The notes beneath the pieces are model-generated. The model saw only the letters and a program-made list of their open reading frames with translations. It ran no database searches and had not been told where the DNA came from. From Actinosynnema sp. ALI-1.44 (GTDB lineage Bacteria; Actinomycetota; Actinomycetes; Mycobacteriales; Pseudonocardiaceae), in contig NZ_MTQO01000025.1 of NCBI RefSeq assembly GCF_001984155.1, positions 1-64,000 of the forward strand: a DNA stretch of 64,000 nucleotides, given 5' to 3'. The translations under genes and the position numbers were made by a program. Shown piece by piece: positions 1 to 64,000 of this stretch (the stretch's first letter is position 1; every line of letters starts with the position of its first letter).

Positions 1-242
1 GAGCGGCACTGTACGGCCCACTGCCGTACAGCCCCGTCCCGGTGACATCGAGCAATCCGTCCAACTGCTTGAGTCCCGTCGGGACGCACACCATGAGTGG
101 TCTCGATGCTGGCGTGCTGGAGCACCGCATGGAAGAACATGGCCGCAGCAGTGGCGCTGATGTGCAGAGATGGGCTGTTCTGAAGCGCTCTTTCGTTCGC
201 GGGATTGGCCGGATCGACCGCCCGGATCACAAAGGACTGCAT
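1..242 (-). CDS. Partial hypothetical open frame at window edge
   Basis: A minus-strand reading frame starts at an ATG at 242 and stays open to the first base of the window, so its end is not visible. It begins MQSFVIRAVDPANPANE and has GC-rich third positions for much of its length. No domain is recognised and no good ribosome binding site precedes the ATG. It follows the methylase remnant on the same strand in a different frame, so it could be displaced coding sequence from the same decayed locus or a chance frame. Confidence 0.22.
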   Translation of the reverse strand, partial: MQSFVIRAVDPANPANERALQNSPSLHISATAAAMFFHAVLQHASIETTHGVRPDGTQAVGRIARCHRDGAVRQWAVQCR

Positions 243-264
243 GGTCAGGGCGGCGACCGGGAGA

Positions 265-771
265 CTATCGCCAGTTGAGAACTCCGGTGGAGTGGACAAT
301 CTGACAATCTAGACGCGCTAGTGCTTGTGGGACGCTGAGTTCGAGCCAGAGGGCCGCCTTGCAGACCTCGATCGCGACAGTGTCCTCGTCCTCGCCGTAG
401 ATCATTTGAGAGAGTACGTCCGGCATGACCCTTGCGACGTTCTCCTTGGTGGCCTCGCCGAAACGGCGCCGTGCGTACCAGACGGTGATGTGGCGCGCCG
501 CCGCTATGAGGAACTCACCCGTCCCGCAAGCGGGATCGACGACTCGGAGCTCAAGTATCTTGTCGGGCTCCGGGTCGCTGAATGCCTCTGAGAGCAGTGG
601 ATCAAGAGCTCCCTGCACCACGATCTCCGCCAGCTCGCTGGGTGTGGCGTGGGCCGGGGTGTGGTCACGCAGACGCCGATACACGGATGCGACGTTGACC
701 GTGCTCCAGAGGCTCATTCTGACGTCCGCCAGGCATTGGTGCGCGGCGTCCAAATGTGCCGACGGCGGCAA
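265..771 (-). pseudogene. Adenine-specific DNA methylase remnant (Eco57I/type IIG-like)
   Basis: The 168-residue frame carries methylase motif I, VVDPACGTGEFLIAAARH, at about residues 77-94. About 50 residues later comes the IYGEDEDTVAIEVCKAALWLE segment typical of Eco57I/type IIG N6-adenine methylases, where SAM binds. The frame stops soon after VHSTGVLNWR, before the catalytic NPPY-type motif, and no target-recognition domain follows, so it cannot be a working enzyme (whole proteins exceed 800 residues). The frame begins with TTG at 771 and is open further upstream, overlapping the 3' end of the sigma factor gene. It is best read as a restriction-modification remnant. Confidence 0.7.
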
Positions 772-1478
772 GTCGGGTAGGTCCGACCACGTGGACCTGG
801 GAACCTGTGGAACACGGCCAGTCGATGTATCACCATCCGCATGATGACCTGGCTGGCATGGGGATGGTTGGCGAGCATGGCCCGGGCTCGGAGAATCGCC
901 TCGACGGGATCCTGAACATCGATGCGGTAGAACGCCAGCCGCGGGCTGTCGCGCAGAGTCAGAATGGCTGTGTTGATCAGCTGGTAGATGCCAGAGCGGC
1001 TCCTGGCCAGCAGGCGTGCGACCTCCACGACGGACAAGCCTGCGACATAGTGCAGGAGAAGCACTTTGCGTTGGACCGGGCTCAACTCGGACAACGCCCG
1101 ATCCAGGTCGATGGCCGCTGCGCTGTTGGACTCCGGATCCCGTCCGGCGCGTTGTATCAACACCGTCTGCTCTCGCTCCGCGATCAGATCACCGTCGGCG
1201 CAGACCTCTACCGCATTGCGACGAGCTATCCAGTCCTTGAGCCGCCGATCAGCGATGACGAGCAAGATCGCCACCGGCGTATTGGCGGCTCGGTTTCTGG
1301 CCCACCGCTGCAAAAACCCTATCCAAGCTTGGGAGCAGATGTCGTCCACGACCGTCATCGACGGGTCAAGCTGGTAGACCCTGCGCTGCACGAAACGCCG
1401 CAACTCGGTCCGGTGCGCTAGGTAAAACGCCTCGGGTGACAGAGAATTCGGTTCCGAGTGTGCTCGAGAATAATTCAT
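714..1478 (-). CDS. ECF-type RNA polymerase sigma factor
   Basis: The 254-residue protein directs RNA polymerase to a specific promoter set. An N-terminal region-2-like segment (FVQRRVYQLDPSMTVVDDIC, then QAWIGFLQRW) is followed by a region-4 helix-turn-helix (ALSELSPVQRKVLLLHYVAG, then VVEVARLLARSRSGIYQLI). The ATG at 1478 is preferred over an upstream in-frame start at 1517 because it overlaps the stop of the 85-residue gene just upstream (1475-1732), a translational-coupling arrangement. The last 40 or so residues are basic and unlike sigma factors, and they overlap the methylase remnant in another frame, so the original stop may have been lost. No anti-sigma factor is adjacent. Confidence 0.72.
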   Translation of the reverse strand: MNYSRAHSEPNSLSPEAFYLAHRTELRRFVQRRVYQLDPSMTVVDDICSQAWIGFLQRWARNRAANTPVAILLVIADRRLKDWIARRNAVEVCADGDLIAEREQTVLIQRAGRDPESNSAAAIDLDRALSELSPVQRKVLLLHYVAGLSVVEVARLLARSRSGIYQLINTAILTLRDSPRLAFYRIDVQDPVEAILRARAMLANHPHASQVIMRMVIHRLAVFHRFPGPRGRTYPTCRRRHIWTPRTNAWRTSE

Positions 1479-1732
1479 GGCTGCCCAGCCTCCGCGCTGC
1501 CGACGCGGATCGTCCACTCAGTGCCGTCTGGCTCACGCGCTGACACGCTGGCTGCTCGCCCACCCGCTACCAGCGTGGCGGCCAGCGTAGTCATGATCGA
1601 CGTCCGTTCTCTGGCCGCGGTTACCTGGGCATGAGACTGCACCATCATCCCGACCAGCCCGGTCAACGATCCAGGCGGGGCGTAACCCACACGGCGGGTG
1701 GGCGCGGTGACAACGACAGGCCGTGTCGTCAT
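1475..1732 (-). CDS. Small hypothetical protein coupled to the sigma factor
   Basis: An 85-residue protein of unknown function starts at an ATG at 1732, preceded at a good distance by GAGAGG. Its stop overlaps the sigma factor start by four bases, so the two are probably co-translated. It has a Thr/Val-rich N-terminus (MTTRPVVVTAPTRRVGY), a hydrophobic middle and a C-terminal EPDGTEWTIRVGSAEAG stretch. No signal peptide or zinc-ligand pattern of an anti-sigma factor is visible, but the position would suit a regulator or partner of the sigma factor. Confidence 0.5.
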   Translation of the reverse strand: MTTRPVVVTAPTRRVGYAPPGSLTGLVGMMVQSHAQVTAARERTSIMTTLAATLVAGGRAASVSAREPDGTEWTIRVGSAEAGQP

Positions 1733-1845
1733 GGTCCTCTCTCACTGTGACGTGCTGTCACCTACTACGTCTCCACGGCCGCTCGATCTGTCCAAGCGGC
1801 TTGTCACAGCGGATTCGGCGGTCGCCCTGCAACACGATCGGGTGA

Positions 1846-2145
1846 ATGATCCTGTCCTGCTGGGTGATGGGGCCGGATTCTGTCGGTGGCCGTCTTGAGC
1901 TTGTCTGGCGTGACAGCGATTGGATACCGTTTGGGTACCGCGAGCGTGGCACAGCTGAACGGGACTCGGAGGTCTTGTTGGCGTTGGTCGCGTCTGCGCT
2001 GGTGCGTATGCAGGCGTGGAAGGGTGTGATCGATCGCGCTCGCCCGTATCACCGTGATCTACAACTGGCGATGGACCGGTTGATTGAGGCGTGTGCGAGA
2101 GCCGGACGCACTGATGGGCCAGGGCACGTCGGTGAACTGGTGTGG
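1846..2145 (+). pseudogene. Orphan coding fragment of unknown family
   Basis: A plus-strand frame running about 1864-2145 has actinomycete-like codon choice and reads as helical protein (ERDSEVLLALVASALVRMQA, then DLQLAMDRLIEACARAG). At about 2145 the frame runs antisense into the AbfB-domain remnant, so its natural C-terminus is absent. No credible start or ribosome binding site is present. It looks like a gene piece joined to unrelated DNA; the parent gene is not recognised. Confidence 0.25.
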
Positions 2146-2738
2146 GACTGGTTGGCCAGCCGCAGCTCCGCGTTGGTGTGCCGGAGGTAGCGGCCGGGCA
2201 CGTTCTTGGACTCCAACGACACGCCCGTACCCGCCAAACCTGGCTTGGCACACCAGGTCGCGTCGTTGTTGAACACCTCGCTGCCGTTGCTGGCGTGCAA
2301 CCGCACGCGGTAATCCTGATGGGGCAAGTAGCTGCCGACGTGCGTGGTGGACTCGGACGAGAAACAGTTCTGGTCGGCCAGGCCCGGGACGACCTTTCAG
2401 GTCGCATCGCCCAGCGGAGCGTCCGAGACAGTGCCGCTCTGAGTGCCTGGGGTGATCCAGGCGTCCCCGCCACCGGACCGCACGTACCAGCCCTTGGCCG
2501 CCGTCTCCGGCGTCGTGGCCATCAGCGACTGGGTCAGCGTTGCGTACTGCGTCTCGACCAGGAAGCGCACGATGTCGGCATACGTGCCGGGGGTGACTGG
2601 GAAGATCTCATGCCAGTGCGGACGATGTATCAGCCTAGATAGCGCTACGAACCAGAGTCGGTCTGCACCAGGAGGTGTTGTTCTTCGGCTGGGTGGCGGC
2701 CGGTAGGTGCGTCGGCGAAGCTGGGCCTTGCGGCACAA
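2145..2738 (-). pseudogene. AbfB (arabinose-binding) domain gene remnant with in-frame stop
   Basis: This minus-strand frame encodes an AbfB beta-trefoil carbohydrate-binding domain, known from secreted alpha-L-arabinofuranosidases. Two repeat-like units are visible: VVPGLADQNCFSSEST with VGSYLPHQDYRVRLHASNGS, then KPGLAGTGVSLESKNVPGRY with LRHTNAELRLANQ. An in-frame TGA at 2397-2399 splits the domain exactly where the family has a hydrophobic residue before Lys-Val-Val. Downstream homology stops near 2145, and no catalytic domain is recognisable upstream. The gene therefore carries both a nonsense codon and a truncated end. Confidence 0.62.
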
Positions 2739-2760
2739 TCGCGGGCGTGCCGCAGGGGTC

Positions 2761-3345
2761 CTATCTTTCCAGGTTGTGGAGGAGATACTCAGCAGCTCTG
2801 GTCGCTTTATCGCACCAGTCGACAGTTTCTGAACCTGCTCCTATGATCTCGAAGCCTTGCTCGTTCCCGGTCGCGACTGTGATCCAGCATGTGGTCGACG
2901 GCGCGGCGCTCCGCCTCTTCAGCGCAGGGAACCCGCTCATTTGGAAAGGCTCGAACACCTTCGCTAGACCGTTGTTGGCCTGCTTGTAGGGTTCATGCAG
3001 GGGATTGACGTTCGTGTACGTCCCAACGTCGAAGATCATGTGCCCCTGGGACCAACGGCACAGGTAGTGACGGGGCTGGCTTTGGAATGACGACAGGCCC
3101 AGGAACGCGAGTTGCTCCTGGGTAAGCGATTCACACATACGCCCGGTGTATCTAGCAACGTCAAGCGTTCGTGCGGGCGGTGGCGGCGCGATGGTCGGCC
3201 TCAGCGAACCGCTAGCGGTAGGCGTCCCGCCTGATCCCGCGGTCGAGGGCGCCGTGGTGATTGGCGGAGGGGTAGGCGCGGGTTGCCCGGGTGCACTACA
3301 AGCAGTGGCCAGAAGGGCCAGTGCGGCCACGGATTTGCGGGTCAC
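2761..3345 (-). CDS. DUF3558-type lipoprotein
   Basis: The 194-residue exported lipoprotein starts at a GTG at 3345, preceded by GGAG. The signal peptide VTRKSVAALALLATACSAPG contains the lipobox LATAC, which predicts lipidation and anchoring outside the membrane. A Pro/Thr/Ser-rich linker follows. The globular part (RMCESLTQEQLAFLGLS, LCRWSQGHMIFDV, then a late conserved Cys in DWCDKA) matches the DUF3558 pattern. The function of this actinobacterial family is unknown. A longer frame to 3492 is open, but only the GTG gives a proper signal peptide. It has no operon partner. Confidence 0.75.
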   Translation of the reverse strand: MTRKSVAALALLATACSAPGQPAPTPPPITTAPSTAGSGGTPTASGSLRPTIAPPPPARTLDVARYTGRMCESLTQEQLAFLGLSSFQSQPRHYLCRWSQGHMIFDVGTYTNVNPLHEPYKQANNGLAKVFEPFQMSGFPALKRRSAAPSTTCWITVATGNEQGFEIIGAGSETVDWCDKATRAAEYLLHNLER

Positions 3346-4114
3346 GTCCACTCCAGGGGGCTGGATCCGGTCATGGCGTCGGCCTGGTCGGTCCGGGGCG
3401 GTACTGTGTTGCGCTCGAGGGTGGTGGCTGGCGTTGTCGCACGTTTCGGTGGTCAGTTTCATGACGATATCGGGTATCGGTATCTCCGTCACGTCGGTAC
3501 TTGCGACTGATCGATGCCTGTGTAAGGCGAGTACTTGATGTCATGAACGCTTGCGGTGGCTGCGTGAGTTTGTTCGTATCCGTTCCCCGTGCGAACACGG
3601 CGACCGGTGGACCTTGCCGCGCACCTGCTGCACCCAGATTGGTGACTGCGGCGATCGATCGGTTTGGCTATGTCGTGGTCTGCCTGACATGTCGAAGCAG
3701 TCGCAGTGCACCATGGCGTGCTCGGCAGCCGTGGAGGCTCACTGCGATTGCTCGTGCATGGGCGCTCTCCGCAGGACGAACTCTCACAGCCGGTTTGAGC
3801 ACGTCGAGGCGGTGATGGCGCCGGTCGCGGCGAGTTCAAGCGGCTGCCTTGGGTCAGGTGGACGCCCGCAGCAGCCGCGCCATGCGCAGTACCGAGAACC
3901 GCTTGTCCGTTGACGAAGTGGTGGTCGGGGCCGGTGTCGGGCTGATCGTTGCCCGAGCTCGCTGAAAGCAGCGAGCACATCGGCGTCATCTATCGTCGAG
4001 TGTCCTATTCAGACGCGGCTTAATAGCAACAGCAACGACATCGCCAACGCCGGCTCTGTTGACGAACCGTCCATTAGCGGGACTGTAACGCGAAGGTGTT
4101 TCCGGCCGTTGTTG
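3346..4114. other. Intergenic or degenerate stretch with no supported gene
   Basis: About 770 bases separate the lipoprotein from the recombinase. Overlapping frames on both strands have mixed composition, no ribosome binding sites and no recognised motif. One plus-strand frame (3551-3913) is unusually Cys-rich, but its codon use is not that of the neighbours. It probably holds decayed sequence. Confidence 0.4.
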
Positions 4115-5914
4115 TCAGTAGGCTTCAGCGGCTGGCCTGTGGTAGCTGAAGGTGATCGAGGACGCGGTCAAAGCTGGCTTCCGCCGTCTCGTCCGCCTCG
4201 CCTGCTCGGCCTTGTTCCCTTTCAGGTTCGGACTTCTGGTAGCCAGGTACGGAATCAGCTTGCCGAGGTCATCGGCATGTGGCTTGCGCGGCTCGCGCAT
4301 GGCGATGTCGTCGGGGATCAGCAAGAGCGGGCGTCGCCTTGCAGGCGACGTGTGCGAGGCGTGGTCGGGGTGTGAGTGACTGGGCGACCGTACCCGGAGT
4401 GGTCTGTGTGCGAGCGTAGCGTCGACGTTGAGGAAGTTCTCGCTGATTGATTCGCGATCAGATAACGGGATGTTAGATAGTCCATAATAGATCATCTGTG
4501 TCGTTTCTGTTTTCGGGTGTGTCCTTTGTGGGGGTGGCCGGCGATGTGGCGAGGTGGTCGGCGTGAGGGTGGTGTGTGGCGGGGGAGTGGTTGGCGGGTA
4601 GGTGTTTGGGTGGGTGTGTGGGTTGGTGTGAGTTGGGGGATGGGTGTTGGTGGTGGTGGGTGGGTTGTTGGTGATGGTGGTGGGGTGTCCGGGTGTGGTG
4701 TGGATGAGGTTGTCGTGGGTGAGTTGGGTGATGGCGCGGTGGGCGGTGCTGGGGGCGACGTGGTAGTGGGCGGCGAGGGTGTGGAGGTTGGGTAGATGGG
4801 TTCCGGGTGGGTAGGTGCCGTTGGTGATGGCGGTGCGTAGGTCGTGGGCGATTGCCTGGTATGGGCTGGTGGGTGGGGGTGGTTGTGGCGCGACGGTGAG
4901 GCGCAGTGGCAGGCGGTTGGCGAGAAGGGCGCTGGCGCGTTGGTCGGCTTCGTTGATCCAGGCGGTGTAGGAGTTGAGGGTCATGGCGGCGTCGGAGTGG
5001 CCGAGTCGTCCGGCGACGGTGCGGAGGTTGACGCCGGCGAGGATGAGTTCGGTGGCGTTGTAGTGGCGGAGTTTGTGCAGTGTGGTGCGGATTCCCAGGC
5101 GGGTGGTGAGTCGGCGGAAGCGTTGGCTGAGAGTGTTCGGCGCGATGCAGGTTGATCCGTCAGGTGCGGAGGAGAACAGAAAAGCGTTGGGGACGAGGGT
5201 GATCCCGTGGGCTGCGGCGTGGTGACGGCGGTGGTTGAGGTAGGCCGCGATGAGGGTGGTAGTGTCGGGGTCGAGGCTGACGCGGCGGTGTTGGTGCAGC
5301 TTGGTGTCTTTTTCGATGAGGTTGGGGCCGTCGTGGGCGATGCTGGTGTGGATGTGCAGGACCTGGCGGTGGGTGTCGAAGTCGTTCTCGCGTAGGGCGG
5401 AGAGTTCGCCGCGGCGGGGGCCGGTGGTGATGGCGGTCCAGGTGAGGACGCCGAGGAGTGGGTCGGGTTCGGTCCAGAGGTGAGTGAGGATGCGGGTGAG
5501 CTCGGTGGGGCGGGGTGGTTGTGGGTGGGGGCGTGGTTTGGAGGGTGGGTTGGCCAGGGCTGTGGGGTTGGTGGTGATCCACTGCCAGCGTCGGGCGGTT
5601 CGGTAGGCGCCGCTGATGAGGTAGTGGACTTTGCGGATGCTCGCGGCGGCCAGTGGTCGGCAGGTGTGTCTTGGATCGTGAGGTTTCTGCGGGCTATGTG
5701 CTGTGGCGTGGGGTGAGTGTGGGGTGCAGTGATGGCGGCAGCGGGCGAGGGTGGCGTAGAGCGCGTCGAGTGTCTCTGGGGTGATCGCGTCGATGGTGCG
5801 GTCACCGATTAGCGGCCCGATTTGGAGTCTTGGGTATCGATCATCTGGGTGGATGGGGTTACGTTGATTGTTGTAACCCCAGACCTCGGTGCGTGATGTG
5901 CCCGCGATGATCAC
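4115..5914 (-). CDS. Tyrosine recombinase catalytic part fused to GntR-like domain, N-terminally truncated
   Basis: The phage/ICE-type integrase catalytic domain spans about residues 40-330, and the tyrosine-recombinase residues are visible: Arg168 in TGPRRGE, Lys205, His280-x-x-Arg283-His284 in HKLRH, His306 in LGHS and Tyr316 in NSYTAW. A winged-helix GntR-like domain follows (about 351-415; SPYQAIAHDLRTAITNGTYP). The tail after it is low-complexity Thr/Pro/His. The arm-binding N-terminal domain and most of the SAM-like core domain are missing: recognisable sequence begins only at about residue 30 (RLQIGPLIGDRTIDAITPET). A matching N-terminal arm lies on the same strand at 24105-24420. The GTG at 5914 is probably not a natural start, so the protein is unlikely to recombine DNA in this form. 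Confidence 0.8.
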   Translation of the reverse strand: MIIAGTSRTEVWGYNNQRNPIHPDDRYPRLQIGPLIGDRTIDAITPETLDALYATLARCRHHCTPHSPHATAHSPQKPHDPRHTCRPLAAASIRKVHYLISGAYRTARRWQWITTNPTALANPPSKPRPHPQPPRPTELTRILTHLWTEPDPLLGVLTWTAITTGPRRGELSALRENDFDTHRQVLHIHTSIAHDGPNLIEKDTKLHQHRRVSLDPDTTTLIAAYLNHRRHHAAAHGITLVPNAFLFSSAPDGSTCIAPNTLSQRFRRLTTRLGIRTTLHKLRHYNATELILAGVNLRTVAGRLGHSDAAMTLNSYTAWINEADQRASALLANRLPLRLTVAPQPPPPTSPYQAIAHDLRTAITNGTYPPGTHLPNLHTLAAHYHVAPSTAHRAITQLTHDNLIHTTPGHPTTITNNPPTTTNTHPPTHTNPHTHPNTYPPTTPPPHTTLTPTTSPHRRPPPQRTHPKTETTQMIYYGLSNIPLSDRESISENFLNVDATLAHRPLRVRSPSHSHPDHASHTSPARRRPLLLIPDDIAMREPRKPHADDLGKLIPYLATRSPNLKGNKAEQARRTRRRKPALTASSITFSYHRPAAEAY

Positions 5915-5939
5915 GGACGCGGATCATGAGCCGAGGTCT
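5855..5939. repeat. Nested inverted repeats at the left recombinase breakpoint
   Basis: GGGGTTAC at 5855-5862 is mirrored by GTAACCCC at 5873-5880 with a 10-base spacer. Right after it, AGACCTCGG at 5881-5889 is mirrored by CCGAGGTCT at 5931-5939. The GTAACC at 5873-5878 encodes Gly-Tyr in the recombinase frame. The same hexamer at 24117-24122 encodes Gly-Tyr in the N-terminal fragment. The spaced arms resemble a recombinase core site, but that reading is inference. Confidence 0.5.
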
Positions 5940-6071
5940 TTTGCGTTGATGCATCGTACGCGGCCGCCCGCGTTGATCGGTTTGGCATGCGCGGCCATCG
6001 TGTTGTCCCTTCTGTCGGGGTGCCGCGCCGAGTCGGTCCATCGCTATTGTGTTTCAGGAAATGAAGGCGTT

Positions 6072-6871
6072 ATGCGACGCATCCACGCCATTGTCCAAGG
6101 CCTGTTCGCGACCACCATCGCCGCCGGAGGGCTGATCGCTCTCGCTCCGGCGGCCCAGGCCATCACGATTCCGGTGGCGTGTGGTGAGAACGCGTTGGTC
6201 GCGGCGGTGAATCTGGCCAACTCCACTCCCATCTCCGACACCCTCGTTCTGGCCGGGGGATGTACGTACGGCATGACCACCGCTCATGGTGGCACCGCGA
6301 GCGCGTTGCAGGGATCACGACTCCGATTGAGATGATCGGCCCGGCGACCGTCGCCAATGCCTCACTGCTGGGTTTGGGACTGTTCCGGATCGCTGAGGTC
6401 AGCCCGACTGGCAACCTCACGCTCACCACCGGGGTGGCGTTCACCCGCGTCAACGTCCTCGGTCATGGCGGCGGCATCCTCAACCGCGGTGCGGTCACTC
6501 TCACCGGGAGCACCCTGACCGCGAACACCGCCTCGGGCAACGGTGGCGGTCTGGCCAATCTGGACACCCCGTCGGGCACCGCGCCCGCGGCGACGTTCAC
6601 CAACAGCCCGCTGTCGGGCAACCTCACCTTGCTCGGTGACGGTGACGCTGTCTACAACGGACTGCGCGGCACGCTCACGGTCACCGGGGTGACCGGTAGT
6701 CCGTTGTTCATCACCGGTAACAGCGCGGGCCGGGGTGGCGGGATCTCCGCGGTGAACTCCACCGCGACGACCATCACCCAGACCGTGCTCCTGCTGACCA
6801 CACCGATCCGGTGTCTGCGCTATGGAGTGGGTTGTTGCGTCGAAGATGTGACCTCGACGCAACAACCGTAA
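6072..6871 (+). pseudogene. Frameshifted secreted beta-helix repeat protein
   Basis: The gene starts with an ATG at 6072 behind GAAGG and encodes a Sec signal peptide (MRRIHAIVQGLFATTIAAGG, then LIALAPAAQA). Its first frame ends near 6320 after GGCTYGMTTAHGG. The continuation, ITTPIEMIGPATVANASLLG, is in another frame and runs to 6871. The body has GGGILNRGAVTLTGSTLTAN and GNGGGLAN repeats typical of right-handed beta-helix, polymorphic-membrane-protein-like proteins. It is a paralog of the intact gene at 7118-7879 with one frameshift and a shortened, scrambled C-terminus (LLLTTPIRCLRYG). The product was presumably an extracellular protein. Confidence 0.68.
6830..6867 (+). terminator. Perfect 14-bp hairpin after the beta-helix pseudogene
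   Basis: GGTTGTTGCGTCGA (6830-6843) is exactly complementary to TCGACGCAACAACC (6854-6867) across a 10-base loop. It overlaps the end of the broken gene. No T-run follows, as is common for actinomycete terminators. Confidence 0.6.
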
Positions 6872-7117
6872 CCGGCGGACCAGAACGACCAAGGTCAATC
6901 GGGGATCAGCCATGCTGGAAATAAACCTAAAGACGGGGTTTATATCTCACAGGCCGAGGTTCATGCGATAGTCATGGGTGAAAGGTGTTGGCCTGGCTAT
7001 TCCCAGAGCGCTGGTGTAGCGTTCTAGTTGGTTGTTCCTGACCGCCGGTGACCGCTCCTGCGGGACGTTTGAGTTTCTCTCTCAACCACCATCGGTCTTA
7101 GCTCCATGAAAGTCATC

Positions 7118-7879
7118 ATGCGACACAATCGCACCATTCTTGCCCTTACCGGGGTCGCCATTCTGACCACCGGCACGGCTCTCCTTCTCCCCACGACAGC
7201 CCACGCCCAGAACGCGTCCGTCCCGTGCGACGAGACAGCACTGGTCACCGCGGTCACCTCGGCCAACGCGGCCGGTGGCGGAACAGTGACCCTGACCCCA
7301 GGCTGCACGTACACCCTCACCGCCAGCCACGGCGACGACGGTGTCAACGGCCCCGCCGGGCTGCCGATCATCACCACCCCCATCACCCTTGAGGGCAACG
7401 CCAACACCATCGCCCGCGCCGCTACAGCGCCCGCGTTCCGCATCGTGCAAGTTGACCCCACCGGCGGAATCACCCTCAAGGCGGTCACCTTCAGCGGCGG
7501 CCAGGCCGTCACGACCGGCCACGACGACGGCGGCGGCATCCTGAACTTCGGCGCGGTCACATTGACCGGCAGTGAGCTGTCCGGCAACACTGCGGGCGGC
7601 CGCGGTGGCGCCCTCCACAGCACGGGCACCCCGGCCGCGGCGACGTTCACCAGCAGCACCGTCAAGGGCAACACCGCCAACCAAGGCGCCGGTATCGCCA
7701 GCGTCAACGGCACACTCACCCTCACCAGCAGCGTGGTCAACACCAACACCGCGACCGTGAACCCAGGTGGGATCTACTACGTGGCCGGCTCGGCATCACT
7801 CAACACCACCACGGTGACAGCGAACACGCCGACCAACTGCGTCAACAGCCCTTCCCCCATTCCGGGATGCATCGGATAA
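7118..7879 (+). CDS. Secreted right-handed beta-helix repeat protein
   Basis: The 253-residue exported protein has a signal peptide (MRHNRTILALTGVAILTTGT ending in TTAHA). A conserved N-terminal block follows (VPCDETALVTAVTSANAAGG, then TVTLTPGCTYTL), and then repeats of the type GGGILNFGAVTLTGSELSGN, GGALHSTG and GAGIASVNGTLTLTSSVVN. These repeats build right-handed beta-helices in polymorphic-membrane-protein-like and adhesin-like proteins. No catalytic residues of pectate lyases are evident, so a surface or matrix role is more likely than enzymatic activity. The ATG at 7118 is chosen over 7106 because it matches the start of the paralog at 6072 and has GAAAG upstream. A strong hairpin terminates it. 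Confidence 0.72.
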   Translation: MRHNRTILALTGVAILTTGTALLLPTTAHAQNASVPCDETALVTAVTSANAAGGGTVTLTPGCTYTLTASHGDDGVNGPAGLPIITTPITLEGNANTIARAATAPAFRIVQVDPTGGITLKAVTFSGGQAVTTGHDDGGGILNFGAVTLTGSELSGNTAGGRGGALHSTGTPAAATFTSSTVKGNTANQGAGIASVNGTLTLTSSVVNTNTATVNPGGIYYVAGSASLNTTTVTANTPTNCVNSPSPIPGCIG

Positions 7880-7905
7880 CAAAACCGCTCCACCACAACA
7901 AACAT

Positions 7906-7935
7906 GCCGGGCCACCCTGCACGAGGTGGCCCGGC
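7906..7935 (+). terminator. 11-bp hairpin terminator
   Basis: GCCGGGCCACC (7906-7916) pairs with GGTGGCCCGGC (7925-7935) around an 8-base loop, 27 bases after the stop of the beta-helix gene. Confidence 0.7.
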
Positions 7936-8323
7936 TACCGTCCTGTGCGCCTTATCCCAATCGGCGTTATCCACAGAGATGGGCTTCCGCGTCGGCAAGA
8001 GATAACTGTCGCGCAGTGAGGTTTCCCTCGATGGTGGACAGGTCGTTAAGCAGCTTTCGCGCCAGTGTGCGGAACCGGCCAGGCCGCGACCCAGTGAACG
8101 GCACGAACCACTCCAGCCCGGGACGCCGAGACCACCTGCAACCGAATATGATCAACCACACTCACCACAGCGGATCCTCGGATCATCCGCCATCCCTTTG
8201 GGGTGAACTCAGGTCGATGGCGGTATGCCGGATCGGGTCCGCGTGCGTAGGCTTTAGGTACTTTGCTGCCCCGGCCCCTGGCAGGCGTTGTGTTCGCACC
8301 ATCGGGGTGGAGGTAGAGCGACC
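7936..8323. other. Intergenic, no supported gene
   Basis: Short frames on both strands lack ribosome binding sites and known motifs. The end of the stretch carries GGAGGT, the ribosome binding site of the DUF397 gene. Confidence 0.4.
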
Positions 8324-8548
8324 ATGAGGACCTGGCATAGCGTGCTGAGTGGTTGGCGCACCAGCAGTTACAGCCATTACGAGGAGAACGCCTGCGTCGA
8401 TGTCGGCGCTGGTTACGGTCTGGTCGGTGTCCGTGACACGAAACAGACCGCGCTCGAGGTGCGCGCTCGGCCTGTGCTGGTGTTCGTCCGGCCTGCGTTC
8501 ACCGTGTTCCTCGACCGGCTCAAAGTTGGCGACACTGGTGTCCGCTGA
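8324..8548 (+). CDS. DUF397 family protein
   Basis: The 74-residue protein shows the DUF397 pattern: WRTSSYSHYEENACVDVGAG near the N-terminus, then VGVRDTK, then a C-terminal VLVFVRPAFTVFLDRLK. Members of this actinobacterial family are usually encoded next to an XRE/DUF5753 regulator and are thought to act as its small partner (the BldB/WhiJ type). No such regulator is adjacent, so this copy is an orphan. GGAGGT lies nine bases before the ATG. Confidence 0.82.
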   Translation: MRTWHSVLSGWRTSSYSHYEENACVDVGAGYGLVGVRDTKQTALEVRARPVLVFVRPAFTVFLDRLKVGDTGVR

Positions 8549-9108
8549 TCGCACGAGCGCGTGTACATGGCACTGTCGTGAACCTCATGGAGGTGGACGG
8601 TGTCGGGTCATTGTGACCGCCCGGCGTTGTGGTGCAGGAGAATTAGCGAACTTACTGATGCGGCCGCGATCTCGCCCGCATGGTTTCGGCATGATTCGTA
8701 GCCAACGGGTGCTCGGCCAGTAGACCGCGAGTTCGGTCACTCCGTGTGGTGAACGTTGGCCCAAGCGGTCCGGAGACGGGTGATGCGGCAGATCAGCTGT
8801 CAGGCGGCAGGGCCAAACCTACGCAGTCGGCCGCCCTTCCATCGGGTGCAGTGTCACAAACCTGTACTTATTGAACGCGTGGATCACCTCTCGCACTTAG
8901 CCGTCGGTGGTGGCGAACATGACCGCAGTGTCACCCGCGCTGTGGCACTGTATCGAAGCCAGCGCAGTTCAAGCGTGCTTCGTCGGTGGACCGAAAAGGT
9001 CCACAGCAGACCTGGCGTTGTGTCGGTTAGACACCTGGACCGTCAACCGCCAACGTTCATGTTGTGTCGAGATTGTGGGGACCCATGGTGCGGTGCGGGT
9101 CGGCGCTC
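8549..9108. other. Gene-free stretch of 560 bases
   Basis: Only low-quality overlapping frames are present, rich in Arg/Ser/Cys and without start signals. No repeats or RNA-like structure were noticed. Confidence 0.4.
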
Positions 9109-9312
9109 TCATCCCGCGTGCGCGGGGCCCGACGGCTTTGCCCTGTCCGTCATCCTGGTGCTCAGCGCGCGGACCCTGTCGATCAGGAGACCGGCCTCGG
9201 CCTCGGTGAACAGGCCCTGCTCGGCGGCGCGCGTGATAGTCGCGACGCAGCTCTGGTGGGCTTCGGCGATATCCTCGAACGGCCCTGACGAGGTCAACTT
9301 GAGGTGTGCCAC
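9109..9312 (-). CDS. Small hypothetical protein
   Basis: A 67-residue helical protein starts at a GTG at 9312, preceded by AAGGGA. It reads VAHLKLTSSGPFEDIAEAHQ, then CVATITRAAEQGLFTEAEAG, then LLIDRVRALSTRMTD. Composition and codon use fit a real cytoplasmic protein, but no family is recognised. It is transcribed away from the TPR gene. Confidence 0.5.
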   Translation of the reverse strand: MAHLKLTSSGPFEDIAEAHQSCVATITRAAEQGLFTEAEAGLLIDRVRALSTRMTDRAKPSGPAHAG

Positions 9313-9552
9313 GGGAATCCCTTGATCGGCTGAGGATGATCCCGCCAGGGTCCGGGGCAGTGGCGTTGACACTACGCCATCACGACGGGGCTGAGCAGCG
9401 GTACCGTATCGGTCCGGTCGGCGGTACCGTCGCGTATACGTTCTCGTTCGCGCCCGGTCCTCGCGCGGTCACAACGCGGATCCCCTGCGGTCGTTCTGGT
9501 GCATCAAGGTGAACCTGACGGCGTCCGGTCGTCGGCTCGGCACGGAAGGAAC

Positions 9553-9609
9553 ATGAGCATGGTCCAGAACCTGCGGGTCGTCCGGCTCGTGACCCTCGAC
9601 GCGGCCTGA
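9553..9609 (+). CDS. 18-residue peptide ORF with strong ribosome binding site
   Basis: GGAAGGAAC lies directly before an ATG that opens an 18-codon frame, MSMVQNLRVVRLVTLDAA, ending in TGA at 9607. It precedes the TPR gene by 111 bases. It could be a translated leader, a small peptide or a decayed gene start. Nothing else about it is known. Confidence 0.35.
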   Translation: MSMVQNLRVVRLVTLDAA

Positions 9610-9720
9610 AAGCTCTTGTTGGCCGGCGACACCGAGAAGCCGAGTTCGGACAACGATGCCCCATCCCGCTCCGGTCCCTGGCGGGCCCCTCCATCTTTAT
9701 TGTTGCCAAGGAGGTCGGCC

Positions 9721-10743
9721 ATGGCCCTACGCCACCATGATGACGATCCAGCGCCATCGGTGCCCGAGGTCCCGATGTCAGTTCCCGAGCGTGTCGGGGC
9801 ATCAGATGTGGCACGGATCGAGGCAGCGACGCGGGTCTTGCGGGCCTGGGACTACCAGTGCGGCGGAGGTGCGTGCTACGACGCCGTTGTCACCTACGTG
9901 ACCTGGGCACAGCGCCTGCTCGGCGCCGCCACAACAGAGCCGGTCGGCGACCGGCTTCGCACCAGTGTGGCGGATCTGCACTGTCTGGCCGGATGGACCG
10001 CCTTCGACATCGACCGGGTCGACCAGGCTCGTCGCCACTTCGACGACGCCGCCAGGCTGGCCCAGTTCGCTCGCAACGACGCACTGGTGGCCGGTATCAG
10101 GTATCGCAGAGGCCGGGTCCATCTGCACCACAACGCGTTGGACGCGGCGCGGGTGGATTTCCAACTCGGTCAGCACGCGGCTCAAGCCTGCGCGTCAGCA
10201 CTGCCTGCCGCGATTCTGCACGCGAACCAAGCTTGGGTGGCCGCGAAGATGGGCCTCGCCGACGACGCACTCGCGTCGCTGGGCAAGGGCCTGGACGACT
10301 TCACTCGATCAGATCCGGCCGACGCGCCGGGGTGGGCGGCTTTCTTCGACATCAACGATTTGCTGGCCATGTCTGGTGTCATCTACGCGGATCTCGCGCG
10401 GTCCGTGGATCCGTTCTACGCACGTGCGGCGATACCCGCCCTGACCAACGCGGCAGACGGGTACAGCCAGATGGCCCGTAGCAGGTCGTTCAGCCTGGTC
10501 GCGCTGGCGGCGAGTCATCTCATCGAACACGACGCGGACCGCGCGGCCGCGGTGGGTGCCGAGGCCATCGCCGTAGCTTTGACGGTGAGGTCGTCGCGGG
10601 TCCGGGATCGGCTGCTGTCTCTGAAGAACATGGCGGATCAGCACCGTGACAACGCCGATGCCCGCGAATTGTCCGAACGGATCGCCGTGTTCGCCGCAGT
10701 GTCACCAGCCCACAGCCGGGTCGCCAGCCAACGAAGTCGCTGA
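9721..10743 (+). CDS. TPR-repeat protein (sensor half of an XRE-type regulator, without HTH)
   Basis: The 340-residue cytoplasmic protein starts at an ATG behind a near-perfect AAGGAGG. After a short acidic lead it has the segment VGASDVARIEAATRVLRAWD, then YQCGGGACYDAVVTYVTW, which is found after the helix-turn-helix in actinobacterial XRE regulators. Helical TPR-like repeats follow (DRVDQARRHFDDAARLAQFA, ALDAARVDFQLGQHAAQACA, MGLADDALASLGKGLDDF). No DNA-binding domain is visible, so it may bind a partner regulator or peptide. The 18-residue ORF just upstream could be related. Confidence 0.68.
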   Translation: MALRHHDDDPAPSVPEVPMSVPERVGASDVARIEAATRVLRAWDYQCGGGACYDAVVTYVTWAQRLLGAATTEPVGDRLRTSVADLHCLAGWTAFDIDRVDQARRHFDDAARLAQFARNDALVAGIRYRRGRVHLHHNALDAARVDFQLGQHAAQACASALPAAILHANQAWVAAKMGLADDALASLGKGLDDFTRSDPADAPGWAAFFDINDLLAMSGVIYADLARSVDPFYARAAIPALTNAADGYSQMARSRSFSLVALAASHLIEHDADRAAAVGAEAIAVALTVRSSRVRDRLLSLKNMADQHRDNADARELSERIAVFAAVSPAHSRVASQRSR

Positions 10744-10830
10744 AGACCCGCACACTGAGTTCGGGCAGTGCCCGGGGGTGCCAAGGGCGAGGTTTGTTGC
10801 GGGGTCTCAGCGTAGCCCTCAGCGGGCAGC

Positions 10831-11418
10831 ATGTCTCACCCAGACAGTTCATTCCCCTGCCGCAGGCACGGGCAGTCACTCCGGTTGCGCCTCAAGCCCA
10901 GCGAATCGACCGTCGGGTACGTCGACGGCGCCTGGTGGCCACGGTCACGGGATCTGGCAGCGGAATTACCAGCGCTGGTCAAGGTGCTCGCCGTCCGGCT
11001 CGGCCCGGTGTGGCGAGTAGTGTTCGCCTACACCTCGTGGGGCGACGCGCCGCGCAGGATCCAACTCGACGGTCACTCCGTCCGGCTGGATGGATTCCGG
11101 TCGCAGGACGAGAACGTCATCAGCGTCGTCTCGATGGACCGCCAACGCATCCACCTGCTTGTCATCCCACCGGATGCCGACAAAGCAGCCAGCCACGAGG
11201 CGATGATGACGGCCGCTGGACGCGCCCAACAACTGCTGAGAACCACTCGTCCAGCTTCCGAACCAAAGCCGGACGCCGACGAACAGAGCGCCGCGACCTG
11301 CGCGTCATGCCCGCACCCTTGGGACAGCCACGATCAGATCGCGGTCCGCTACTGCACCGCGAAAGCCGTCGGCGGGAACAGCCCGGGTTGCGTCTGCACA
11401 AACAAGAAGACTTCATGA
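10831..11418 (+). CDS. DUF5994 protein with C-terminal RGCVC-like Cys tail
   Basis: The 195-residue protein carries the DUF5994 signature RLRLKPSESTVGYVDGAWWP then RSRDLAAELPALVKVLA near the N-terminus. The C-terminal 40 residues are CASCPHPWDSHDQIAVRYCT...GCVCTNKK, the spacing of Cys and His seen in small actinobacterial RGCVC proteins and probably a metal-binding knuckle. The two parts are joined in one frame without a visible frameshift. Function is unknown; DUF5994 genes commonly lie near GAF/ANTAR or stress genes, as here. Confidence 0.72.
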   Translation: MSHPDSSFPCRRHGQSLRLRLKPSESTVGYVDGAWWPRSRDLAAELPALVKVLAVRLGPVWRVVFAYTSWGDAPRRIQLDGHSVRLDGFRSQDENVISVVSMDRQRIHLLVIPPDADKAASHEAMMTAAGRAQQLLRTTRPASEPKPDADEQSAATCASCPHPWDSHDQIAVRYCTAKAVGGNSPGCVCTNKKTS

Positions 11419-11701
11419 CCACCACCGGCCAACACACATGACCGCCTGCGGCCCCATGGGCCGAGCTCGTCAAGGAGACCCGGGAAGTGCGCTGATCGAT
11501 TTCCGAAGGTGCTGTCAGCGGGCGACATGCCCCCGGCAAGTACGGGGGGTTGTGCCTGGTCACTGTTCGATTGGAATCGGTGTGCGAACGGCTACAATTG
11601 AAAGAGCGCGTGACCGATGACGTGGACAGCGCGCTGATCGTGTTGATCGCCCCAGACTCCGGCGGTTGAGTTCCCTTGCCGACGCCTGGAGGCGATTTCC
11701 T

Positions 11702-12655
11702 GTGACTATCGCGGTTCGAACTTCTCCCCACCTGCCCGTGGCGGCGGACATCCTGGCGGGTGAGAAGACTCCGATGCAGATGATGTTGGTCAAGCTGTTC
11801 GCGGTTGTCCCGTTACTCGCGTTGACCGCGGCTGTCCCGGTCGCGTGGGGGTGGGGCCTGGACTGGGTCGATATCGGCCTTGTCGCGTTCTTCTACACCC
11901 TGACCTGCCTGGGCGTGACCGTCGGATTCCACCGGTACTTCACCCACGGTGCGTTCACCGCCACTCGTGGCCTGCGGATCGCGCTCGCGACGGTCGGCAG
12001 CATGGCGATGCAAGGACCGATCATCGGCTGGGTCGCCGACCACCGCCGCCACCACGCCTTCGCCGACCGGGAAGGTGACCCGCATTCGCCGTGGCTGTTC
12101 GGGACTTCGGCGACCGCACTGGCTCGGGGGTTCTGGCACGCTCACATGGGATGGATGTTCCAGCGCGAGCAGACCAATGCCGCGAGGTTCGCTCCCGACC
12201 TGCTCGCCGACCGCGACATCCTGCGGGTGAATCGGATGTTCCCGCTGCTGACGGTGGTCACGTTGCTGGCACCGGCACTGGCCGGTGGGGTGATCACCTG
12301 GAGTTGGTGGGGCGCGGTGACCGCGTTCTTCTGGGCCAGTCTGGTGCGTGTCGCCGTGCTGCACCACGTGACCTGGTCGGTGAACTCGATCTGCCACATG
12401 ATCGGCGCCCGTCCCTACACCGCGAGGGACAAGTCGGCGAACTTCTGGCCGCTGGCCATCGCTTCGATGGGTGAGTCCTGGCACAACTCGCACCATGCTG
12501 ATCCCACCTGTGCGCGCCACGGTGTCGGTCGCGGCCAGATCGACGTCTCCGCCCGCGTGATCTGGATCTTCGAGAGGTTCGGCTGGGCCACCAGGGTCCG
12601 CTGGCCCAGGGCAGAACGCTTCGCTCGCAAACTGAGGGAAACGGTGATCGCATGA
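11702..12655 (+). CDS. Membrane acyl-CoA/fatty acid desaturase
   Basis: The 317-residue integral membrane enzyme introduces a double bond into fatty acyl chains using a di-iron centre. All three histidine boxes are present: HRYFTH (77-82), HRRHH (114-118) and HNSHH (261-265), as in delta-9 stearoyl-CoA-type desaturases. Hydrophobic segments flank them (VKLFAVVPLLALTAAVPVA, DIGLVAFFYTLTCLGVTVGF, MFPLLTVVTLLAPALAGG). GTG at 11702 is preferred because GGAGG lies eight bases upstream. The stop overlaps the start of the next small gene, so it heads an operon running through the two ANTAR regulators. Confidence 0.9.
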   Translation: MTIAVRTSPHLPVAADILAGEKTPMQMMLVKLFAVVPLLALTAAVPVAWGWGLDWVDIGLVAFFYTLTCLGVTVGFHRYFTHGAFTATRGLRIALATVGSMAMQGPIIGWVADHRRHHAFADREGDPHSPWLFGTSATALARGFWHAHMGWMFQREQTNAARFAPDLLADRDILRVNRMFPLLTVVTLLAPALAGGVITWSWWGAVTAFFWASLVRVAVLHHVTWSVNSICHMIGARPYTARDKSANFWPLAIASMGESWHNSHHADPTCARHGVGRGQIDVSARVIWIFERFGWATRVRWPRAERFARKLRETVIA

Positions 12656-12786
12656 CCGCGACTCGGCGACCGTCGCCGAACCAGCCGGACGACGCGGAAG
12701 ATCGCTGGTGCGACGACGGCGGCTGGGTTTCGGCGTCTGGCCCCGCCGAGGACACGGATGCGGCGCTCGCCCGTATAGACCGGTGA
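12652..12786 (+). CDS. 44-residue acidic hypothetical protein
   Basis: This small frame begins at an ATG overlapping the desaturase stop (ATGA) and ends just before the next gene. It reads MTATRRPSPNQPDDAEDRWC, then DDGGWVSASGPAEDTDAALA. Coupled position and codon use support translation. It is acidic and probably disordered, and no family is recognised. Confidence 0.45.
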   Translation: MTATRRPSPNQPDDAEDRWCDDGGWVSASGPAEDTDAALARIDR

Positions 12787-12790
12787 TGCT

Positions 12791-13495
12791 GTGACTGAGA
12801 ACCGCCGAGAGCGAATGCGTGCGCTGGTGACGGCCAACGACGACGGCCTGCCCCCGGCGTTGACGCGGATCTGCGGGCTGGCGGTGTCGGAGTTGGTGGT
12901 CACTGGTGCCGGGGTCACGTTGATGCACCGGCCTGGGACTCCTGACGCGCAGCAGCGCTTGGCGCGCGCTACCGACGCGGTCGCCGTCGGGTTGGAGGAC
13001 TTGCAGCTCACGGTAGGCGAGGGGCCCGGGTTGTCCGCGGTCACCGCGGGTGCGCCGGTGCTGGTGCCTGATCTGGCTGTGGCCGGGGCGCGGTGGCCCG
13101 CGTTCACCCCAGGCGCCTTGGCCTTGGGGGTGGCCGCGGTGTTCGCGTTCCCTTTGCAGCTGGGGGTGATCGGGTTGGGGTCGCTGGACTGTCACCGGGC
13201 CGCCACCGGTTCGCTGAGCCCGCCGCAGGCGGTCGACGGCCTGGTGCTGGCTGAGCTGGCCTTTGAGTCGGTGCTGGACGAGATCGCGGGGCGTCCTCCG
13301 GAGGACCTTGGCTGGATCTCCGACATCCACGCCGAGGTCCACCAGGCGTCCGGGATGGTGAGCAACCAGTTGGGCATCAGCATGCGGGAGGCGTTGCTGC
13401 GGATCCGTGCCCACGCCTACGCCCACGATCTACCGCTGGCAACAGTGGCCCGTCAGATCGTAGATCGCCAGCTGTTGCTCGGCGCGCAAGAATGA
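12791..13495 (+). CDS. GAF-ANTAR domain regulator
   Basis: The 234-residue protein has an N-terminal GAF-like sensor (ALTRICGLAVSELVVTGAGV with GEGPGLSAVTAGAPVLVPDL) and a C-terminal ANTAR RNA-binding domain (HQASGMVSNQLGISMREALL, then RIRAHAYAHDLPLATVARQI). ANTAR proteins act as antiterminators by binding paired hexaloop hairpins in nascent RNA. The GTG start at 12791 follows the preceding small gene by four bases, which fits an operon with the desaturase. The signal it senses is unknown. Confidence 0.85.
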   Translation: MTENRRERMRALVTANDDGLPPALTRICGLAVSELVVTGAGVTLMHRPGTPDAQQRLARATDAVAVGLEDLQLTVGEGPGLSAVTAGAPVLVPDLAVAGARWPAFTPGALALGVAAVFAFPLQLGVIGLGSLDCHRAATGSLSPPQAVDGLVLAELAFESVLDEIAGRPPEDLGWISDIHAEVHQASGMVSNQLGISMREALLRIRAHAYAHDLPLATVARQIVDRQLLLGAQE

Positions 13496-13524
13496 TGTGG
13501 ACAGGTCACAGGAAGCAGGCACCG

Positions 13525-14286
13525 ATGAACCACAGTCATGAACAGCGACTGGCGCGGGTGTTCGTCGAACTGGCGGACACCTTGATCGACCAGTTCGACA
13601 TCATCGAGTTCCTGAACATGCTCGTCGAGCGATGTGTGGAGCTGCTGGACGTCGCCGCGGCCGGAGTGGTGCTCTCGGACCAGCGGGGCGGGTTGCGCAT
13701 GGCCGCCGCGTCCTCCGAGCAGGCCAGGCTGGTCGAGTTGTTCGCCGTCCAGGCCGACGACGGGCCATGTCTGGACTGTGTGAGAACTGGGCTGCCGGTG
13801 TCCAGTGCGAACCTGGCGGACGAGAACGCTCGGTGGCCCCGGTTCGCTGTGGCCGCCCGTGAGGCAGGGTTCCGTGCCGCGCACGCGGTGCCGATGCGGT
13901 TACGCCAAACTGTGATCGGCGCGTTGAACCTGCTCAACACCGAGTCCGACGGGGTGGACGAGACCAGCGTGTCCCTGGGCCAGGCGTTGGCCGACGTGGC
14001 CACGATCGGCATGCTGCAGCACCGCGCGATCGACGACAGCGCGATCCTGACCAGGCAGCTGCAGACCGCCCTGAACTCCCGGGTCGTCATCGAACAGGCC
14101 AAGGGTGTGCTGTCCGCACACGCAGGCGTCGACATGCAGGCCGCGTTCGTCGCGCTGCGCGCCTACAGCCGGTCGAACAACCTGCGTCTGTCCGACATCG
14201 CGCGCGAGGTCGCCGAGGGCACCGCCGACCTCGACGCCATCGCGGCGGGCGGACAGGTGTCCCCACCCAGGCAGGAGCGGCACTGA
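13525..14286 (+). CDS. GAF-ANTAR domain regulator (second copy)
   Basis: The 253-residue paralogous regulator has a GAF domain at about residues 15-150 (DIIEFLNMLVERCVELLDVA, QADDGPCLDCVRTGLPVSSA) and an ANTAR domain (about 180-235; ALNSRVVIEQAKGVLSAHAG, then VDMQAAFVALRAYSRSNNLR). It is a better match to the ANTAR consensus than its neighbour. ATG 13525 with GGAAGCAGG upstream is chosen over an in-frame start at 13492. The tandem pair could respond to two signals or form heterodimers. Confidence 0.87.
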   Translation: MNHSHEQRLARVFVELADTLIDQFDIIEFLNMLVERCVELLDVAAAGVVLSDQRGGLRMAAASSEQARLVELFAVQADDGPCLDCVRTGLPVSSANLADENARWPRFAVAAREAGFRAAHAVPMRLRQTVIGALNLLNTESDGVDETSVSLGQALADVATIGMLQHRAIDDSAILTRQLQTALNSRVVIEQAKGVLSAHAGVDMQAAFVALRAYSRSNNLRLSDIAREVAEGTADLDAIAAGGQVSPPRQERH

Positions 14287-14444
14287 ACCAGTCGACAGGG
14301 CGATCAGGTGTCGTTCTGTCGGCTGTGGACTGTTCGTTGAACCGGGCCGGGCCGTCGGTGAATTGGAGCTGTCGAAGGCCTCCAGTATGGACAGCACTTC
14401 CCGGTCGATCTGTCCGTGGGTGAGAACATCGTGCCGGTTGGTCG

Positions 14445-14669
14445 TTACCTCGTCGGCCACTTGCTCACACCGATGATCGCCTCCGTCGCCTGGTAGGCGT
14501 CCTTGACCAACGCCACGGCCACGTTGCCCGGCAATTGGGAGGACGCGGCAGTACCCGTCCCGGTCGGGTGGGTGGCTTTCCACGCCACGTCGACCTGTTC
14601 AAGCGCCGCGACCAAGTCTCGCCACACGGCCGACTGGTTGGTGCTCTTCTCGGAATAGTTCGATGTCAC
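14445..14669 (-). CDS. Small hypothetical protein downstream of AI-2E permease
   Basis: The 74-residue protein starts at a GTG at 14669 with GAGG about nine bases upstream. It begins 11 bases after the permease stop and is probably co-transcribed. Sequence: VTSNYSEKSTNQSAVWRDLV, then AALEQVDVAWKATHPTGTGT, then a helical C-terminus (VAVALVKDAYQATEAIIGVS). No family is recognised. Confidence 0.48.
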   Translation of the reverse strand: MTSNYSEKSTNQSAVWRDLVAALEQVDVAWKATHPTGTGTAASSQLPGNVAVALVKDAYQATEAIIGVSKWPTR

Positions 14670-14680
14670 CGGTATCAACC

Positions 14681-15796
14681 TCACTTCTGGTGAACATCGA
14701 TGGGCTTGGCGTATTCGTCTTCGCCGCCGCGCAGGGAGCGAACGCCTGCGTTGAGTACAGCCAGCAAGGGGACCGCCAGTAGTGCCCCGGCGATGCCGGC
14801 CGCGACCAGTCCGATCGCGATGGCGAGCACCACGGCAAGCGGGTGGAGGTTGACGGCTCGGCCGAGCAGGAGGGGCTGCAGTACATGGGCTTCCAGTTGC
14901 TGGACGCCGATGACGATGCCCAGGAGTACCAGTGCCGTTATCGGTCCGTTGGCGACCAGGGCGATCAGCACCGCGATCCCGCCGGCGACGACGCCGCCGA
15001 TGATGGGGATGAACGCGCCGATGAAGACCAGTGTGGCCAGGGGGATCGCGAGCGGGACGCCGAGGATGACCATCCCGATCCCGGCGCCGACGGCGTCCAC
15101 TGTGGCCACCGCGATCGTCGCGCGCACGTAGCTGACCAGAGCGGACAGGCCGCGGCGGCCTGCGACGTCCACCCGGGGGCGGATCCGATCGGGTGCGGCG
15201 CGCAGCAGGAACGTCCAGATGCCGCGGCCGTCGTAGAGCAGGTAGATCAGCACGAACAGGATCAACAGCATCTGAGCCAGGATCTCACCGATGGTCGCCG
15301 CGGTGGTCAGTGCGCCGGACGTGATGCCGGTTTGCGTGTTGGTCAAGGTTGTGACGAGAGTGTCGAAGAAGCTTCGCACTTGCTCGTCGCTCAGGTGCAG
15401 CGGGCCGGTGGTGAGCCAGTTACCGATGGCGTCGATGCTGTGGGAGAGCTGGATCCGCAGCGCTGGCAGACCGTTGATGAAGGTGATGATCACGAACGTG
15501 AGCAGTCCGCCGAGCACCGCCAAGCCGCCGACGAGGACCATGACGGCTGCCAGCCAGCGGGGTACCTTGCGCTTGACCAGGTATCCGACAGCGGGCGCCA
15601 GCAATGCGGCCAGCAACAAGGCGATCGCAACCGGAACAACGACCGCCGCGAGGTAGCCGACGATGATACCGATCACGGCCAGGGCGGCGGCGACCACCAG
15701 CAGTCGCCAGCCCAGCGCGGCGCTCACCTGAAGGGATTGCGGCACGATTGGACGTTCGGAACGGCCGTGCAGCGGGGTGGTGTCTGAAGTGTCCAT
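14681..15796 (-). CDS. AI-2E family transporter (membrane permease)
   Basis: The 371-residue polytopic protein of the AI-2E/PerM family exports or exchanges small solutes; family members include quorum-signal exporters and Na+/H+ antiporters. About eight hydrophobic segments are visible, among them WRLLVVAAALAVIGIIVGYL, ILAQMLLILFVLIYLLYDG and the conserved family segment PLATLVFIGAFIPIIGGVVA. The ATG at 15796 follows GAGAGG; an upstream in-frame start lacks one. It probably forms a two-gene operon with the small ORF at 14445-14669. The substrate is unknown. Confidence 0.85.
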   Translation of the reverse strand: MDTSDTTPLHGRSERPIVPQSLQVSAALGWRLLVVAAALAVIGIIVGYLAAVVVPVAIALLLAALLAPAVGYLVKRKVPRWLAAVMVLVGGLAVLGGLLTFVIITFINGLPALRIQLSHSIDAIGNWLTTGPLHLSDEQVRSFFDTLVTTLTNTQTGITSGALTTAATIGEILAQMLLILFVLIYLLYDGRGIWTFLLRAAPDRIRPRVDVAGRRGLSALVSYVRATIAVATVDAVGAGIGMVILGVPLAIPLATLVFIGAFIPIIGGVVAGGIAVLIALVANGPITALVLLGIVIGVQQLEAHVLQPLLLGRAVNLHPLAVVLAIAIGLVAAGIAGALLAVPLLAVLNAGVRSLRGGEDEYAKPIDVHQK

Positions 15797-15880
15797 AGTG
15801 GTACCTCTCGACCGGGGACGTGATGGGCACGCACACATGCCGCCAGGGTCTGGAGCGGTCCAACAGGATGCACACCGATT

Positions 15881-16318
15881 CTAGGCCTGTCGGCGGGTGA
15901 CAGCCGCGTAGTGCGCGACAGCGACCGCTCCGCCGATGGCCAGGCAGGACCAGATCCCATGCCGAGCGTGGAGCATCCAGTGTGCGCGCCGCGATGCCGA
16001 CGACGCTGAGGCTCAGGCCGGCGCTGAATGCCAGCACCGGTGCGGCCCAGACGCGATCGTGGCTGTGACCCCGATACTGAACGCGAGTAGCGACTGGACC
16101 AGGAACAACGGCAGACGCCGCAGGGCCGCGGCAGCGAAGAGAAACCTTACCAAGTCCGTGCCCAGACCGAGGAAGTAGATCGGCTGACGCCGAAGCGCGA
16201 CCAGACCAAGGGACGTACCGCCGTACAGTCCGGCGCGGCGGACACCGAGGGATTGCAGGATCGAGCCGCTGCCTGACGCCAGCGCCGCGAGCACAGCGAA
16301 GACGTATCCGAGAGCCAT
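15881..16318 (-). pseudogene. Multi-frameshifted membrane protein
   Basis: Three consecutive minus-strand frames together read as one membrane protein. The first (16318 to about 16050) is MALGYVFAVLAALASGSGSI with QPIYFLGLGTDLVRFLFAAA; the second is APVLAFSAGLSLSVVGIAAR; the third is LAIGGAVAVAHYAAVTRRQA ending at a TAG at 15881. This pattern (GSGSILQSLGVRRAGLYGG) resembles an actinobacterial transporter-like membrane protein of DMT type. At least two frameshifts disrupt it, so it is not functional. Confidence 0.6.
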
Positions 16319-16910
16319 CCGTCAAGTGTGGCAGCCAGGCGCCCCACACTGGGTCGTTGGTTCTCGGTTCGGCCACCGCCGTGCGCGGTGGGGGCGTCGG
16401 TGCGGATTTCGGTGCGGTCGTGGGCGGGCACGGCGCGGCGGATCAAGTCGGGTAGTTCGTGTTCGTGGGATTCGCCAGCGTGGAGGGTGGTGGCTATCAC
16501 GGCGCGAATCGCGTCGACTTCGCTGTGAATCTCCTTGCGCAACGCGAGGCATCGATGATGTGCGCGGCCTGAGGCCAGTCGGTCGCAGCGCCTGGCGCTT
16601 GGTCTCGATCGGACGTTTGCCGTCTCGACACTCTCCTTGCTGCGCAAGGAAATGGCGTCACTGAATCGATTATCCAAACAGGCACTTACTCGGTTTGCGG
16701 CGTCACGTCATTCGTCGAGGGCGTGGCCATCCACCGTCACCTGGCGGCCCCCGACGCTTCGTTCGCCGCCTGTTTTGGCGTCCACGAACAGTGAACCCAT
16801 GTGGATGGCCCGGTCGAACGTCGCCTTCGGCAGCCCCGTCAGCGCACGGCCGGGTTCGGTGTGCCGGGCGGTCGCTGTCTGTAGCGCGGCGTTCCTGCGG
16901 CTCGACAGGG
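16319..16910. other. Gene-poor stretch with one doubtful frame
   Basis: A minus-strand frame (16677-16319) contains a helical run, RKEIHSEVDAIRAVIATTLH, but has no ribosome binding site and runs without a stop into the membrane pseudogene. It may be another decayed gene. Nothing else is supported here. Confidence 0.35.
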
Positions 16911-17261
16911 TCACAGGTTGTGTGCGATGGGGTGCAGTGGTTGGTACAGGGGCAGTTCGGACCCGCTTGGCATCCGTACCGCGGTGAGTCGACCCCATCG
17001 TGCCTCGGTTACCGGTCGGCTGGTTTCGACGCCGGCTGTGGCCAGGGTGGTCAGGACCGTGTCCAGGTCGTCGCACATCAGGTAGAACTCGTGCTGTGGT
17101 GCGTCGTCGGTCGGGTGAATGGCGACCTCGGCCGGGGGCAGTTTGAAGATCAGCCACCCGTGTCCGGCATCCACGTGAGGGAACCCGAGGACGTCGGCGA
17201 CGAAGGCGCGGTCCGCCTCGGCGTTCTGGCTGTAGAGGATCACGTGCGCGCCGCTGAACAT
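16911..17261 (-). CDS. VOC/glyoxalase superfamily protein
   Basis: The 116-residue single-module VOC protein reads MFSGAHVILYSQNAEADRAF, VADVLGFPHVDAGHGWLIFK, HEFYLMCDDLDTVLTTLATA, then RLTAVRMPSGSELPLYQP. The fold binds a metal or small hydrophobic ligand between paired beta-alpha-beta modules. Members include glyoxalases, dioxygenases and resistance proteins. ATG 17261 is favoured over a GTG five codons upstream because it aligns with typical VOC N-termini. It lies downstream of the AraC regulator on the same strand and may be its target. Confidence 0.8.
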   Translation of the reverse strand: MFSGAHVILYSQNAEADRAFVADVLGFPHVDAGHGWLIFKLPPAEVAIHPTDDAPQHEFYLMCDDLDTVLTTLATAGVETSRPVTEARWGRLTAVRMPSGSELPLYQPLHPIAHNL

Positions 17262-17397
17262 GGCCAACAGTGCCACGCGAAGACGTTGCCACGCAAGCCG
17301 GAGCCCTCCGACGGCCGACTATCAGTTCGGAGCCGACACGCAGAACGTCTTCTATGCCGAGATGCGGACATCGGGTAGCGGACAGCTGGTGGGCGTG

Positions 17398-18183
17398 TTA
17401 TTGGCCGTGGTGGGCTGCGTCGTGCTCGTGAAGCAGGAGTTGGGGACTGAGGGCGGCCAGGGCTGTGGGGGTGAGTCCGAACATACCGCGGAAGGTGCCG
17501 GTGAGATGCGATGGCGAGGCGAATCCCGCGTCGGCGGCGGCACGGGTGAAGTCGTGGCCGTGTGCGAAGGCCGCGGCCACGCGCAGTATCCGTGCCCACT
17601 GCACATAGCGACGGAAACTGGTGCCCGTCTGGTCGGAGAACTTCCGCAGGAAGTGTGACCTGGACAGGCCCGCCTCGCGTGCAGCGGTCTCGGCGCGCTG
17701 CGGGCACGCCGGGTCGGCCCGGATTCGGGCCGCCGCGTCGGCGATCCGCGCATCGCCGGGTCCCAGCACGGGGATGCTGGCTGCTGCCAGCAATTGCTCG
17801 AAGTCCACCTCGTCCCGGGTGGCCAGGTCGATCAGGTCCGCCTCGTGGCGGTGGCCGGTGCGAAACGCGCCGGTGACACGCCGCATACCGCCCAGGCATC
17901 GGGACATCCGCGCCGAGGTCGGGTCGAAGTAGCAGAACAGCATCCGGCCTGCCCCATCGCGGATCTCATGCCGGACCCTGGCGCGGAACAGGAAGCTGCG
18001 GACGGTTAGGTCCGGCACCCCGTCGGCCCGGACGGTGAAGGGCGCGTCGAGGCCGACGCCCAGACAGGCAATCGCCGAGGAGTGAGGGCCAAGGCGCAGC
18101 AGAGGGCCAAGGTAGACGGCGTGCCCGAGCCGAAGCCACAACCGTACGGGGGCGCACGTTTGTGGAAGTGCCGGAGCGGTCAT
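17398..18183 (-). CDS. AraC family transcriptional regulator
   Basis: The 261-residue regulator has a C-terminal double helix-turn-helix DNA-binding domain (AAREAGLSRSHFLRKFSDQT, GTSFRRYVQWARILRVAAAF, then AAADAGFASPSHLTGTFRGM, FGLTPTALAALSP). The N-terminal part has a beta-rich sensor-like region (FLFRARVRHEIRDGAGRMLF). The ATG at 18183 gives a normal length. It is followed on the same strand by the VOC gene after about 130 bases, a common regulator-target layout. Confidence 0.88.
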   Translation of the reverse strand: MTAPALPQTCAPVRLWLRLGHAVYLGPLLRLGPHSSAIACLGVGLDAPFTVRADGVPDLTVRSFLFRARVRHEIRDGAGRMLFCYFDPTSARMSRCLGGMRRVTGAFRTGHRHEADLIDLATRDEVDFEQLLAAASIPVLGPGDARIADAAARIRADPACPQRAETAAREAGLSRSHFLRKFSDQTGTSFRRYVQWARILRVAAAFAHGHDFTRAAADAGFASPSHLTGTFRGMFGLTPTALAALSPQLLLHEHDAAHHGQ

Positions 18184-18502
18184 GCGATCAAGAATACGTG
18201 CCGCGCGACGGGGCACCGCCCCTTGTGGAGGAGGACAGCATGGCTGACGACCGATCCCCGCATCGACGAGATCCGCCCGGCGGCGACCATGATGGCCGAC
18301 CCCGGGCCATGCTGAGCACGCTATGGCGCGAGCGCACGCCCCGGCAAGGCGGGCAATGACCTTCCCCTGGCAGATGAGGCGGTCGCCGACGCGACATGGC
18401 TCCCGCGCACCGCATCTCTCTGGTCACGTCGCAACAGTTCTTGCCACCTCTCGCGCATCAAGCCTGACAACCAGGACCAGGCCGCACGGAAGAGACATCC
18501 AC

Positions 18503-18991
18503 ATGCAAGAGTCCGAGCAGTTCGTCGCGAAGTTCATCGACTTCTGGAACGACCCGTCTCCCCAGCGGATGCCAGAGATCTTGCATCCGGACATCGTGTT
18601 GACCCAGCCATTGGCCGCGCCGATGCGGGGGATAGCGGCCGCACAGGAGGAGTTCCGGCGGATCTGGCGCTTTTTGCCCGACCTGCGCGCACAGGTGGAC
18701 CGGTGGCGTGGTGACCCGGATCTGCTGTTCATCGAAGTCCGGCTGCACGTTCACGTCAGGGGTGACCTGATCGAATGGCCGAACATCGACCGGTTCGTAC
18801 TGCGCGACGGCAAAGCGATCGAGCGCATGAACTACTTCGATCCTCTGCCGCTGCTGTCGGCGATACTCAAACGTCCCTCGCTATGGCGACGCTGGTGGAC
18901 GTCGGGAGCGGCGCGGCCATGGCGCACCGGGCATCGAATAGCCGACTACGGCGGTCGGGCCAACACGACCCGTACCACCAGTCCTAAGTAA
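18503..18991 (+). CDS. SnoaL-like/NTF2 superfamily protein
   Basis: The 162-residue cone-fold protein begins MQESEQFVAKFIDFWNDPSP, then EILHPDIVLTQPLAAPMRGI, then FLPDLRAQVDRWRGDPDLLF, WPNIDRFVLRDGKAIERMNY. This is the SnoaL-like layout used by cyclases, isomerases and ligand-binding proteins. GGAAGAG precedes the ATG. It is divergent from the AraC gene and could be under its control. The substrate cannot be told from sequence. Confidence 0.78.
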   Translation: MQESEQFVAKFIDFWNDPSPQRMPEILHPDIVLTQPLAAPMRGIAAAQEEFRRIWRFLPDLRAQVDRWRGDPDLLFIEVRLHVHVRGDLIEWPNIDRFVLRDGKAIERMNYFDPLPLLSAILKRPSLWRRWWTSGAARPWRTGHRIADYGGRANTTRTTSPK

Positions 18992-19519
18992 CCGATGAGC
19001 GGAGGTCAGGTGAAGCGAGGTCGTGTTCGGGTTTCAGATCCGTGGTGCCTTGTCGGTGCTGTCGGTGGCCGGTGGATACCAGCCGGGGGTGGTATTTCAT
19101 CCGATTGGTGGTAGCGATGGCCAGCTGAGAAAACCCGCCAGACTCCACCCAGATCGGGCTGCCGCTGGAGCGACTCGTCGGCAACTCCTGAGTGTTGTAG
19201 GCGTGCAGAACGGCCGCGATCGGCCGCGTCGTCGAGGCTCCGGCACCCATCCCGCCCGGGAGGGCGTCGTGATGAACACGACGCGGGCCACGTGGTGTCC
19301 CGGTCGCTGACTCGCACCTCGTCGCCGGTGTTGTTCTCGATGGGTGCTCGCTCGGGAATCTCGTACTCGGCCGTGGCCACAATGGACTTGAACAACAACG
19401 TTCTCTGACATCCGTCGGCGGTCGGCCATGCCCTCGTATGGCCGACCGCCGTCCTCGCGCCGGTCACGTCACGTCCTGTGTGGCCGGAGAGTCAGGTCTC
19501 GCAGCCCCGTCGTGGATTG
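18992..19519. other. Degenerate stretch with coding-like pieces in different frames
   Basis: Minus-strand pieces read as protein but shift frame: VATAEYEIPERAPIENNTGD, then VVFITTPSRAG, then ASTTRPIAAVLHAYNTQELP and PIWVESGGFSQLAIATTNRM. This suggests one gene with several frameshifts, starting near 19430. No family is recognised. Confidence 0.35.
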
Positions 19520-20734
19520 TCAGGTCCAGTCGTATTCGGCCAGTGCTTCATGGATCTGCCGCTGGTTGGTGAACCGGCCGCCGAAGCGGTCTGGACGCCA
19601 GGCATCCACCTGTGCTGACTCGCTGGGCCCGCCGGTGATCCGCTTCGTCAGCGCACGGGCATAGCCGGGACCGTAGGTGATGCCCGCTTCGTTGTCTCCG
19701 GACAGCACATAGGCTCCCGCGACGCCGGGTACCTCGCCGACCACGGCCCGCATGTCCGGGGTGTAGCAGGGAGCACCGTGTTTCACGTGCAGTCGGGTGC
19801 GTGCCGCCAGCGCCGGGCTAACCGCCGCGCCACGCTCGGCGATCCGCAGAATCTCCAGGACGCCGTCGATCGGCAGGTCGTCCAGCCGGTCCGGCACGGG
19901 TGCATCGACGAGGACGTTCCGTGGGAAGACGTCATAGGTGCCACCCCACAGCAGACCGTCGTCGTGCCCGCGGACCCACAGCATCGTGCCTCCGCCCGGT
20001 TCGTCGGGAGCGAGACCGCTCAGGAACAGGGTGGGCAGAGTGTCCGGCACGCCACGGGAGCCGGTGATGATCCGCGAAGTCACCTGGGCCACAACAGGCA
20101 GGAAGAACCCGAGCGAGGCCACCAGTTCGCTGTTCCACGCACCCGCGGCGAGCACGACCGCCTCGCAATCCACCCGGCCACGCGCCGTCTCCACGGCCCG
20201 TACACGTCCACTCCGGACAGTGAGCCCGGTGACCGGCCGTCGGGTGTCGATCACACCGCCGGCGGCGCGGACCCGCTCGGCGAGCACGGCCACCACCTTC
20301 GGTGCGTGGACCTGCGCGCCGCTCTCGTCCAGCAACCCACCGAACACGCGTTCGGCGCGCACGACCCCCGCAGTCCGCGCCTCCACCTCAGCCGGACCCA
20401 CGATTGTTGCCGCTCCCTGCTCGTCCGCGTTCAGGGTCTCCCACGCGGCCGCGCTCGCCGCGACATACAGCATCGCGTTCGCCTTGAAGTCGATATCGTG
20501 CCCGTCCCGGTGCAGACCCGCGTAGAAATCGCGGCCATATCGAGACGCCTCGAGCTCGTTCTCATAGGGCGCCCAGTGCCCGAGGAAACCTCCACCAGCC
20601 GCCGTGGTCCCCTGCCCGACATCGTCCCGCTCCACCACCCGGACGTCACGCACTCCCGCTTGCAGCAGGTGCAGCGCCACCGCGCAGCCCAACACCCCAG
20701 CACCGATCACGACGACCTCGGCACGGTCGACCAT
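19520..20734 (-). CDS. FAD-dependent oxidoreductase (DAO/glycine oxidase-like)
   Basis: The 404-residue flavoenzyme has an N-terminal Rossmann FAD-binding motif, VVVIGAGVLGCAVALHLLQA, and a second dinucleotide-contact segment, VLAAGAWNSELV. Near the C-terminus is YTPDMRAVVGEVPGVAGAYV, then LSGDNEAGITYGPGYARAL. This is the D-amino-acid oxidase (DAO) superfamily, whose members oxidise amines such as D-amino acids, sarcosine or glycine with release of H2O2. The substrate is not predictable. ATG 20734 has GGGAG upstream. It is monocistronic, with nothing recognisable on either side. Confidence 0.85.
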   Translation of the reverse strand: MVDRAEVVVIGAGVLGCAVALHLLQAGVRDVRVVERDDVGQGTTAAGGGFLGHWAPYENELEASRYGRDFYAGLHRDGHDIDFKANAMLYVAASAAAWETLNADEQGAATIVGPAEVEARTAGVVRAERVFGGLLDESGAQVHAPKVVAVLAERVRAAGGVIDTRRPVTGLTVRSGRVRAVETARGRVDCEAVVLAAGAWNSELVASLGFFLPVVAQVTSRIITGSRGVPDTLPTLFLSGLAPDEPGGGTMLWVRGHDDGLLWGGTYDVFPRNVLVDAPVPDRLDDLPIDGVLEILRIAERGAAVSPALAARTRLHVKHGAPCYTPDMRAVVGEVPGVAGAYVLSGDNEAGITYGPGYARALTKRITGGPSESAQVDAWRPDRFGGRFTNQRQIHEALAEYDWT

Positions 20735-21163
20735 ATTCCACTCCCTTCGAAAATGGGCAGCGAGTACCGCCACACGAACTATTCCCCTCGTGTGCGAGAT
20801 CTCCGCTTTTCCCTGCGCCCTCGGCCGAGGCTAGCCGAAGCGATCGCCTATTCGCATATAGAAATTTTCAGCGCGAGGCCGGAGGGGCAATACCTGCTGA
20901 CGGATGAGTGCTGGACAGCGAGTGAACTCGTCCTGGCGGACAGGTGTGGTGAACGGACAAAATTGGTGTGGGCTGGGCTGGGTGACGCCGAGGGTCCGTG
21001 GTGCCGAACGAGCCCGATTGACAGCCTGGCGCGGGATCGTGGGGGTGTGGGCCCATGAATTGTTGCCAGTGAGCACGCGGTTTCGTCGAGGTGCGTGATC
21101 GCAAGGAGATTGCGCGGCTCGCCCACAGTGTTGTCATGACCGTTGCCGGGGGCGACTGCGTCA
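20735..21163. other. Gene-free stretch upstream of the oxidoreductase
   Basis: This stretch contains the promoter region of the oxidoreductase and no supported frame. Part is relatively AT-rich (20840-20870). Confidence 0.4.
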
Positions 21164-21300
21164 TCAGTCCAACCGGTCCGCCGGACCACGCCCCCGGCCT
21201 GGATCCACGAACGCCAGATCAGCAGGCCTCAGCGTGAAGAACCGGAACAACTCGTCCCGGCCGATGTCCGGCAAGCCTGCAGACGCTCTACCAGCGATAC
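21164..21300 (-). mobile_element. Tn3-family transposase N-terminal fragment (DUF4158)
   Basis: About 40 codons read SAGLPDIGRDELFRFFTLRP, then ADLAFVDPGRGRGPADRLD. This matches the N-terminal DUF4158 segment of actinobacterial Tn3 transposases (DELxRxFTLxxADxAFVDPGRGRGPADRLG). The frame stops at 21164, so the remaining 900 or more residues are gone. No terminal inverted repeats were noticed. Confidence 0.6.
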
Positions 21301-21540
21301 GGGCAAATCGCCCATCAGATCGAGTGGGGACGCGCGCGAGGCGGGTGCATCGACCACACGCCGAGATAGCGGAAGCGTTGATCGCGTGCGTGCGCAGCTG
21401 TGGAAAGACGCGCGGCCGCCCTCGAGGTTGCTGAGAAGTTCCCTTATTTTTCCCTGTCAACCGGGAGCAAATGGCCGGTGCCCGGCGCGTCTTCAGTGCG
21501 AACAGCGAACAGGCAGAAGAGCTGCAGGGGGATATTTCAG

Positions 21541-22121
21541 ATGCTGAGGCCCGTTCTTTTCGGTGCGATCAGCGTCGGTGTTGTCGGTCTTTTCATGGCG
21601 GGACCCGTGGCGCATGCCGACAGTGGCGACGCGAAGCTCTACTTCAGCAAGCACGCGGTACCCGGTGGAGCGGTCGAGCTGAGCGGTATCTGTCATGCGG
21701 ACAAGGCGATGGCCTATTCCAACGAGCTTGAGCCGCACGCCATCACTCTTGTCCGCAGGAACAACATGGGCGACATCAGTGCCAATGCCAAGGTCGGGAA
21801 GAATGTCAAGCCGGGCATTTACCAGGTTAGGTTCGATTGCGGCGACACCAAGCAGCACGTTCAGATCGAGATCGAGCCCGTTCAGCAGCAGCCGTCGAAG
21901 CCGACAACCGGCAAGCCCGCTCCGGCCAAGCCGGAGGCCGGTCAGGTGGCGGTGAAGCCGAAGGGTGCGGCGAACACAGGTGAGGTGACGTGGACACCGC
22001 TGCTCCGGTGCGGGAGCAGGGTCCGAACACGGGGTTGTTCGTACTGGGTGGAGCCGGTGTGCTGGCCGCTGGTGGGGCGGGTGCGTTCATGCTTCGCCGT
22101 CGTTCACGCACGCAGGGCTGA
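21541..22121 (+). pseudogene. Secreted protein with C-terminal anchor, frameshifted
   Basis: The protein has a Sec signal peptide (MLRPVLFGAISVGVVGLFMA ending in VAHA) and a beta-rich domain (GAVELSGICHADKAMAYSNE, GIYQVRFDCGDTKQHVQIEI), followed by a Lys/Pro-rich stalk. The first frame then runs into an Arg/Cys-rich tail. One base out of phase lies a classic anchor: GPNTGLFVLGGAGVLAAGGA, GAFMLRRRSRTQG, stop at 22121. A one-base deletion near 21985 explains both. The intact ancestor would be a surface protein held by an LPxTG-like/hydrophobic anchor. A strong terminator follows directly, so the locus is otherwise intact; a sequencing error cannot be excluded. Confidence 0.68.
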
Positions 22122-22139
22122 CGATCGATCGCACTGAAG

Positions 22140-22175
22140 GGGTGGCTTGCCTCGGGGGAAGGCAAGCCACCCTTT
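22140..22175 (+). terminator. 12-bp hairpin with short T-run
   Basis: GGGTGGCTTGCC (22140-22151) pairs with GGCAAGCCACCC (22161-22172) and TTT follows. It lies 18 bases after the anchor-frame stop of the secreted protein, which supports that frame as the true end. Confidence 0.75.
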
Positions 22176-22458
22176 CGCTGTGTACAACGGTTTGTGGACC
22201 CGTAAGCGGGTCAGGTGGTGCCGCAGTCGGTGCGCGCCGGGCGCGGGCGGCCGCCGGTCTCGTTCTGGTAGGGCTACAGCTGACATATTTGTCAGCCTAT
22301 GGCTGACATCTGAGCGGCGTAGTCCGCGAACCCGGCTGGGCGGGTTGCGGGATAACGTCGACCTACGCTGGCCGGTGCGGCGGCGTCGGGGTGCTCGTGC
22401 TGCTGGTGCTCGCGTTGTGCACGGCGTGGGGCCAGGCCGCGATACCGCGCAGCCAGGC

Positions 22459-23166
22459 CTACGAGACGTTCGCCGGGGGCAGGGCGGGCTGCGGCTGAGA
22501 CGCCTCAGCGAGGCGACGAAGGATCGAGGCTGGCTGCTCCAGCAGTCGTGGATTGCGTTCGAGGTAACGCAGTTCCTCCTGGGTGAGGTTCCGGACCACC
22601 GGGACGCCGTCGGCTTTGATCAGCAGCAATGAGCCGATCTGGATCAGCGCGGTCGGCTCGTCCTTCAGTGCGGTCAGCAGCTTCGCGACGGCATCGCCTT
22701 GCAGAGCGTCGACATCGGCCTGCGCCTTGCCCACCAGTTGAAGTTCGATGCCACGCTCGATCTTCAGCAGCCGTTCGGTGATCTGGTCGGAGGTCAGGGC
22801 CTTGCGCAGACGGAACTGCGTCTTCTGGAAAACCGATCCGAGGACGTGCGGTCCGCGGGAGTTGACGTCGAAGCCGAAGGCGTCCAGCAATTTCTCCAGC
22901 GCGGCCTGGACTTCCTTGTGATGGCTGCCGTCGGCCAGGTAGGTCACCGTGGGCACTGGGGGTATCGGCTGGTGGCGTTGGGTTCGGCGACTGTCCGGTA
23001 TCTCGTCGAACGGATCCTTCGACGGTCGCGGAGGCTCGTAATCCGGGTCCGACGTTGAGTCCACCGCTGCCTCGGGTGAAGCGTCCTGGGGGAATGGCTT
23101 CACCATGGGTGGCAGGTCGTTGCGATCGCCGCTGCCGACTGGGCCTTCCCAGTTTGCAGTCGTCAT
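22459..23166 (-). CDS. Uncharacterised actinobacterial protein (235 aa)
   Basis: The first 80 residues are Pro/Asp-rich and probably disordered (PPRPSKDPFDEIPDSR). The rest is helical: EVQAALEKLLDAFGFDVNSR, GPHVLGSVFQKTQFRLRKAL, LQGDAVAKLLTALKDEPTAL, IQIGSLLLIKADGVPVVRNL, TQEELRYLERNPRLLEQPAS. The pattern of a small alpha/beta domain plus a C-terminal helical tail ending in an 'ERNP.LL..P..IL' run recurs in uncharacterised actinomycete proteins, but I cannot name the family. The ATG at 23166 is the first plausible start, though a weak ribosome binding site leaves it uncertain. Its 5' end overlaps an antisense integrase remnant. Confidence 0.6.
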   Translation of the reverse strand: MTTANWEGPVGSGDRNDLPPMVKPFPQDASPEAAVDSTSDPDYEPPRPSKDPFDEIPDSRRTQRHQPIPPVPTVTYLADGSHHKEVQAALEKLLDAFGFDVNSRGPHVLGSVFQKTQFRLRKALTSDQITERLLKIERGIELQLVGKAQADVDALQGDAVAKLLTALKDEPTALIQIGSLLLIKADGVPVVRNLTQEELRYLERNPRLLEQPASILRRLAEASQPQPALPPANVS

Positions 23167-23292
23167 GCCGCTCCCCCACGGTTCCCGTGCCAGTGAGGTG
23201 TGCGGGATGTACATCGAGGACCTCGACCTGCGCCTGGACGAGGAACACGCCCGCGTGCGGCAAAGGCGGCTCGGTGCGCACCGTGCTGTGGT
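23165..23292 (+). mobile_element. Plus-strand XerC/integrase fragment, frameshifted
   Basis: A short plus-strand stretch encodes the tyrosine-recombinase Arg-I region: PLPHGSRASEVCGMYIEDLD, LRLDEEHARV. The conserved GKGGSVRTVLW follows in another frame. This matches the canonical '(R)xSEVCGLxVEDLDLxxxxxRVxGKGGxxRTVL' of XerC-like recombinases. Only about 42 codons remain, and a frameshift lies near 23264. The fragment is distinct from the minus-strand recombinase pieces, so a second integrase once sat here. Confidence 0.6.
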
Positions 23293-23399
23293 CGGCCACT
23301 CCAGCAGCGTCTGCAACTGGCGCAAGGCCTCGGTGGCCTTGGGATAGCCGGGGACGTCAGGTGGGGCGAAAGTGTGAGGAATCCGCGCTGACACCGGCC

Positions 23400-23936
23400 A
23401 GCCATCGCTTGAGTGCGGATGTCGACACTGGACATCCGTCCGGCCCGGCCAAAGGCCAGCGCAGGCTCGAGATGGTGGAAGAACACCCAGCAGGTGTCGA
23501 TGCTGCCGGAGAGCCGGACGGCGAAGCCGTGAACGACGATGTGGTGGTCAGTGCGCCGTTCGCGCGGAAGCTCCTCGACATCATGGACGTGGTGGTAGTT
23601 CGGCAGCTCGTAGTCGTCGCAGTCGCACTCCGCGCGCCCGCCGCGCGCAGGTCGTTGCAGGATCTGCTGCGAGGTCGAAATGGAAGGCGCGGCTGTGTCG
23701 CGGGAGTTCGCACCGTCGAAGCGGTCGAGCGCGTCCTGGATGTTGCGCACGAGGTCCGGATCGCTGCCGCGGCGGCCCACAACGTGCCGCAGGTACACCT
23801 CAGCGCCCTGCCGGAGGCCAGCGTCGGGAAAACTGCACACCATCGCGACCTGCGTGCCGAAGCTTTCCACGTGATCCCAGGAGTCGTAGCACTTGTTGCC
23901 GGTCGTACATCGGGTGCAGGCGAGCGTTCCGACCAT
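23400..23936 (-). CDS. Uncharacterised protein, 3' end probably lost
   Basis: From an ATG at 23936 about 178 codons have strongly GC-biased third positions and protein-like sequence: SWDHVESFGTQVAMVCSFPD, AGLRQGAEVYLRHVVGRRGS, CDCDDYELPNYHHVHDVEEL, SIDTCWVFFHHLEPALAFGR. The N-terminus (VGTLACTRCTTGNKCYDSW) has four Cys and could bind metal. Near 23400 the frame enters the region of the antisense integrase fragment and becomes Arg/Pro-rich without a natural stop until 23163, so the C-terminus appears replaced. No family is recognised. Confidence 0.4.
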
Positions 23937-24104
23937 TGTCGGGCGACGGCGTACCCATTCCGCGTCTTTGGGGACAGTCGAATCCGGGAACGTACCGGTA
24001 CGGTTTCGTTCTCACGAAACGTGTGGGGTGTGCCGGGTACTGACGGGACAGGCTCGACCCCGTCCAGGACGAGACGTCATCCCACCACCTGGGGGCGCGT
24101 GTGG

Positions 24105-24420
24105 TTACCGTCCGCAGTAACCGGCTGTGGTGGTGACGCTGGCGTGCAGGCTGGCGATGTGTTGGTTGATTAGCTGGTTGAGGGTGATGTTGGGCTGGGG
24201 GCGCCGTTGTTGATCGATGTGGTCGATTAGTCGCTGCAACCCGCTGTGCTTCGCGCTCGGCGGAGGGGCCTGCTGGGATGGTTTCTGATAGGTAGTGGGG
24301 ACGGTGGGTGATCGGGTCGGTACCGGCTTGGACTCGTACTCGGAGGGATCCGCTGGGCAACATGCCGATGTGGCCGCGACGACGCGACTTGCTGGTACGC
24401 GGCCGAGTAGTTGCTTTCAC
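24105..24420 (-). pseudogene. N-terminal arm domain of a tyrosine recombinase (split gene)
   Basis: A GTG at 24420 preceded by GAGAGGAAT opens VKATTRPRTSKSRRRGHIGM, LPSGSLRVRVQAGTDPITHR, PHYLSETIPAGPSAEREAQR. This is the AP2-like arm-binding N-terminus of actinobacterial integrases. After a one-base deletion near 24245 it continues in the next frame as LQRLIDHIDQQRRPQPNITL, NQLINQHIASLHASVTTTAG, YCGR, stop at 24105. The core-binding domain is broken off right after Ala-Gly-Tyr. The matching C-terminal part lies on the same strand at 4115-5914, and both share GGT TAC (Gly-Tyr) at the break. The tRNA-Arg gene, a typical integration target, is 560 bp away. Confidence 0.72.
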
Positions 24421-24980
24421 AGGGCATTCCTCTCGGTTGTTGGGGAATCGCCGAGTTGTTGATTGAAAGGAGCGTGCCGCGAGCAGTTCAGACAGATATG
24501 CCACATCTACTGTGGACTCAACGCGGGTGCTGAAGTTGGATCTTCCCCTGGCGTTCGAGGGGTGACAACATTTCTTCGACGACGCGTGACGTGGGCTGTC
24601 GCCGCCGCGTTCGGTCGGCGCGATGAACATTCGTGCTGGTGTATGGCCTGCAGGAGGCGTTCGGCCGCGAGCTGGGTGAGGGATCGGGCGCTCGTCACGT
24701 CGTGCCACGCCTGGAGCGGGTTCCTGTGGGGCGGACACCGCCTGGCCAGGTTGTTTCGCCTGGTGCAGGTCGTTGTGTATGTCAACTGATCATTGCTGTA
24801 CTCGGTCACGCAGTTCAGGCCTCTCGTGTGAGGGGCGCTGGCGAGACCACTCCAGATCGCGTGGATGCCACATTCCATGTCACGCGTGACTGGCAAGATC
24901 GACTACTGATTCACTTGGGCATACGGTCCTTGACCTGTTTGCGCAGGTCAAGGACCGTATCTCGCCCGGTGAAAGACGAG
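24421..24980. other. Intergenic between integrase fragment and tRNA-Arg
   Basis: About 560 bases hold no supported gene; overlapping frames lack start signals. A 17-bp hairpin (24921-24960) closes the stretch next to the tRNA. No second copy of the tRNA 3' end was found here. Confidence 0.45.
24921..24960 (-). terminator. Perfect 17-bp hairpin downstream of tRNA-Arg
   Basis: ATACGGTCCTTGACCTG (24921-24937) is exactly mirrored by CAGGTCAAGGACCGTAT (24944-24960) with a six-base loop. It lies 20 bases beyond the 3' end of the minus-strand tRNA. It may terminate the tRNA transcript or be an element end; no T-run is present. Confidence 0.6.
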
Positions 24981-25053
24981 TGCCCCCGGCAGGAATCGAA
25001 CCTGCGACACACGGTTTAGGAAACCGATGCTCTATCCCCTGAGCTACGAGGGC
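24981..25053 (-). tRNA. tRNA-Arg (anticodon CCT)
   Basis: The 73-base minus-strand cloverleaf has acceptor stem GCCCTCG paired with CGGGGGC (one T-G pair) and discriminator A. The D-arm is GCTCAGGGGATAGAGC, the anticodon loop TTCCTAA contains CCT, and the T-arm contains GGTTCGAATCC. CCA is not encoded. Arg(CCT) genes are frequent integration targets for actinomycete elements, and the recombinase N-terminus lies 560 bp downstream. Confidence 0.93.
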
Positions 25054-25110
25054 TTGCTCTTCAGCGTAGCGGCCATTTGACCGCGAGCTTCGGCGGGGTG
25101 GGACCGCCTG

Positions 25111-25132
25111 CCTGCGCCGGATCCGGCGCAGG
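25111..25132. repeat. Perfect 22-base palindrome
   Basis: CCTGCGCCGGA is followed immediately by its own reverse complement, between tRNA-Arg and the acylase terminator. It could form a tight hairpin or bind a dimeric protein. Confidence 0.45.
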
Positions 25133-25188
25133 TCTGATCATACGGGTGGTCGCCATCGAGTTGGCGCACATCCCCGTCTGCGCGGGGT

Positions 25189-25222
25189 GGCGCCCCCGGG
25201 GCTGGGGGTTCCTGGGGGCGCC
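25189..25222 (-). terminator. Hairpin terminator of the acylase gene
   Basis: GGCGCCCCC (25189-25197) pairs with GGGGGCGCC (25214-25222), 12 bases beyond the minus-strand acylase stop. Confidence 0.6.
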
Positions 25223-25233
25223 TGGTGGGGTTG

Positions 25234-28200
25234 TCAGTGGGCGTAGAGCTGCAGCTCGTAGATGCTGTAGCCCCACTTCGTTCTCCGTTGGATTCCGACG
25301 AATCGTATATATCGGGCTTGGGTTGGGGGCCAGACCGCTGTGTCCAGGCCGCCGTCTCCTGTGGTTGTCGCGTGGACCGGTTGCCAGGTGCTTCCGTCCG
25401 TTGACGCTTCCAGGCGGTAGGCCTTTCCGTACGCCGCCTCCCAGTGGATCACCGCGCGGGCCACCTGCTGCGTTGTACCCAGGTCCACTGTGAGGGACTG
25501 GTTGTCGCTCCAGTCGCTTGCCCAGCGGGTTGCCTGGTTTCCGTCGACCGCGTTGCGAGCTGGGGACGGGTATGCGCCGGTTTCCGCGCTTGTCGCCGTC
25601 GCTGCTCTGGCGAGGGCGAGGTTGGCGATGTTCTGGCCCCTTCGGGCCGGGAATTCCACTACTTGCTGGAATGTCGGGCGGTTCTGCCAGGTGATCTTGT
25701 CGTGGGTTATTCCGCCCAGCGGGTTTTGGATCACTGTGTCCGCGCACCACTGGTCACCCGCTGCGCAGTTGCCGTCGCCTGGGTACACCTGGTTCAGCGG
25801 GGCCGCTACCGCTTGGGTCAGCGTTGTCGTCAGCACTTGCCTGCATCCGGCCACTGTTCCGCCGCCGCAGTACTTCTGCGCCAACGGGCCTGCCACCTGG
25901 TCTTCCAGCACCGCTCGGAGGTCTTTCTGGACGTAGCCCCACCAGCCCGACTGGAACGACGACCCCTTGTGCGGCTGGCCGGAGTGGAAGTCTGGTTGTC
26001 CATTTTGGAATCCGGAGGGGGACTCGTTGATTCCTATGGTGGACACCAGCGCGTTGTACGCCGAGTCGCCGAGGCCTGGTTGGAACTGGGCGCGCACCAG
26101 CAGCGGCCACCATGCGTCGAGGATCTTTATCGCGTCCGCGTTCGCGTACTTGTGGCTGCTCTGCGCGGTTTCCTTGCGCAGCGAGCCACTGTTCATCCAG
26201 GTCTTCAACGACGCCACCGCGTTGGCGAGGCCGGGGTCGGTGATGGGCTGGCTTTCCAGGACCCGTAGCAGGTATGGCAACACGCGTTCGGCGCGCAGGT
26301 CGGCCAGGGCGGCGTCCGCCATGGCCTGTGTCAGGTTGACGCGGGTGACCTTCTTCCCGCCGGAGATCAGCGCGCGGACTCGGCTGTCCAGGAGGTCGCC
26401 GCGGTGCACCGCGCTCTTTTCGTAGCCTGCGTTGGCGTAGTCCTTTGCTTGTCCGTTGTTCCAGGAGATGAAGTAGTCCTGGTTCACGGCTTGTGGGTGT
26501 TGTTCGTACGGGGTGTAGGTCGCGCTGTTCGTCGCTGGGACCCAGCCGTTCCACTCGTAGGCCGGTGTCGCCCATACCGGCATGTTCGGGTCCACATTGG
26601 CTTTACGGGACGGGTTCGCGCCGGAGTTGAAGTACGCCGTGTCCTTCGAGTCCACGTAGAACCAGTTGAACGTGTAGTTCACGTGCGCCGCCGCGCGCTG
26701 GAAGTCCTGCGCCGAGGTGATCGCGCCCGGGTCGTTGAACTCCTGGAAACCGATGATCGACTCGATCTCGTGCTGGTACGTCGACCGCAGGCTCGTGTAC
26801 GCCACCGGCTTGCCGCCGACGGTCGCGCGGTGCGTGATGGGGCCGTACGCCGTGCGGAACGCGACCAGGCGGTACGACCCTTCCGGCGTGCCGTCGGCGA
26901 CCGTCGGTTTCCACGCGTTCTTGCGCTCGATCGTCTCGATCGGCGTGCACTGACCGCGGAACATGTAGTGCGTCGAGTCCTTGGTCGGCGGCTTCCCGGT
27001 CGGGTCGCACAGTTCCACCGCGTACGTGTCGATGATGTCCTGCGCCGAGGTCGTCGCACTCCACGAGTAGTCCTGGCCACGCCCGAGCAGCACGTAGAAG
27101 CTGATGCCGGCGAACGACGCGCCGCGTGCGCTGATGCCCGGCCCCTGCAGCTCCTGCAGGACCAGCAGTTGCGGGGCGAAGTAGCCGGTTTGCGGGCCGA
27201 ACACCGCGACCGGGTTGCCGCTCGCGGTGTGCTGGCCGGACACCACCAGCGCGTTGGACATGCCGTGCTTCTCGCTCACCAGGTTGCCTGGCAGAACACC
27301 GTCATCGAACACGCCACGCGCCGGTTCCAGCTGCTCGGGTGCCGCGACCTTCACCGGCGCCGCCGACGCGGTGGCGGCCGAGCCAGTGGGGTCGAACACC
27401 AGCTGCTGCGATGTCACCGAACCCTTGTCGGGCATGGCCACGCCCGCGGGGTTCGCGGGTGACTGGGCGTACGGGAAGCTCTGGCCGTTGTGCAGCGTGT
27501 TGACCGTCTCCGGGTCGTTCTGCGACCGGAACGCCTGCCAGGCCTTTTCGCCGTCGGCCACGCCGTACCGCTCGTGGAACGCCATCCGCGTGATCGCCGA
27601 CCGCACTTCGCCGCCACCGCCGCCACCGAACTGAGCGCCGACCACGGACGCGAGGATGACCAGGTCAGGCAGGCTGAACGGGTCGATCCTGCCCGCGTTG
27701 GTGATCGCGTCGACGTGTCCGGTCAGCACGTATTCGCCGGGGAAGTAGCGGCCGCTGTGCGACTGCTGGATGTAGAGGTTGATGCCGTCGAGGTACGCGC
27801 GCGCGTCCGCCAGCGCCTGCGCGCCCTTTGGACTGGACGCGGCTGCCCGGTCAACCTGGGCCTGAAGCTCGGCCTCGTTGTACGGGGCCGAGCGGAAGAA
27901 GCCCTGTTCCAGTTCACGGTTGGCCGCGGCGCCACCCGCGAACGGGGTCAGTTGGCCACGTCCCACCCGGCGGAACAGGTCCATCAGCCAGAGCCGGTCC
28001 TGCGCCGCGGCGTACCCGGCGCCGAACATCGTGCCCGCCCTGGTCGTGCCGGTGACGTGGGGCAGGCCCAGCTGCTTGTCACGCACGATCGTCACGTCCG
28101 CGCGCGGCTTGGTGGTGCTCTCCACCTGACCCGCCGGGACGCCGAATGAGGCGTCGTTGAAGAACTGTCCGATTTTCTCGGTCGTGAGCGTGCTGTAACC

Positions 28201-28458
28201 GGACGCGAGGGTGTCGTACTTGGCCAATTGGTCGGACGAATGCGCTGGTCTGGTGCCGAGCACCTTGTGCGCGAGGATGTCGGCCAGCGTGGCGTTGCCG
28301 TTGGCTCCCGGTGGCAGAACGTCACCGCACTGGCCAAGGCAGAAGTCGATGGGGGCCGCCTCCACCTGGGGTTCCGCGTTTCCGGACGGCGCGGCGGCGA
28401 CGAGTCCGGCGACGGTGGCGATGGCGGACAAGGCGGCGAGTAGGCGTCCACGCGTCAT
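25234..28458 (-). CDS. Secreted penicillin acylase family hydrolase with F5/8C domain
   Basis: The 1074-residue Ntn-hydrolase precursor has a signal peptide (MTRGRLLAALSAIATVAGLV AAAPS...). The alpha-subunit region follows (DVTIVRDKQLGLPHVTGTTR, GAGYAAAQDRLWLMDLFRR), then a spacer. The predicted autocleavage site precedes Ser401 in EKHGMSNALVVSG, which becomes the N-terminal nucleophile of the beta subunit. Beta-subunit landmarks include NPVAVFGPQTGYFAPQLLVL and the motif region NYTFNWFYVDSKDTAYFNSG. The last 130 or so residues are a discoidin/F5/8 type C module (ARNAVDGNQATRWASDWSDN), probably for glycan or surface binding. Such enzymes cleave acyl groups from beta-lactams or acyl-homoserine lactones; the substrate is not predictable. 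GAGAGGAG precedes the ATG. Confidence 0.92.
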   Translation of the reverse strand: MTRGRLLAALSAIATVAGLVAAAPSGNAEPQVEAAPIDFCLGQCGDVLPPGANGNATLADILAHKVLGTRPAHSSDQLAKYDTLASGYSTLTTEKIGQFFNDASFGVPAGQVESTTKPRADVTIVRDKQLGLPHVTGTTRAGTMFGAGYAAAQDRLWLMDLFRRVGRGQLTPFAGGAAANRELEQGFFRSAPYNEAELQAQVDRAAASSPKGAQALADARAYLDGINLYIQQSHSGRYFPGEYVLTGHVDAITNAGRIDPFSLPDLVILASVVGAQFGGGGGGEVRSAITRMAFHERYGVADGEKAWQAFRSQNDPETVNTLHNGQSFPYAQSPANPAGVAMPDKGSVTSQQLVFDPTGSAATASAAPVKVAAPEQLEPARGVFDDGVLPGNLVSEKHGMSNALVVSGQHTASGNPVAVFGPQTGYFAPQLLVLQELQGPGISARGASFAGISFYVLLGRGQDYSWSATTSAQDIIDTYAVELCDPTGKPPTKDSTHYMFRGQCTPIETIERKNAWKPTVADGTPEGSYRLVAFRTAYGPITHRATVGGKPVAYTSLRSTYQHEIESIIGFQEFNDPGAITSAQDFQRAAAHVNYTFNWFYVDSKDTAYFNSGANPSRKANVDPNMPVWATPAYEWNGWVPATNSATYTPYEQHPQAVNQDYFISWNNGQAKDYANAGYEKSAVHRGDLLDSRVRALISGGKKVTRVNLTQAMADAALADLRAERVLPYLLRVLESQPITDPGLANAVASLKTWMNSGSLRKETAQSSHKYANADAIKILDAWWPLLVRAQFQPGLGDSAYNALVSTIGINESPSGFQNGQPDFHSGQPHKGSSFQSGWWGYVQKDLRAVLEDQVAGPLAQKYCGGGTVAGCRQVLTTTLTQAVAAPLNQVYPGDGNCAAGDQWCADTVIQNPLGGITHDKITWQNRPTFQQVVEFPARRGQNIANLALARAATATSAETGAYPSPARNAVDGNQATRWASDWSDNQSLTVDLGTTQQVARAVIHWEAAYGKAYRLEASTDGSTWQPVHATTTGDGGLDTAVWPPTQARYIRFVGIQRRTKWGYSIYELQLYAH

Positions 28459-28684
28459 TGCAGGGGGCTCCTCTCAATGCGTGACGCAGGCCACGTTACC
28501 CCCGAGTAGGTCTATTGCGAAAGAGCTTCACTTTTAACCGTCTGCTACCAGCTACGATCACTCAGTAGACAAATGTGACACGTTAGGGATTGACCTTCAG
28601 CCTATTGGGTGAGAAAAAGGGCCATTGGACTCCGGCGCCGTCGCCTGAACCGGCTGCGCAGGACCCGACCGGGGAGGCTCCAAG

Positions 28685-29332
28685 GTGATCAAGGTGATGC
28701 TCGCGGACGACGAGGACCTCGTCCGTTCGGGACTTCGAACGATCCTGACCAGCGCGGGGGACATCGAGGTGGTCGCCGAGACCGATGACGGTCTGCACGT
28801 GGCCGACCTCGCCAGACAGCACCGGCCGCACGTGGCCCTGCTGGACATCCGGATGCGCTCCGCGGACGGTCTGTTCGCGCTGCGCAGGCTGCGTGCCCTG
28901 CCGGAACCCCCGAAGGTCGCCATGCTCACCACGTTCGACGTGGACGAGTACGTCACGGAAGCGCTGCGCATCGGCGCGAGCGGCTTCCTGCTCAAGGACA
29001 CCGAACCGGCTGTGCTGGTTCGCGCGGTCCGTGATCTGGCGGCAGGCGGCGCTGTGCTCGACCCGGGCGTCGCGGCCCGGGTGCTCTCACAGGTCGCGGA
29101 CGGCGAACGCGCCGCGGAACCGGCCAGGCGTCTGCTGGCATCGCTCTCGGAACGGGAACGGGAGGTCGTCGGCCTGATCGGCCAGGGCCTGTCCAACGCC
29201 GAGATCGGCAGCGCACTGCACCTGTCCGAGGCAACCGTCAAGGGGTACGTCTCCGCCGTGCTGGGCAAGATCGGCGCGGTCAACCGCGTTCAGGCAGCGC
29301 TGGTCGCCTACCGCGGCGGGCTCATCGCCTGA
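28685..29332 (+). CDS. NarL/LuxR-type response regulator
   Basis: The 215-residue regulator has a receiver domain (MIKVMLADDEDLVRSGLRTI, with phospho-acceptor Asp in ALLDIRM and the conserved Lys in GFLLKDTEP) and a C-terminal LuxR helix-turn-helix (LSEREREVVGLIGQGLSNAE, IGSALHLSEATVKGYVSAVL). GTG 28685 has GGGAGG upstream. No histidine kinase is adjacent, so its partner is encoded elsewhere. Its 3' end overlaps the convergent GGDEF gene by 25 bases. Confidence 0.92.
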   Translation: MIKVMLADDEDLVRSGLRTILTSAGDIEVVAETDDGLHVADLARQHRPHVALLDIRMRSADGLFALRRLRALPEPPKVAMLTTFDVDEYVTEALRIGASGFLLKDTEPAVLVRAVRDLAAGGAVLDPGVAARVLSQVADGERAAEPARRLLASLSEREREVVGLIGQGLSNAEIGSALHLSEATVKGYVSAVLGKIGAVNRVQAALVAYRGGLIA

Positions 29333-30807
29333 TCGAGGTCCGGCCACTCGACCCGGTTGCGACCGTTTCGTTTGGCCAGGTAGAGGGCTGTGTCCGCGGC
29401 GGCGAAGAGGTGCTCGAGGCTGCCGCGGCCACTGGCCACGCCGATGCTCACGGTGGGGCGCCGTGCCGCGCCGAGCCGTGAGCGCCAGTCGTGGCTGTCC
29501 ACGGCCGCCCTGATCCGCTCGGCCACGGCCAGCCCCAGCTGACCCTCCCCGACGAGCAGGATGATGAACTCGTCGCCCGCCCACCGCGCCACCAGATCGC
29601 CTGTCCGGCACTCGCCGCGCAGCAACTCCGCGATCTCCCGCAGCGCGCTGTCGCCGACGGCGTGCCCGGCGTCGTCGTTGATCTCCTTGAACCAGTCGAC
29701 GTCGATCACGATGAGCCACGGCGTGGCGCCTGCCGCCGCCGCGTTGGCGAGCACTTCGGGGGCTTTGCGTTCCAGACCGAGGCGGTTGGTCAGACCGGTC
29801 AGCGGGTCCCGGACGGCCGCTTCCTGCGCCACCGTGGCGAGGCGTTGGGACTGGATGGCGAACCGCCGCTGCTCCAACGCCAGGCCGAGGCCTTCCTGCA
29901 TGATGGACATCGCGGTGGTACGGGCCCGCACGTTGCGCCGCAGCGCCGTCGCCTCGCCCGCGAAGTCGTTGAGCTGCGCGCAGATGTCCGCCAGGTCGGC
30001 GGAGAACCGTTGCACCAACGGCACGTCGTTGATCATCTCGATTTGCCGGAGCGCGTTGCTGGCGTACGTCCGCGCTTCGACGAGATCGCCCTGCAGCCTG
30101 CGCACGATGGACAGCACCCAGTTGCCGACCGCGATACACCAGCGGTCGCCCGCGGCCCGTCCCACTTCGACCGTCTCGAACGCGGCCTTCTCACCTGCCG
30201 CGAACTCCCCGCAGCCCACCAGGGCCGAGCTGTACGCGCCGAGCAGCGACCGGCTGGTCTGCGGGGAGATCCTGTCCAGCGCCAGGCCTTCGGCGAGCAG
30301 GGCTCGTCCCTCGGTGAACATCGGCATCGCCTGTGCGGGCGGCAGGTTCATCGCCCACAACGTGAGCCCTCCGCCGAGACGCTGCAACGCCACACCCAGT
30401 TCGACAACGTTGTCGCTGGTTCGCGCGGTACTCAGGGCCGCGCGCAGCATCGGCTCGGCGGCGCGGAGGTGTCCGATGCTGTTGAGCAGGTAGCCGAGTT
30501 GACCCATCGCGTTCGCCGCGCGGGCGCCGGACGGCGGCTCGCTGTCGATGTCCGCCCAGCCCTCCGCGGCCAGTTCGAGAGCGAGCGGGATCCGGCCGAG
30601 CCGCCACGCGATGACCGCGCGCCCGGTCAGGATCGCGGCTCGTGACCAGGTGTCCGCTTCGGCGGGCATGGCCTCGAGCGACTTGTCGAACCGGGTCGCG
30701 GCCTCGGCGAGCTGGTCGGTGCCCAGCAAGACGTAGATCTCCCGGTCTTCCCGGAGGATTTCGCCAGCCTCGTCCTGCTCGTTGTGGTCCAAACCCGGCC
30801 TCGGCAA
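29308..30807 (-). CDS. Diguanylate cyclase with TPR-like N-terminal region
   Basis: The 499-residue protein is predicted to synthesise c-di-GMP. Residues 1-320 form helical TPR-like repeats (ILTGRAVIAWRLGRIPLALE, MGQLGYLLNSIGHLRAAEPM). The C-terminal GGDEF domain (about 330-490) has DPLTGLTNRLGLERK, VIDVDWFKEINDDAGHAVGD and active-site loop RWAGDEFIILL (AGDEF, an accepted variant of GGDEF). No inhibitory RxxD motif was noticed just upstream. No membrane segment is present, so it is cytoplasmic. A TTG at 30807 with GAGGGG upstream is taken as start, but this is uncertain. Confidence 0.88.
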   Translation of the reverse strand: MPRPGLDHNEQDEAGEILREDREIYVLLGTDQLAEAATRFDKSLEAMPAEADTWSRAAILTGRAVIAWRLGRIPLALELAAEGWADIDSEPPSGARAANAMGQLGYLLNSIGHLRAAEPMLRAALSTARTSDNVVELGVALQRLGGGLTLWAMNLPPAQAMPMFTEGRALLAEGLALDRISPQTSRSLLGAYSSALVGCGEFAAGEKAAFETVEVGRAAGDRWCIAVGNWVLSIVRRLQGDLVEARTYASNALRQIEMINDVPLVQRFSADLADICAQLNDFAGEATALRRNVRARTTAMSIMQEGLGLALEQRRFAIQSQRLATVAQEAAVRDPLTGLTNRLGLERKAPEVLANAAAAGATPWLIVIDVDWFKEINDDAGHAVGDSALREIAELLRGECRTGDLVARWAGDEFIILLVGEGQLGLAVAERIRAAVDSHDWRSRLGAARRPTVSIGVASGRGSLEHLFAAADTALYLAKRNGRNRVEWPDLDQAMSPPR

Positions 30808-30907
30808 CCTGTGTAGCCCCTCGTATCCCCGAGGCCGAGATTACCCGCGATTGCCACTGGACTGGCACAACGAGCAGATAACGCGTTTGATCTATAACTC
30901 TTTCGGA

Positions 30908-31144
30908 CTAACGCCGACTGGGTGACGGGTAGGGCAACAAGGCCATCTCCCGCGCGTTCTTGATTGCCGTGGCAACTTCACGTTGCTGGCAGGGGGTCAG
31001 TCCCGTGACCCGGCGTGACCTGATCTTGCCTCGGTCGGAGATGAACTCGCGCAGCAGGGCCGCGTCCTTCCAATCTACTGTGGACAAGCCCTCGCGGAGC
31101 AGGATGTTCTCCCTGCGGCGGTCATTCCTACGCGTGTGTCGCAA
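30908..31144 (-). CDS. rpsR: Ribosomal protein bS18, zinc-independent paralog
   Basis: The 78-residue S18 reads [60 protein letters not shown]. It lacks the Cys cluster of the zinc-binding form (a single Cys remains), as expected for the C-minus paralog used when zinc is scarce. The TTG start at 31144 follows the L33 stop by three bases, and GGAG lies inside the end of rpmG. It is the last gene of the rpmB-rpmG-rpsR operon; the S14 paralog often present in such operons is absent. Confidence 0.92.
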
Positions 31145-31147
31145 AAG

Positions 31148-31312
31148 TCAGCGCTCCTCGCGGAAGTCGACGTGCCGCCGGGCGACCGGGTCGTACTTGC
31201 GCAGCACCATCCGATCGGGATCGTTGCGGCGGTTCTTGCGGGTCACATATGTGTACCCGGTACCCGCCGTGGACCTGAGCTTGACGATCGGCCTGATGTC
31301 GTTGCGGGCCAT
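31148..31312 (-). CDS. rpmG: Ribosomal protein bL33, zinc-independent paralog
   Basis: The 54-residue L33 reads [40 protein letters not shown]. It contains no cysteine, so it is the C-minus form that does not hold zinc. Its ATG overlaps the L28 stop (TGATG), so translation is coupled. It replaces the zinc-binding paralog on ribosomes under zinc starvation. Confidence 0.94.
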
Positions 31313-31548
31313 CAGACGCGCACCCCTGCCCGGCGCAGCCGCGCCACGACCGCCTCGATTCCCTTGCGGTCGATGGTTTTGATGCCCTTCGACGACACCG
31401 TCAGCGTGATCCGCCGCCCTTCCGACGGCAGCCAGTAGTGACGCCGTTGCACGTTCGGGTCCCAGCGCCGTTTCGTGCGCTTGTGCGAGTGCGAGACCTG
31501 GTTGCCGAACCCGGGTTTGCGCCCGGTGACCTGGCAGATCGCGGACAT
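31312..31548 (-). CDS. rpmB: Ribosomal protein bL28, zinc-independent paralog
   Basis: The 78-residue L28 reads [40 protein letters not shown], then [20 protein letters not shown]. Only one Cys remains of the two CxxC pairs, marking the zinc-independent form. GGAGGG precedes the ATG, and the Zur-like palindrome lies nine bases further upstream, so it is first in a Zur-repressed operon. Confidence 0.94.
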
Positions 31549-31557
31549 CAGCCCTCC

Positions 31558-31578
31558 TGAAAATGACAGTCGTTTTCA
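31558..31578. promoter_or_regulatory. Zur-like operator between rpmB and the COG0523 gene
   Basis: TGAAAA (31558-31563) and TTTTCA (31573-31578) are mirror images around nine bases; the inner TGACAGTCG is also nearly symmetric. This resembles actinobacterial Zur boxes (TGAAAATGxxxTTTTCA type). It sits in front of both divergent genes, each of a family known to be zinc-regulated. Confidence 0.75.
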
Positions 31579-31613
31579 ATTACGATAGCATGGCGACCGT
31601 CGAAAGGAGTGGC

Positions 31614-32753
31614 ATGTCACGGGTTGGACTGGTGGTCGTGGCTGGTCTGCCGCGGCGGCAAGCGGCGGCGGTGGCGGCGAGGCTGATGCATTCTGAGGCC
31701 GGGAGCGTTGTCGTGCACCACGATCTGCGCGACATCGCCAGGGGTTTCGTTGTGCGCAGGCAGAAGTCGGCCGAAAGTGAGCGCGTCGACCGGCTGGAGC
31801 TCGCACACGGTTGCGTCTCCTGCACTCTGCGCGAGGACTTGGTGCCGTTGCTGGCGAAACTGGCCGAATCGGACGGTGTGCGCCGGATCGTGCTGCACCT
31901 CGACCCGACCATCGAGCCGGAACCGGTCTGCTGGGCGCTGCGATCGATCCCGGTCCAAGTGGTCGGCGTGGTCACCGTCGTCGACCAGGCCACTTGGCTG
32001 GCCGATGCGACGGGAGACGAGGAACTGGCGGAACGTGGATTCGGCGTAGCGGAAGGGGATGACCGGACTGTCGCGCAGGTCGCCGTCGGCCAGGCCGAGT
32101 TCGCCGACGCGATCGTGCTCGCCGGTGCGGACACGGAAACATGGACCGACGCGTGGACCACGGCCCGTACTTCCGCCGTGCTGACCAGGATCGCGCCACG
32201 CGCGAAGCGGGTTTCCTTCGCCAACGCCGTGCACGCGCTGTGCGACCTGCCGCGGGGAGCGCGGCGCGGCAGGGTCGACCGCTGGTTCGACCCACTCCTT
32301 TATGGACAGCCGCCGCTGGAGTCCGACTGCGGCGTGTCGTTGACGGTGTTCGCGGACCGGCGGCCGTTCCACCCGCACCGCCTGCACGAAGCGATCGGTG
32401 TGCTGCTCGAGGGTGTCGTACGGGTCCGCGGCCGGTTCTGGCTGGCCAGTCAGCCGGATGTGGCGCTGTGGTTCGAGTCGGCCGGTGGCGCGCTGCGGAT
32501 CGGCCACGGCGGGCCGTGGCTGGCCACAATGGACGACTGGCGAGCTGAGTGTCCGCAACGGACGGTGAAGGCCTCGCTGGAGTGGCACCCGAGGTTCGGC
32601 GACCGCGCGCAGGAGTTGACGATCGTCGCCCACCAGGCGCTCCCGGACGAGCTCACCGCCGCGCTGGAGGCGGCGCTGCTGACCGACGAGGAACTGGCCG
32701 AGGGAGAGAAAGCCTGGCTTCGGTACCCGGATCCCTTGGTGGCTATTGAGTAG
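31614..32753 (+). CDS. COG0523/CobW-like protein lacking a canonical P-loop
   Basis: The 379-residue protein of the COG0523 (CobW/ZigA) family is linked to zinc allocation. The family CxCC region appears as HGCVSCTLREDL, and the C-terminal CobW_C domain contains RFWLASQPDVALWFESAGGA. The N-terminal Walker A of normal members (GxxGxGKT) is absent: the equivalent position reads VVVAGLPRRQAAAVAARL. This recalls mycobacterial Mrf, a COG0523 protein that recruits a hibernation factor to C-minus ribosomes. The shared divergent Zur box with the C-minus ribosomal operon supports that role by analogy. AAAGGAG precedes the ATG. Confidence 0.85.
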   Translation: MSRVGLVVVAGLPRRQAAAVAARLMHSEAGSVVVHHDLRDIARGFVVRRQKSAESERVDRLELAHGCVSCTLREDLVPLLAKLAESDGVRRIVLHLDPTIEPEPVCWALRSIPVQVVGVVTVVDQATWLADATGDEELAERGFGVAEGDDRTVAQVAVGQAEFADAIVLAGADTETWTDAWTTARTSAVLTRIAPRAKRVSFANAVHALCDLPRGARRGRVDRWFDPLLYGQPPLESDCGVSLTVFADRRPFHPHRLHEAIGVLLEGVVRVRGRFWLASQPDVALWFESAGGALRIGHGGPWLATMDDWRAECPQRTVKASLEWHPRFGDRAQELTIVAHQALPDELTAALEAALLTDEELAEGEKAWLRYPDPLVAIE

Positions 32754-33387
32754 TGCCGTCGGGCGACGGGCGCCATTGCGGGAACGGCCGGTCAAGGCTC
32801 CACTTCCCGTGCGCCAGCGTGAGGATCCGCGGGTCGACCTGGTTCGGATTGGACAGTGACTCGAACAGGTCGATGCTCCACGAGAACGCCCGCCTGCACA
32901 GCAGTCGCATCGTCAGCCCGTGCGTCACCAGCAGGACGGTGTCCGGGTGGTCGTGGTCCTCCTTCATCCGGTCCTTGAGCTCGGCGAGGAACGCGGCCAC
33001 CCGGTCGTCCACGTCCGCGCCCGACTCGCCGTGCTCGAGCCGGTAGAAGAAGTGCCCGAACTCGTGCCGTTTGAGCTTCTGGATCTCCTGCTCAACCGGG
33101 TCCTGCAGGTTTCCCCAGTCCTGTTCGCGCAGCCGCGGCTCGGCGACGGTCCTGGTAACCATGTCGTCGAGGTCCAGCAGTTGCAACGTGCGCTGCGTTC
33201 GCACGTACGGGCTGACATAGACCGCCACCGGACCGGGCCCGAGCAGCTCGCGCACGACCGGGCCGGCGGCGCGAGCCTGCTCCTCGCCTTTCGTGGTCAG
33301 CGGCAAGGCGTGGTCGGGGATACGGCAGTACGCCAGCTCGTCGACGTTGCCCAGGCTCTCGGCGTGCCGCAGGAGAATGATCCGCAC
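32743..33387 (-). CDS. Histidine phosphatase (phosphoglycerate mutase-like)
   Basis: The 214-residue enzyme has the catalytic RHG-type motif as LLRHAESLGN near the N-terminus, the second Arg in VSPYVRTQRT, Glu in the REQDWG segment and the second catalytic His in LLVTHGLTMRLL. The family removes phosphate from metabolites or proteins through a phospho-histidine; the substrate is unknown. Its 3' end overlaps the convergent COG0523 gene by 11 bases. Confidence 0.88.
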   Translation of the reverse strand: MRIILLRHAESLGNVDELAYCRIPDHALPLTTKGEEQARAAGPVVRELLGPGPVAVYVSPYVRTQRTLQLLDLDDMVTRTVAEPRLREQDWGNLQDPVEQEIQKLKRHEFGHFFYRLEHGESGADVDDRVAAFLAELKDRMKEDHDHPDTVLLVTHGLTMRLLCRRAFSWSIDLFESLSNPNQVDPRILTLAHGKWSLDRPFPQWRPSPDGTTQ

Positions 33388-33402
33388 CTCTTCATCGTGC
33401 CG

Positions 33403-34374
33403 TCACCGGCCATGACCCGACCGAGTGAGGAGGGTCACGGTCGACGCGTCACCCACGACGGCCTTGTCCACCGAACGTGGGACCGCGCGCTCGTGCGCCC
33501 CGCCGCGTACGCCGAGCACCTTGCTGATCTGGTTGGCCACACCGACCATTCCGGACTTGAACGGGTGGTACTGGATGGCCGTGAACAGGTTGTTGTCCTT
33601 GCCCTGGATCCACGCGGCGCGGCCGGCGCAGGCGTCGTGGCCCAGCGACGCCGGGTACATGTCGACGAATGTCGTTCGCCCGTCGTCGGCGGCCGCCTTG
33701 GCCAGCGCCGAGTTGAGCGCCTGCTCGACGTCGTCGAGCCAGCGCAGGTCGCCGTCGGCGATCGGGAGCACGCTCGGGCAGTTTCCTCGCGGCGGCGCGA
33801 TCCTGGGGTAGCCGACCAGCAGCACCTTCGCCGAAGGGGAGCGTTCGTGCACGCCCGCGAGCACCGCGCGGACCCGGTCGCCGGTCATGGCCACCTTCTG
33901 CTTCATCGTGTCCACGCCGTCCACCACGTGGAACGAGCGGCACGGCGACCCGCCCGGGTCGGTCGGCCGCAGCTCGGGGCATTTGCTGGTGAGCTGGCCG
34001 AACACGCCGAAGTCGTTGCCGCCTATGCCGATCGTGACCAGGTCGGTGTCCGGGCGCAGGAAGCTGAACTGCGCCGGGTGCGTGCCGAACGGCAACGGCG
34101 GGGTCTGCGGGGTGAGCATGTTCGTGGTGTCCGCGCCGCCGCAGCTGCCGTCGGTGTACGACCGCAGCCCGAGGTTGTCGGCCAGCAGCGCGGGGTAGTT
34201 GTTCGTCGAGGTGTAGCACGCGAGCCGGTCCAGCCGTGGCCACAGGATGCCGGGACCGGAGGTGTAGGAGTCGCCGAGTGCGACGTATCGGTGGTAGCGG
34301 GGTGTGGCATTGGCGACCGGCGTCACCAGCAGGAACGCGAGTAGGGTCACCATGATCACGCGCAGTGTTTTCAC
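33403..34374 (-). CDS. Secreted SGNH/GDSL hydrolase
   Basis: The 323-residue exported esterase/lipase-like enzyme has a signal peptide (VKTLRVIMVTLLAFLLVTPV ending in ANA). Block I is YVALGDSYTSGPG with nucleophile Ser, block III is IGIGGNDFGVFG, and a later block is YHPFKSGM with catalytic His. Paired Cys suggest disulfides, as in secreted actinomycete SGNH lipases. The GTG at 34374 gives correct spacing to GGAG; an in-frame GTG two codons earlier does not. It targets an acyl ester, identity unknown. Confidence 0.9.
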   Translation of the reverse strand: MKTLRVIMVTLLAFLLVTPVANATPRYHRYVALGDSYTSGPGILWPRLDRLACYTSTNNYPALLADNLGLRSYTDGSCGGADTTNMLTPQTPPLPFGTHPAQFSFLRPDTDLVTIGIGGNDFGVFGQLTSKCPELRPTDPGGSPCRSFHVVDGVDTMKQKVAMTGDRVRAVLAGVHERSPSAKVLLVGYPRIAPPRGNCPSVLPIADGDLRWLDDVEQALNSALAKAAADDGRTTFVDMYPASLGHDACAGRAAWIQGKDNNLFTAIQYHPFKSGMVGVANQISKVLGVRGGAHERAVPRSVDKAVVGDASTVTLLTRSGHGR

Positions 34375-34449
34375 GGTCACACTCCATCACCGGCTCGGCC
34401 TGTTTGTCCAGGTCAGTCGCCCGGTCGGAGCTATTTAGACTGACTTGCC

Positions 34450-35061
34450 ATGCTCTTGGTAGTTCTCGACTTGCTGGGGATCGCGGTGTTCGCCACATCG
34501 GGTGCCCTCGCCGGGGTGCGGGCCAGGCTGGACACCTTCGGCGTCGTCGTGCTCGGCATCACCACCGCGCTCGGCGGCGGGATCATCCGGGACGTGCTGC
34601 TGGGCATCCACCCGCCGGCGACCCTGCGGGACTGGCGGTACCTGCTCGTGCCGGTTGTCACGTCGCTCGTGGTGTTCTGGCTGCACCCGCAGTTCGCGAA
34701 GCTGCGGCGGGGCGTGCTGCTCGCCGACGCCGTCGGGTTGGGTTTGTTCACGGTGTCGGGTACGGCGACCGCGCTCGCGCACGGCGTGCCGTCGTACACC
34801 GCGTGCCTGATCGGGATGACCACCGGAATCGGTGGCGGCGCCTTGCGTGACGTGCTGCTCAGGGAGATCCCGATGGTGCTGCGCAAGGAGATCTACGCGC
34901 TCGCCGCGTTGGCCGGTGGAGTGGTGGTCGTGCTCGGCGCCCGGTTCGGATTCCCGGCCGCGCCGACCGCCATCGTGGGCGCTGCCCTAATCGTGACCAT
35001 TCGCTTGATCGCGCTCTGGCGCAGGTGGAACGCGCCCGTGGCACGCGGTCTGAGCACCTGA
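34450..35061 (+). CDS. TRIC-type trimeric cation channel family protein
   Basis: The 203-residue membrane protein has seven hydrophobic segments in two repeats, each with the TRIC signature: [13 protein letters not shown] and [14 protein letters not shown]. Family members (formerly UPF0126) form homotrimeric channels for monovalent cations. The ATG at 34450 lies only 75 bases from the divergent hydrolase, so the two share a promoter region. It is directly upstream of mprA but separated by a regulatory site. Confidence 0.88.
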
Positions 35062-35071
35062 TCAGCGCTTT

Positions 35072-35088
35072 TCTCAGGCATATCTCAG
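35072..35088 (+). promoter_or_regulatory. MprA-box-like direct repeat upstream of mprA
   Basis: TCTCAG-GCATA-TCTCAG lies 23 bases before the mprA ATG. The same hexamer pair with a five-base spacer (GCGGT) lies before the htrA/pepD gene at 49220-49236. Mycobacterial MprA binds paired direct repeats and autoregulates mprAB and pepD, so this is probably its operator. Confidence 0.65.
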
Positions 35089-35110
35089 TCCGACCAGACA
35101 CACTGACCGC

Positions 35111-35809
35111 ATGCGCATACTCGTGGTGGACGACGACAGGGCTGTTCGTGAGTCCCTTCGGCGGTCGCTGCAGTTCAACGGATACCAGGTGGAAACGGCG
35201 AGCGACGGCCAGCAGGCCCTGGACACGATCAAGAGCGGTGGCCGGCCGGACGCGATGGTGCTCGACGTGATGATGCCGAGGCTGGACGGGCTCGAGGTGT
35301 GCCGCCAGCTCCGCAGCACCGGTGATGACCTGCCGATTCTCGTGCTGACCGCACGGGATTTGGTCTCCGACCGGGTAGCCGGTCTCGACGCGGGGGCGGA
35401 CGACTACCTGCCGAAGCCCTTCGCACTGGAGGAACTGCTGGCCCGGCTGCGTGCCCTGCTGCGGCGCACCGCGGCCGACGCGGTCGCGGCCGAGAAGCAG
35501 GAGCCGTCGCTGAAGTTCGCCGATCTGGAACTGGACCCCGGCACCAGGGAGGTCCGCCGCGGCGAGCGGTCGATGAGCCTGACCCGCACCGAGTTCTCCC
35601 TGCTCGAACTGCTGCTGACGCACCCGAAGCAGGTGCTCACCCGCAGCCGCATCCTCGAGGAGGTCTGGGGATACGACTTCCCGACGTCCGGCAACGCGCT
35701 GGAGGTCTACATCGGTTACCTGCGGCGCAAGACCGAGGCCGCCGGTGAACCGAGGCTGATCCACACCGTGCGGGGCGTCGGCTATGTGCTGCGGGAGACC
35801 CCGCCGTGA
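35111..35809 (+). CDS. mprA: OmpR-family response regulator, MprA-like
   Basis: The 232-residue regulator has a receiver ([20 protein letters not shown], phospho-acceptor Asp in [15 protein letters not shown], Lys in YLPKPF) and a winged-helix DNA-binding domain ([51 protein letters not shown]). It resembles MprA of mycobacteria, which responds to envelope stress and controls pepD and sigE. The 4-base overlap with the kinase gene (GTGA) indicates translational coupling. A TCTCAG direct repeat precedes it, suggesting autoregulation. Confidence 0.9.
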
Positions 35810-37215
35810 TCTTCGCGCCGCACGACCATGGGCGCAGGCAACGCGTATCGCTGAGAAGTCGAGTCACCCTCCTGGCCGCGATCTGCGTGGCCGGTGCGGT
35901 GGCGCTCGTCTCGCTCGGGGCGTATCTGACTGTCCAGCAGAACCTGTACGCCCAGGTGGACGACAACTTGAAGGCCCGCGCCAGCAACGCGTTGAACGGA
36001 CGCCCCGGCCTTGACGTGCGCAACAACAACCAGACCACGATCAGCGACCTGGCGCTGGCGTTGAGCGACGTGAAGTTCACGATCATCGACGAGGACGGCA
36101 CCCAACTGATCCCGCAGGCGGGGATGGCGAGGTTCCCCATCGGTGACGAGGAACGCGAGGTCGCCGAGGGGGTGCGCCTCGACGGGTTCCACACGGACCA
36201 GAAGACCGACTACCGGATCTACTCGCTGCGGATCAAGGTGCAGGACGAGCCCGGCGCACTGGTCGTGGCGCAGCGCCTCGGCCCGACCAAGCAACTGCTC
36301 AATGACCTGGCGCTGGTGCTGGTGCTGATCAGCGGCGCCGGTGTCGTGGTCGCCGCGCTGGCCGGGACCGCGGTCGCGCGCACCGGTCTGCGACCGGTGG
36401 AGCGGCTGACGCGGGCGACCGAGCGCGTGGCCAGAACCGGTGACCTGCGGCCGATCCAGGTGAGCGGTGACGACGAGCTGGCGCGGTTGTCGCACAGCTT
36501 CAACACGATGCTCGGCGCGGTGTCCGACGCCCGCGACCGGCAGCGCAGCCTGGTCGCCGATGCCGGTCACGAGCTGCGGACGCCGCTGACTTCGTTGCGC
36601 ACCAACCTGGAACTGCTGATGGCCTCCGAGGCGCCCGGCGCCCCGAAACTGTCCGATGAGGACAAGGCGGAGATCCAGGACGACCTGCGCGGTCAGCTGG
36701 ACGAGCTGACCACGCTGATCGGCGACCTGGTCGAGCTGGCACGCGAGGAGGGCACGCAGGCGGCGTGGGAGCCGGTCGAGCTGGTCGAGGTCGTCGAGCA
36801 GGCGCTCGACCGGGCCCGCCGCCGCGCCGGCGACATCGAGTTCGACGTGTCGCTGACGCCGTGGCGGCTGATCGGCGACGCGGGCACGTTGGAGCGCGCG
36901 GTGCTGAACCTGCTGGACAACGCGGTGAAGTTCAGCCCACCGGACGGGACGGTCCGGGTGCGGCTGGGGTCCGCGGGCGACGGGTTCGCCGTGCTCGAAG
37001 TGGCCGACCAGGGCATCGGGATCGCCGACGAGGACCTGCCGCGCGTGTTCGACCGGTTCTACCGTTCGCAGGAAGCCCGAACGCTGCCCGGTTCCGGGCT
37101 TGGCCTCGCGATCGTGCAGCAGGCGGCGTTGCGGCACGGCGGCGAGGTGCTCGCGGGCCGGTCGCCGGAGGGTGGCGCGCTGTTCAGCTTGCGGCTGCCG
37201 GGTATGCCGGGGTGA
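35806..37215 (+). CDS. mprB: Sensor histidine kinase, MprB-like
   Basis: The 469-residue membrane kinase has TM1 ([20 protein letters not shown]), an extracytoplasmic sensor domain of about 130 residues, TM2 ([20 protein letters not shown]), a HAMP domain ([20 protein letters not shown]), an H-box [20 protein letters not shown] and ATPase boxes ([45 protein letters not shown]). MprB senses envelope stress and unfolded exported proteins in mycobacteria. The GTG start overlaps the mprA stop. Confidence 0.9.
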
Positions 37216-37234
37216 CGGACTATCGTTGCCCGGC

Positions 37235-38848
37235 ATGGCGGTTGACGCGATCGAAAGCAAACTCGACGAGATCCAGCAGTGGGCGGCGGGACGGCCGGTC
37301 GACCGCGACGAGCTGAGACTGGTGCTGGAGCTCGCCCGCGACCACCTCGGGCACGAGCAGCCCGGTGCGTTCACCGAGGGCGACATCGACGAGCTGCTGC
37401 TGGAGGTCTACCCGAGCCGGGTGCTCATCCCGAGCGAGGCCGACGCCGTGCACATCGTCGAGACGGTCCGCGATCTGGTCGACTTCCTCGACGAGACCAC
37501 CGAGTCCTACGACGAGATGCAGACCGAGTTCGCGGACGCCGTGCCGGAGTTCTTCGAGGTTGTCCGGGAGAACCTGCCGGCGACCAACGGCCTCGTCGAC
37601 CTGCTGGAGGAACTCGGCCTGCCCGCCGACCAGCTGCCCGGTGTCCGGTTGCCCGGCGAGGACGAGCTGCTGGCCGCCGCGCGGCGCAGCGAGCTGCTCG
37701 CCAAGGCGTACGAACTGGCCGAGTGGAGCGGGGACGGCAAACCGATCGACCCGGAGGCCGAACTGCTCACCGAGCAGGCCGCTGCCGACGCGGCGGCCGT
37801 GCTCGGCATCGACGACCGGCTCGATCTCGTGGTGCTGCAGGACTTGGCGGAGTTCACCGGGTTCGCGTCGATCGAGTCCGGGTCGTTCGCCCGCGGTGTG
37901 CGGTTCGAGCAGTGGCCGGACGGCGACGAGGTCGACGAGATCTGGCAGAGCGGGTTCGTCTCGATGCTCGGGTTCGTGCTCGACCGCGCCGCGGACGTGT
38001 ACGGGTACGAGATCGATTTCAGTGACGTCGCACCGAATCTGCTGATCATGCTGTTCCTGGCGCGGGACATCGGTGTGCCGCGCGAGGAGATCAGCGACGT
38101 GATCCACGAGCTGACCGAGCCGGAGTGGCACGGTTACGTCGACGCGCATGGCGACCCAGCGGACCTGCTGGTGCGTGTCCTGACCGGGCTGGGCGCGGTC
38201 GAGGTGGTCGGTGAGAACGTCCGTTACACGCCGTTGGCGCTGAACGCCGTGCGGGAGCAGATGATCGCGAACGGAGTCGACGTCCCGCTGCTGCCCCCGG
38301 TCGAGGAGATGACCGCCGAGGACCTGGCGTCGCTGGCGGTGGTGTTGCAGAACGCGGAGATGCGGTCGGAGGTGTCCGCGTGGCTGGCGGTCCGCGAAGT
38401 CGTGCCTGCCGCGCGTGAGCTGCTTGCCGTCGCGGCAACCGGTTCCGGGCGGGTGCGGGTGTGGGCGACCAACGCCGTGACCGAGCTGGGCGACGACGTC
38501 AAGCAGGTCTGGCGGGAGGCGCTGGACGACGAAGTGCTGCGGCCGTATGCGAAGTACGTGCTGGCCGAGGCGGACCTCGAGGTCGCCGAGCTCGGCTGGA
38601 TCACGATCGACTCGCTGTCGTTGTTCGTGGAGGCCGCCGAGCAGGGCGTGCTCGACGAGACGCACCTGTTGGCGCAGTTGCTGCCCGCCGGTCGCGAGGA
38701 GGAGCTGCTCGACGCGATGTGGCGGCTGCCGCACCCGGAGGTGGTCGAGGTGCTGCACCTGGTCGGCACGCACCACCCGGACAAGAAGGTCGCCAAGTAC
38801 GCCCGCAAGGTGGCGCACAAGGCGACGACGTTCCACACGAACAGCTGA
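37235..38848 (+). CDS. Large acidic uncharacterised protein downstream of mprB
   Basis: The 537-residue cytoplasmic protein is rich in Asp/Glu and Leu. N-terminal part: AVDAIESKLDEIQQWAAGRP, GDIDELLLEVYPSRVLIPSE. Later come helical repeats (LAVREVVPAARELLAVAATG, DDEVLRPYAKYVLAEADLEV, LLDAMWRLPHPEVVEVLHLV) that resemble HEAT-like solenoids. The C-terminus is basic (KVAKYARKVAHKATTF). No catalytic motif or membrane segment is visible. It begins 19 bases after mprB and may be in the mprAB operon. The family is conserved-looking but not one I can name. Confidence 0.72.
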   Translation: MAVDAIESKLDEIQQWAAGRPVDRDELRLVLELARDHLGHEQPGAFTEGDIDELLLEVYPSRVLIPSEADAVHIVETVRDLVDFLDETTESYDEMQTEFADAVPEFFEVVRENLPATNGLVDLLEELGLPADQLPGVRLPGEDELLAAARRSELLAKAYELAEWSGDGKPIDPEAELLTEQAAADAAAVLGIDDRLDLVVLQDLAEFTGFASIESGSFARGVRFEQWPDGDEVDEIWQSGFVSMLGFVLDRAADVYGYEIDFSDVAPNLLIMLFLARDIGVPREEISDVIHELTEPEWHGYVDAHGDPADLLVRVLTGLGAVEVVGENVRYTPLALNAVREQMIANGVDVPLLPPVEEMTAEDLASLAVVLQNAEMRSEVSAWLAVREVVPAARELLAVAATGSGRVRVWATNAVTELGDDVKQVWREALDDEVLRPYAKYVLAEADLEVAELGWITIDSLSLFVEAAEQGVLDETHLLAQLLPAGREEELLDAMWRLPHPEVVEVLHLVGTHHPDKKVAKYARKVAHKATTFHTNS

Positions 38849-38910
38849 ACGCACTGGTGATCGGCGCCGCCGCGGGACAGCGGTGCCGATCGCCAGTGCT
38901 GGTGTTCAGT
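38846..38910. terminator. Bidirectional 15-bp hairpin terminator
   Basis: GCACTGGTGATCGGC (38851-38865) pairs with GCCGATCGCCAGTGC (38885-38899) with one G-T wobble, and flanking CTGAAC/GTTCAG extends the symmetry. It sits between convergent genes (the acidic protein and the dioxygenase). Confidence 0.7.
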
Positions 38911-38912
38911 TG

Positions 38913-39677
38913 TCAGTCCGGCTGGCCGACCTGCGTGTTGGTCAGGTCGAGACCGATCGCGAAGTCCGCGCTGTAGCCGCTCCCGCTGGCCACCGGGTTC
39001 AGCACCATCTGGGCACCACCGCGCAGGTAGATGGAGTCCCTGTTGTTGGTGGTGTCCGCGGGGCCCTTGCGTGCGTACGGCTGGGTCCGCAGGTAGGCCG
39101 CGCCGAACTGGGTTGTGAAGTACAGCTGGGAAGTGAACTCGTACGGACGGCCGTTGGCCCCGGTCGTCCGGATCTTGATGTGGATGTGCAGGGTCCTGCC
39201 GGTGTACCAACCGGGCAGGATGGTGATGAACTGAGCCTTCCCCTCTGTGTTGGTGTTCTGGTAGCCGCGCAGGAAACGGCGACCGGAACTTCCCTGTGAA
39301 GGGATGTCCGAGTAGAGCCCGAACGCGTCGCACTGCCAGATGTCCACCATGGCGTTGGGCAGCGGCGTGCACTGCCCAGGGCGGACCGACTGGACGGTGA
39401 AGTTGAGCGTCAGGGCTGTGCCCTCCGAAGGCCGACCAGTGGACGGGTCGGTCCGGATGTCGGACCTGTTGAGCCTCCTGTCGACGAAGTAAGGACCTTC
39501 CATCTGCTCCGGCTTGACCACGCAGTCCAGTGCGCAGACCTCGGGGCCGCCGGAGGTGTCGGTGGCGCTCGCCACGGGAGATCCCGCGACCGTGAGCGTC
39601 GCACCTGCGGCGCCGAGCAGGATCAGCGCCTCCCGTCGGCCGATGATCCTGCCTACCGGCTCGTCGTCGTCGTGCAT
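38913..39677 (-). CDS. Secreted intradiol dioxygenase-like protein
   Basis: The 254-residue exported protein resembles protocatechuate/catechol intradiol dioxygenases. A Tat-like leader (GRIIGRREALILLGAAGATL) precedes the core. Likely Fe(III) ligands are Tyr in EGPYFVD, Tyr in GLYSDIP and the two His of LHIHIKI. It also carries QFITILPGWYTGR and SQLYFTTQFGAAYL as in exported actinomycete members, which may attack lignin- or catechol-derived aromatics. AAAGGAAAC precedes the ATG. It stands alone. Confidence 0.88.
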   Translation of the reverse strand: MHDDDEPVGRIIGRREALILLGAAGATLTVAGSPVASATDTSGGPEVCALDCVVKPEQMEGPYFVDRRLNRSDIRTDPSTGRPSEGTALTLNFTVQSVRPGQCTPLPNAMVDIWQCDAFGLYSDIPSQGSSGRRFLRGYQNTNTEGKAQFITILPGWYTGRTLHIHIKIRTTGANGRPYEFTSQLYFTTQFGAAYLRTQPYARKGPADTTNNRDSIYLRGGAQMVLNPVASGSGYSADFAIGLDLTNTQVGQPD

Positions 39678-39843
39678 GGAGTTTCCTTTCGCGCATGTGG
39701 TGGGAATGCGCGGTGAGCGGGGCTCGGGTGCAGGGGAACCACGCACCACGGACTGTCCAAGATCCGTCGCTCGCTGTCGAGGCGGATTCACCCGGGTGCA
39801 GTCATTGCGAAACGCTATTCGCCGAACTGATAGCTCGGGTGTT

Positions 39844-40302
39844 TCAGTCGCTGACCTTGATCTTCTTCATGGTCAGGTGGGAGATCACCCGCGCGACGCC
39901 GGGGATGCCGATGATCTTCTCGGTCTGGAAGTGCTCATAGGCCTCGTGGTCGGCGACGAGCACGCGCATGTGGTAGTCGGGTGTGCCGAAGAGCCTGCGG
40001 AACTCGATCACCTCTTCGTAGCCCGCGATGGTGGTTTCGAGGTCGGCCAGCGTCTTCTTGTCGCTGATGGCCACCTCGATCGAGACGATCACCTCCAGCG
40101 GCCTGCCGGTGGCCGCCGGGTTGATCCGCGCCCGGTAGCCCGTGATCACGCCCTGCTCCTCCAGCCGCTTGACGCGGCGCAGGCAGGGCGGCGGGGTGAG
40201 GCCGACCCGTTCGGCCAGTTCGACGTTGCTCAACCGGCCGTCACGTTCGAGGTGGAACAATATTTCACGATCAATGGCATCGAGTACATATTTATTGCCC
40301 AC
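39844..40302 (-). CDS. Lrp/AsnC family transcriptional regulator
   Basis: The 152-residue regulator has an N-terminal helix-turn-helix (LDAIDREILFHLERDGRLSN, VELAERVGLTPPPCLRRVKR) and a C-terminal RAM effector domain (EVIVSIEVAISDKKTLADLE, FGTPDYHMRVLVADHEAYEH). Such proteins form dimers/octamers and sense amino acids. It starts at a GTG only 63 bases from the divergent M20 peptidase gene, which is its probable target. Confidence 0.92.
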   Translation of the reverse strand: MGNKYVLDAIDREILFHLERDGRLSNVELAERVGLTPPPCLRRVKRLEEQGVITGYRARINPAATGRPLEVIVSIEVAISDKKTLADLETTIAGYEEVIEFRRLFGTPDYHMRVLVADHEAYEHFQTEKIIGIPGVARVISHLTMKKIKVSD

Positions 40303-40365
40303 CCGGGGACGCTAGCACAATAATTCGACATCGGGTGCGGCTCGCGGCGTCCTAGCATTGCTTGC

Positions 40366-41523
40366 ATGACTGAAGTGGACGCGTGGCTGGAACACCGGGC
40401 TGACGAGATGGCCGATCTGCTCGTCCGGCTGATCGCTGTCGATTCCGAGAACCCGCCGGGACGAGCGCTTGGCCGGTGCGCTCGGCTGTTGAGCGAGGCC
40501 ATGGACGGGCTCGGCCTCGCTCCGGAGATCATCCCGCTCGACGCCGAGCGGGACCTCGATGAGCCGAGCATCGTGCGTGGCACAGTCGGCAGCGGCGAGA
40601 GAATCCTGTACTTCCACGGGCATTTCGACGTGGTGCCCGCGCAGCGCCGTGCGCAGTTCACCGCGCGGCGTAGCGACGGCAGGATCATCGGCCGGGGGAG
40701 CGCGGACATGAAAGGCGGCATCGTCAGCATGCTGTACGGTGCCGCCGCTGTGCGGGAATCGTTGGCGGACGGGCGGATCGTGATCCACCTGGTCTGCGAC
40801 GAGGAGACCGGCAGCGTCACAGGCGCTGGACATCTCCGGCGGAGCGGCATGATCGACCCCCGCGCCCTCGCGATGGTCACAGCGGAACCCAGCGGCGGCC
40901 GCATCTGGAACGCCGCGCGTGGTGCGTTGTCGTTGAAGGTCGCCGTACGGGGCAAGGAAGCCCATGTGGGACAAGCGGACCGTGGCGTCAACGCGTTCCA
41001 TCACATGCTGCACATCGCCCGGCCTGTGGAGGCATACGCCCGTGAGATGGCCGTGGAACAGTCCATGGTCGTGCCCGGTGGCCTGTTCGGCGGTGGTTCG
41101 AACTTCAACGTCGTGCCCGGCGACGCGTACTTCACCATCGACGGCCGTTACCACCCGCGGGTGGATCTCGACCGGGAACTCGAGCGGCTGACCGGAATCA
41201 TCGGCCAAGCCGCCGACGAGATCGGTGCGGACGTCTCGATCGAGGTGACACAGCAACAACCTCCGGCCCACACTGACCCCACCCACCCCGCGGCCGTCGC
41301 GTTGGCCGAAGCGGTCGGGGATGTCGAAGGTGCTCCCGCTGCTTTCGAACTGTGCGAGGGGATCCTGGAGACCCGGTGGTACGACCAGGTCGGCATACCG
41401 GCGTTCGGGTACGGCGCTGGGCTGCTGGACGTCTCCCACGGCCCCGACGAGTACGTCGACGAGGCCGCCATGCGCCGGTGTGCTGCCGTGTACGCGCGAT
41501 ACGCCGACCTGATGCTGGGGTGA
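40366..41523 (+). CDS. M20 family metallopeptidase (ArgE/DapE-like)
   Basis: The 385-residue zinc hydrolase has metal-binding signatures FHGHFDVVPA (His and catalytic Asp), GRGSADMKGGIVSML (bridging Asp) and VCDEETGSVTGAGHL (catalytic Glu, then Glu), and TAEPSGGRIWNAARGALSLK before the dimerisation domain. It probably deacylates an N-acyl amino acid or cleaves a dipeptide. It is divergent from an Lrp/AsnC gene, suggesting amino-acid-responsive control. Confidence 0.9.
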   Translation: MTEVDAWLEHRADEMADLLVRLIAVDSENPPGRALGRCARLLSEAMDGLGLAPEIIPLDAERDLDEPSIVRGTVGSGERILYFHGHFDVVPAQRRAQFTARRSDGRIIGRGSADMKGGIVSMLYGAAAVRESLADGRIVIHLVCDEETGSVTGAGHLRRSGMIDPRALAMVTAEPSGGRIWNAARGALSLKVAVRGKEAHVGQADRGVNAFHHMLHIARPVEAYAREMAVEQSMVVPGGLFGGGSNFNVVPGDAYFTIDGRYHPRVDLDRELERLTGIIGQAADEIGADVSIEVTQQQPPAHTDPTHPAAVALAEAVGDVEGAPAAFELCEGILETRWYDQVGIPAFGYGAGLLDVSHGPDEYVDEAAMRRCAAVYARYADLMLG

Positions 41524-41653
41524 CCCGTTCATCGGTAGCGTGCTGGATACGGACGAACGCGGCGCGTGGACCGATCGCCTCGCGCAAGGCCCGAGACTGA
41601 ATCGACAGGTTGTTCTCATCCAAATCCCAGCCGGGATCCCTAGGTTCGCTCCT

Positions 41654-42550
41654 GTGTCCCCCTTGGGTCGAAGAGCCGTCCTCGGTGGCTACCTGGTGGC
41701 CGCGATCGTGCTCGTAGCGCCAACCCCGGCGAAGTCGGCCGCCCCGTCCGACCCCGCAACCGCCGTGGCAGTGGCACCACCGGTGCCGGTCGCGCCCTCC
41801 CCCGAACCAGTGGAACCATCCGAGGAACCGCTCACGCAACCACCACCGGCGACCAATTACGCCGCTGTGATGGTTGACGCGGCCCGCGCGGCCGTGCCCA
41901 AGGGGGTCACCTACGGCATCTCGGTGCTGGACCTGCGGACCGGCCAGTTGGCGGTCGCGGGCGTCGAACAGTTCTATTCGGCGTCGTTGAGCAAGCTCAT
42001 GCTCGTCGTGGACATGCTCGACCGGGACGTCGAGCTCACGCCGACCGTGCGCACGCTGATCGATCGCGCGCTCGGGCCGAGCGACGACGACGCGATGAAC
42101 TCCTTATGGGTCAGGTTCGACGGGCCCGAAGCGATGTCCCGCGTAGCCGCCACGCTCGGAATGGTCGCCACCGAGGCGTCCGACGACCCCAGCCAGTGGG
42201 GCGAGGTGAAGGTCTCGCCTGCGGGCTATACCCGGTTGTACCACCACATCCTGACCGAGATGAGTCCCGATGACCGGGACATCATCGTGTCCGCGTTGTC
42301 GGCCGCGCCGCCTGTCGCGGCCGACGGGTTCACCCAGTACTTCGGTCTGCTGGGCGGCCCGCTCGACGCGTACGCCAAACAGGGCTGGATGTACTACGGC
42401 AACAAGCTTTACCTGCATAGTGCCGGGGTCGTTGGCCATTTCGTCGTCGGGCTCATGTCGAGCCAGACGCCGTCGGCCGGGGTGGCCCGCGCCAACCTCT
42501 CGTCGATCGCCGCTGCCATGTCCACTGTGGTCGATCAGGGGACGAAGTAG
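41654..42550 (+). CDS. Secreted serine hydrolase (class A beta-lactamase-like)
   Basis: The 298-residue exported protein has a signal sequence (GRRAVLGGYLVAAIVLVAPT) and a Pro-rich linker. A DD-peptidase/beta-lactamase-type domain follows with the SxxK motif in FYSASLSKLMLVVDML. The expected later motifs (SDN, KTG) are not clear, though DDDAMNSLW and YAKQGWMYYG sit at about the right places, so it may be a penicillin-binding-like or inactive relative. The GTG at 41654 has a weak ribosome binding site. Its end overlaps the convergent alpha-galactosidase gene by 16 bases. Confidence 0.78.
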   Translation: MSPLGRRAVLGGYLVAAIVLVAPTPAKSAAPSDPATAVAVAPPVPVAPSPEPVEPSEEPLTQPPPATNYAAVMVDAARAAVPKGVTYGISVLDLRTGQLAVAGVEQFYSASLSKLMLVVDMLDRDVELTPTVRTLIDRALGPSDDDAMNSLWVRFDGPEAMSRVAATLGMVATEASDDPSQWGEVKVSPAGYTRLYHHILTEMSPDDRDIIVSALSAAPPVAADGFTQYFGLLGGPLDAYAKQGWMYYGNKLYLHSAGVVGHFVVGLMSSQTPSAGVARANLSSIAAAMSTVVDQGTK

Positions 42551-43857
42551 CGCGGCACGGGTTCGCTCAGCAACCGCCGTGTCGTTTCCAGGCCCCAGTC
42601 GTCGAGCTGGTCGATGGCGTCCGACGAACCACGCAGCCCGCCGAACCGCGACACGTGCTCAGCCCACTCCTCGCGGCGCTCGATCCCCGGCCTGGCAACG
42701 AGGCAGTCCGGGTCGTTGACCCAGAACCGCCCGTGCTGGAACGCCCGCGACTCGCCGTTGAGCACCGCACCCCACTGGCCAGGCATGGAGATGTCACCGT
42801 CGACGGGCATGTACGTCGGTGCGATGTCCGGGCTGACGCGCATCGCGTCCACCAGGCCGATCGACGGCAGTTGCGGCGCGCCGCAGCCCAGCAGGTACGC
42901 GTCGGGCCCGATGGCGTCCCTGATCAGCCGCACCGCGTCCCGGTACGCCTGGATGGGCGGCACGTCGGCGTAACGCCTGCCGGGCAACGCTCCCGCGTAG
43001 GTGAAGTCGATCTTGTGGAAGTCGATGCCCCACTCGCGGAACGTCCGGAACACCGTGCTCAGGTACTCCGCCGCTCCCGGGTGCGTGCTGTCCAGCGCGT
43101 ACAGGTCCTGGTCCCAGTTGTGGCCCGCGTTCACCGGTGAGTCGTCGTGGTCGCGTACCAGCCAGTCCGGGTGTTCGTCCGCGACGCGAGACCGTGCGCC
43201 GACGAGGAACGGCGCCGTCCAGATACCCGCGCGGCGGCCTGAATCCGTGATCCGCCTGAACAGTCCCGGCACGTCGGCGAAGTCGCCGTGCGGCACCAGC
43301 CAGTCACCGAGTTCCGCCTGGTAGCCGTCGTCGACCTGGACGACGTCGACCGGCAGCCGATCCATCACGGCCAGGTTCGTGTCCACATTGGCCTCGGTGA
43401 CCTTGGTGAAGTACTGGTACCAGGAGCACCAGATCGTCGGCGCCTGCCGGGGCGCGGGCAGCCCGAGCGAGGCCACGACCGAGTCCGCCCAGCGGGCCAG
43501 CGCCTCCTGGACGGACCCGTCGTGCGTCTGGACGACGACGTCCTCCGCCGCGGTCACGACAGCTCGACCGTCCACGATCGACACGTCGATGGCCGGGACC
43601 GAGTTCACCGGATCGGCCGACGCGATCACGTGCACCGGGCCGTCGCCCGGGTCCACGGCGACGAGTCCCTCGCCGCGGTAGACGTCCGGCGCGGGCAGGG
43701 ATTCCGCGCGCCACGCGCCGATCCGCCGGTTGTCCCCCGACGGCCGGTGCGGCGGTGTGCCGGGCCGGTACGACGTGGACGGCGACCAGGACTGCCAGCC
43801 CTGTTCGTGGACGACGGCACGAGTGGGGTCGATGGGGATCTCGGCCACCGGTCGCAC
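42535..43857 (-). CDS. Alpha-galactosidase (GH36-like, clan GH-D)
   Basis: The 440-residue cytoplasmic glycosidase has VDVVQVDDGYQAELGDW (substrate-binding Asp pair of clan GH-D) and WGIDFHKIDFTYAGALPG with the likely nucleophile Asp in KIDF. DAMRVSPDIAPTYMPV lies at the acid/base region. The N-terminal beta-domain is shorter than in large GH36 enzymes. The GTG at 43857 lies six bases after the permease stop, so it is last in the SBP-permease-permease-glycosidase operon and would hydrolyse imported alpha-galactosides. Confidence 0.85.
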   Translation of the reverse strand: MRPVAEIPIDPTRAVVHEQGWQSWSPSTSYRPGTPPHRPSGDNRRIGAWRAESLPAPDVYRGEGLVAVDPGDGPVHVIASADPVNSVPAIDVSIVDGRAVVTAAEDVVVQTHDGSVQEALARWADSVVASLGLPAPRQAPTIWCSWYQYFTKVTEANVDTNLAVMDRLPVDVVQVDDGYQAELGDWLVPHGDFADVPGLFRRITDSGRRAGIWTAPFLVGARSRVADEHPDWLVRDHDDSPVNAGHNWDQDLYALDSTHPGAAEYLSTVFRTFREWGIDFHKIDFTYAGALPGRRYADVPPIQAYRDAVRLIRDAIGPDAYLLGCGAPQLPSIGLVDAMRVSPDIAPTYMPVDGDISMPGQWGAVLNGESRAFQHGRFWVNDPDCLVARPGIERREEWAEHVSRFGGLRGSSDAIDQLDDWGLETTRRLLSEPVPRYFVP

Positions 43858-43862
43858 AGGTA

Positions 43863-44786
43863 TCAGCCTTTCGTCGATCCGAGGGTCAAACCGCCGACGA
43901 ACTGCCGCTGCAGCGCGAAGAACACCACCAGGCACGGCAGCGCGACCAGCAGCGACCCCGCGGCGAGCAGGTTGTAGTCGGTGAAGAACTGGCCTCTGAG
44001 GTTGGACAGCGCCGACGTGATCGGCATCTTGTCCCCGGTCTGGATCAGCACGATCGCCCAGAAGAAGTCGTTGTAGATCCAGGTGAACTCCAGCGTCGCC
44101 AGCGCGCCGAGCGCCGGGCGGCACAGCGGCAGGATGACCTGCCAGTACTGCCGGAACACGCCCGCGCCGTCCACCCGCGCGGCCTCGGTCAGCTCGGTCG
44201 GGATCGTCTTCATGTAGTTGCTCAGCACGAACGTGCAGAACCCGACCTGGAACGCGATGTGGATCAGGATCAGCCCGAGCTGGGTGTCCAGCAGGGTTTC
44301 CTTGTAGTTGAGCCACTCCGGCACCGGGATCAACCGGAACAACCGGTACAGCGGCGTGATGATCACCTGCTGCGGCAACAGGTTGCCCGCGGTGAACAGC
44401 ATCAGCAGCGCCAGGTTGAACTTGAAGGTGAACCTGGTCACGCCGAACGCCACGAACGAGCTGAACAGCAGGGTGATCAGCAGCGCCGGGATGGTGATCA
44501 GCAGCGTGTTCCAGAAGTAGTTCGGCAGGTCCGCGGTCTGCCACGCCTTGCCGAAGTTGCTCAGCGTCAGCTCGCTCGGCAGCGAGAAGTAGCCGTTGGC
44601 CGCGGTGTCCTCGTACGTGCGCAGCGACGCGAACACCGTCCACAGCAGCGGCGCCAGCCACACCAGGCACACCACGATCAGGAACGTGTGCAGCGCGATC
44701 CGGCTGGCCCGCAGCCGCGCGTTCTTCTTGTCCCGCTCCCCACCGCTCGTCTTCCTCACGGGTGGCCGGTCCAGCGTCGTGGTCAC
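43863..44786 (-). CDS. Carbohydrate ABC transporter permease (MalG-like)
   Basis: The 307-residue inner-membrane permease has six hydrophobic segments (ALHTFLIVVCLVWLAPLLW, WNTLLITIPALLITLLFSSF, LLVALPCLVVFFAL) and the cytoplasmic EAA loop ELTEAARVDGAGVFRQYWQV that contacts the ATPase. Its ATG overlaps the stop of the upstream permease (ATGA). It is part of an alpha-galactoside importer. No ATPase gene is present, so a shared MsiK-type ATPase is likely. Confidence 0.93.
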   Translation of the reverse strand: MTTTLDRPPVRKTSGGERDKKNARLRASRIALHTFLIVVCLVWLAPLLWTVFASLRTYEDTAANGYFSLPSELTLSNFGKAWQTADLPNYFWNTLLITIPALLITLLFSSFVAFGVTRFTFKFNLALLMLFTAGNLLPQQVIITPLYRLFRLIPVPEWLNYKETLLDTQLGLILIHIAFQVGFCTFVLSNYMKTIPTELTEAARVDGAGVFRQYWQVILPLCRPALGALATLEFTWIYNDFFWAIVLIQTGDKMPITSALSNLRGQFFTDYNLLAAGSLLVALPCLVVFFALQRQFVGGLTLGSTKG

Positions 44787-45736
44787 GAGCGTTCCTCCCG
44801 ACGGAAGACCTGCACCAGATACGTGATGATGAAGCCGAGCGAGATCACCAGCAGGATCACCGCGAGCGCCGAGCCCCAGCCGATCCGGCTGGACTCACCG
44901 ATGATGTTGTCGGTGATCAGCACGGAGACCAGTTCCAGCCCGTTTCGGCCGCGGTTGATCGCGTACACGATGTCGAACGCCCGCAGGCCCTCGATCACGG
45001 TGATCACCAGCACGATCACGTTGATCGGCTTGAGTACGGGGAAAGTGACCTGCCAGAAGGTCTGCCAGCCGGTGGCGCCGTCGAGCGCCGCGGCTTCCTT
45101 CAGCGACGGGTCGAACGACTTCAACCCGGCCAAGTACAGCAGCATCACGTACCCGGTGTGCTTCCAGCCCGCGGCGATCAGCACCGCGTAGATGTTGATG
45201 TCCGAGTCACCGAGCCAGTCGACCGGGTTGGACTGGGAGATCCCCAGCAGGTTGTTGACCAGGCCGAGGTTCGGCTCGTACATCAGCTGCCAGATGAAGC
45301 CGACCATCGCCAGCGCCAGCACCACCGGCAGGTACAGGATCGACTGGTAGATCCTGGTGAACCTGAGCTTGCGGTCCAGCAGCACGGCCAGCAGCAGGCC
45401 GAAGCTGGTCGGCAGCACGATCAGGAACGCCAGCCAGACCAGGTTGTGCTGCACCGCGGGCCAGAACCGCGGGTACGCGGTGAAGATGTCGACGTAGTTG
45501 CGCGTGCCGACGAACTCGATCTGGTCGAGGTCGCCGATGCCGTCCCACGAGGTGAACGACAGCAGCACGGAGGACAACGTCGGCACCCACACCAGCGCCA
45601 CGTGCACCAGCGTGGGGATGCCGACCATGAGCAGCAGCACGATCCGATCGGCCCCGGACAGCGCCGTGGCCCGGCGCCGCCCCTTTCTGCGAGGCGGCGT
45701 CGGGTCGACGCGTGGCGTGTTCTCGAGAACAGTCAT
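44783..45736 (-). CDS. Carbohydrate ABC transporter permease (MalF-like)
   Basis: The 317-residue inner-membrane permease has a cytoplasmic Arg-rich N-terminus, six or so TM segments (RIVLLLMVGIPTLVHVALVW, SILYLPVVLALAMVGFIWQL) and the EAA loop SLKEAAALDGATGWQTFWQV. Its ATG overlaps the stop of the binding-protein gene (TGATG) and its own stop overlaps the next permease, so all are translationally coupled. Confidence 0.93.
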   Translation of the reverse strand: MTVLENTPRVDPTPPRRKGRRRATALSGADRIVLLLMVGIPTLVHVALVWVPTLSSVLLSFTSWDGIGDLDQIEFVGTRNYVDIFTAYPRFWPAVQHNLVWLAFLIVLPTSFGLLLAVLLDRKLRFTRIYQSILYLPVVLALAMVGFIWQLMYEPNLGLVNNLLGISQSNPVDWLGDSDINIYAVLIAAGWKHTGYVMLLYLAGLKSFDPSLKEAAALDGATGWQTFWQVTFPVLKPINVIVLVITVIEGLRAFDIVYAINRGRNGLELVSVLITDNIIGESSRIGWGSALAVILLVISLGFIITYLVQVFRREERS

Positions 45737-47037
45737 CACTTCTGGAAGTACTGCTTGGCCTGCGAGGCGATCTTCTTGACCAGGCCGTCGACGTCGCCCG
45801 GGTTCTTGATGAAGTCGTTCACGCTGTTGATCGCGACCTCGCTGGCGAAGCCGGGGTCGGTGTCGCGGTCGAGGAACTGCGTGATGTGCTTGGCCTCGTT
45901 GACGAACTTCACGCACTTCTGCTGGAGCTTGTTGTACGCGGCCGAGTCCGCCTTGCTGCTGGCCGCGATGCTCGTCGGGTCCGACTTCAGGTACGTCTGC
46001 TGGGCCTGCGCGGTCGAGAAGTAGGTCAGCAGCTTGTCCGCGTCCGCCTTGCTGCGCGGCTTGACCGCCTGGCAGAAGCCGTCGATCGGGGCCTCGATGG
46101 TGTCCTGGCCGTGCGCCGGGTTGATCTCGGGGAAGGCGAAGAAGTCGAGGTCGTCGAGCTTGCCGCCCGCGCTGAACTGCTGGCCGATCTGCTGCGAGCC
46201 GACCACCATCATCCCGGCCTCGCCCTTGAGCACCGACTGCGCGGCCTCCTGCCAGTCCCGGCCGAGCGAGTTGGGCTGGTAGAACTCCATCAGCCGCTTC
46301 CAGTTGTCGAAGGTGTCGCGCACCTTCTGGCCCGCCCAGTCCTCCTTGCCCGCCATCAGGTCGACGTGGAACTGGTAGCCGTTGGTCCGGAAGTTGATCT
46401 GGTCGAACGTGCCCAGCTGCGGCCAGCCGTTCTTCTGCCCGGCGGCCATCGGGGCGATGTTGTCGCCCTTCATCTTCGTGGCGAGCGCGATCAGCTCGTC
46501 GAACGTCTTGGGGACCGCGTAGCCCTTCTGCTGGAAGACGCTCGGCCGGTAGAACACGGCCCACGGGTAGGAGTAGAACGGCACGAAGTACTGCTTGCCG
46601 TCGTTGCCGGTCGAAGCTTCCTTCTGCGCGGGCGTGTAGTTGCCCTCCAGGGTCTTCCACAGCTCGGAGATGTCGCCGACGAGCTGCTTCTGCGCGAAGA
46701 ACCGCAGCCGGAAGCCCGCGAACCACGACCACACGTCGTCCGCGCCGGACTGCAGGTACGAGTTGATCTGCTGCTGGAACGCCTCGTGGTCCTTGGTGTT
46801 GGTGTTCACCTTGATGCCCTGCGCCTGGGTGAAGGCCTTGAGCACCTCCTCGAGCGCACTCTTGGGCACCGCGTCGGAGTAGTTCGAGCCGAGGCTGACG
46901 GTGCCCGTGCCGCCACCGCCGCCGGAGGACCCGGAGTCACCGCAGGCGCCAAGGCCGGGGACGGCCGCGAGACCCATGGTGGCGAACAGACCCTTGATGG
47001 CCGTTCTGCGTCCGATCGTCGCATCGATGCGGTTCAT
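45736..47037 (-). CDS. Sugar ABC transporter substrate-binding lipoprotein
   Basis: The 433-residue extracytoplasmic binding protein is of family-1 type. The N-terminus combines a twin-arginine (IGRRTAIKGLFATMGLAAV) with a lipobox (GLGACG), predicting a Tat-exported lipoprotein, followed by a Gly/Ser linker. The mature domain has SALEEVLKAFTQAQGIKVNT, YFVPFYSYPWAVFYRPSVFQ and GKLDDLDFFAFPEINPAHGQ. It is first in the galactoside operon; GGAG precedes ATG 47037. It lies divergent from the DeoR gene across a region with two palindromes. Confidence 0.92.
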   Translation of the reverse strand: MNRIDATIGRRTAIKGLFATMGLAAVPGLGACGDSGSSGGGGGTGTVSLGSNYSDAVPKSALEEVLKAFTQAQGIKVNTNTKDHEAFQQQINSYLQSGADDVWSWFAGFRLRFFAQKQLVGDISELWKTLEGNYTPAQKEASTGNDGKQYFVPFYSYPWAVFYRPSVFQQKGYAVPKTFDELIALATKMKGDNIAPMAAGQKNGWPQLGTFDQINFRTNGYQFHVDLMAGKEDWAGQKVRDTFDNWKRLMEFYQPNSLGRDWQEAAQSVLKGEAGMMVVGSQQIGQQFSAGGKLDDLDFFAFPEINPAHGQDTIEAPIDGFCQAVKPRSKADADKLLTYFSTAQAQQTYLKSDPTSIAASSKADSAAYNKLQQKCVKFVNEAKHITQFLDRDTDPGFASEVAINSVNDFIKNPGDVDGLVKKIASQAKQYFQK

Positions 47038-47064
47038 ACTGTCGCTCCAAACCCACGGACTCAA

Positions 47065-47086
47065 ACAAGAGTGCTCACAATCTTGT
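47065..47086. promoter_or_regulatory. Operator-like palindrome upstream of the sugar operon
   Basis: ACAAGA (47065-47070) is mirrored by TCTTGT (47081-47086) across 10 bases, 28 bases before the binding-protein ATG. It is a candidate site for the divergently encoded DeoR repressor. Confidence 0.45.
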
Positions 47087-47191
47087 ATTGGTCCGACGTC
47101 CTGTCAAGCCCCGTTACGGACCTGTTAACCCCGTTGGACCGGCATTGTGCAGGTAGAATCGTTTCTGTACCGGTGATCGGGCGCCACCTTG

Positions 47192-47222
47192 CCCGACCGA
47201 AGATCCAACATCTTCGGTCGGG
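47192..47222. repeat. Perfect 13-bp inverted repeat between sugar operon and deoR
   Basis: CCCGACCGAAGAT (47192-47204) mirrors ATCTTCGGTCGGG (47210-47222) with a five-base loop. As RNA it makes a very stable hairpin in the DeoR leader; as DNA it could be an operator. Confidence 0.6.
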
Positions 47223-47293
47223 TCGGATGTTTGAGTATGTTGTGTTGTCGCCTATGCTCTCGGTGACCGGCATGGGGCTGGAAGGGGTGTGCG

Positions 47294-48106
47294 GTGCTCG
47301 CGCGGCAGCGGCAGGCGATGATCCTCGAAGAGGTCAAGAAGACAGGGGCGGTCCGCGTCAGCGACCTGGTCGACCGGCTGGGCGTGTCGGACATGACCGT
47401 GCGTCGGGACCTCGAGGTGCTGTCCCGTCGCGGCCTGGTGGAGAAGGTGTACGGCGGCGCGACCGCGGTCGTCGGCCGCAGCACCGACGAGCCCGGCTTC
47501 GAGGCCAAGTCGGTCCGGCAGCTGCCGCAGAAGGAAGCCATCTCCGCGCTGGCCGCGACCCTGGCCAAACCGGGCACCGCGATCGGCCTTTCGGCGGGCA
47601 CCACCACGTGGACGCTCGCCAGGTACCTCGACGACGTGCCCGACCTGACCGTGGTCACCAACTCCATCCGCGTCGCCGACGTCCTGCAACGCACCGGGCG
47701 TTCGGACAGGACAGTCGTGCTGACCGGGGGCGTGCGCACACCGTCGGACGCGTTGGTCGGTCCGGTTGCGGTGCACACGCTGAGGTCGTTGCATTTGGAC
47801 ATGGTGTTCCTCGGTGTGCACGGGATGGCGGCGGGACCTGGTCTCACGACGCCGAACCTCAACGAGAGCGAGACCAACCGCGCGCTCGTCGAAGCCGGCG
47901 GACGGCTGGTCGTGCTCGCCGACCACACCAAATGGGGGACCGTCGGGATCTCCACCATCGCCGACCTCGAGGACGCCGATGTGCTGGTCACCGACGACGG
48001 GTTGAGCCAGGAAGGCAGGGAGTTCCTGGCCGAGCGCGTCGGCGAGCTGATGATCGCCGAAGTCGACGAGGACGGGATGTCCGACACCGGAGGGGAAACC
48101 GCGTGA
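47294..48106 (+). CDS. DeoR family transcriptional regulator
   Basis: The 270-residue repressor has an N-terminal winged helix (MLARQRQAMILEEVKKTGAV, RVSDLVDRLGVSDMTVRRDL) and a C-terminal sugar-phosphate sensor domain (GTAIGLSAGTTTWTLARYLD, DMVFLGVHGMAAGPGLTTPN, LVVLADHTKWGTVGIS). It probably senses a galactose-derived phosphate and controls the divergent transporter operon and galT. The GTG start follows GAAGGGG. Its stop overlaps the galT start (GTGA). Confidence 0.92.
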   Translation: MLARQRQAMILEEVKKTGAVRVSDLVDRLGVSDMTVRRDLEVLSRRGLVEKVYGGATAVVGRSTDEPGFEAKSVRQLPQKEAISALAATLAKPGTAIGLSAGTTTWTLARYLDDVPDLTVVTNSIRVADVLQRTGRSDRTVVLTGGVRTPSDALVGPVAVHTLRSLHLDMVFLGVHGMAAGPGLTTPNLNESETNRALVEAGGRLVVLADHTKWGTVGISTIADLEDADVLVTDDGLSQEGREFLAERVGELMIAEVDEDGMSDTGGETA

Positions 48107-49191
48107 GGCGCACCGCGACCCGGCTGGCCGACGGCCGGGAGATCGTGTATTTCGACGACACACCGGACGCGCCGGACCGCACCGCGACCGACACCAGAGA
48201 CCTGCCCCCGTTCCACCCGGCATCGGAGATCCGCCGCGACCCGCTGACCGACGAGTGGGTGGCGATGGCCGCGCACCGCCAGACCCGGACGTACAAGCCG
48301 CCGGTCGAGACGTGCCCGCTGTGCCCGAGCGCGCCGGGCAGGCCGACCGAGATCCCCGAGTCCAGCTACGACGTCGTGGTCTTCGAGAACCGCTTTCCGT
48401 CGTTCTCGCACATGGCCAACGGTTCCGAGCCGTCCACTGTGGAAGGGGCGGACCTGGTGCCGCGCGCGCCGGGCAACGGCCGCTGCGAGGTGGTCTGCTT
48501 CACCTCCGACCACAACAGCTCGTTCGGCGAGCTCAGCGTGCCGCGGATCCGTACGGTCGTCGACGTGTGGGCGGACCGGACCGAGGCGATGTCGGCGCTG
48601 CCGTACGTGGCCCAGGTCTTCCCGTTCGAGAACCGCGGCGAGGAGATCGGGGTGACGCTGAGCCACCCGCACGGCCAGATCTACGGCTACCCCTTCATCA
48701 CCCCGCGCACCGAGCGGATGCTCGAGGTCGCGTCGTCCTACCTGGACAAACACGGCCGCCCGGTGATGGCCGACGTGCTCGCCGCCGAACGCGCGGCCGG
48801 GACGAGGGTGATCGAGTCGTCCGAGCACTGGACGGCGTTCGTGCCCGCTGCCGCGCGCTGGCCGGTCGAGGTGCACGTCGTACCGCACCGGCAGGTCCCC
48901 GACCTGCCCGCGTTGACCGGTGCCGAGCGAGACGACTTCGCCAGCCTGTACGCCCGTGTGCTCAAGCACCTGGACTCGCTGTACGAGCGCCCGTTGCCCT
49001 ACATATCGGCGTGGCACCAGGCGCCGGTGCGGGAAGGCCGTGACCTGGCCTGGCTGCACCTCGAGGTGTTCTCGGTGCTGCGGACCAAGGACAAGCTGAA
49101 GTACCTCGCCGGGTCCGAGTCCGGGATGGCCGTGTGGATCAACGACGCGACCCCGGAAGCGGTGGCCGAACGGCTCAGAAGCGCCTCTTGA
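48103..49191 (+). CDS. galT: Galactose-1-phosphate uridylyltransferase
   Basis: The 362-residue Leloir pathway enzyme exchanges UDP between UDP-glucose and galactose-1-phosphate. The active-site motif is LSHPHGQIYGYP, with nucleophile His190 in HPH. Zinc-binding C71-P-L-C74 (ETCPLCPS) and a later HVVPHRQVPDLP are also present. The GTG start overlaps the deoR stop, so the two are co-translated. With the alpha-galactosidase and importer it gives a galactoside route, although galK and galE are not in the window. Confidence 0.95.
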   Translation: MRRTATRLADGREIVYFDDTPDAPDRTATDTRDLPPFHPASEIRRDPLTDEWVAMAAHRQTRTYKPPVETCPLCPSAPGRPTEIPESSYDVVVFENRFPSFSHMANGSEPSTVEGADLVPRAPGNGRCEVVCFTSDHNSSFGELSVPRIRTVVDVWADRTEAMSALPYVAQVFPFENRGEEIGVTLSHPHGQIYGYPFITPRTERMLEVASSYLDKHGRPVMADVLAAERAAGTRVIESSEHWTAFVPAAARWPVEVHVVPHRQVPDLPALTGAERDDFASLYARVLKHLDSLYERPLPYISAWHQAPVREGRDLAWLHLEVFSVLRTKDKLKYLAGSESGMAVWINDATPEAVAERLRSAS

Positions 49192-49219
49192 GAGAAAGTG
49201 CGGACAAGTCCAAGGTTCG

Positions 49220-49236
49220 TCTCAGGCGGTTCTCAG
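49220..49236 (+). promoter_or_regulatory. MprA-box-like direct repeat upstream of htrA/pepD
   Basis: TCTCAG-GCGGT-TCTCAG lies 22 bases before the htrA ATG. It matches the element in front of mprA (35072-35088) in hexamer, orientation, spacer length and distance to the start. Confidence 0.65.
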
Positions 49237-49258
49237 GAGTGGACGGCAAGCTGGGTGC

Positions 49259-50602
49259 ATGACCGAGAACACCCCCGGCCCGCAGGAGCCGCGGCAGGAT
49301 CCCCAGGACGCCTACTGGCGGCCCCAGGACCATGCCCAGCAGCAGCCGGCTCAGCCGGAGCAGGCCCAGCCGGAGGCTGGCTCCGGGCAGTGGGCCGCCC
49401 ACCAGACGGCTCAGTTGCCGGGGCAGGAACAGTCGCAGGTGCTGTTCGGGTCCGCGGTGTCCGGTCAGGGCCAGCCAGGCGTGTACGTCCCGCCGACGAC
49501 AACGCAGACGTATCCCACGCCGCCGCACCCGCCACGACGTGCGGGTGGCCTGGTGGCCGGGGTCGCTGTGCTCGCACTGCTCGTGGGTGGTGGCGCGGGA
49601 GCCTTCGGCGGTTACCTCGTCGCGGACCACAACGCGTCGACCGCGCCCTCCTCCCTGGACGCGCCGAAGCCCACCGCGCAGGCCACGGCCAACGCGCCGG
49701 ACGGCACGATCGAGGCCGTCGCGAACAAGCTGCTTCCCAGCGTGGTCCAGCTGCGTACGCAGAGCGGCGAGGGGTCGGGCTTCGTGATCCGCCAGGATGG
49801 CCTGGTCGTCACGAACAACCACGTGATCGAACAAGCGGTCAGCGGTGGTTCGCTCAAGGTCGTGTACCAGGACGGCCAGATAGCGGACGCCACGGTGATC
49901 GGCCGTGACCCGTCCTCCGACCTGGCGGTCGTCCAGTCCAAGGGCGTGTCCGGCAAGACACCGGTCACCCTCGGCAGCTCGGAGAACCTGAAGGTCGGGC
50001 AGGCCGTGGTGGCGATCGGCTCGCCGTTCGAGCTGTCCGGCACGGTCACGTCCGGGATCGTCAGCTCGCTGCACCGGCCGACGAGGGCGGGCGGCGACAA
50101 CGGCTCGGAGGCGACGGTGATGGACGCGATCCAGACCGACGCCGCGATCAACCCGGGCAACTCGGGCGGGCCGCTGGTGAACATGGCCGGCCAGGTCGTC
50201 GGCATCAACTCGGCGATCTACAGCCCCGGCAGCTCGGGCCGCCAGCAGGGCGGATCGGTGGGGATCGGGTTCGCGATCCCGATCGACCAGGCCCGCCGGA
50301 CGGCGGACGAGATCGTGAAGTCCGGCAAGGCGACCCAGACCGTGCTCGGCGTGAAGGTGCAGACCGACCAGAACGGCGGGGCGAAGGTCAGCGAGGTCTC
50401 GCCCGGTGGCGCGGCCCAGGCGGCGGGAGTCGCGGCGGGCGACGTGGTCACCAAGCTCGACGACCGGCGGATCGACACGTCGGACGCCCTGGTGGCAGCG
50501 GTCCGCTCGAAGGCACCTGGCGACAAGGTCACGCTGACCATCGGCAACGGAACCCGGACGGTGACCGTGACACTCGGCGGTCAGCCAGTCCCAACGAACT
50601 GA
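49259..50602 (+). CDS. pepD: Membrane-anchored HtrA/PepD serine protease
   Basis: The 447-residue envelope quality-control protease has a Gln/Pro-rich cytoplasmic N-terminus and a single TM anchor (about 96-121, GGLVAGVAVLALLVGGGAGA). The trypsin-like domain has His188 (TNNHVI), Asp221 (SSDLAVV) and Ser302 (NPGNSGGPLV). The C-terminal PDZ domain has VSEVSPGGAAQAAGVAAGDV. In M. tuberculosis pepD follows mprAB and is MprA-regulated. Here it lies 12 kb from mprB but keeps the same TCTCAG direct repeat upstream. Confidence 0.92.
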   Translation: MTENTPGPQEPRQDPQDAYWRPQDHAQQQPAQPEQAQPEAGSGQWAAHQTAQLPGQEQSQVLFGSAVSGQGQPGVYVPPTTTQTYPTPPHPPRRAGGLVAGVAVLALLVGGGAGAFGGYLVADHNASTAPSSLDAPKPTAQATANAPDGTIEAVANKLLPSVVQLRTQSGEGSGFVIRQDGLVVTNNHVIEQAVSGGSLKVVYQDGQIADATVIGRDPSSDLAVVQSKGVSGKTPVTLGSSENLKVGQAVVAIGSPFELSGTVTSGIVSSLHRPTRAGGDNGSEATVMDAIQTDAAINPGNSGGPLVNMAGQVVGINSAIYSPGSSGRQQGGSVGIGFAIPIDQARRTADEIVKSGKATQTVLGVKVQTDQNGGAKVSEVSPGGAAQAAGVAAGDVVTKLDDRRIDTSDALVAAVRSKAPGDKVTLTIGNGTRTVTVTLGGQPVPTN

Positions 50603-50612
50603 CAGAAGAACG

Positions 50613-50829
50613 CTCGGCCGTTGCAGGCGGCCGAGACCAGCTCTCCTCCGCTGGAGCCCGGCTTGATGCAGGGCAAGCCAGGGCCCCGCGAGGAGACACC
50701 GGTGGTCACGACCGGCGTACGGCAGGGAACCTCCCGGTCGTGACCCCATCAACTTCCGGCCAGTCGGGTAGGCCGGAAACCACCGATTTCTCGGGGAGAT
50801 CGGTTCCCGGCTCTCTGCCCCAGAGCCGG
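50613..50829. ncRNA. Chain of five hairpins downstream of htrA, possible structured RNA
   Basis: Five inverted repeats lie in 217 bases: CTCGGCCG/CGGCCGAG (50613-50635, likely htrA terminator), GGCTTG/CAAGCC (50660-50679), GGTCACGACCGG/CCGGTCGTGACC (50704-50745), TTCCGGCC/GGCCGGAA (50754-50778) and CCGGCTCT/AGAGCCGG (50807-50829). Their number exceeds what two convergent terminators need. No known riboswitch consensus was matched with confidence. Strand is undetermined. Confidence 0.4.
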
Positions 50830-50863
50830 ACAGATGCTTGAGCCGCACGAGACGGGTACCCCC

Positions 50864-51256
50864 TCATCCGTCGCCGTGCGGCTCAGGCATTTCCGCCGCG
50901 CGGTGCTTCCAGGCCATGCTCGTCAGCACCGCGGCCCACACCACGCCCAAGCTGATCGCGAGGCCGAGCCAGTAGTCCCGGTCGTGCAAGCCCGGATTGA
51001 CGGGTACTCGAGGTTGCCACAGCAGGGGAATCGCGATCAGCACCAGGATCCCGGAGACCACCGCACCTGTCTTGACCGGCCCTTTCACCGCCAGACCGAG
51101 CAGCCCCACGACCGGGGCGAGCAACAGGTCGTGCAGGATCGGCCCGGCCAGGAACCACGCGCCGAACTCGACGATCCGCGGGACCCGCAAAGCCGGCGAC
51201 GCGCCCCAGGCCATCAGTGCCAATCCGGCCGCGCCGAGCAGAAGCCGTGTCTTCAC
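50864..51256 (-). CDS. Hypothetical four-helix membrane protein
   Basis: The 130-residue integral membrane protein reads VKTRLLLGAAGLALMAWGAS, FGAWFLAGPILHDLLLAPVV, TGAVVSGILVLIAIPLLWQP, LGLAISLGVVWAAVLTSMAW. GTG 51256 has GGAGG close upstream. It follows the b561-like gene on the same strand and belongs to the same gene string as the methyltransferase and glycosyltransferases. Function is unknown. Confidence 0.7.
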   Translation of the reverse strand: MKTRLLLGAAGLALMAWGASPALRVPRIVEFGAWFLAGPILHDLLLAPVVGLLGLAVKGPVKTGAVVSGILVLIAIPLLWQPRVPVNPGLHDRDYWLGLAISLGVVWAAVLTSMAWKHRAAEMPEPHGDG

Positions 51257-51776
51257 AGCACCTCCAGCCGCGTGACGGATCAGGCAGCGGATCACGGTGC
51301 AGGGCACGGCGGATGACTGGCAGCTTCACCGCGATGTGCACCAGGATCGACCCCACGGCGACCCAGGCGACCGCGTAGTGCGCGTCGGGGAAGTAGAAGC
51401 TCCACAGGTAGTTCTGGCCGACGTTGAGGATCCCGGTCACCAGCTCGAAGAACGCCGCGCCGGACAGCACCAGGACGGAACCCCGTTCCAGCGCGTGCGG
51501 CAACGACTTCACCAAGGGGCGCTCGAACAGCTTCGGGTACACCGACCACAGTTTGGCCAGCAGCAACGGAATCGCCGCGACACCCGAGATCACGTGCACG
51601 CCCTGCGTGATCCGGTACAGGTTCACCGGGCGCGACGGCCAGAAGAACCACGGCGGCGGGTGCTGGATCGCATGGCTGATCAGCCCGGTGACGAAGCAGG
51701 TCAGGAACGCGATCCCCAACCACAGGCCGATCCGGGACGTGGCTTTCTCGTGGTGTGCCGCGCTGCGGAACCTCAT
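50883..51776 (-). CDS. Cytochrome b561-like membrane domain protein, C-terminus doubtful
   Basis: The first 165 residues are a four-helix heme-membrane domain (IGLWLGIAFLTCFVTGLISH, ITQGVHVISGVAAIPLLLAK, LVLSGAAFFELVTGILNVGQ, AVAWVAVGSILVHIAVKLPV). They have His spaced as in b561-type subunits and resemble the N-terminus of actinobacterial membrane-bound molybdopterin oxidoreductases. After LPVIRRALHRDPLPDPSRG (about 51290) the frame runs through the next gene out of phase as Arg/Gly-rich sequence until 50883. The catalytic domain has therefore been lost, and the true end probably lay near 51290. The ATG overlaps the methyltransferase stop (ATGA). Confidence 0.55.
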   Translation of the reverse strand: MRFRSAAHHEKATSRIGLWLGIAFLTCFVTGLISHAIQHPPPWFFWPSRPVNLYRITQGVHVISGVAAIPLLLAKLWSVYPKLFERPLVKSLPHALERGSVLVLSGAAFFELVTGILNVGQNYLWSFYFPDAHYAVAWVAVGSILVHIAVKLPVIRRALHRDPLPDPSRGWRCCEDTASARRGRIGTDGLGRVAGFAGPADRRVRRVVPGRADPARPVARPGRGAARSGGERAGQDRCGGLRDPGADRDSPAVATSSTRQSGLARPGLLARPRDQLGRGVGRGADEHGLEAPRGGNA

Positions 51777-52376
51777 CGCGGCACCAGTTCCGTGAACCAG
51801 CGGTCGCCGCCCTCGGCGATCCACCTCGTCGCGAACCCGGCCTTGGCCGCGGTCGACGCCACCGCGTCCGCGCCGACCCACGCCCACGGGAACCACGTAC
51901 CCGAGCCGTTCACGCGGACGGGTTCGTGCCGCAGGCCGGTACCCGGCGGTTCCAGTTCAGCCAGGACCTTGCCCGAGCCGGAGACCAGCCGTCGGACCCG
52001 GCGCAGCAGCGCGACCGGGTCGCCGCCGATCCCGATGTTCCCGTCCGCCAGCAGCACGCTGTGCCAGCGCCCTTCGCCGGGCAGCGCGTCGAAAACGTTC
52101 CTCCGCAACGCGACCGCGCCGCGCGCGAGGGTCAGCGCGACAGCCACGGGGGGAGACGTCGACGCCGAGCACTGGTAGCCCCCGGGCGGTCAATGCGCTG
52201 GTCAGGCGGCCTGGGCCGCAGCCGACGTCCAGCGTGGGGCCCGCGCAGTGGGCGAGCAGCATCTCGTCGCTCGGTTGCGTGGCACGCCATCGCTGCACCG
52301 GCAACGTCACTCGGTCGCCGTTGGGCAGCTCCAGCCAGCACTCGGTGCCCTTCAACGCCACGTCGAAATCGCTCAC
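51773..52376 (-). pseudogene. Class I SAM-dependent methyltransferase, frameshifted in a C6 run
   Basis: From a GTG at 52376 (overlapping the upstream stop) the frame encodes VSDFDVALKGTECWLELPNG and the SAM motif LDVGCGPGRLTSALTARGLP, reaching VLGVDVSP. Here a run of six Cs on the minus strand (52148-52153) throws it out of frame. One base fewer restores VAVALTLARGAVALRRNVFD, NIGIGGDPVALLRRVRRLVS and WIAEGGDRWFTELVPR, stop at 51773. The gene is either inactivated, corrected by slippage, or the run was misread. Its neighbours suggest modification of a sugar or lipid acceptor. Confidence 0.72.
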
Positions 52377-53005
52377 CGCGCTGCCACCGCCGCGGCGAAC
52401 CGGCCACTCGTCTGGCCGGCCACCCTGGTCGCGTCCGCCATCGTGTCCACGTCCGACAGCACAGGCAGATGGCCGATCCGAAGGTGGCTCAGCGCAAGCC
52501 AAGTACGCCTTCCGGTGTCTGGCTGGGACATCGGGACGTCTCGCAACGCCGCTGCCTCATGGGGATCTCGCAACCCGAGCGCCCACCAGCCACCGTCGGA
52601 CGCGTGCCCGAGCACGCCGTCCAACTCCTCAAGACGTTCGATCGCGCCTGTCAGCAGCGTCGGCGTCACCTGGGGCGTGTCCATTCCGATCTGCAGCACC
52701 GGCCCGAGCGCGGCGACGTCAGCGTGCGCGTTGGCCAGACGATCGGCGAAAGTGTTGCCGCGTTGCGGGATCACTGTCGTACGGGCAAGAGCGTCGGTCA
52801 GCTCCTGTCGTCTGGCCGCGCGCCGGAGGTCGCCGGTGAACGCCACGACCGGTGTCACGTCAGGCACAGCAAGGACGGCGTCCAGGGTGTCGAGCAACGC
52901 CGCCGCTGCGATGTCGGCGGCCTCGTCGGGAGTGGCGGGTGGGCAGAGCCTGGTCTTGGCCAAGCCAGACACCGGAGCCTTGGCGATCACGAGCAGGCAC
53001 GTCAT
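52373..53005 (-). CDS. TIGR04282-type (DUF2064) nucleotidyl/glycosyltransferase-like protein
   Basis: The 210-residue GT-A-fold protein reads MTCLLVIAKAPVSGLAKTRL, VLQIGMDTPQVTPTLLTGAI, VLGHASDGGWWALGLRDPHE. It matches the family annotated as arsenosugar-biosynthesis glycosyltransferase TIGR04282, although in actinobacteria it is found in gene strings without arsenic functions. Its ATG overlaps the stop of the family-2 glycosyltransferase. The conserved IAKAP and ASDGGWWALGL segments probably bind a nucleotide. Confidence 0.83.
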   Translation of the reverse strand: MTCLLVIAKAPVSGLAKTRLCPPATPDEAADIAAAALLDTLDAVLAVPDVTPVVAFTGDLRRAARRQELTDALARTTVIPQRGNTFADRLANAHADVAALGPVLQIGMDTPQVTPTLLTGAIERLEELDGVLGHASDGGWWALGLRDPHEAAALRDVPMSQPDTGRRTWLALSHLRIGHLPVLSDVDTMADATRVAGQTSGRFAAAVAAR

Positions 53006-53652
53006 CGCAGCACTCCCGCCATGTCACGAACAGCGCGCAGGGTTCCCTTGACCGAGCCGGACACCTTGGACTTCGTCCCGGCGGCGCGCGCTCTGTACGC
53101 CACGTCGTGCTCCACTACGCGCCATCCGCTCCTGTTGGCTCGTACCAACAGTTCCAGCGGATAGCCGAAGGCGCGGTCCTCGACGCCGAGGGCGAGCAGG
53201 CTGGCACGATCGGCCGCGCGCATCGGCGCGATGTCCCTGACCGGCAGGCCACGGCTCCTCAGCAGCGCCGAGAGCAGGGTGTTGCCCGCTTTGGCGTGCC
53301 ACGGCCAGACTTCGCGGCTCACCGGAACCCGCCGGGCGACCGCGAGATCGGCGCCGGTGCGGACGCTGTCCACCAGGCGCGGCAGGTCGCGTGGATCGAG
53401 CGAGGCGTCCGCGTCCATGAAGCACACCAACTCCGACGTGGCGCACTCCAGTCCTGTGTGGACAGCGGCGCCGTATCCCTTGCGCGGCTCGTGGACCACC
53501 TTGGCGCCCAGTGCCGCGGCGATTTCCGGTGAGCCGTCGGCCGACCCGTTGTCCACGACGATCGCCCGGTACCCATCGGGCATCGCGCCAAGGACCTCGG
53601 GGAGCGCCGCTGCCTCGTCGAGGCACGGCAGCACGACATCGATCACGTCCAT
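53002..53652 (-). CDS. Family 2 glycosyltransferase (DPM/TIGR04283-like)
   Basis: The 216-residue GT-A enzyme reads MDVIDVVLPCLDEAAALPEV, AIVVDNGSADGSPEIAAALG, PRKGYGAAVHTGLECATSEL. The DxD motif appears as FMDADASLDPRDL. Such enzymes transfer a sugar from a nucleotide donor to a lipid or other acceptor. It starts the minus-strand string glycosyltransferase - TIGR04282 - methyltransferase - b561 - membrane protein, all with overlapping starts and stops. Confidence 0.88.
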   Translation of the reverse strand: MDVIDVVLPCLDEAAALPEVLGAMPDGYRAIVVDNGSADGSPEIAAALGAKVVHEPRKGYGAAVHTGLECATSELVCFMDADASLDPRDLPRLVDSVRTGADLAVARRVPVSREVWPWHAKAGNTLLSALLRSRGLPVRDIAPMRAADRASLLALGVEDRAFGYPLELLVRANRSGWRVVEHDVAYRARAAGTKSKVSGSVKGTLRAVRDMAGVLR

Positions 53653-53739
53653 GACTCGGAAGTAAAGTCTATGATGGATGGTGATGAACCCGTTGTGGCG
53701 CTTACCGAATTGTGACGCCTGCGGACATCTTACGGAGTT

Positions 53740-55074
53740 GTGACGGCACGCGGATCCGTGTGGCAGGCCGGTTCGGCTCCCACTACGGTTCGGCCTGTGT
53801 CCCGCGCTGTCAGAATTCGCGGCGATGTGGTCGCGCTCGCCCTGTTGCTCACCGCCATCGCTGTCGGTTTCGGTTTCGGCATCCGGTTGTCCGGAAGCGA
53901 ACACTTCCCCGGAGCGCCGGACACCTTCGGCGAGTGGCCCGTCCTCGGTGAGTGGATGCCCCACGTCGGCATCGGCACGCCCCTGTCGATCATGGTCGCG
54001 ATCGCGGTCGTGGCATGGGGTCCTGGTCTGGCGACAGGGCTGCGCTGGCGCACAGCCCTGTCGCTGGGCTACGCGACCAGCGTCGGTTGGATTCTGTCGT
54101 TGGCGTTGATCGACGGCTGGCAACGCGGCGTCGCCGGGCAGCTCACCAGCCAGGACGAGTACCTGAGCGCGGTGCCCGGGATCAGCGACACCGGAGACTT
54201 CCTGCGGACGTTCACCGGGCGGATACTGGATTTCCAGCCGGATTCGCTGATCACGCACGTCGCGGGTCACCCGCCCGGTGTCACTCTCGTGTTCGTCTGG
54301 CTGGACCGGCTCGGCCTGTCCGGTGGCGGCTGGGCCGCGATCCTGTGCGTCCTCGTCGGCGCGCTCACGGCGGTCGCCGTGCCGGTTGCCGTTGCCGCGC
54401 TCGGAAAACCCGAACTGGCACGGGCCACGCTTCCGTTCATCGTGCTGTTCCCGGGCGCGGTGTGGCTGGGTGTCTCGGCGGACGCGCTTTTCGCCGGGGT
54501 CACGGCGTGCGGGATAGCGCTGCTCGCACTGCGGACCGAGGTGTCCGCCCTGGTCGGCGGGGTGCTGTTGGGCTTCGGCGCGTTTTTGTCGTACGGGCTT
54601 GCTTTAATCGCCGTGGTGGCGTTGGTGGTGTGCGTCTCGACCCGGAGCTGGCGGACTCTCGGGCTCGGGGTGCTCGCGGCCTGCGCTGTCGTGGCGGTCT
54701 TCGCGTGGGCGGGGTTCTGGTGGTTCGACGGCTATCACCTGGTCGTCGAGCGGTACTACCAGGGCATCGCGAACGACCGGCCGTACTGGTACTGGGTGTG
54801 GGCGAACCTGGCGAGCCTCACGCTGGTCATCGGGCCCGCGGTGGCTGCGGGGCTGCCGCGTGCCTGGCGGTTGCCGTTGGTCGCGGCCGCGATCGCGGTG
54901 CTCGTGCTGGCGGACGTCTCCGGGCTGTCCAAATCGGAGGTCGAACGGATCTGGCTGCCGTTCGCCGTCTGGCTGGTGCCCGCGGCCGGGTTCCTGCCAC
55001 ACCCGCGGCGGTGGCTGGTCGCGCAGGCGGCGACGGCCCTTATGGTGAATCACTTGCTGCTGACGAACTGGTGA
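53740..55074 (+). CDS. Polytopic membrane protein, glycosyltransferase-like
   Basis: The 444-residue integral membrane protein has about ten hydrophobic segments (ALALLLTAIAVGFGFGIRLS, GWAAILCVLVGALTAVAVPV, LGLGVLAACAVVAVFAWAGF, LVIGPAVAAGLPRAW). A periplasmic loop has DFQPDSLITHVAGHPPGVTL, a placement reminiscent of GT-C mannosyltransferases, but no clear catalytic Asp/Glu motif is evident. A GTG at 53797 is an alternative start. It is divergent from the glycosyltransferase and immediately upstream of a two-component system. Confidence 0.7.
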   Translation: MTARGSVWQAGSAPTTVRPVSRAVRIRGDVVALALLLTAIAVGFGFGIRLSGSEHFPGAPDTFGEWPVLGEWMPHVGIGTPLSIMVAIAVVAWGPGLATGLRWRTALSLGYATSVGWILSLALIDGWQRGVAGQLTSQDEYLSAVPGISDTGDFLRTFTGRILDFQPDSLITHVAGHPPGVTLVFVWLDRLGLSGGGWAAILCVLVGALTAVAVPVAVAALGKPELARATLPFIVLFPGAVWLGVSADALFAGVTACGIALLALRTEVSALVGGVLLGFGAFLSYGLALIAVVALVVCVSTRSWRTLGLGVLAACAVVAVFAWAGFWWFDGYHLVVERYYQGIANDRPYWYWVWANLASLTLVIGPAVAAGLPRAWRLPLVAAAIAVLVLADVSGLSKSEVERIWLPFAVWLVPAAGFLPHPRRWLVAQAATALMVNHLLLTNW

Positions 55075-55079
55075 GGACG

Positions 55080-55772
55080 ATGAGCGAACAGGGCCACGTG
55101 CTGGTGGTCGACGACGACGAGACGGTCCGCGACGTCGTCCGGCGGTACCTGGAGCTGGCCGGGCACGAGGTGACCCTCGCCGGGGACGGCGAACAGGCGC
55201 TGGAACTGGTCGCGCGGTCCGAGCCGGACCTGATCGTGCTCGACCTGATGCTGCCGGGCATCGACGGCCTCGAAGTGTGTCGCCGGATCCGGCAGCGCAG
55301 CGCGGTGCCGGTGGTGATGCTGACCGCGCTGGGCGAGGAGGAGAACCGGATCGCGGGGCTGCAGCTCGGCGCGGACGACTACGTCACGAAACCGTTCAGC
55401 CCCAGGGAATTGGCGCTGCGGGTCGGCTCGGTGCTGCGGCGTGCCCGAGCCGTGCCCACCCTGCCTGCGAACCAGGTCGTGTCGGACGGGGACCTGACGC
55501 TGGAGGTGGGCGCGCGCAAGGCCCTGCTGCGCGGCACCGAGCTGTCGTTGACCACGAGGGAGTTCGACCTGCTGGTGTTCCTGCTCACCAACGCGGGCAC
55601 GGCGTTCTCCCGGGTCGAACTGCTGGCCAAGGTGTGGGGGTGGGACTTCGGCGACCAGTCCACTGTGACCGTCCATGTGCGACGGTTGCGGGAGAAGATC
55701 GAGGCGAACCCGGCGAAACCGGTCCGGCTCGCGACCGTGTGGGGAGTGGGATACCGCTATGACCGCGCCTGA
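55080..55772 (+). CDS. OmpR-family response regulator
   Basis: The 230-residue regulator has a receiver ([20 protein letters not shown], phospho-Asp in [15 protein letters not shown], Lys in YVTKPFSP) and a winged helix ([51 protein letters not shown]). It begins five bases after the membrane gene and overlaps the kinase gene by 14 bases, so all three form an operon. Confidence 0.92.
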
Positions 55773-56823
55773 CGTGATCGACTCGTCCGAGCCGTTCAGC
55801 GCGATGGTCGAGCACGCGCTGCACATCCTGCCTGTCGCGCTCGCGTTCACCGTGCCCGTCACGATGATCGGTGTCCTCGCGTTGTACCTGCTGCGCAAGG
55901 GGCGCCTCGCGACGAACCTGACTGTGCTCGTGCTCATCCCGGTGGCCGCTGTCGTGGTCGGTGTGCTGGGGGTCAGCGGGTTCATGTTCAACACGACCCT
56001 CACCACGATGCTGCTGGTGTGCCTGCTGGTAGTGGTCGTCACGCTGCCCGCGGCGATCCTGCTCGGGCGGATGATCGCGGCCCGTAGCGTGTGGGAGCGG
56101 GAGGCACGCGAGCGGGAGCGTGCGGCCGAGGCGTCCCGGCGTGAGCTGGTGGCGTGGATCAGCCATGACCTGCGGACGCCGCTCGCCGGGATCCGGGCGA
56201 TGGCCGAGGCGCTGGCCGACGGCGTGGTGGCCGAGCCGCGTGAGGTCGCCGGGTACGCCAACCGGATCGGCGGCGAGACACGCAGGCTGTCCGGCATGGT
56301 GGACGACCTGTTCGAGCTGTCCAGGATCACCGCGGGCGCTCTGGAACTGACGCTGTCCGAGGTGGCGTTGCAGGACGTGGTCAGCGACGCGCTCGCCGGT
56401 CAACGGCCGGTCGCCGACCGCAAACGGGTCCGGCTGGTCGCCGACGCGCGTGAATGGCCGGTGGTGCTCGGCAGCGACCCCGAGCTGGCCCGGATCGTGC
56501 GCAACCTGGTGTCGAACGCGATCAGGCACACCCCGCCGGACGGGACGGTCGCCGTCCAACTCGGCGTGGACGGCACGAGCGCGGTGCTCGCCGTGGACGA
56601 CTCGTGCGGCGGGATTCCCGAGCAGGAGCTCGAGCGGGTGTTCGACGTGGCCTTCCGCGGCAGCGCGGCGCGCACGCCCGCGCCGCGTGGTGACGAGCCG
56701 GTCGGCGCCGGACTGGGGCTGGCGATCGCGAAAGGCCTGGTGGAAGCGCATCGGGGCCGGATAACCGCGCACAACCACGGCCCCGGATGTCGCTTCGAAG
56801 TACGGCTGCCACTCGCGGTCTAA
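55759..56823 (+). CDS. Sensor histidine kinase
   Basis: The 354-residue kinase has three closely spaced TM segments ([59 protein letters not shown]) and almost no extracytoplasmic loop, so it probably senses within the membrane. The H-box is [20 protein letters not shown]. ATPase boxes are [34 protein letters not shown] and [18 protein letters not shown]. It is the partner of the adjacent OmpR-type regulator. Its stop overlaps the stop of the convergent 52-residue gene. Confidence 0.9.
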
Positions 56824-56978
56824 CCGTGGTGCGGCGGCTTGTTGCTGAGGTACCAGTCGTCGTCCCGCTTGTCGTCGGGCTCCGCCTGGCGCTCGTCCTT
56901 GGTCGTCTCCGGCATGACGTCGCCGAAGATCTCGTCGATCCTGCGGCGCCGTTCCTCCGGCGTCAGTTCCCGTCCCAT
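56820..56978 (-). CDS. 52-residue acidic/basic small protein downstream of moaB
   Basis: A short minus-strand frame from an ATG at 56978 encodes [52 protein letters not shown]. It overlaps the end of moaB by 16 bases and has GC-rich third positions. It is hydrophilic and helical with a DDDWYL tail, a layout common in actinobacterial small proteins. Coupled translation with moaB is likely; function is unknown. Confidence 0.6.
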
Positions 56979-57463
56979 CCCGACAGCTCCCCGATCACGT
57001 AGGGGACCAGCGAGGACAGCGTCGCCATGCCGTCGCGGACCGCGGCCCGCGAACCGGCCAGGTTCACCACGAGGGTGCTGCCCGACACGCCGACGAGGCC
57101 ACGCGAGATGCCCGCGTCCACGGCACCGGCGGCCAGGCCCGACGAGCGCAGCGCCTCGGCGATCCCGGGGATTCGCTTGTCCAACACGCCCTGCGTGGCG
57201 TCCGGTGTGACGTCACGCGGCAGCAGGCCCGTGCCGCCGACCGTGACGACGAGGTCGACGCCACCGATCACGGCGGTGTTCAACGCGTTGCGGATGTCGA
57301 CGACCTCACCGGCGACCGCGACCGTCCCGTCGACGATGAAACCGGCCTCTTCCAGCAGTTCGGTCACCAGTGGACCCGGTGAGTCCTCGTTCTCACCGTG
57401 CGCGATCCGGTCGTCGACGACGACGATGAGAGCCCTGCCCAGCCGCTGCGCGCTGCGTTCCAT
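56963..57463 (-). CDS. moaB: Molybdopterin adenylyltransferase-like protein (MoaB2 type)
   Basis: The 166-residue MoaB/Mog-fold protein of molybdenum cofactor synthesis reads ALIVVVDDRIAHGENEDSPG, VDLVVTVGGTGLLPRDVTPD, SGSTLVVNLAGSRAAVRDGM. The TVGGTG and NLAGS segments form the molybdopterin-binding pocket. It closely resembles M. tuberculosis MoaB2 (Rv0984), encoded right after pepD there. ATG 57463 matches the mycobacterial N-terminus; another ATG lies four codons upstream. Confidence 0.9.
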   Translation of the reverse strand: MERSAQRLGRALIVVVDDRIAHGENEDSPGPLVTELLEEAGFIVDGTVAVAGEVVDIRNALNTAVIGGVDLVVTVGGTGLLPRDVTPDATQGVLDKRIPGIAEALRSSGLAAGAVDAGISRGLVGVSGSTLVVNLAGSRAAVRDGMATLSSLVPYVIGELSGWDGN

Positions 57464-57557
57464 GGGCCTAAACATATCCGTTTCCAGATCTGACCGTTCT
57501 ATGACGTCTGGCCCGCGAGGGCGGTGCCGGGGTGATAACGGCCATAGCGTTGCTCGC

Positions 57558-58589
57558 ATGCGCGTATTGCTTACCGGCGGCGCCGGGTTCATCGGGTCCC
57601 ATATCGCCGATTCGCTGACTGAGCGCGGGCACGAGGTGGTGGTCCTGGACAACTTCTTGCCACAGGCACACTCGGTTGTTCCTGAGTGGACGTCCGGCGT
57701 CGTGCGCGGTGACGTGCAGGACCTCGAGCTGGTGACACGGTTGTTGCGCGGTGTGGACGCGGTGTGCCACCAGGCCGCTGTCGTCGGCCACGGCCTTGAC
57801 CCGTCGGACGCGCCGCTGTACGCGCGCAACAACGACCATGGAACGGCCGTCCTGCTGGCCGCCATGCATACGGCCGGGGTCCGCAAGCTCGTGCTCGCCT
57901 CGTCGATGGTCGTATACGGCGAAGGGCGGTACACGTGCGCGTTCCACGGGGCCGTGCGGCCAGGTCCGCGCCTGGTCACCGACCTGGAAGCCAGTCGCTA
58001 TGAACCCACTTGCCCTGTTTGCGGCGATTCACTGCTGTCGGAGTTGATCGACGAGGACGCGCCACTGGACCCGCGCAGCACGTACGCGGCCACCAAGGTC
58101 GCCCAGGAACACCTCGCCTCCGCGTGGGCTCGTCAGGCTGACGGAGGCGTATGGGCGTTGCGGTATCACAACGTGTACGGGCCACGGATGCCTCGTGACA
58201 CGCCATACGCGGGCGTCGCGTCTCTGTTCCGTTCGGCGTTGCAGCGTGGCGAAGCACCAACCGTGTTGGAAGACGGCAAGCAACGCCGAGACTTCGTGCA
58301 TGTCCGAGACGTCGCCATGGCCAACGTGTTGGCGTTGGAAGCTCCCGTTTCCGGCTTCGTGCCAGTGAACGTGTGCTCGGGCGTCCCGCACACCGTCGGT
58401 GAACTGGCCTACGAACTCGCTGCCGCGTACGGCGGACCTTCGCCGCGGATCGTCGGCGGCGCGCGGTCCGGCGATGTGCGGCACGTGGTGGCATGTCCGG
58501 CGCGGGCACGCGCCGTCCTCGGTTATGCGGCCGAAGTCGGGTTCGCCGAAGGTGTGCGGGCGTTCGCTACCGATCCGCTACGCGCTTGA
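57558..58589 (+). CDS. NAD-dependent epimerase/dehydratase (sugar nucleotide)
   Basis: The 343-residue extended SDR reads MRVLLTGGAGFIGSHIADSL (NAD-binding GxxGxxG). The active site has Tyr-x-x-x-Lys in STYAATKVAQEHL and the upstream Ser in VLASSMVVYGEG. The insert EPTCPVCGDSLL has a CxxC and resembles dTDP-L-rhamnose 4-epimerase-type enzymes. It probably makes a sugar-nucleotide donor for the nearby glycosyltransferases. It is not a standard GalE, so it does not fill the gap in the galactose pathway with certainty. Confidence 0.87.
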   Translation: MRVLLTGGAGFIGSHIADSLTERGHEVVVLDNFLPQAHSVVPEWTSGVVRGDVQDLELVTRLLRGVDAVCHQAAVVGHGLDPSDAPLYARNNDHGTAVLLAAMHTAGVRKLVLASSMVVYGEGRYTCAFHGAVRPGPRLVTDLEASRYEPTCPVCGDSLLSELIDEDAPLDPRSTYAATKVAQEHLASAWARQADGGVWALRYHNVYGPRMPRDTPYAGVASLFRSALQRGEAPTVLEDGKQRRDFVHVRDVAMANVLALEAPVSGFVPVNVCSGVPHTVGELAYELAAAYGGPSPRIVGGARSGDVRHVVACPARARAVLGYAAEVGFAEGVRAFATDPLRA

Positions 58590-59196
58590 CCTTCGCCCGG
58601 AACGCGCGGCGCGCGATCGGGCCGAGGTCGTCGACGACTTCGACGAGGGCGGCCAGTTGGTCGAGCGTGTCCAGCGCCTGCGTCGCTCCCTGCGGGTCGA
58701 CGCCTTCGTAGAGCTCGAGACCGATGAACGCCGCCGAGATCGCCTTGGCGAGCCCCTTCGTGTCGACCAGGCCCTTCGCGGGCGACTCCGCCAGTACGCG
58801 GGCCAGTACACGCTCGATCGCGTCGATCCACAGCCGCAACGCCGCCCTGGTCGCCTCGGCGAGGGACTCGTCGTTGCGCGAACCGGCCAGCATCTGCGCG
58901 AGGACGGTCACGTTGCCGGCTTCGGACTGCTTCGCGTGCAGGTCGCGGCCGACCGCGAGGAGCTGCTTGAGGGTGCCGACCTTGTCCAGTTCCGGCTGGA
59001 ACCGCGCGACCAGCGCCTCGGCGTGCGCCAGGCAGGCCGTGCCGAGCAGGTCGTGCACGGTTCCGAAGTGGTAGAAGACAAGCGCCTGGTTGACGCCTGC
59101 GGCACCTGCGATCGACCGGGCCGAGACACCGCTGATGCCCGCTGTGCGCACGGTTTCGATAGCTCCGTCGATCAGCTTGCGCCGGGTGTCAGCCAC
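58567..59196 (-). CDS. TetR family transcriptional regulator
   Basis: The 209-residue repressor has an N-terminal helix-turn-helix (KLIDGAIETVRTAGISGVSA, RSIAGAAGVNQALVFYHFGT). The C-terminal ligand domain is helical (TLKQLLAVGRDLHAKQSEAG, AISAAFIGLELYEGV). The GTG start faces two copies of a TTTGAGCG palindrome 70-120 bases upstream, which are likely its own operators and would also control the divergent SAF-domain gene. The ligand is unknown. Confidence 0.9.
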   Translation of the reverse strand: MADTRRKLIDGAIETVRTAGISGVSARSIAGAAGVNQALVFYHFGTVHDLLGTACLAHAEALVARFQPELDKVGTLKQLLAVGRDLHAKQSEAGNVTVLAQMLAGSRNDESLAEATRAALRLWIDAIERVLARVLAESPAKGLVDTKGLAKAISAAFIGLELYEGVDPQGATQALDTLDQLAALVEVVDDLGPIARRAFRAKVKRVADR

Positions 59197-59268
59197 GCCT
59201 CATTCTCTCGCTTCCTCCCGGCGCTCCGGCGGGGGTCCAGCCGGTCCCCTCTTCCGGCTGGGCCCCCC

Positions 59269-59321
59269 GTTTGAGCGTCCGCTCAAACGAAGGATAACCA
59301 CGCTTTGAGCGGACGCTCAAG
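59269..59321. promoter_or_regulatory. Two TetR-type operator palindromes
   Basis: GTTTGAGCG-TC-CGCTCAAAC (59269-59288) and TTGAGCG-GA-CGCTCAA (59305-59320) share the same arms, with centres 34 bases apart. They lie between the TetR gene and the divergent SAF gene. Confidence 0.75.
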
Positions 59322-59439
59322 AGCCCCCTCGTCAAGCGGTCCAACCGAAAACCACCGGACTTGTCCACAACCACCCACCTGTCCACAGCCCCGAAACCCA
59401 CCCCTGTCGCCCCCAAGAGAAACCAGGAAGCGTGGAAGC

Positions 59440-60054
59440 ATGAACCGACTACGCCAAGCACTGACAACCAGCGGCTGGGTCCGCACGGTCGCCATCCGCC
59501 GGATCGCCGCGGCAGCCCTGCTCACCCTCGCCCTGGTCCTGACGATGCTCCCCGACCGGGACGCGGAGGCCGAAATGCTGGTCGCCGCCCGCGACCTCGC
59601 GCCCGGCACCACGCTGTCCGCATCGGACTTGAAGCTCGTCAGAGCGCCACCTGCCGTGGTGCCCAAGGCAGCACTGGCGGACGTGTCCGCCGCAGCCGGG
59701 CAGGTGCTGACCGGTGCCGCGTCGGCAGGCGAACCGATCACGTCCGCCCGTCTGCTCGGCCCGGCGAACACCAGGCTGACCACGGGATCACCGGATACGA
59801 CTGCGGTCCCGGTCCGTCTCGCCGACGAGGGCGTGGCCGAACTGCTGATGCCCGGGGCACGTGTGGACATCGTCGCGCCGGACCAGGCCGTCCTCGCTTC
59901 GGGCGCGATTGTGGTGATGGTGCGCTCGGCAGAGCAGTCCACGAGCCGTCAGCGTGACCAGGGACGGCTGGTCGTGGTGGCTCTACCTCGGGATGTCGCG
60001 CCACGCGTGGCGGCCGCCTCACTGGCGAGGGAGGTGACCGTTACTCTCCGGTGA
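59440..60054 (+). CDS. SAF-domain protein (CpaB/RcpC-like)
   Basis: The 204-residue protein has one TM segment (IAAAALLTLALVLTMLPDRD) and a SAF domain (EMLVAARDLAPGTTLSASDL, AASAGEPITSARLLGP). The C-terminal part is VDIVAPDQAVLASGAIVVMV. RcpC/CpaB proteins assist Flp/Tad pilus assembly, but no tad genes are in the window, and actinobacteria often have solitary SAF proteins. It lies divergent from the TetR gene, 119 bases after the second operator, and upstream of mscL. Confidence 0.85.
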   Translation: MNRLRQALTTSGWVRTVAIRRIAAAALLTLALVLTMLPDRDAEAEMLVAARDLAPGTTLSASDLKLVRAPPAVVPKAALADVSAAAGQVLTGAASAGEPITSARLLGPANTRLTTGSPDTTAVPVRLADEGVAELLMPGARVDIVAPDQAVLASGAIVVMVRSAEQSTSRQRDQGRLVVVALPRDVAPRVAAASLAREVTVTLR

Positions 60055-60085
60055 GTCTTTGTTCGGCTGAGTGAGGAGTAGTGCC

Positions 60086-60520
60086 GTGCTGAAGGGTTTC
60101 AAAGACTTCATCATGCGCGGGAACGTGCTGGAACTGGCGGTCGCGGTGGTCATGGGTACCGCGTTCACGGCAGTGGTCACCTCCGTGGTGAACAGCATCC
60201 TGAACCCGTTGATCGCGTCGATCGGCGGCTCGAACGTGACCGGCCTGTCCTGGACGATCGTCGACGGCAACGCGAAATCCACCATGGACTTCGCCGCGGT
60301 GATCACCGCGATCATCAACTTCATCCTGATCGCGGCGGTGGTCTACTTCGTACTGGTCCTGCCGATGAAGAAGATCCAGGAGCGACGCAAGCGCGGCGAG
60401 GAGCCAGGCCCGGCCGAGCCGACCCAGACCGAGGTCCTCATGGAGATCCGTGACCTGCTGCGGTCCCAGCAGCAGCCCCCGCAGTCACGCCCAGGCCAGG
60501 CACCAGACAGGGGTCTTTGA
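60086..60520 (+). CDS. mscL: Large-conductance mechanosensitive channel
   Basis: The 144-residue channel opens under membrane tension to release solutes in osmotic downshock. The N-terminal amphipathic helix is VLKGFKDFIMRGNVLELAVA, TM1 is AVVMGTAFTAVVTSVVNSIL and TM2 is AVITAIINFILIAAVVYFVL. The cytoplasmic bundle (EVLMEIRDLLRSQQ) is followed by a Pro/Gln-rich tail. GTG 60086 has GAGGAG seven bases upstream. It occupies the position of M. tuberculosis mscL (Rv0985c) after moaB2. Confidence 0.95.
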   Translation: MLKGFKDFIMRGNVLELAVAVVMGTAFTAVVTSVVNSILNPLIASIGGSNVTGLSWTIVDGNAKSTMDFAAVITAIINFILIAAVVYFVLVLPMKKIQERRKRGEEPGPAEPTQTEVLMEIRDLLRSQQQPPQSRPGQAPDRGL

Positions 60521-61710
60521 CAAACAACACAAGGCAGAGGGCGTCGGCAGCCCGGCAAGCCCGCTCACACCCACGGTCGCAGTCGCGGTGGAGGTTGTGT
60601 CGTCGGGCCGCCCCGCCGGGCTACCGCGTCGAACTGCCTCGCCGGGGATCCGCCAACACCAACCGAACCATCATCGACGCCACTCGTCGAACCCAGCAGA
60701 GACAACGCCAAACCTGCACTAAAGCAATGAGTGGCCGCAACGGCCGCCACCCACACCGACAGCGCGCATAGCCGCTGAAACCCAGCGATTTCTCTGTCCC
60801 AATCGGCCAGAGCAAGTCGACAACCGCACAAGCCCGGTCAGCACAGGCCAGAGCCCGAGAAAGTGTGCGTACGAGCGCAGACCAGCCCTACCGTCCAGCG
60901 CAGCCGAGCCCGGTCGGCCGCGCGCCAGCGCAGGCCAGGCCCGCAAGTGGCGTACGCGTCAGCGCAGACTCAGCCACACGGGCCGCGCGCTAGCGCAGAG
61001 TGGTGCTTCGGGGGTGTCTCCTGCCCGTCGGCCTGGGCGAAGCCAACCACGGTCTGTCCAGAGGTCGGCCCACGACAACCAGCGCCAGCGCCAGCGGTAC
61101 CGATCCTCTTGATAGACCGTGGTTCCCTGGGGCAGGTCGACGGGCAGGGGACGCCCGCGCCCTGAAACCCCAGGTCATAAAAACATGCGCCGGGAAGAAC
61201 ACGACGCGAAGACCTTCTGCCCAGAGGTCTGCTCCCGGCGAGGGCCCTCCTTTTCACCCGGAGAACACCGCGGCATGACCATCACCGTGCGCGGGGCATA
61301 GATGTCCGAACCACCAGGGTCGCGGGGGTGAAAGAAGCCCTCGCCGGGAGGCAAGCCACCGAAAGGCAAAGGGTCGGGACGGGCTTCAGTGCCGGGTCGT
61401 GGCGCGGTGTCCCGGGTCAGGGGCGGGGTTTGTCCCTTCCGTACGGCCTGCCAGAGGCAACCACACGCGTCAAGAGGTCCGTGTGGCTGTCGCCGGGGCT
61501 GGTCGTGCTGGCGGACCTCTGGACACGTGTGGTTGGGCTGCGCCCAGGCCATACGGAAGGGACAAACCCCGAAGCACCGCTCTGTGTTCGCACACAAGCC
61601 GTCGAGCCGATTCCCGCCGTGCTGCACGAGCCGCAACACAGCCGTCGAACGGCTCCCGATCGAGGCAACGCGACTCGACGAAGCCGGTCGCCAAGGTCAG
61701 GCGCGAACAA
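60521..61710. repeat. 1.2-kb gene-free region rich in large inverted repeats
   Basis: Two long imperfect hairpins are built from one sequence family of about 58-60 bases: arms about 61012-61071 and 61103-61162, and arms about 61434-61490 and 61513-61571 (20 bases perfectly mirrored at 61434-61453/61552-61571). The outer arms of both start with a GGTGCTTCGGGG-like block. A third pair, CTCCCGGCGAGGGC (61232-61245) and its mirror (61337-61350), lies between them. Five AGCGCAG copies spaced 23-34 bases occur at 60874-60998. No supported gene was found. Confidence 0.7.
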
Positions 61711-61747
61711 CTGATGCCCCAGGCCTTCAGCGGGCCCGGGGCATCAG
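61711..61747 (-). terminator. Hairpin terminator of the FmdB-like gene
   Basis: CTGATGCCCC (61711-61720) mirrors GGGGCATCAG (61738-61747), extended inside by GGCC/GGCC. It lies 14 bases beyond the minus-strand stop. Confidence 0.65.
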
Positions 61748-61761
61748 TGAAGTTTCAGCTG

Positions 61762-62115
61762 TCAGGAAGCCTTGGCCGCCGACGCACTACCTGAACTCGA
61801 GCTCGACGAGCTTGAACTGGAGGACTCCGACTTCGTGCTGCTCGACGACGAGGACGAGGACGTCGACGCCGCCGCTGACGAGCTCTCGGCCTTGGCCGTG
61901 CTCTTCTCAGCGCTTCCGTTGGTGCCGTTCGTGCTGTTGGAGCGGCTGTCAGTGCGGTAGAAGCCGCTGCCCTTGAACACCACGCCCACGGAGCCGTACA
62001 GCTTCCGCAGCTTTCCCGAGCACTCGGGGCACACGGTCAGCGAAGGGTCGGTGAAGGCCTGGACCTGCTCGAACCGGTGATCGCACACGGTGCACGCGTA
62101 CTGGTAGGTCGGCAC
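61762..62115 (-). CDS. FmdB-family zinc-ribbon protein with polyserine tail (Ruc-like)
   Basis: The 117-residue protein has an N-terminal zinc ribbon, PTYQYACTVCDHRFEQVQAF then VCPECSGKLRKLYGSVGVVF (CxxC...CxxC), and the family end FKGSGFYRTDSR. The C-terminal 60 residues are disordered and very rich in Ser/Ala/Lys. It closely matches M. tuberculosis Rv0991c (Ruc), reported as a redox-switched chaperone whose zinc cysteines form disulfides on oxidation. GTG 62115 is used. It is next to the 5-FTHF cyclo-ligase gene, as in mycobacteria. Confidence 0.85.
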   Translation of the reverse strand: MPTYQYACTVCDHRFEQVQAFTDPSLTVCPECSGKLRKLYGSVGVVFKGSGFYRTDSRSNSTNGTNGSAEKSTAKAESSSAAASTSSSSSSSSTKSESSSSSSSSSSSGSASAAKAS

Positions 62116-62174
62116 GGGCTTTCTCTCCTTCGGGGACCGCGATACTCGCGTCTGGCAGTCTAGCACGGAGAGTG

Positions 62175-62753
62175 CTAAGCCTTTGTGGCTTCGACCACGC
62201 CTCCGGCGGGCGTCAGGACCGCCGTCATCCGCACGTCGTGCCGGTCAGCGGGCAGTTGCTCCAAGAATTCCTGGTCCCGGACCACACCTACCAACGCGGC
62301 GCCCTTCGCCGCATATACCAACGAGCGGTCATAGTGACCAGCGCCACGTCCCAGGCGCACTCCCGCCCTGTCCACAGCCAGTGCCGGGACCAGGATCACC
62401 GTCGCCGCGCTGATCGCCGCTGGTCCCAGGCGTTCGCCCGGCGGTTCCAGCAGCTTGTGCGGCCCTGGCCGCAGTGTGCCGTCGTAGACCGCCCAGTCCA
62501 GCGGGTTTCTGCCTGTCACGACCGGCAGCAGCACCCGGACCCCTTCGTTCACCAGTTCGTCCAGTACGTCACGGGAGCCCGGTTCGGTACCGATCGGCAC
62601 GTACGCACACACCGTCTGGCCTGCGTGAACCAGGTCGCGGACGCTGGCCGCCAGTGCCGTGGCCTCGGCTTCGCGGACTTCGGCGGGCACGGCGCGGCGG
62701 TCGGCCAGCAAGCGTTTGCGCCATTCGTCCTTGGTGGTGGGAACAGCAGTCAC
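62175..62753 (-). CDS. 5-formyltetrahydrofolate cyclo-ligase
   Basis: The 192-residue folate enzyme converts 5-formyl-THF to 5,10-methenyl-THF using ATP. It begins TTKDEWRKRLLADRRAVPAE. The substrate loop VCAYVPIGTEPGSRDVLDEL and the ATP-binding signature VDRAGVRLGRGAGHYDRSL are present. GTG start at 62753. It lies 25 bases from the divergent galU, so they share a promoter region, as in M. tuberculosis (Rv0992c/Rv0993). Confidence 0.92.
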   Translation of the reverse strand: MTAVPTTKDEWRKRLLADRRAVPAEVREAEATALAASVRDLVHAGQTVCAYVPIGTEPGSRDVLDELVNEGVRVLLPVVTGRNPLDWAVYDGTLRPGPHKLLEPPGERLGPAAISAATVILVPALAVDRAGVRLGRGAGHYDRSLVYAAKGAALVGVVRDQEFLEQLPADRHDVRMTAVLTPAGGVVEATKA

Positions 62754-62777
62754 GGCATGAGGTTAGGCTCACAATCC

Positions 62778-63665
62778 ATGAGCCCGTCGCTCGCATTCAA
62801 GACAGCAATCGTGCCCGCCGCAGGGCTTGGCACGCGTTTCCTGCCCACCACCAAGGCCGTGCCCAAGGAACTGCTGCCGGTGGTCGACACGCCGGGGATC
62901 GAACTCGTCGCGGCCGAGGCCGCCGAGGCGGGCGCGTCCCGGTTGGTGATCGTCACCTCGCCGGGCAAGGACGCGGTCGCCCAGTACTTCCGCCCCCAGC
63001 CGGAGCTCGAACAGACTCTTGCGGCCCGCGGCAAGGACGCCCTGCTCGAGAAGGTGCGGCGCGCGCCCGCACTGCTGAACGTGGAGACCGCGATCCAGGA
63101 GCAGGCGCTGGGCCTCGGTCACGCGGTCGCGTGCGCCGAACCCAACCTCGACGGCGACGACGACGCGGTCGCCGTGCTGCTGCCCGACGACCTGGTGCTC
63201 CCCACCGGCGTGCTCAAGCGGATGGCGGAGGTCCGTGCTCAGCGCGGCGGCAGCGTCCTGTGCGCGTTCGACATCCCCCGTGAGCAGATCTCCGCCTACG
63301 GCGTCTTCGACGTCGAGGACACCGCCGACGCCGACGTCAAGACCGTGCGCGGCATGGTCGAGAAGCCACCGGCCGACGAGGCTCCGTCGACCTTCGCCGC
63401 GGCCGGTCGTTACCTGCTTGACCGGGCGATCTTCGACGCGTTGAAGCGGATCACGCCCGGCGCGGGCGGCGAGCTGCAGTTGACCGACGCGATCGCGTTG
63501 CTGATCTCCGAAGGGCACCCCGTGCACGTGGTCGTGCACCGCGGTGGACGTCACGACCTGGGCAATCCTGGCGGTTTTCTGCGTGCCGCCGTGGACTTCG
63601 CACTCGATGACCCTGAGTATGGGCCCGGTCTGCGTGCGTGGTTGCGCGATCGGGTCAAGGACTAA
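62778..63665 (+). CDS. galU: UTP-glucose-1-phosphate uridylyltransferase
   Basis: The 295-residue enzyme makes UDP-glucose. The N-terminal nucleotide-binding motif is AIVPAAGLGTRFLPTTKAVP then KELLPVVDTPGIELV. Later motifs are LGLGHAVACAEPNL, VLLPDDLVLPTGVL, YGVFDVEDTADADVKTVRGM and GELQLTDAIALLI. Product UDP-glucose feeds cell-envelope glycans and is the co-substrate of GalT. It begins divergent from the cyclo-ligase and is followed by moeA after 16 bases, forming an operon. Confidence 0.95.
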   Translation: MSPSLAFKTAIVPAAGLGTRFLPTTKAVPKELLPVVDTPGIELVAAEAAEAGASRLVIVTSPGKDAVAQYFRPQPELEQTLAARGKDALLEKVRRAPALLNVETAIQEQALGLGHAVACAEPNLDGDDDAVAVLLPDDLVLPTGVLKRMAEVRAQRGGSVLCAFDIPREQISAYGVFDVEDTADADVKTVRGMVEKPPADEAPSTFAAAGRYLLDRAIFDALKRITPGAGGELQLTDAIALLISEGHPVHVVVHRGGRHDLGNPGGFLRAAVDFALDDPEYGPGLRAWLRDRVKD

Positions 63666-63681
63666 CACAGAGGTCGGGTGG

Positions 63682-64000
63682 ATGAGGTCAGTCGACGAGC
63701 AGCTCGCCAGGGCACTGGCCGCCGCGGTGCGGCCCGCGCCCGTGCGTGTGGCGATTTCCGAGGCGCAGGGGTTGCTCTGCGCCGAAGAGGTCGTCGCCGA
63801 ACACGCCCTCCCTGGCTTCGACCAGGCAGCGGTGGACGGCTACGCGGTGCGCAGCGTCGACGTGCAGTCGGCGGGCCGGGAGCCGGTGGTGCTCCCGGTC
63901 GTCGGTGAGATCCCGGCCGGATCAAGGCAGCCCCGCAGGCTGCAGCCGGGCCAGGCCGTCCGAGTCGACACAGGCGCGCCGCTGCCCACGTTGGCCGACG
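63682..64000 (+). CDS. moeA: Molybdopterin molybdotransferase, partial
   Basis: The first 106 residues are visible and the gene runs off the window. It reads MRSVDEQLARALAAAVRPAP, ISEAQGLLCAEEVVAEHALP, FDQAAVDGYAVRSVDV and RLQPGQAVRVDTGAPLP. The last matches the TGAPLP-type motif of MoeA, which inserts molybdate into adenylated molybdopterin. Together with moaB it gives late molybdenum-cofactor steps. Its place after galU equals Rv0993-Rv0994. Confidence 0.92.
   Translation, partial: MRSVDEQLARALAAAVRPAPVRVAISEAQGLLCAEEVVAEHALPGFDQAAVDGYAVRSVDVQSAGREPVVLPVVGEIPAGSRQPRRLQPGQAVRVDTGAPLPTLAD

Follow-up and report, generated by a model that had tools for sequence, protein, structure and literature searches.

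Comparative analysis of the first 64,000 nucleotides of contig NZ_MTQO01000025.1 of Actinosynnema sp. ALI-1.44 (this whole stretch is referred to as the window) revealed two pieces of tyrosine integrase genes, a catalytic half and an N-terminal stub, at the two borders of an 18.3-kb interval that ends close to an intact tRNA-Arg(CCT) gene (Table 1).

Table 1. Features of the integrase locus in the window.
Feature	Position	Strand	Basis or remark
Open reading frame holding the C-terminal integrase piece	4115..5914	-	PF00589 at residues 157-318, GntR at 351-414
C-terminal integrase piece (L067a/L069a lineage) and its 3' flank	4281..5821	-	blastn and C trees
Interval between the pieces, a mosaic of chromosomal-type, partly truncated genes	5822..24100	.	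Pfam on open reading frames and in six frames
Truncated gene (5' part; start at 6072 resembling that of a secreted protein) plus upstream region	5833..6785	+	Comparison with C11 and G002 copies
NsdA-family regulator	9616-10743		Within the interval
N-terminal integrase stub, frameshifted, of a lineage outside L067a/L068/L069a	24101..24420	-	Alignments, identities and N trees
DNA separating stub and tRNA, with homology to the equivalent G005/G002 interval	24421..24979	.	60-64% identity, measured on the UP block, which includes the tRNA
Intact tRNA-Arg(CCT), integration target	24980..25053	-

Regarding the left piece, the Pfam search detected the tyrosine-recombinase catalytic domain PF00589 (E 4.3e-17; 62.9 bits against a curated cut-off of 27.1) and the GntR domain PF00392 (E 1.7e-11), which bears out the original prediction of a minus-strand frame with an intact catalytic domain. 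The residues R, HxxR, H and Y, the catalytic motif of tyrosine recombinases, are present in its protein (P0001) as judged by eye. Intact N-terminal domains are absent, so that this is not a whole tyrosine-recombinase gene, and within the open reading frame the residues encoded from 5914 to 5822 are foreign to the protein of the intact homolog, as is the stretch past ~4490 (by offset to L067); the frame of the integrase piece itself stays open for ~440 codons. The piece was aligned by blastn to loci L067 (88.8% identity over 4281-5825) and L069 (91.4% over 4424-5825) of genome G002 and to L068 of genome G005 (86.8% over 4511-5825), and all of these alignments stop at 5825.

The right piece sits 560 bp from the tRNA gene. 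That it is a minus-strand N-terminal integrase arm, as had been proposed for 24105-24420, holds, but the single open frame assumed for it does not, because a frameshift near 24240 separates the frame of the start (VKATTRPR...) from the frame ending in ...VTTTAGY. Six-frame Pfam searches of 5830-24114, with X written at stops, found no transposase, recombinase or transfer gene in the DNA between the pieces, and Pfam matched no rep, tra or xis gene there or in five open reading frames in 265-3989, left of which the contig ends. Parts of the interval have copies elsewhere in the source genome. The gene nearest to the left piece, whose product was judged by eye from the translation to be secreted, is truncated at 6785 relative to its copies on contig C11 of the source genome and in G002, and the left limit of the interval (~5833) is common to the window and both of these copies. 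This limit may mark where a mobile unit ends, but no transposase was found, the other end is the truncation, and terminal repeats were sought by eye only.

Both pieces fall into a single subfamily of GntR-fused tyrosine recombinases found at tRNA-Arg(CCT), with intact relatives in G002 (557 aa) and in G005, Actinocrispum wychmicini (625 aa), and their order and strand are, as predicted, those of one gene. When joins were scored with the outer ends fixed, the best join to intact L067 and L069 was that of 5820/5821 with 24100/24101. Measured against an intact relative, the two halves thus complement each other with near single-base precision: the left ends at ~5821 and the right starts at ~24101, with ~5 bp missing near the join, so that the ten or so extra residues once expected there are not required and were an artefact of a wrong join position. 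The agreement of the breakpoints, within 0-17 bp of an intact ~1.65-kb gene, has a chance of roughly 0.5-2% if both breaks occurred independently. Of the 18259 16-mers of the interval, 5 (L069) and 18 (L067) score at least as high against the matching place as 24101-24116 does, and 520 do so for L068.

The hexamer GTAACC, formerly taken to mark both breakpoints, lies away from this join: at 24117 it falls inside integrase-homologous DNA, and at 5873 it is ~50 bp into non-integrase DNA and is also present in the C11 copy. Random pairs of 60-bp stretches from the window had a same-strand 6-mer in common in 1329 of 2000 draws (draws less than 500 bp apart were skipped and scored as misses), so the GTAACC pair is ascribed to chance, and its role as a junction or recombination core is ruled out. 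The GGGGTTAC/GTAACCCC arms, also suggested to be a recombination core, recur in altered form in the C11 and G002 copies and are part of the upstream region of the neighbouring gene, not a junction feature. A target-site duplication (ATTTGG on the left, similar to GATGTGG of the integrase) was likewise rejected; the interval copies on C11 and in G002 carry ATTTGG themselves, which is therefore better read as a short shared sequence.

The histories of the two halves differ. The DNA of the C-piece is 92.4 and 93.5% identical to the two G002 copies, which are 94.1% identical to each other, while that of the N-piece is only 71.9 and 73.1% identical to copies that share 91.7% with each other; N-piece and upstream flank together range from 60 to 73%, against 82.5% for the flank between the G002 copies. 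This step in identity coincides with the break: between window and L069a the last full 75-column bin of the C-piece has 71/75 identical columns, the next 13 columns 10/13 and the first N bin 52/68, as compared with 69/75, 10/13 and 67/73 between L067a and L069a. Changes unique to the window occupy 33 of 1135 sites in the C-piece (counted over 4401-5821, with a little 3' flank included) and 44 of 245 in the N-piece (Fisher p about 1e-15). The C trees group the window with the G002 copies (support 100/99 for DNA, 98/95 for protein), the N trees place it outside G002 and G005 together (99/96 for protein, 99/99 for DNA), and AU tests, whose groups were defined with the identities and protein trees already known, reject the opposite placements, the N and C trees being in conflict with p = 0.005 and 0.0006. 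From 34 integrase frames, six were dropped before tree building (the window's own, one partial frame of the source genome, and additional, cut or broken copies of included loci); the N tree additionally omits L007, L050 and L029, in which the N part is too short or garbled, and the DNA trees were built from 10 and 8 chosen rows. Intact L067a and L068 show no such conflict. The joined halves do not fall into different integrase subfamilies, the outcome named as decisive against the original prediction, but identities and trees assign them to different lineages, and they do not share the one evolutionary history of a single interrupted gene. The best N-half matches among 390 genomes of the family are 67-75% identical, and an empty site of this exact gene was not found in genome collections that hold one genome per species.

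Changes in the N-piece are enriched at third codon positions (19/69 vs 25/176, Fisher p 0.025), so part of its divergence probably predates the split, having accumulated while the gene was coding. The end branch of the window in the N DNA tree (0.12) is about twice or more those of three relatives (0.042-0.061), and part of the divergence may therefore reflect faster change in the window, to which fast neutral decay may contribute; in the N protein tree the same branch (0.12) lies between 0.07 and 0.19 for relatives. Fast neutral decay as the sole source of the divergence is disfavoured by the codon-position bias and by this moderate protein branch.

The tRNA gene is a recurrent target. Its 46-bp 3' part (24980-25025) is found as displaced fragments in relatives and, whole or partial, on contigs C45 and C28 of the source genome; the window itself contains no displaced fragment besides the tRNA, and a search for an element border between the pieces gave nothing beyond chance-level matches of 11-17 bp. 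Tandem arrays occupy tRNA-Arg(CCT) in G002 and G005, and an isolated C-fragment of the same integrase subfamily lies at 9.0075 Mb in G002. Four further N-only stubs, defined by the lack of a catalytic-domain match in the fetched locus, were detected in the genus, on C45 of the source genome, in G007, at 842k in G002 and on contig C7 of G004; a stub near a contig end in G003 (L111) was excluded. The N end of the C45 and G007 stubs adjoins a tRNA fragment or the tRNA, the G002 stub lies ~370 bp from a tRNA fragment with its broken end toward it, and no tRNA fragment was found in the G004 locus. In all, three N-only stubs of the genus are neighbours of tRNA-Arg(CCT) or of one of its fragments. 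These four terminate at residues 123-184 (int1 numbering), or ~112-184 with the stub of the window. In 60 genomes of the family (Pseudonocardiaceae), frames shorter than 300 aa contain 29 of the 80 matches to the N domain. This count was made by hand and scores such frames, frameshifted genes included, as broken; at least four of them are at contig ends, a few represent a single gene in two pieces, and the window's own row, a chance 329-aa frame, was entered as unbroken.

With moderate confidence, the locus is read as a tandem-integration hotspot at tRNA-Arg(CCT), seen at its eroded end, with remnants of two related integrases, since the disagreement between the trees of the halves makes leftovers of two related elements a likelier source than one cut gene. 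The integrase of the tRNA-proximal element would have lost its catalytic part, leaving the N-terminal stub beside the tRNA; the left piece would stem from a second integrase, closely related but of another lineage, of which the catalytic half remains and the N-terminal part is lost; and the 18 kb between them would be a mosaic of captured or remaining cargo instead of a single mobile element inserted into one gene. Both pieces would have arisen as an unstable tandem array underwent truncation or rearrangement, and the close match of the breakpoints would be due to chance. Counted for two integrases were the identity step, the tree and AU conflict, the window-unique changes, the other N-only stubs, the short N-domain frames across the family, the tandem arrays, the G002 C-fragment, and a frameshifted N-piece facing an open C-piece frame; counted against them were the breakpoint agreement, the lack of a tRNA fragment between the pieces and the long N DNA branch.

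One gene may instead have been split whose halves already had, or later acquired, different histories, which is possible but on balance unlikely. Either a recombinant integrase, with its N half from one lineage and its C half from another, formed in a tandem array and was cut at the crossover, or the left half was later exchanged with an L067-like copy up to the insertion edge. This would account for breakpoints complementary to 0-17 bp, and tandem arrays are reported to recombine (PMC3218068); it requires one extra event, however, and a crossover or replacement stopping within ~15-20 bp of the insertion, since the C-piece is still 81/88 identical to L069a over its final 88 columns, and a recombinant origin finds no parallel in the concordant halves of L067a and L068. 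In the simple reading, that of the original prediction, an 18.3-kb insertion interrupted an ordinary integrase gene a single time and the halves have aged together since. The complementarity, order, strand and common subfamily of the halves stand, but a common history and a mobile insert do not: the six-fold difference in window-unique changes between the halves, the rejected tree placements, the third-position bias of the N-piece and an interval without mobile functions make it improbable. There is a slim chance that loss of the catalytic part is a recurrent and non-random event at the hotspot, perhaps because breaks favour one region of the core-binding domain, or because the stub is kept as an att-binding decoy or regulator; with such a favoured region, the pair in the window would be a stub and a catalytic half meeting there. 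That either junction is a misjoin of the assembly is very unlikely, even in a genome of 54 contigs in which the interior of contig C35 contains the same 99 bp with which this contig begins. For the left junction, the sequence common to the integrase and the nearest interval copies is only ~6 bp long, and these copies, 87-93% identical, are too different for an assembly to merge. At the right junction no copy was found for comparison.

Thus, if two integrases left these pieces, complementary fragments in a repeat-rich integration hotspot can mimic one interrupted gene in order, strand and breakpoints, a mimicry exposed only by testing the histories of both halves. The locus further documents a Pseudonocardiaceae hotspot at tRNA-Arg(CCT) where integrases carry a GntR fusion, tandem arrays are long and integrase stubs recur. 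Among the literature matches listed, a split integrase in this genus was absent.

Regarding known systems, tyrosine-integrase islands in tRNA genes, tandem arrays included, have been catalogued by Islander (PMC4383910), and they resemble the present hotspot in an integrase by an intact tRNA, displaced 3' tRNA fragments and tandem arrays at one tRNA; Islander islands require an integrase and both att sites, whereas the integrase adjoining the intact tRNA in the window is a stub only and no displaced tRNA fragment was found there. Actinomycete integrative and conjugative elements (AICEs) also occupy tRNA-Arg genes, as in the tandem Sav3708/Sav3728 (PMC3218068); different tyrosine-integrase subfamilies use one tRNA-Arg gene in tandem there, and one element is reported to have a truncated int. 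In the interval of the window, rep, tra and xis were not found. The closest counterparts are the intact GntR-fused integrases of G002 (L067, 3539-5209) and G005 (L068, 3083-4957), which are of the same subfamily and likewise lie beside tRNA-Arg(CCT) or its fragment, but are uninterrupted and, unlike the pair in the window, have N and C halves that agree in tree position.

The window, in which both integrase pieces lie (table), covers the initial 64 kb of a contig of 85 kb from an actinobacterial genome of 11.7 Mb. Its first 99 bp also occur, without a mismatch, inside contig C35 (about 172911-173009), so a repeat forms the contig end, and a terminator-like inverted repeat (24921-24960) lies immediately outside the 3' end of the tRNA. 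An intact relative of the pieces adjoins the same tRNA-Arg(CCT) in Actinocrispum wychmicini (G005), while one in relative G002 adjoins a 46-bp 3' fragment of it.

Integrase pieces and associated tRNA gene in the window
Feature	Position	Strand
C-terminal integrase piece, catalytic and GntR domains	4281-5821	
N-terminal integrase piece	left of tRNA-Arg(CCT) 24980-25053	
tRNA-Arg(CCT)	24980-25053	minus

When both flanks were joined and scored against the intact relatives with the outer ends held fixed, the top join for the G002 loci L067 and L069 was 5820/5821 with 24100/24101, restoring the GATGTGG of the intact gene, and the G005 locus L068 favored 5825 with 24099. Close to the join only 5 bp are absent, slightly within the N-terminal piece; a frameshift near 24240 in this piece is a 2-bp gap farther away. 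In BLAST alone the N-terminal homology reaches only to 24111 or 24117, 10-16 bp past this join, and among the 18259 16-mers of the interval between the pieces the score of 24101-24116 was reached by 5 against L069, 18 against L067 and, less clearly, 520 against L068. By these sequence comparisons, the pieces are complementary to within 0-17 bp. The GTAACC pair, originally proposed as the junction, lies ~50 bp off at the left and 16 bp off at the right and is not above chance.

A single cut gene should leave both halves equally akin to intact copies, which is not the case. The C-terminal piece has 92.4, 93.5, and 87.9% identity to L067a, L069a (the G002 copies compared), and L068, respectively, and the N-terminal piece 71.9, 73.1, and 75.6%; L067a and L069a share 94.1% in the C-part and 91.7% in the N-part, where L067a and L068 share 84.3%. 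This step is abrupt and falls at the break itself, and the flank between stub and tRNA resembles the N-terminal piece (60-64% vs. 77-82.5% among other copies). In protein trees the C-terminal piece groups with the G002 copies, leaving G005 outside (98/95), and the N-terminal piece falls outside G002 and G005 together (99/96). With DNA trees, topology tests on groups chosen after inspection of the protein trees rejected placing the N-terminal piece with the G002 copies (AU p 0.005) and uniting the three relatives without the C-terminal piece (AU p 0.0006). Changes unique to the window number 44 of 245 comparable sites in the N-part and 33 of 1135 in the C-part; somewhat quicker change in the N-terminal piece may contribute to its divergence, since its end branch in the DNA tree is ~2x those of the relatives or longer. 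Both pieces are still of one subfamily: the top N-terminal matches in 390 family genomes are these G002 and G005 copies.

Pfam searches of the interval (ORFs and six frames) identified DUF397, DUF5994, a fatty-acid desaturase, two ANTAR regulators, an AI-2E transporter, a weak glyoxalase, an AraC regulator, SnoaL, and an FAD oxidoreductase, and NCBIfam added an NsdA-family regulator; neither search detected a transposase, recombinase, or transfer gene. For 8.4 kb from its left end the interval runs collinear, interrupted by gaps, with contig C11 of the same genome (20004 down to 12785, 83-93% identity); relatives carry portions of it at other loci, and the gene at the left end is cut off at 6785 compared with the C11 and G002 copies. 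The interval is a mosaic and not a recognizable mobile element. At 5858-5950, upstream of the truncated gene (6072), are two inverted repeats resembling hairpins, GGGGTTAC/GTAACCCC and AGACCTCGG/CCGAGGTCT; by eye, the first has both arms changed with pairing kept in G002 and a change on one arm alone in C11. Elsewhere in G002 (L092, G002:C1:9004000-9012000), a catalytic-domain fragment of 352 bp from the integrase subfamily of the two pieces stands alone (3469-3819; 91% to window 4922-5273); ~12 kb away is a copy of a different part of the 18-kb interval.

N-terminal stubs recur. Those on C45 of the same genome and in Kibdelosporangium philippinense (G007) adjoin a tRNA fragment or tRNA by their N end, as in the window; the C45 stub (G000:C45:5596-6241, L072) is N-terminal-only, of a different subfamily, and beside a tRNA-Arg fragment. 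At 842 kb in G002 the broken end faces a tRNA fragment ~370 bp away, and the fetched locus of the G004 C7 stub contained no tRNA fragment. In L067a numbering these four end at residues 161, 148, 123, and 184, respectively, and the window stub at ~112; an additional G003 stub near a contig end was left out of the count. Of 80 N-domain matches in 60 genomes of the family, 29 lay in frames <300 aa, and at least 4 of these 29 were at contig ends.

Close complementarity speaks for one gene, discordant history for two. At roughly even probability we favor an eroded array with remnants of two related integrases, a reading that accounts for the stubs and the ordinary interval as well as the discordant history; its cost is a coincidence of about 0.5-2% in the breakpoint match, lessened because the pair was picked for looking complementary. 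A recombinant gene, or one in which a half was replaced later, would account for the complementarity but requires extra events stopping at the same point; we consider it less likely. The original prediction of one gene interrupted once keeps its complementary ends but fits the trees worst of the three and is improbable.

The relatives G002 and G005 carry tandem arrays at this tRNA. In G002 the intact tRNA at 1.1917 Mb comes after 3' tRNA fragments displaced to 842, 864, and 931 kb, which are flanked by integrases or their remains; in G005, 49 kb separate fragment and tRNA, with a GntR-fused integrase near either end. Long integrases stand beside the intact tRNA in G001 (probably K. persicum), G002, and G005, so tRNA-adjacent copies are not all broken. 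At these arrays (L067, G002:C1:925000-934500; L115 and L068, G005:C5), the DNA bounded by copies or fragments of tRNA-Arg(CCT) measures 49 kb in G005 and 67 and 261 kb in G002, with a GntR-fused integrase of one subfamily near one end and another subfamily at the opposite end. JOAA01000025.1 (L119, L120), titled Rhodococcus rhodnii NRRL B-16535, equals in length G003:C25, which genome search placed in the window's own genus, and is probably mislabeled. PMC3218068 describes actinobacterial elements that sit in tandem at tRNA-Arg, in arrays that are unstable, and PMC4383910 describes islands marked by displaced tRNA fragments.
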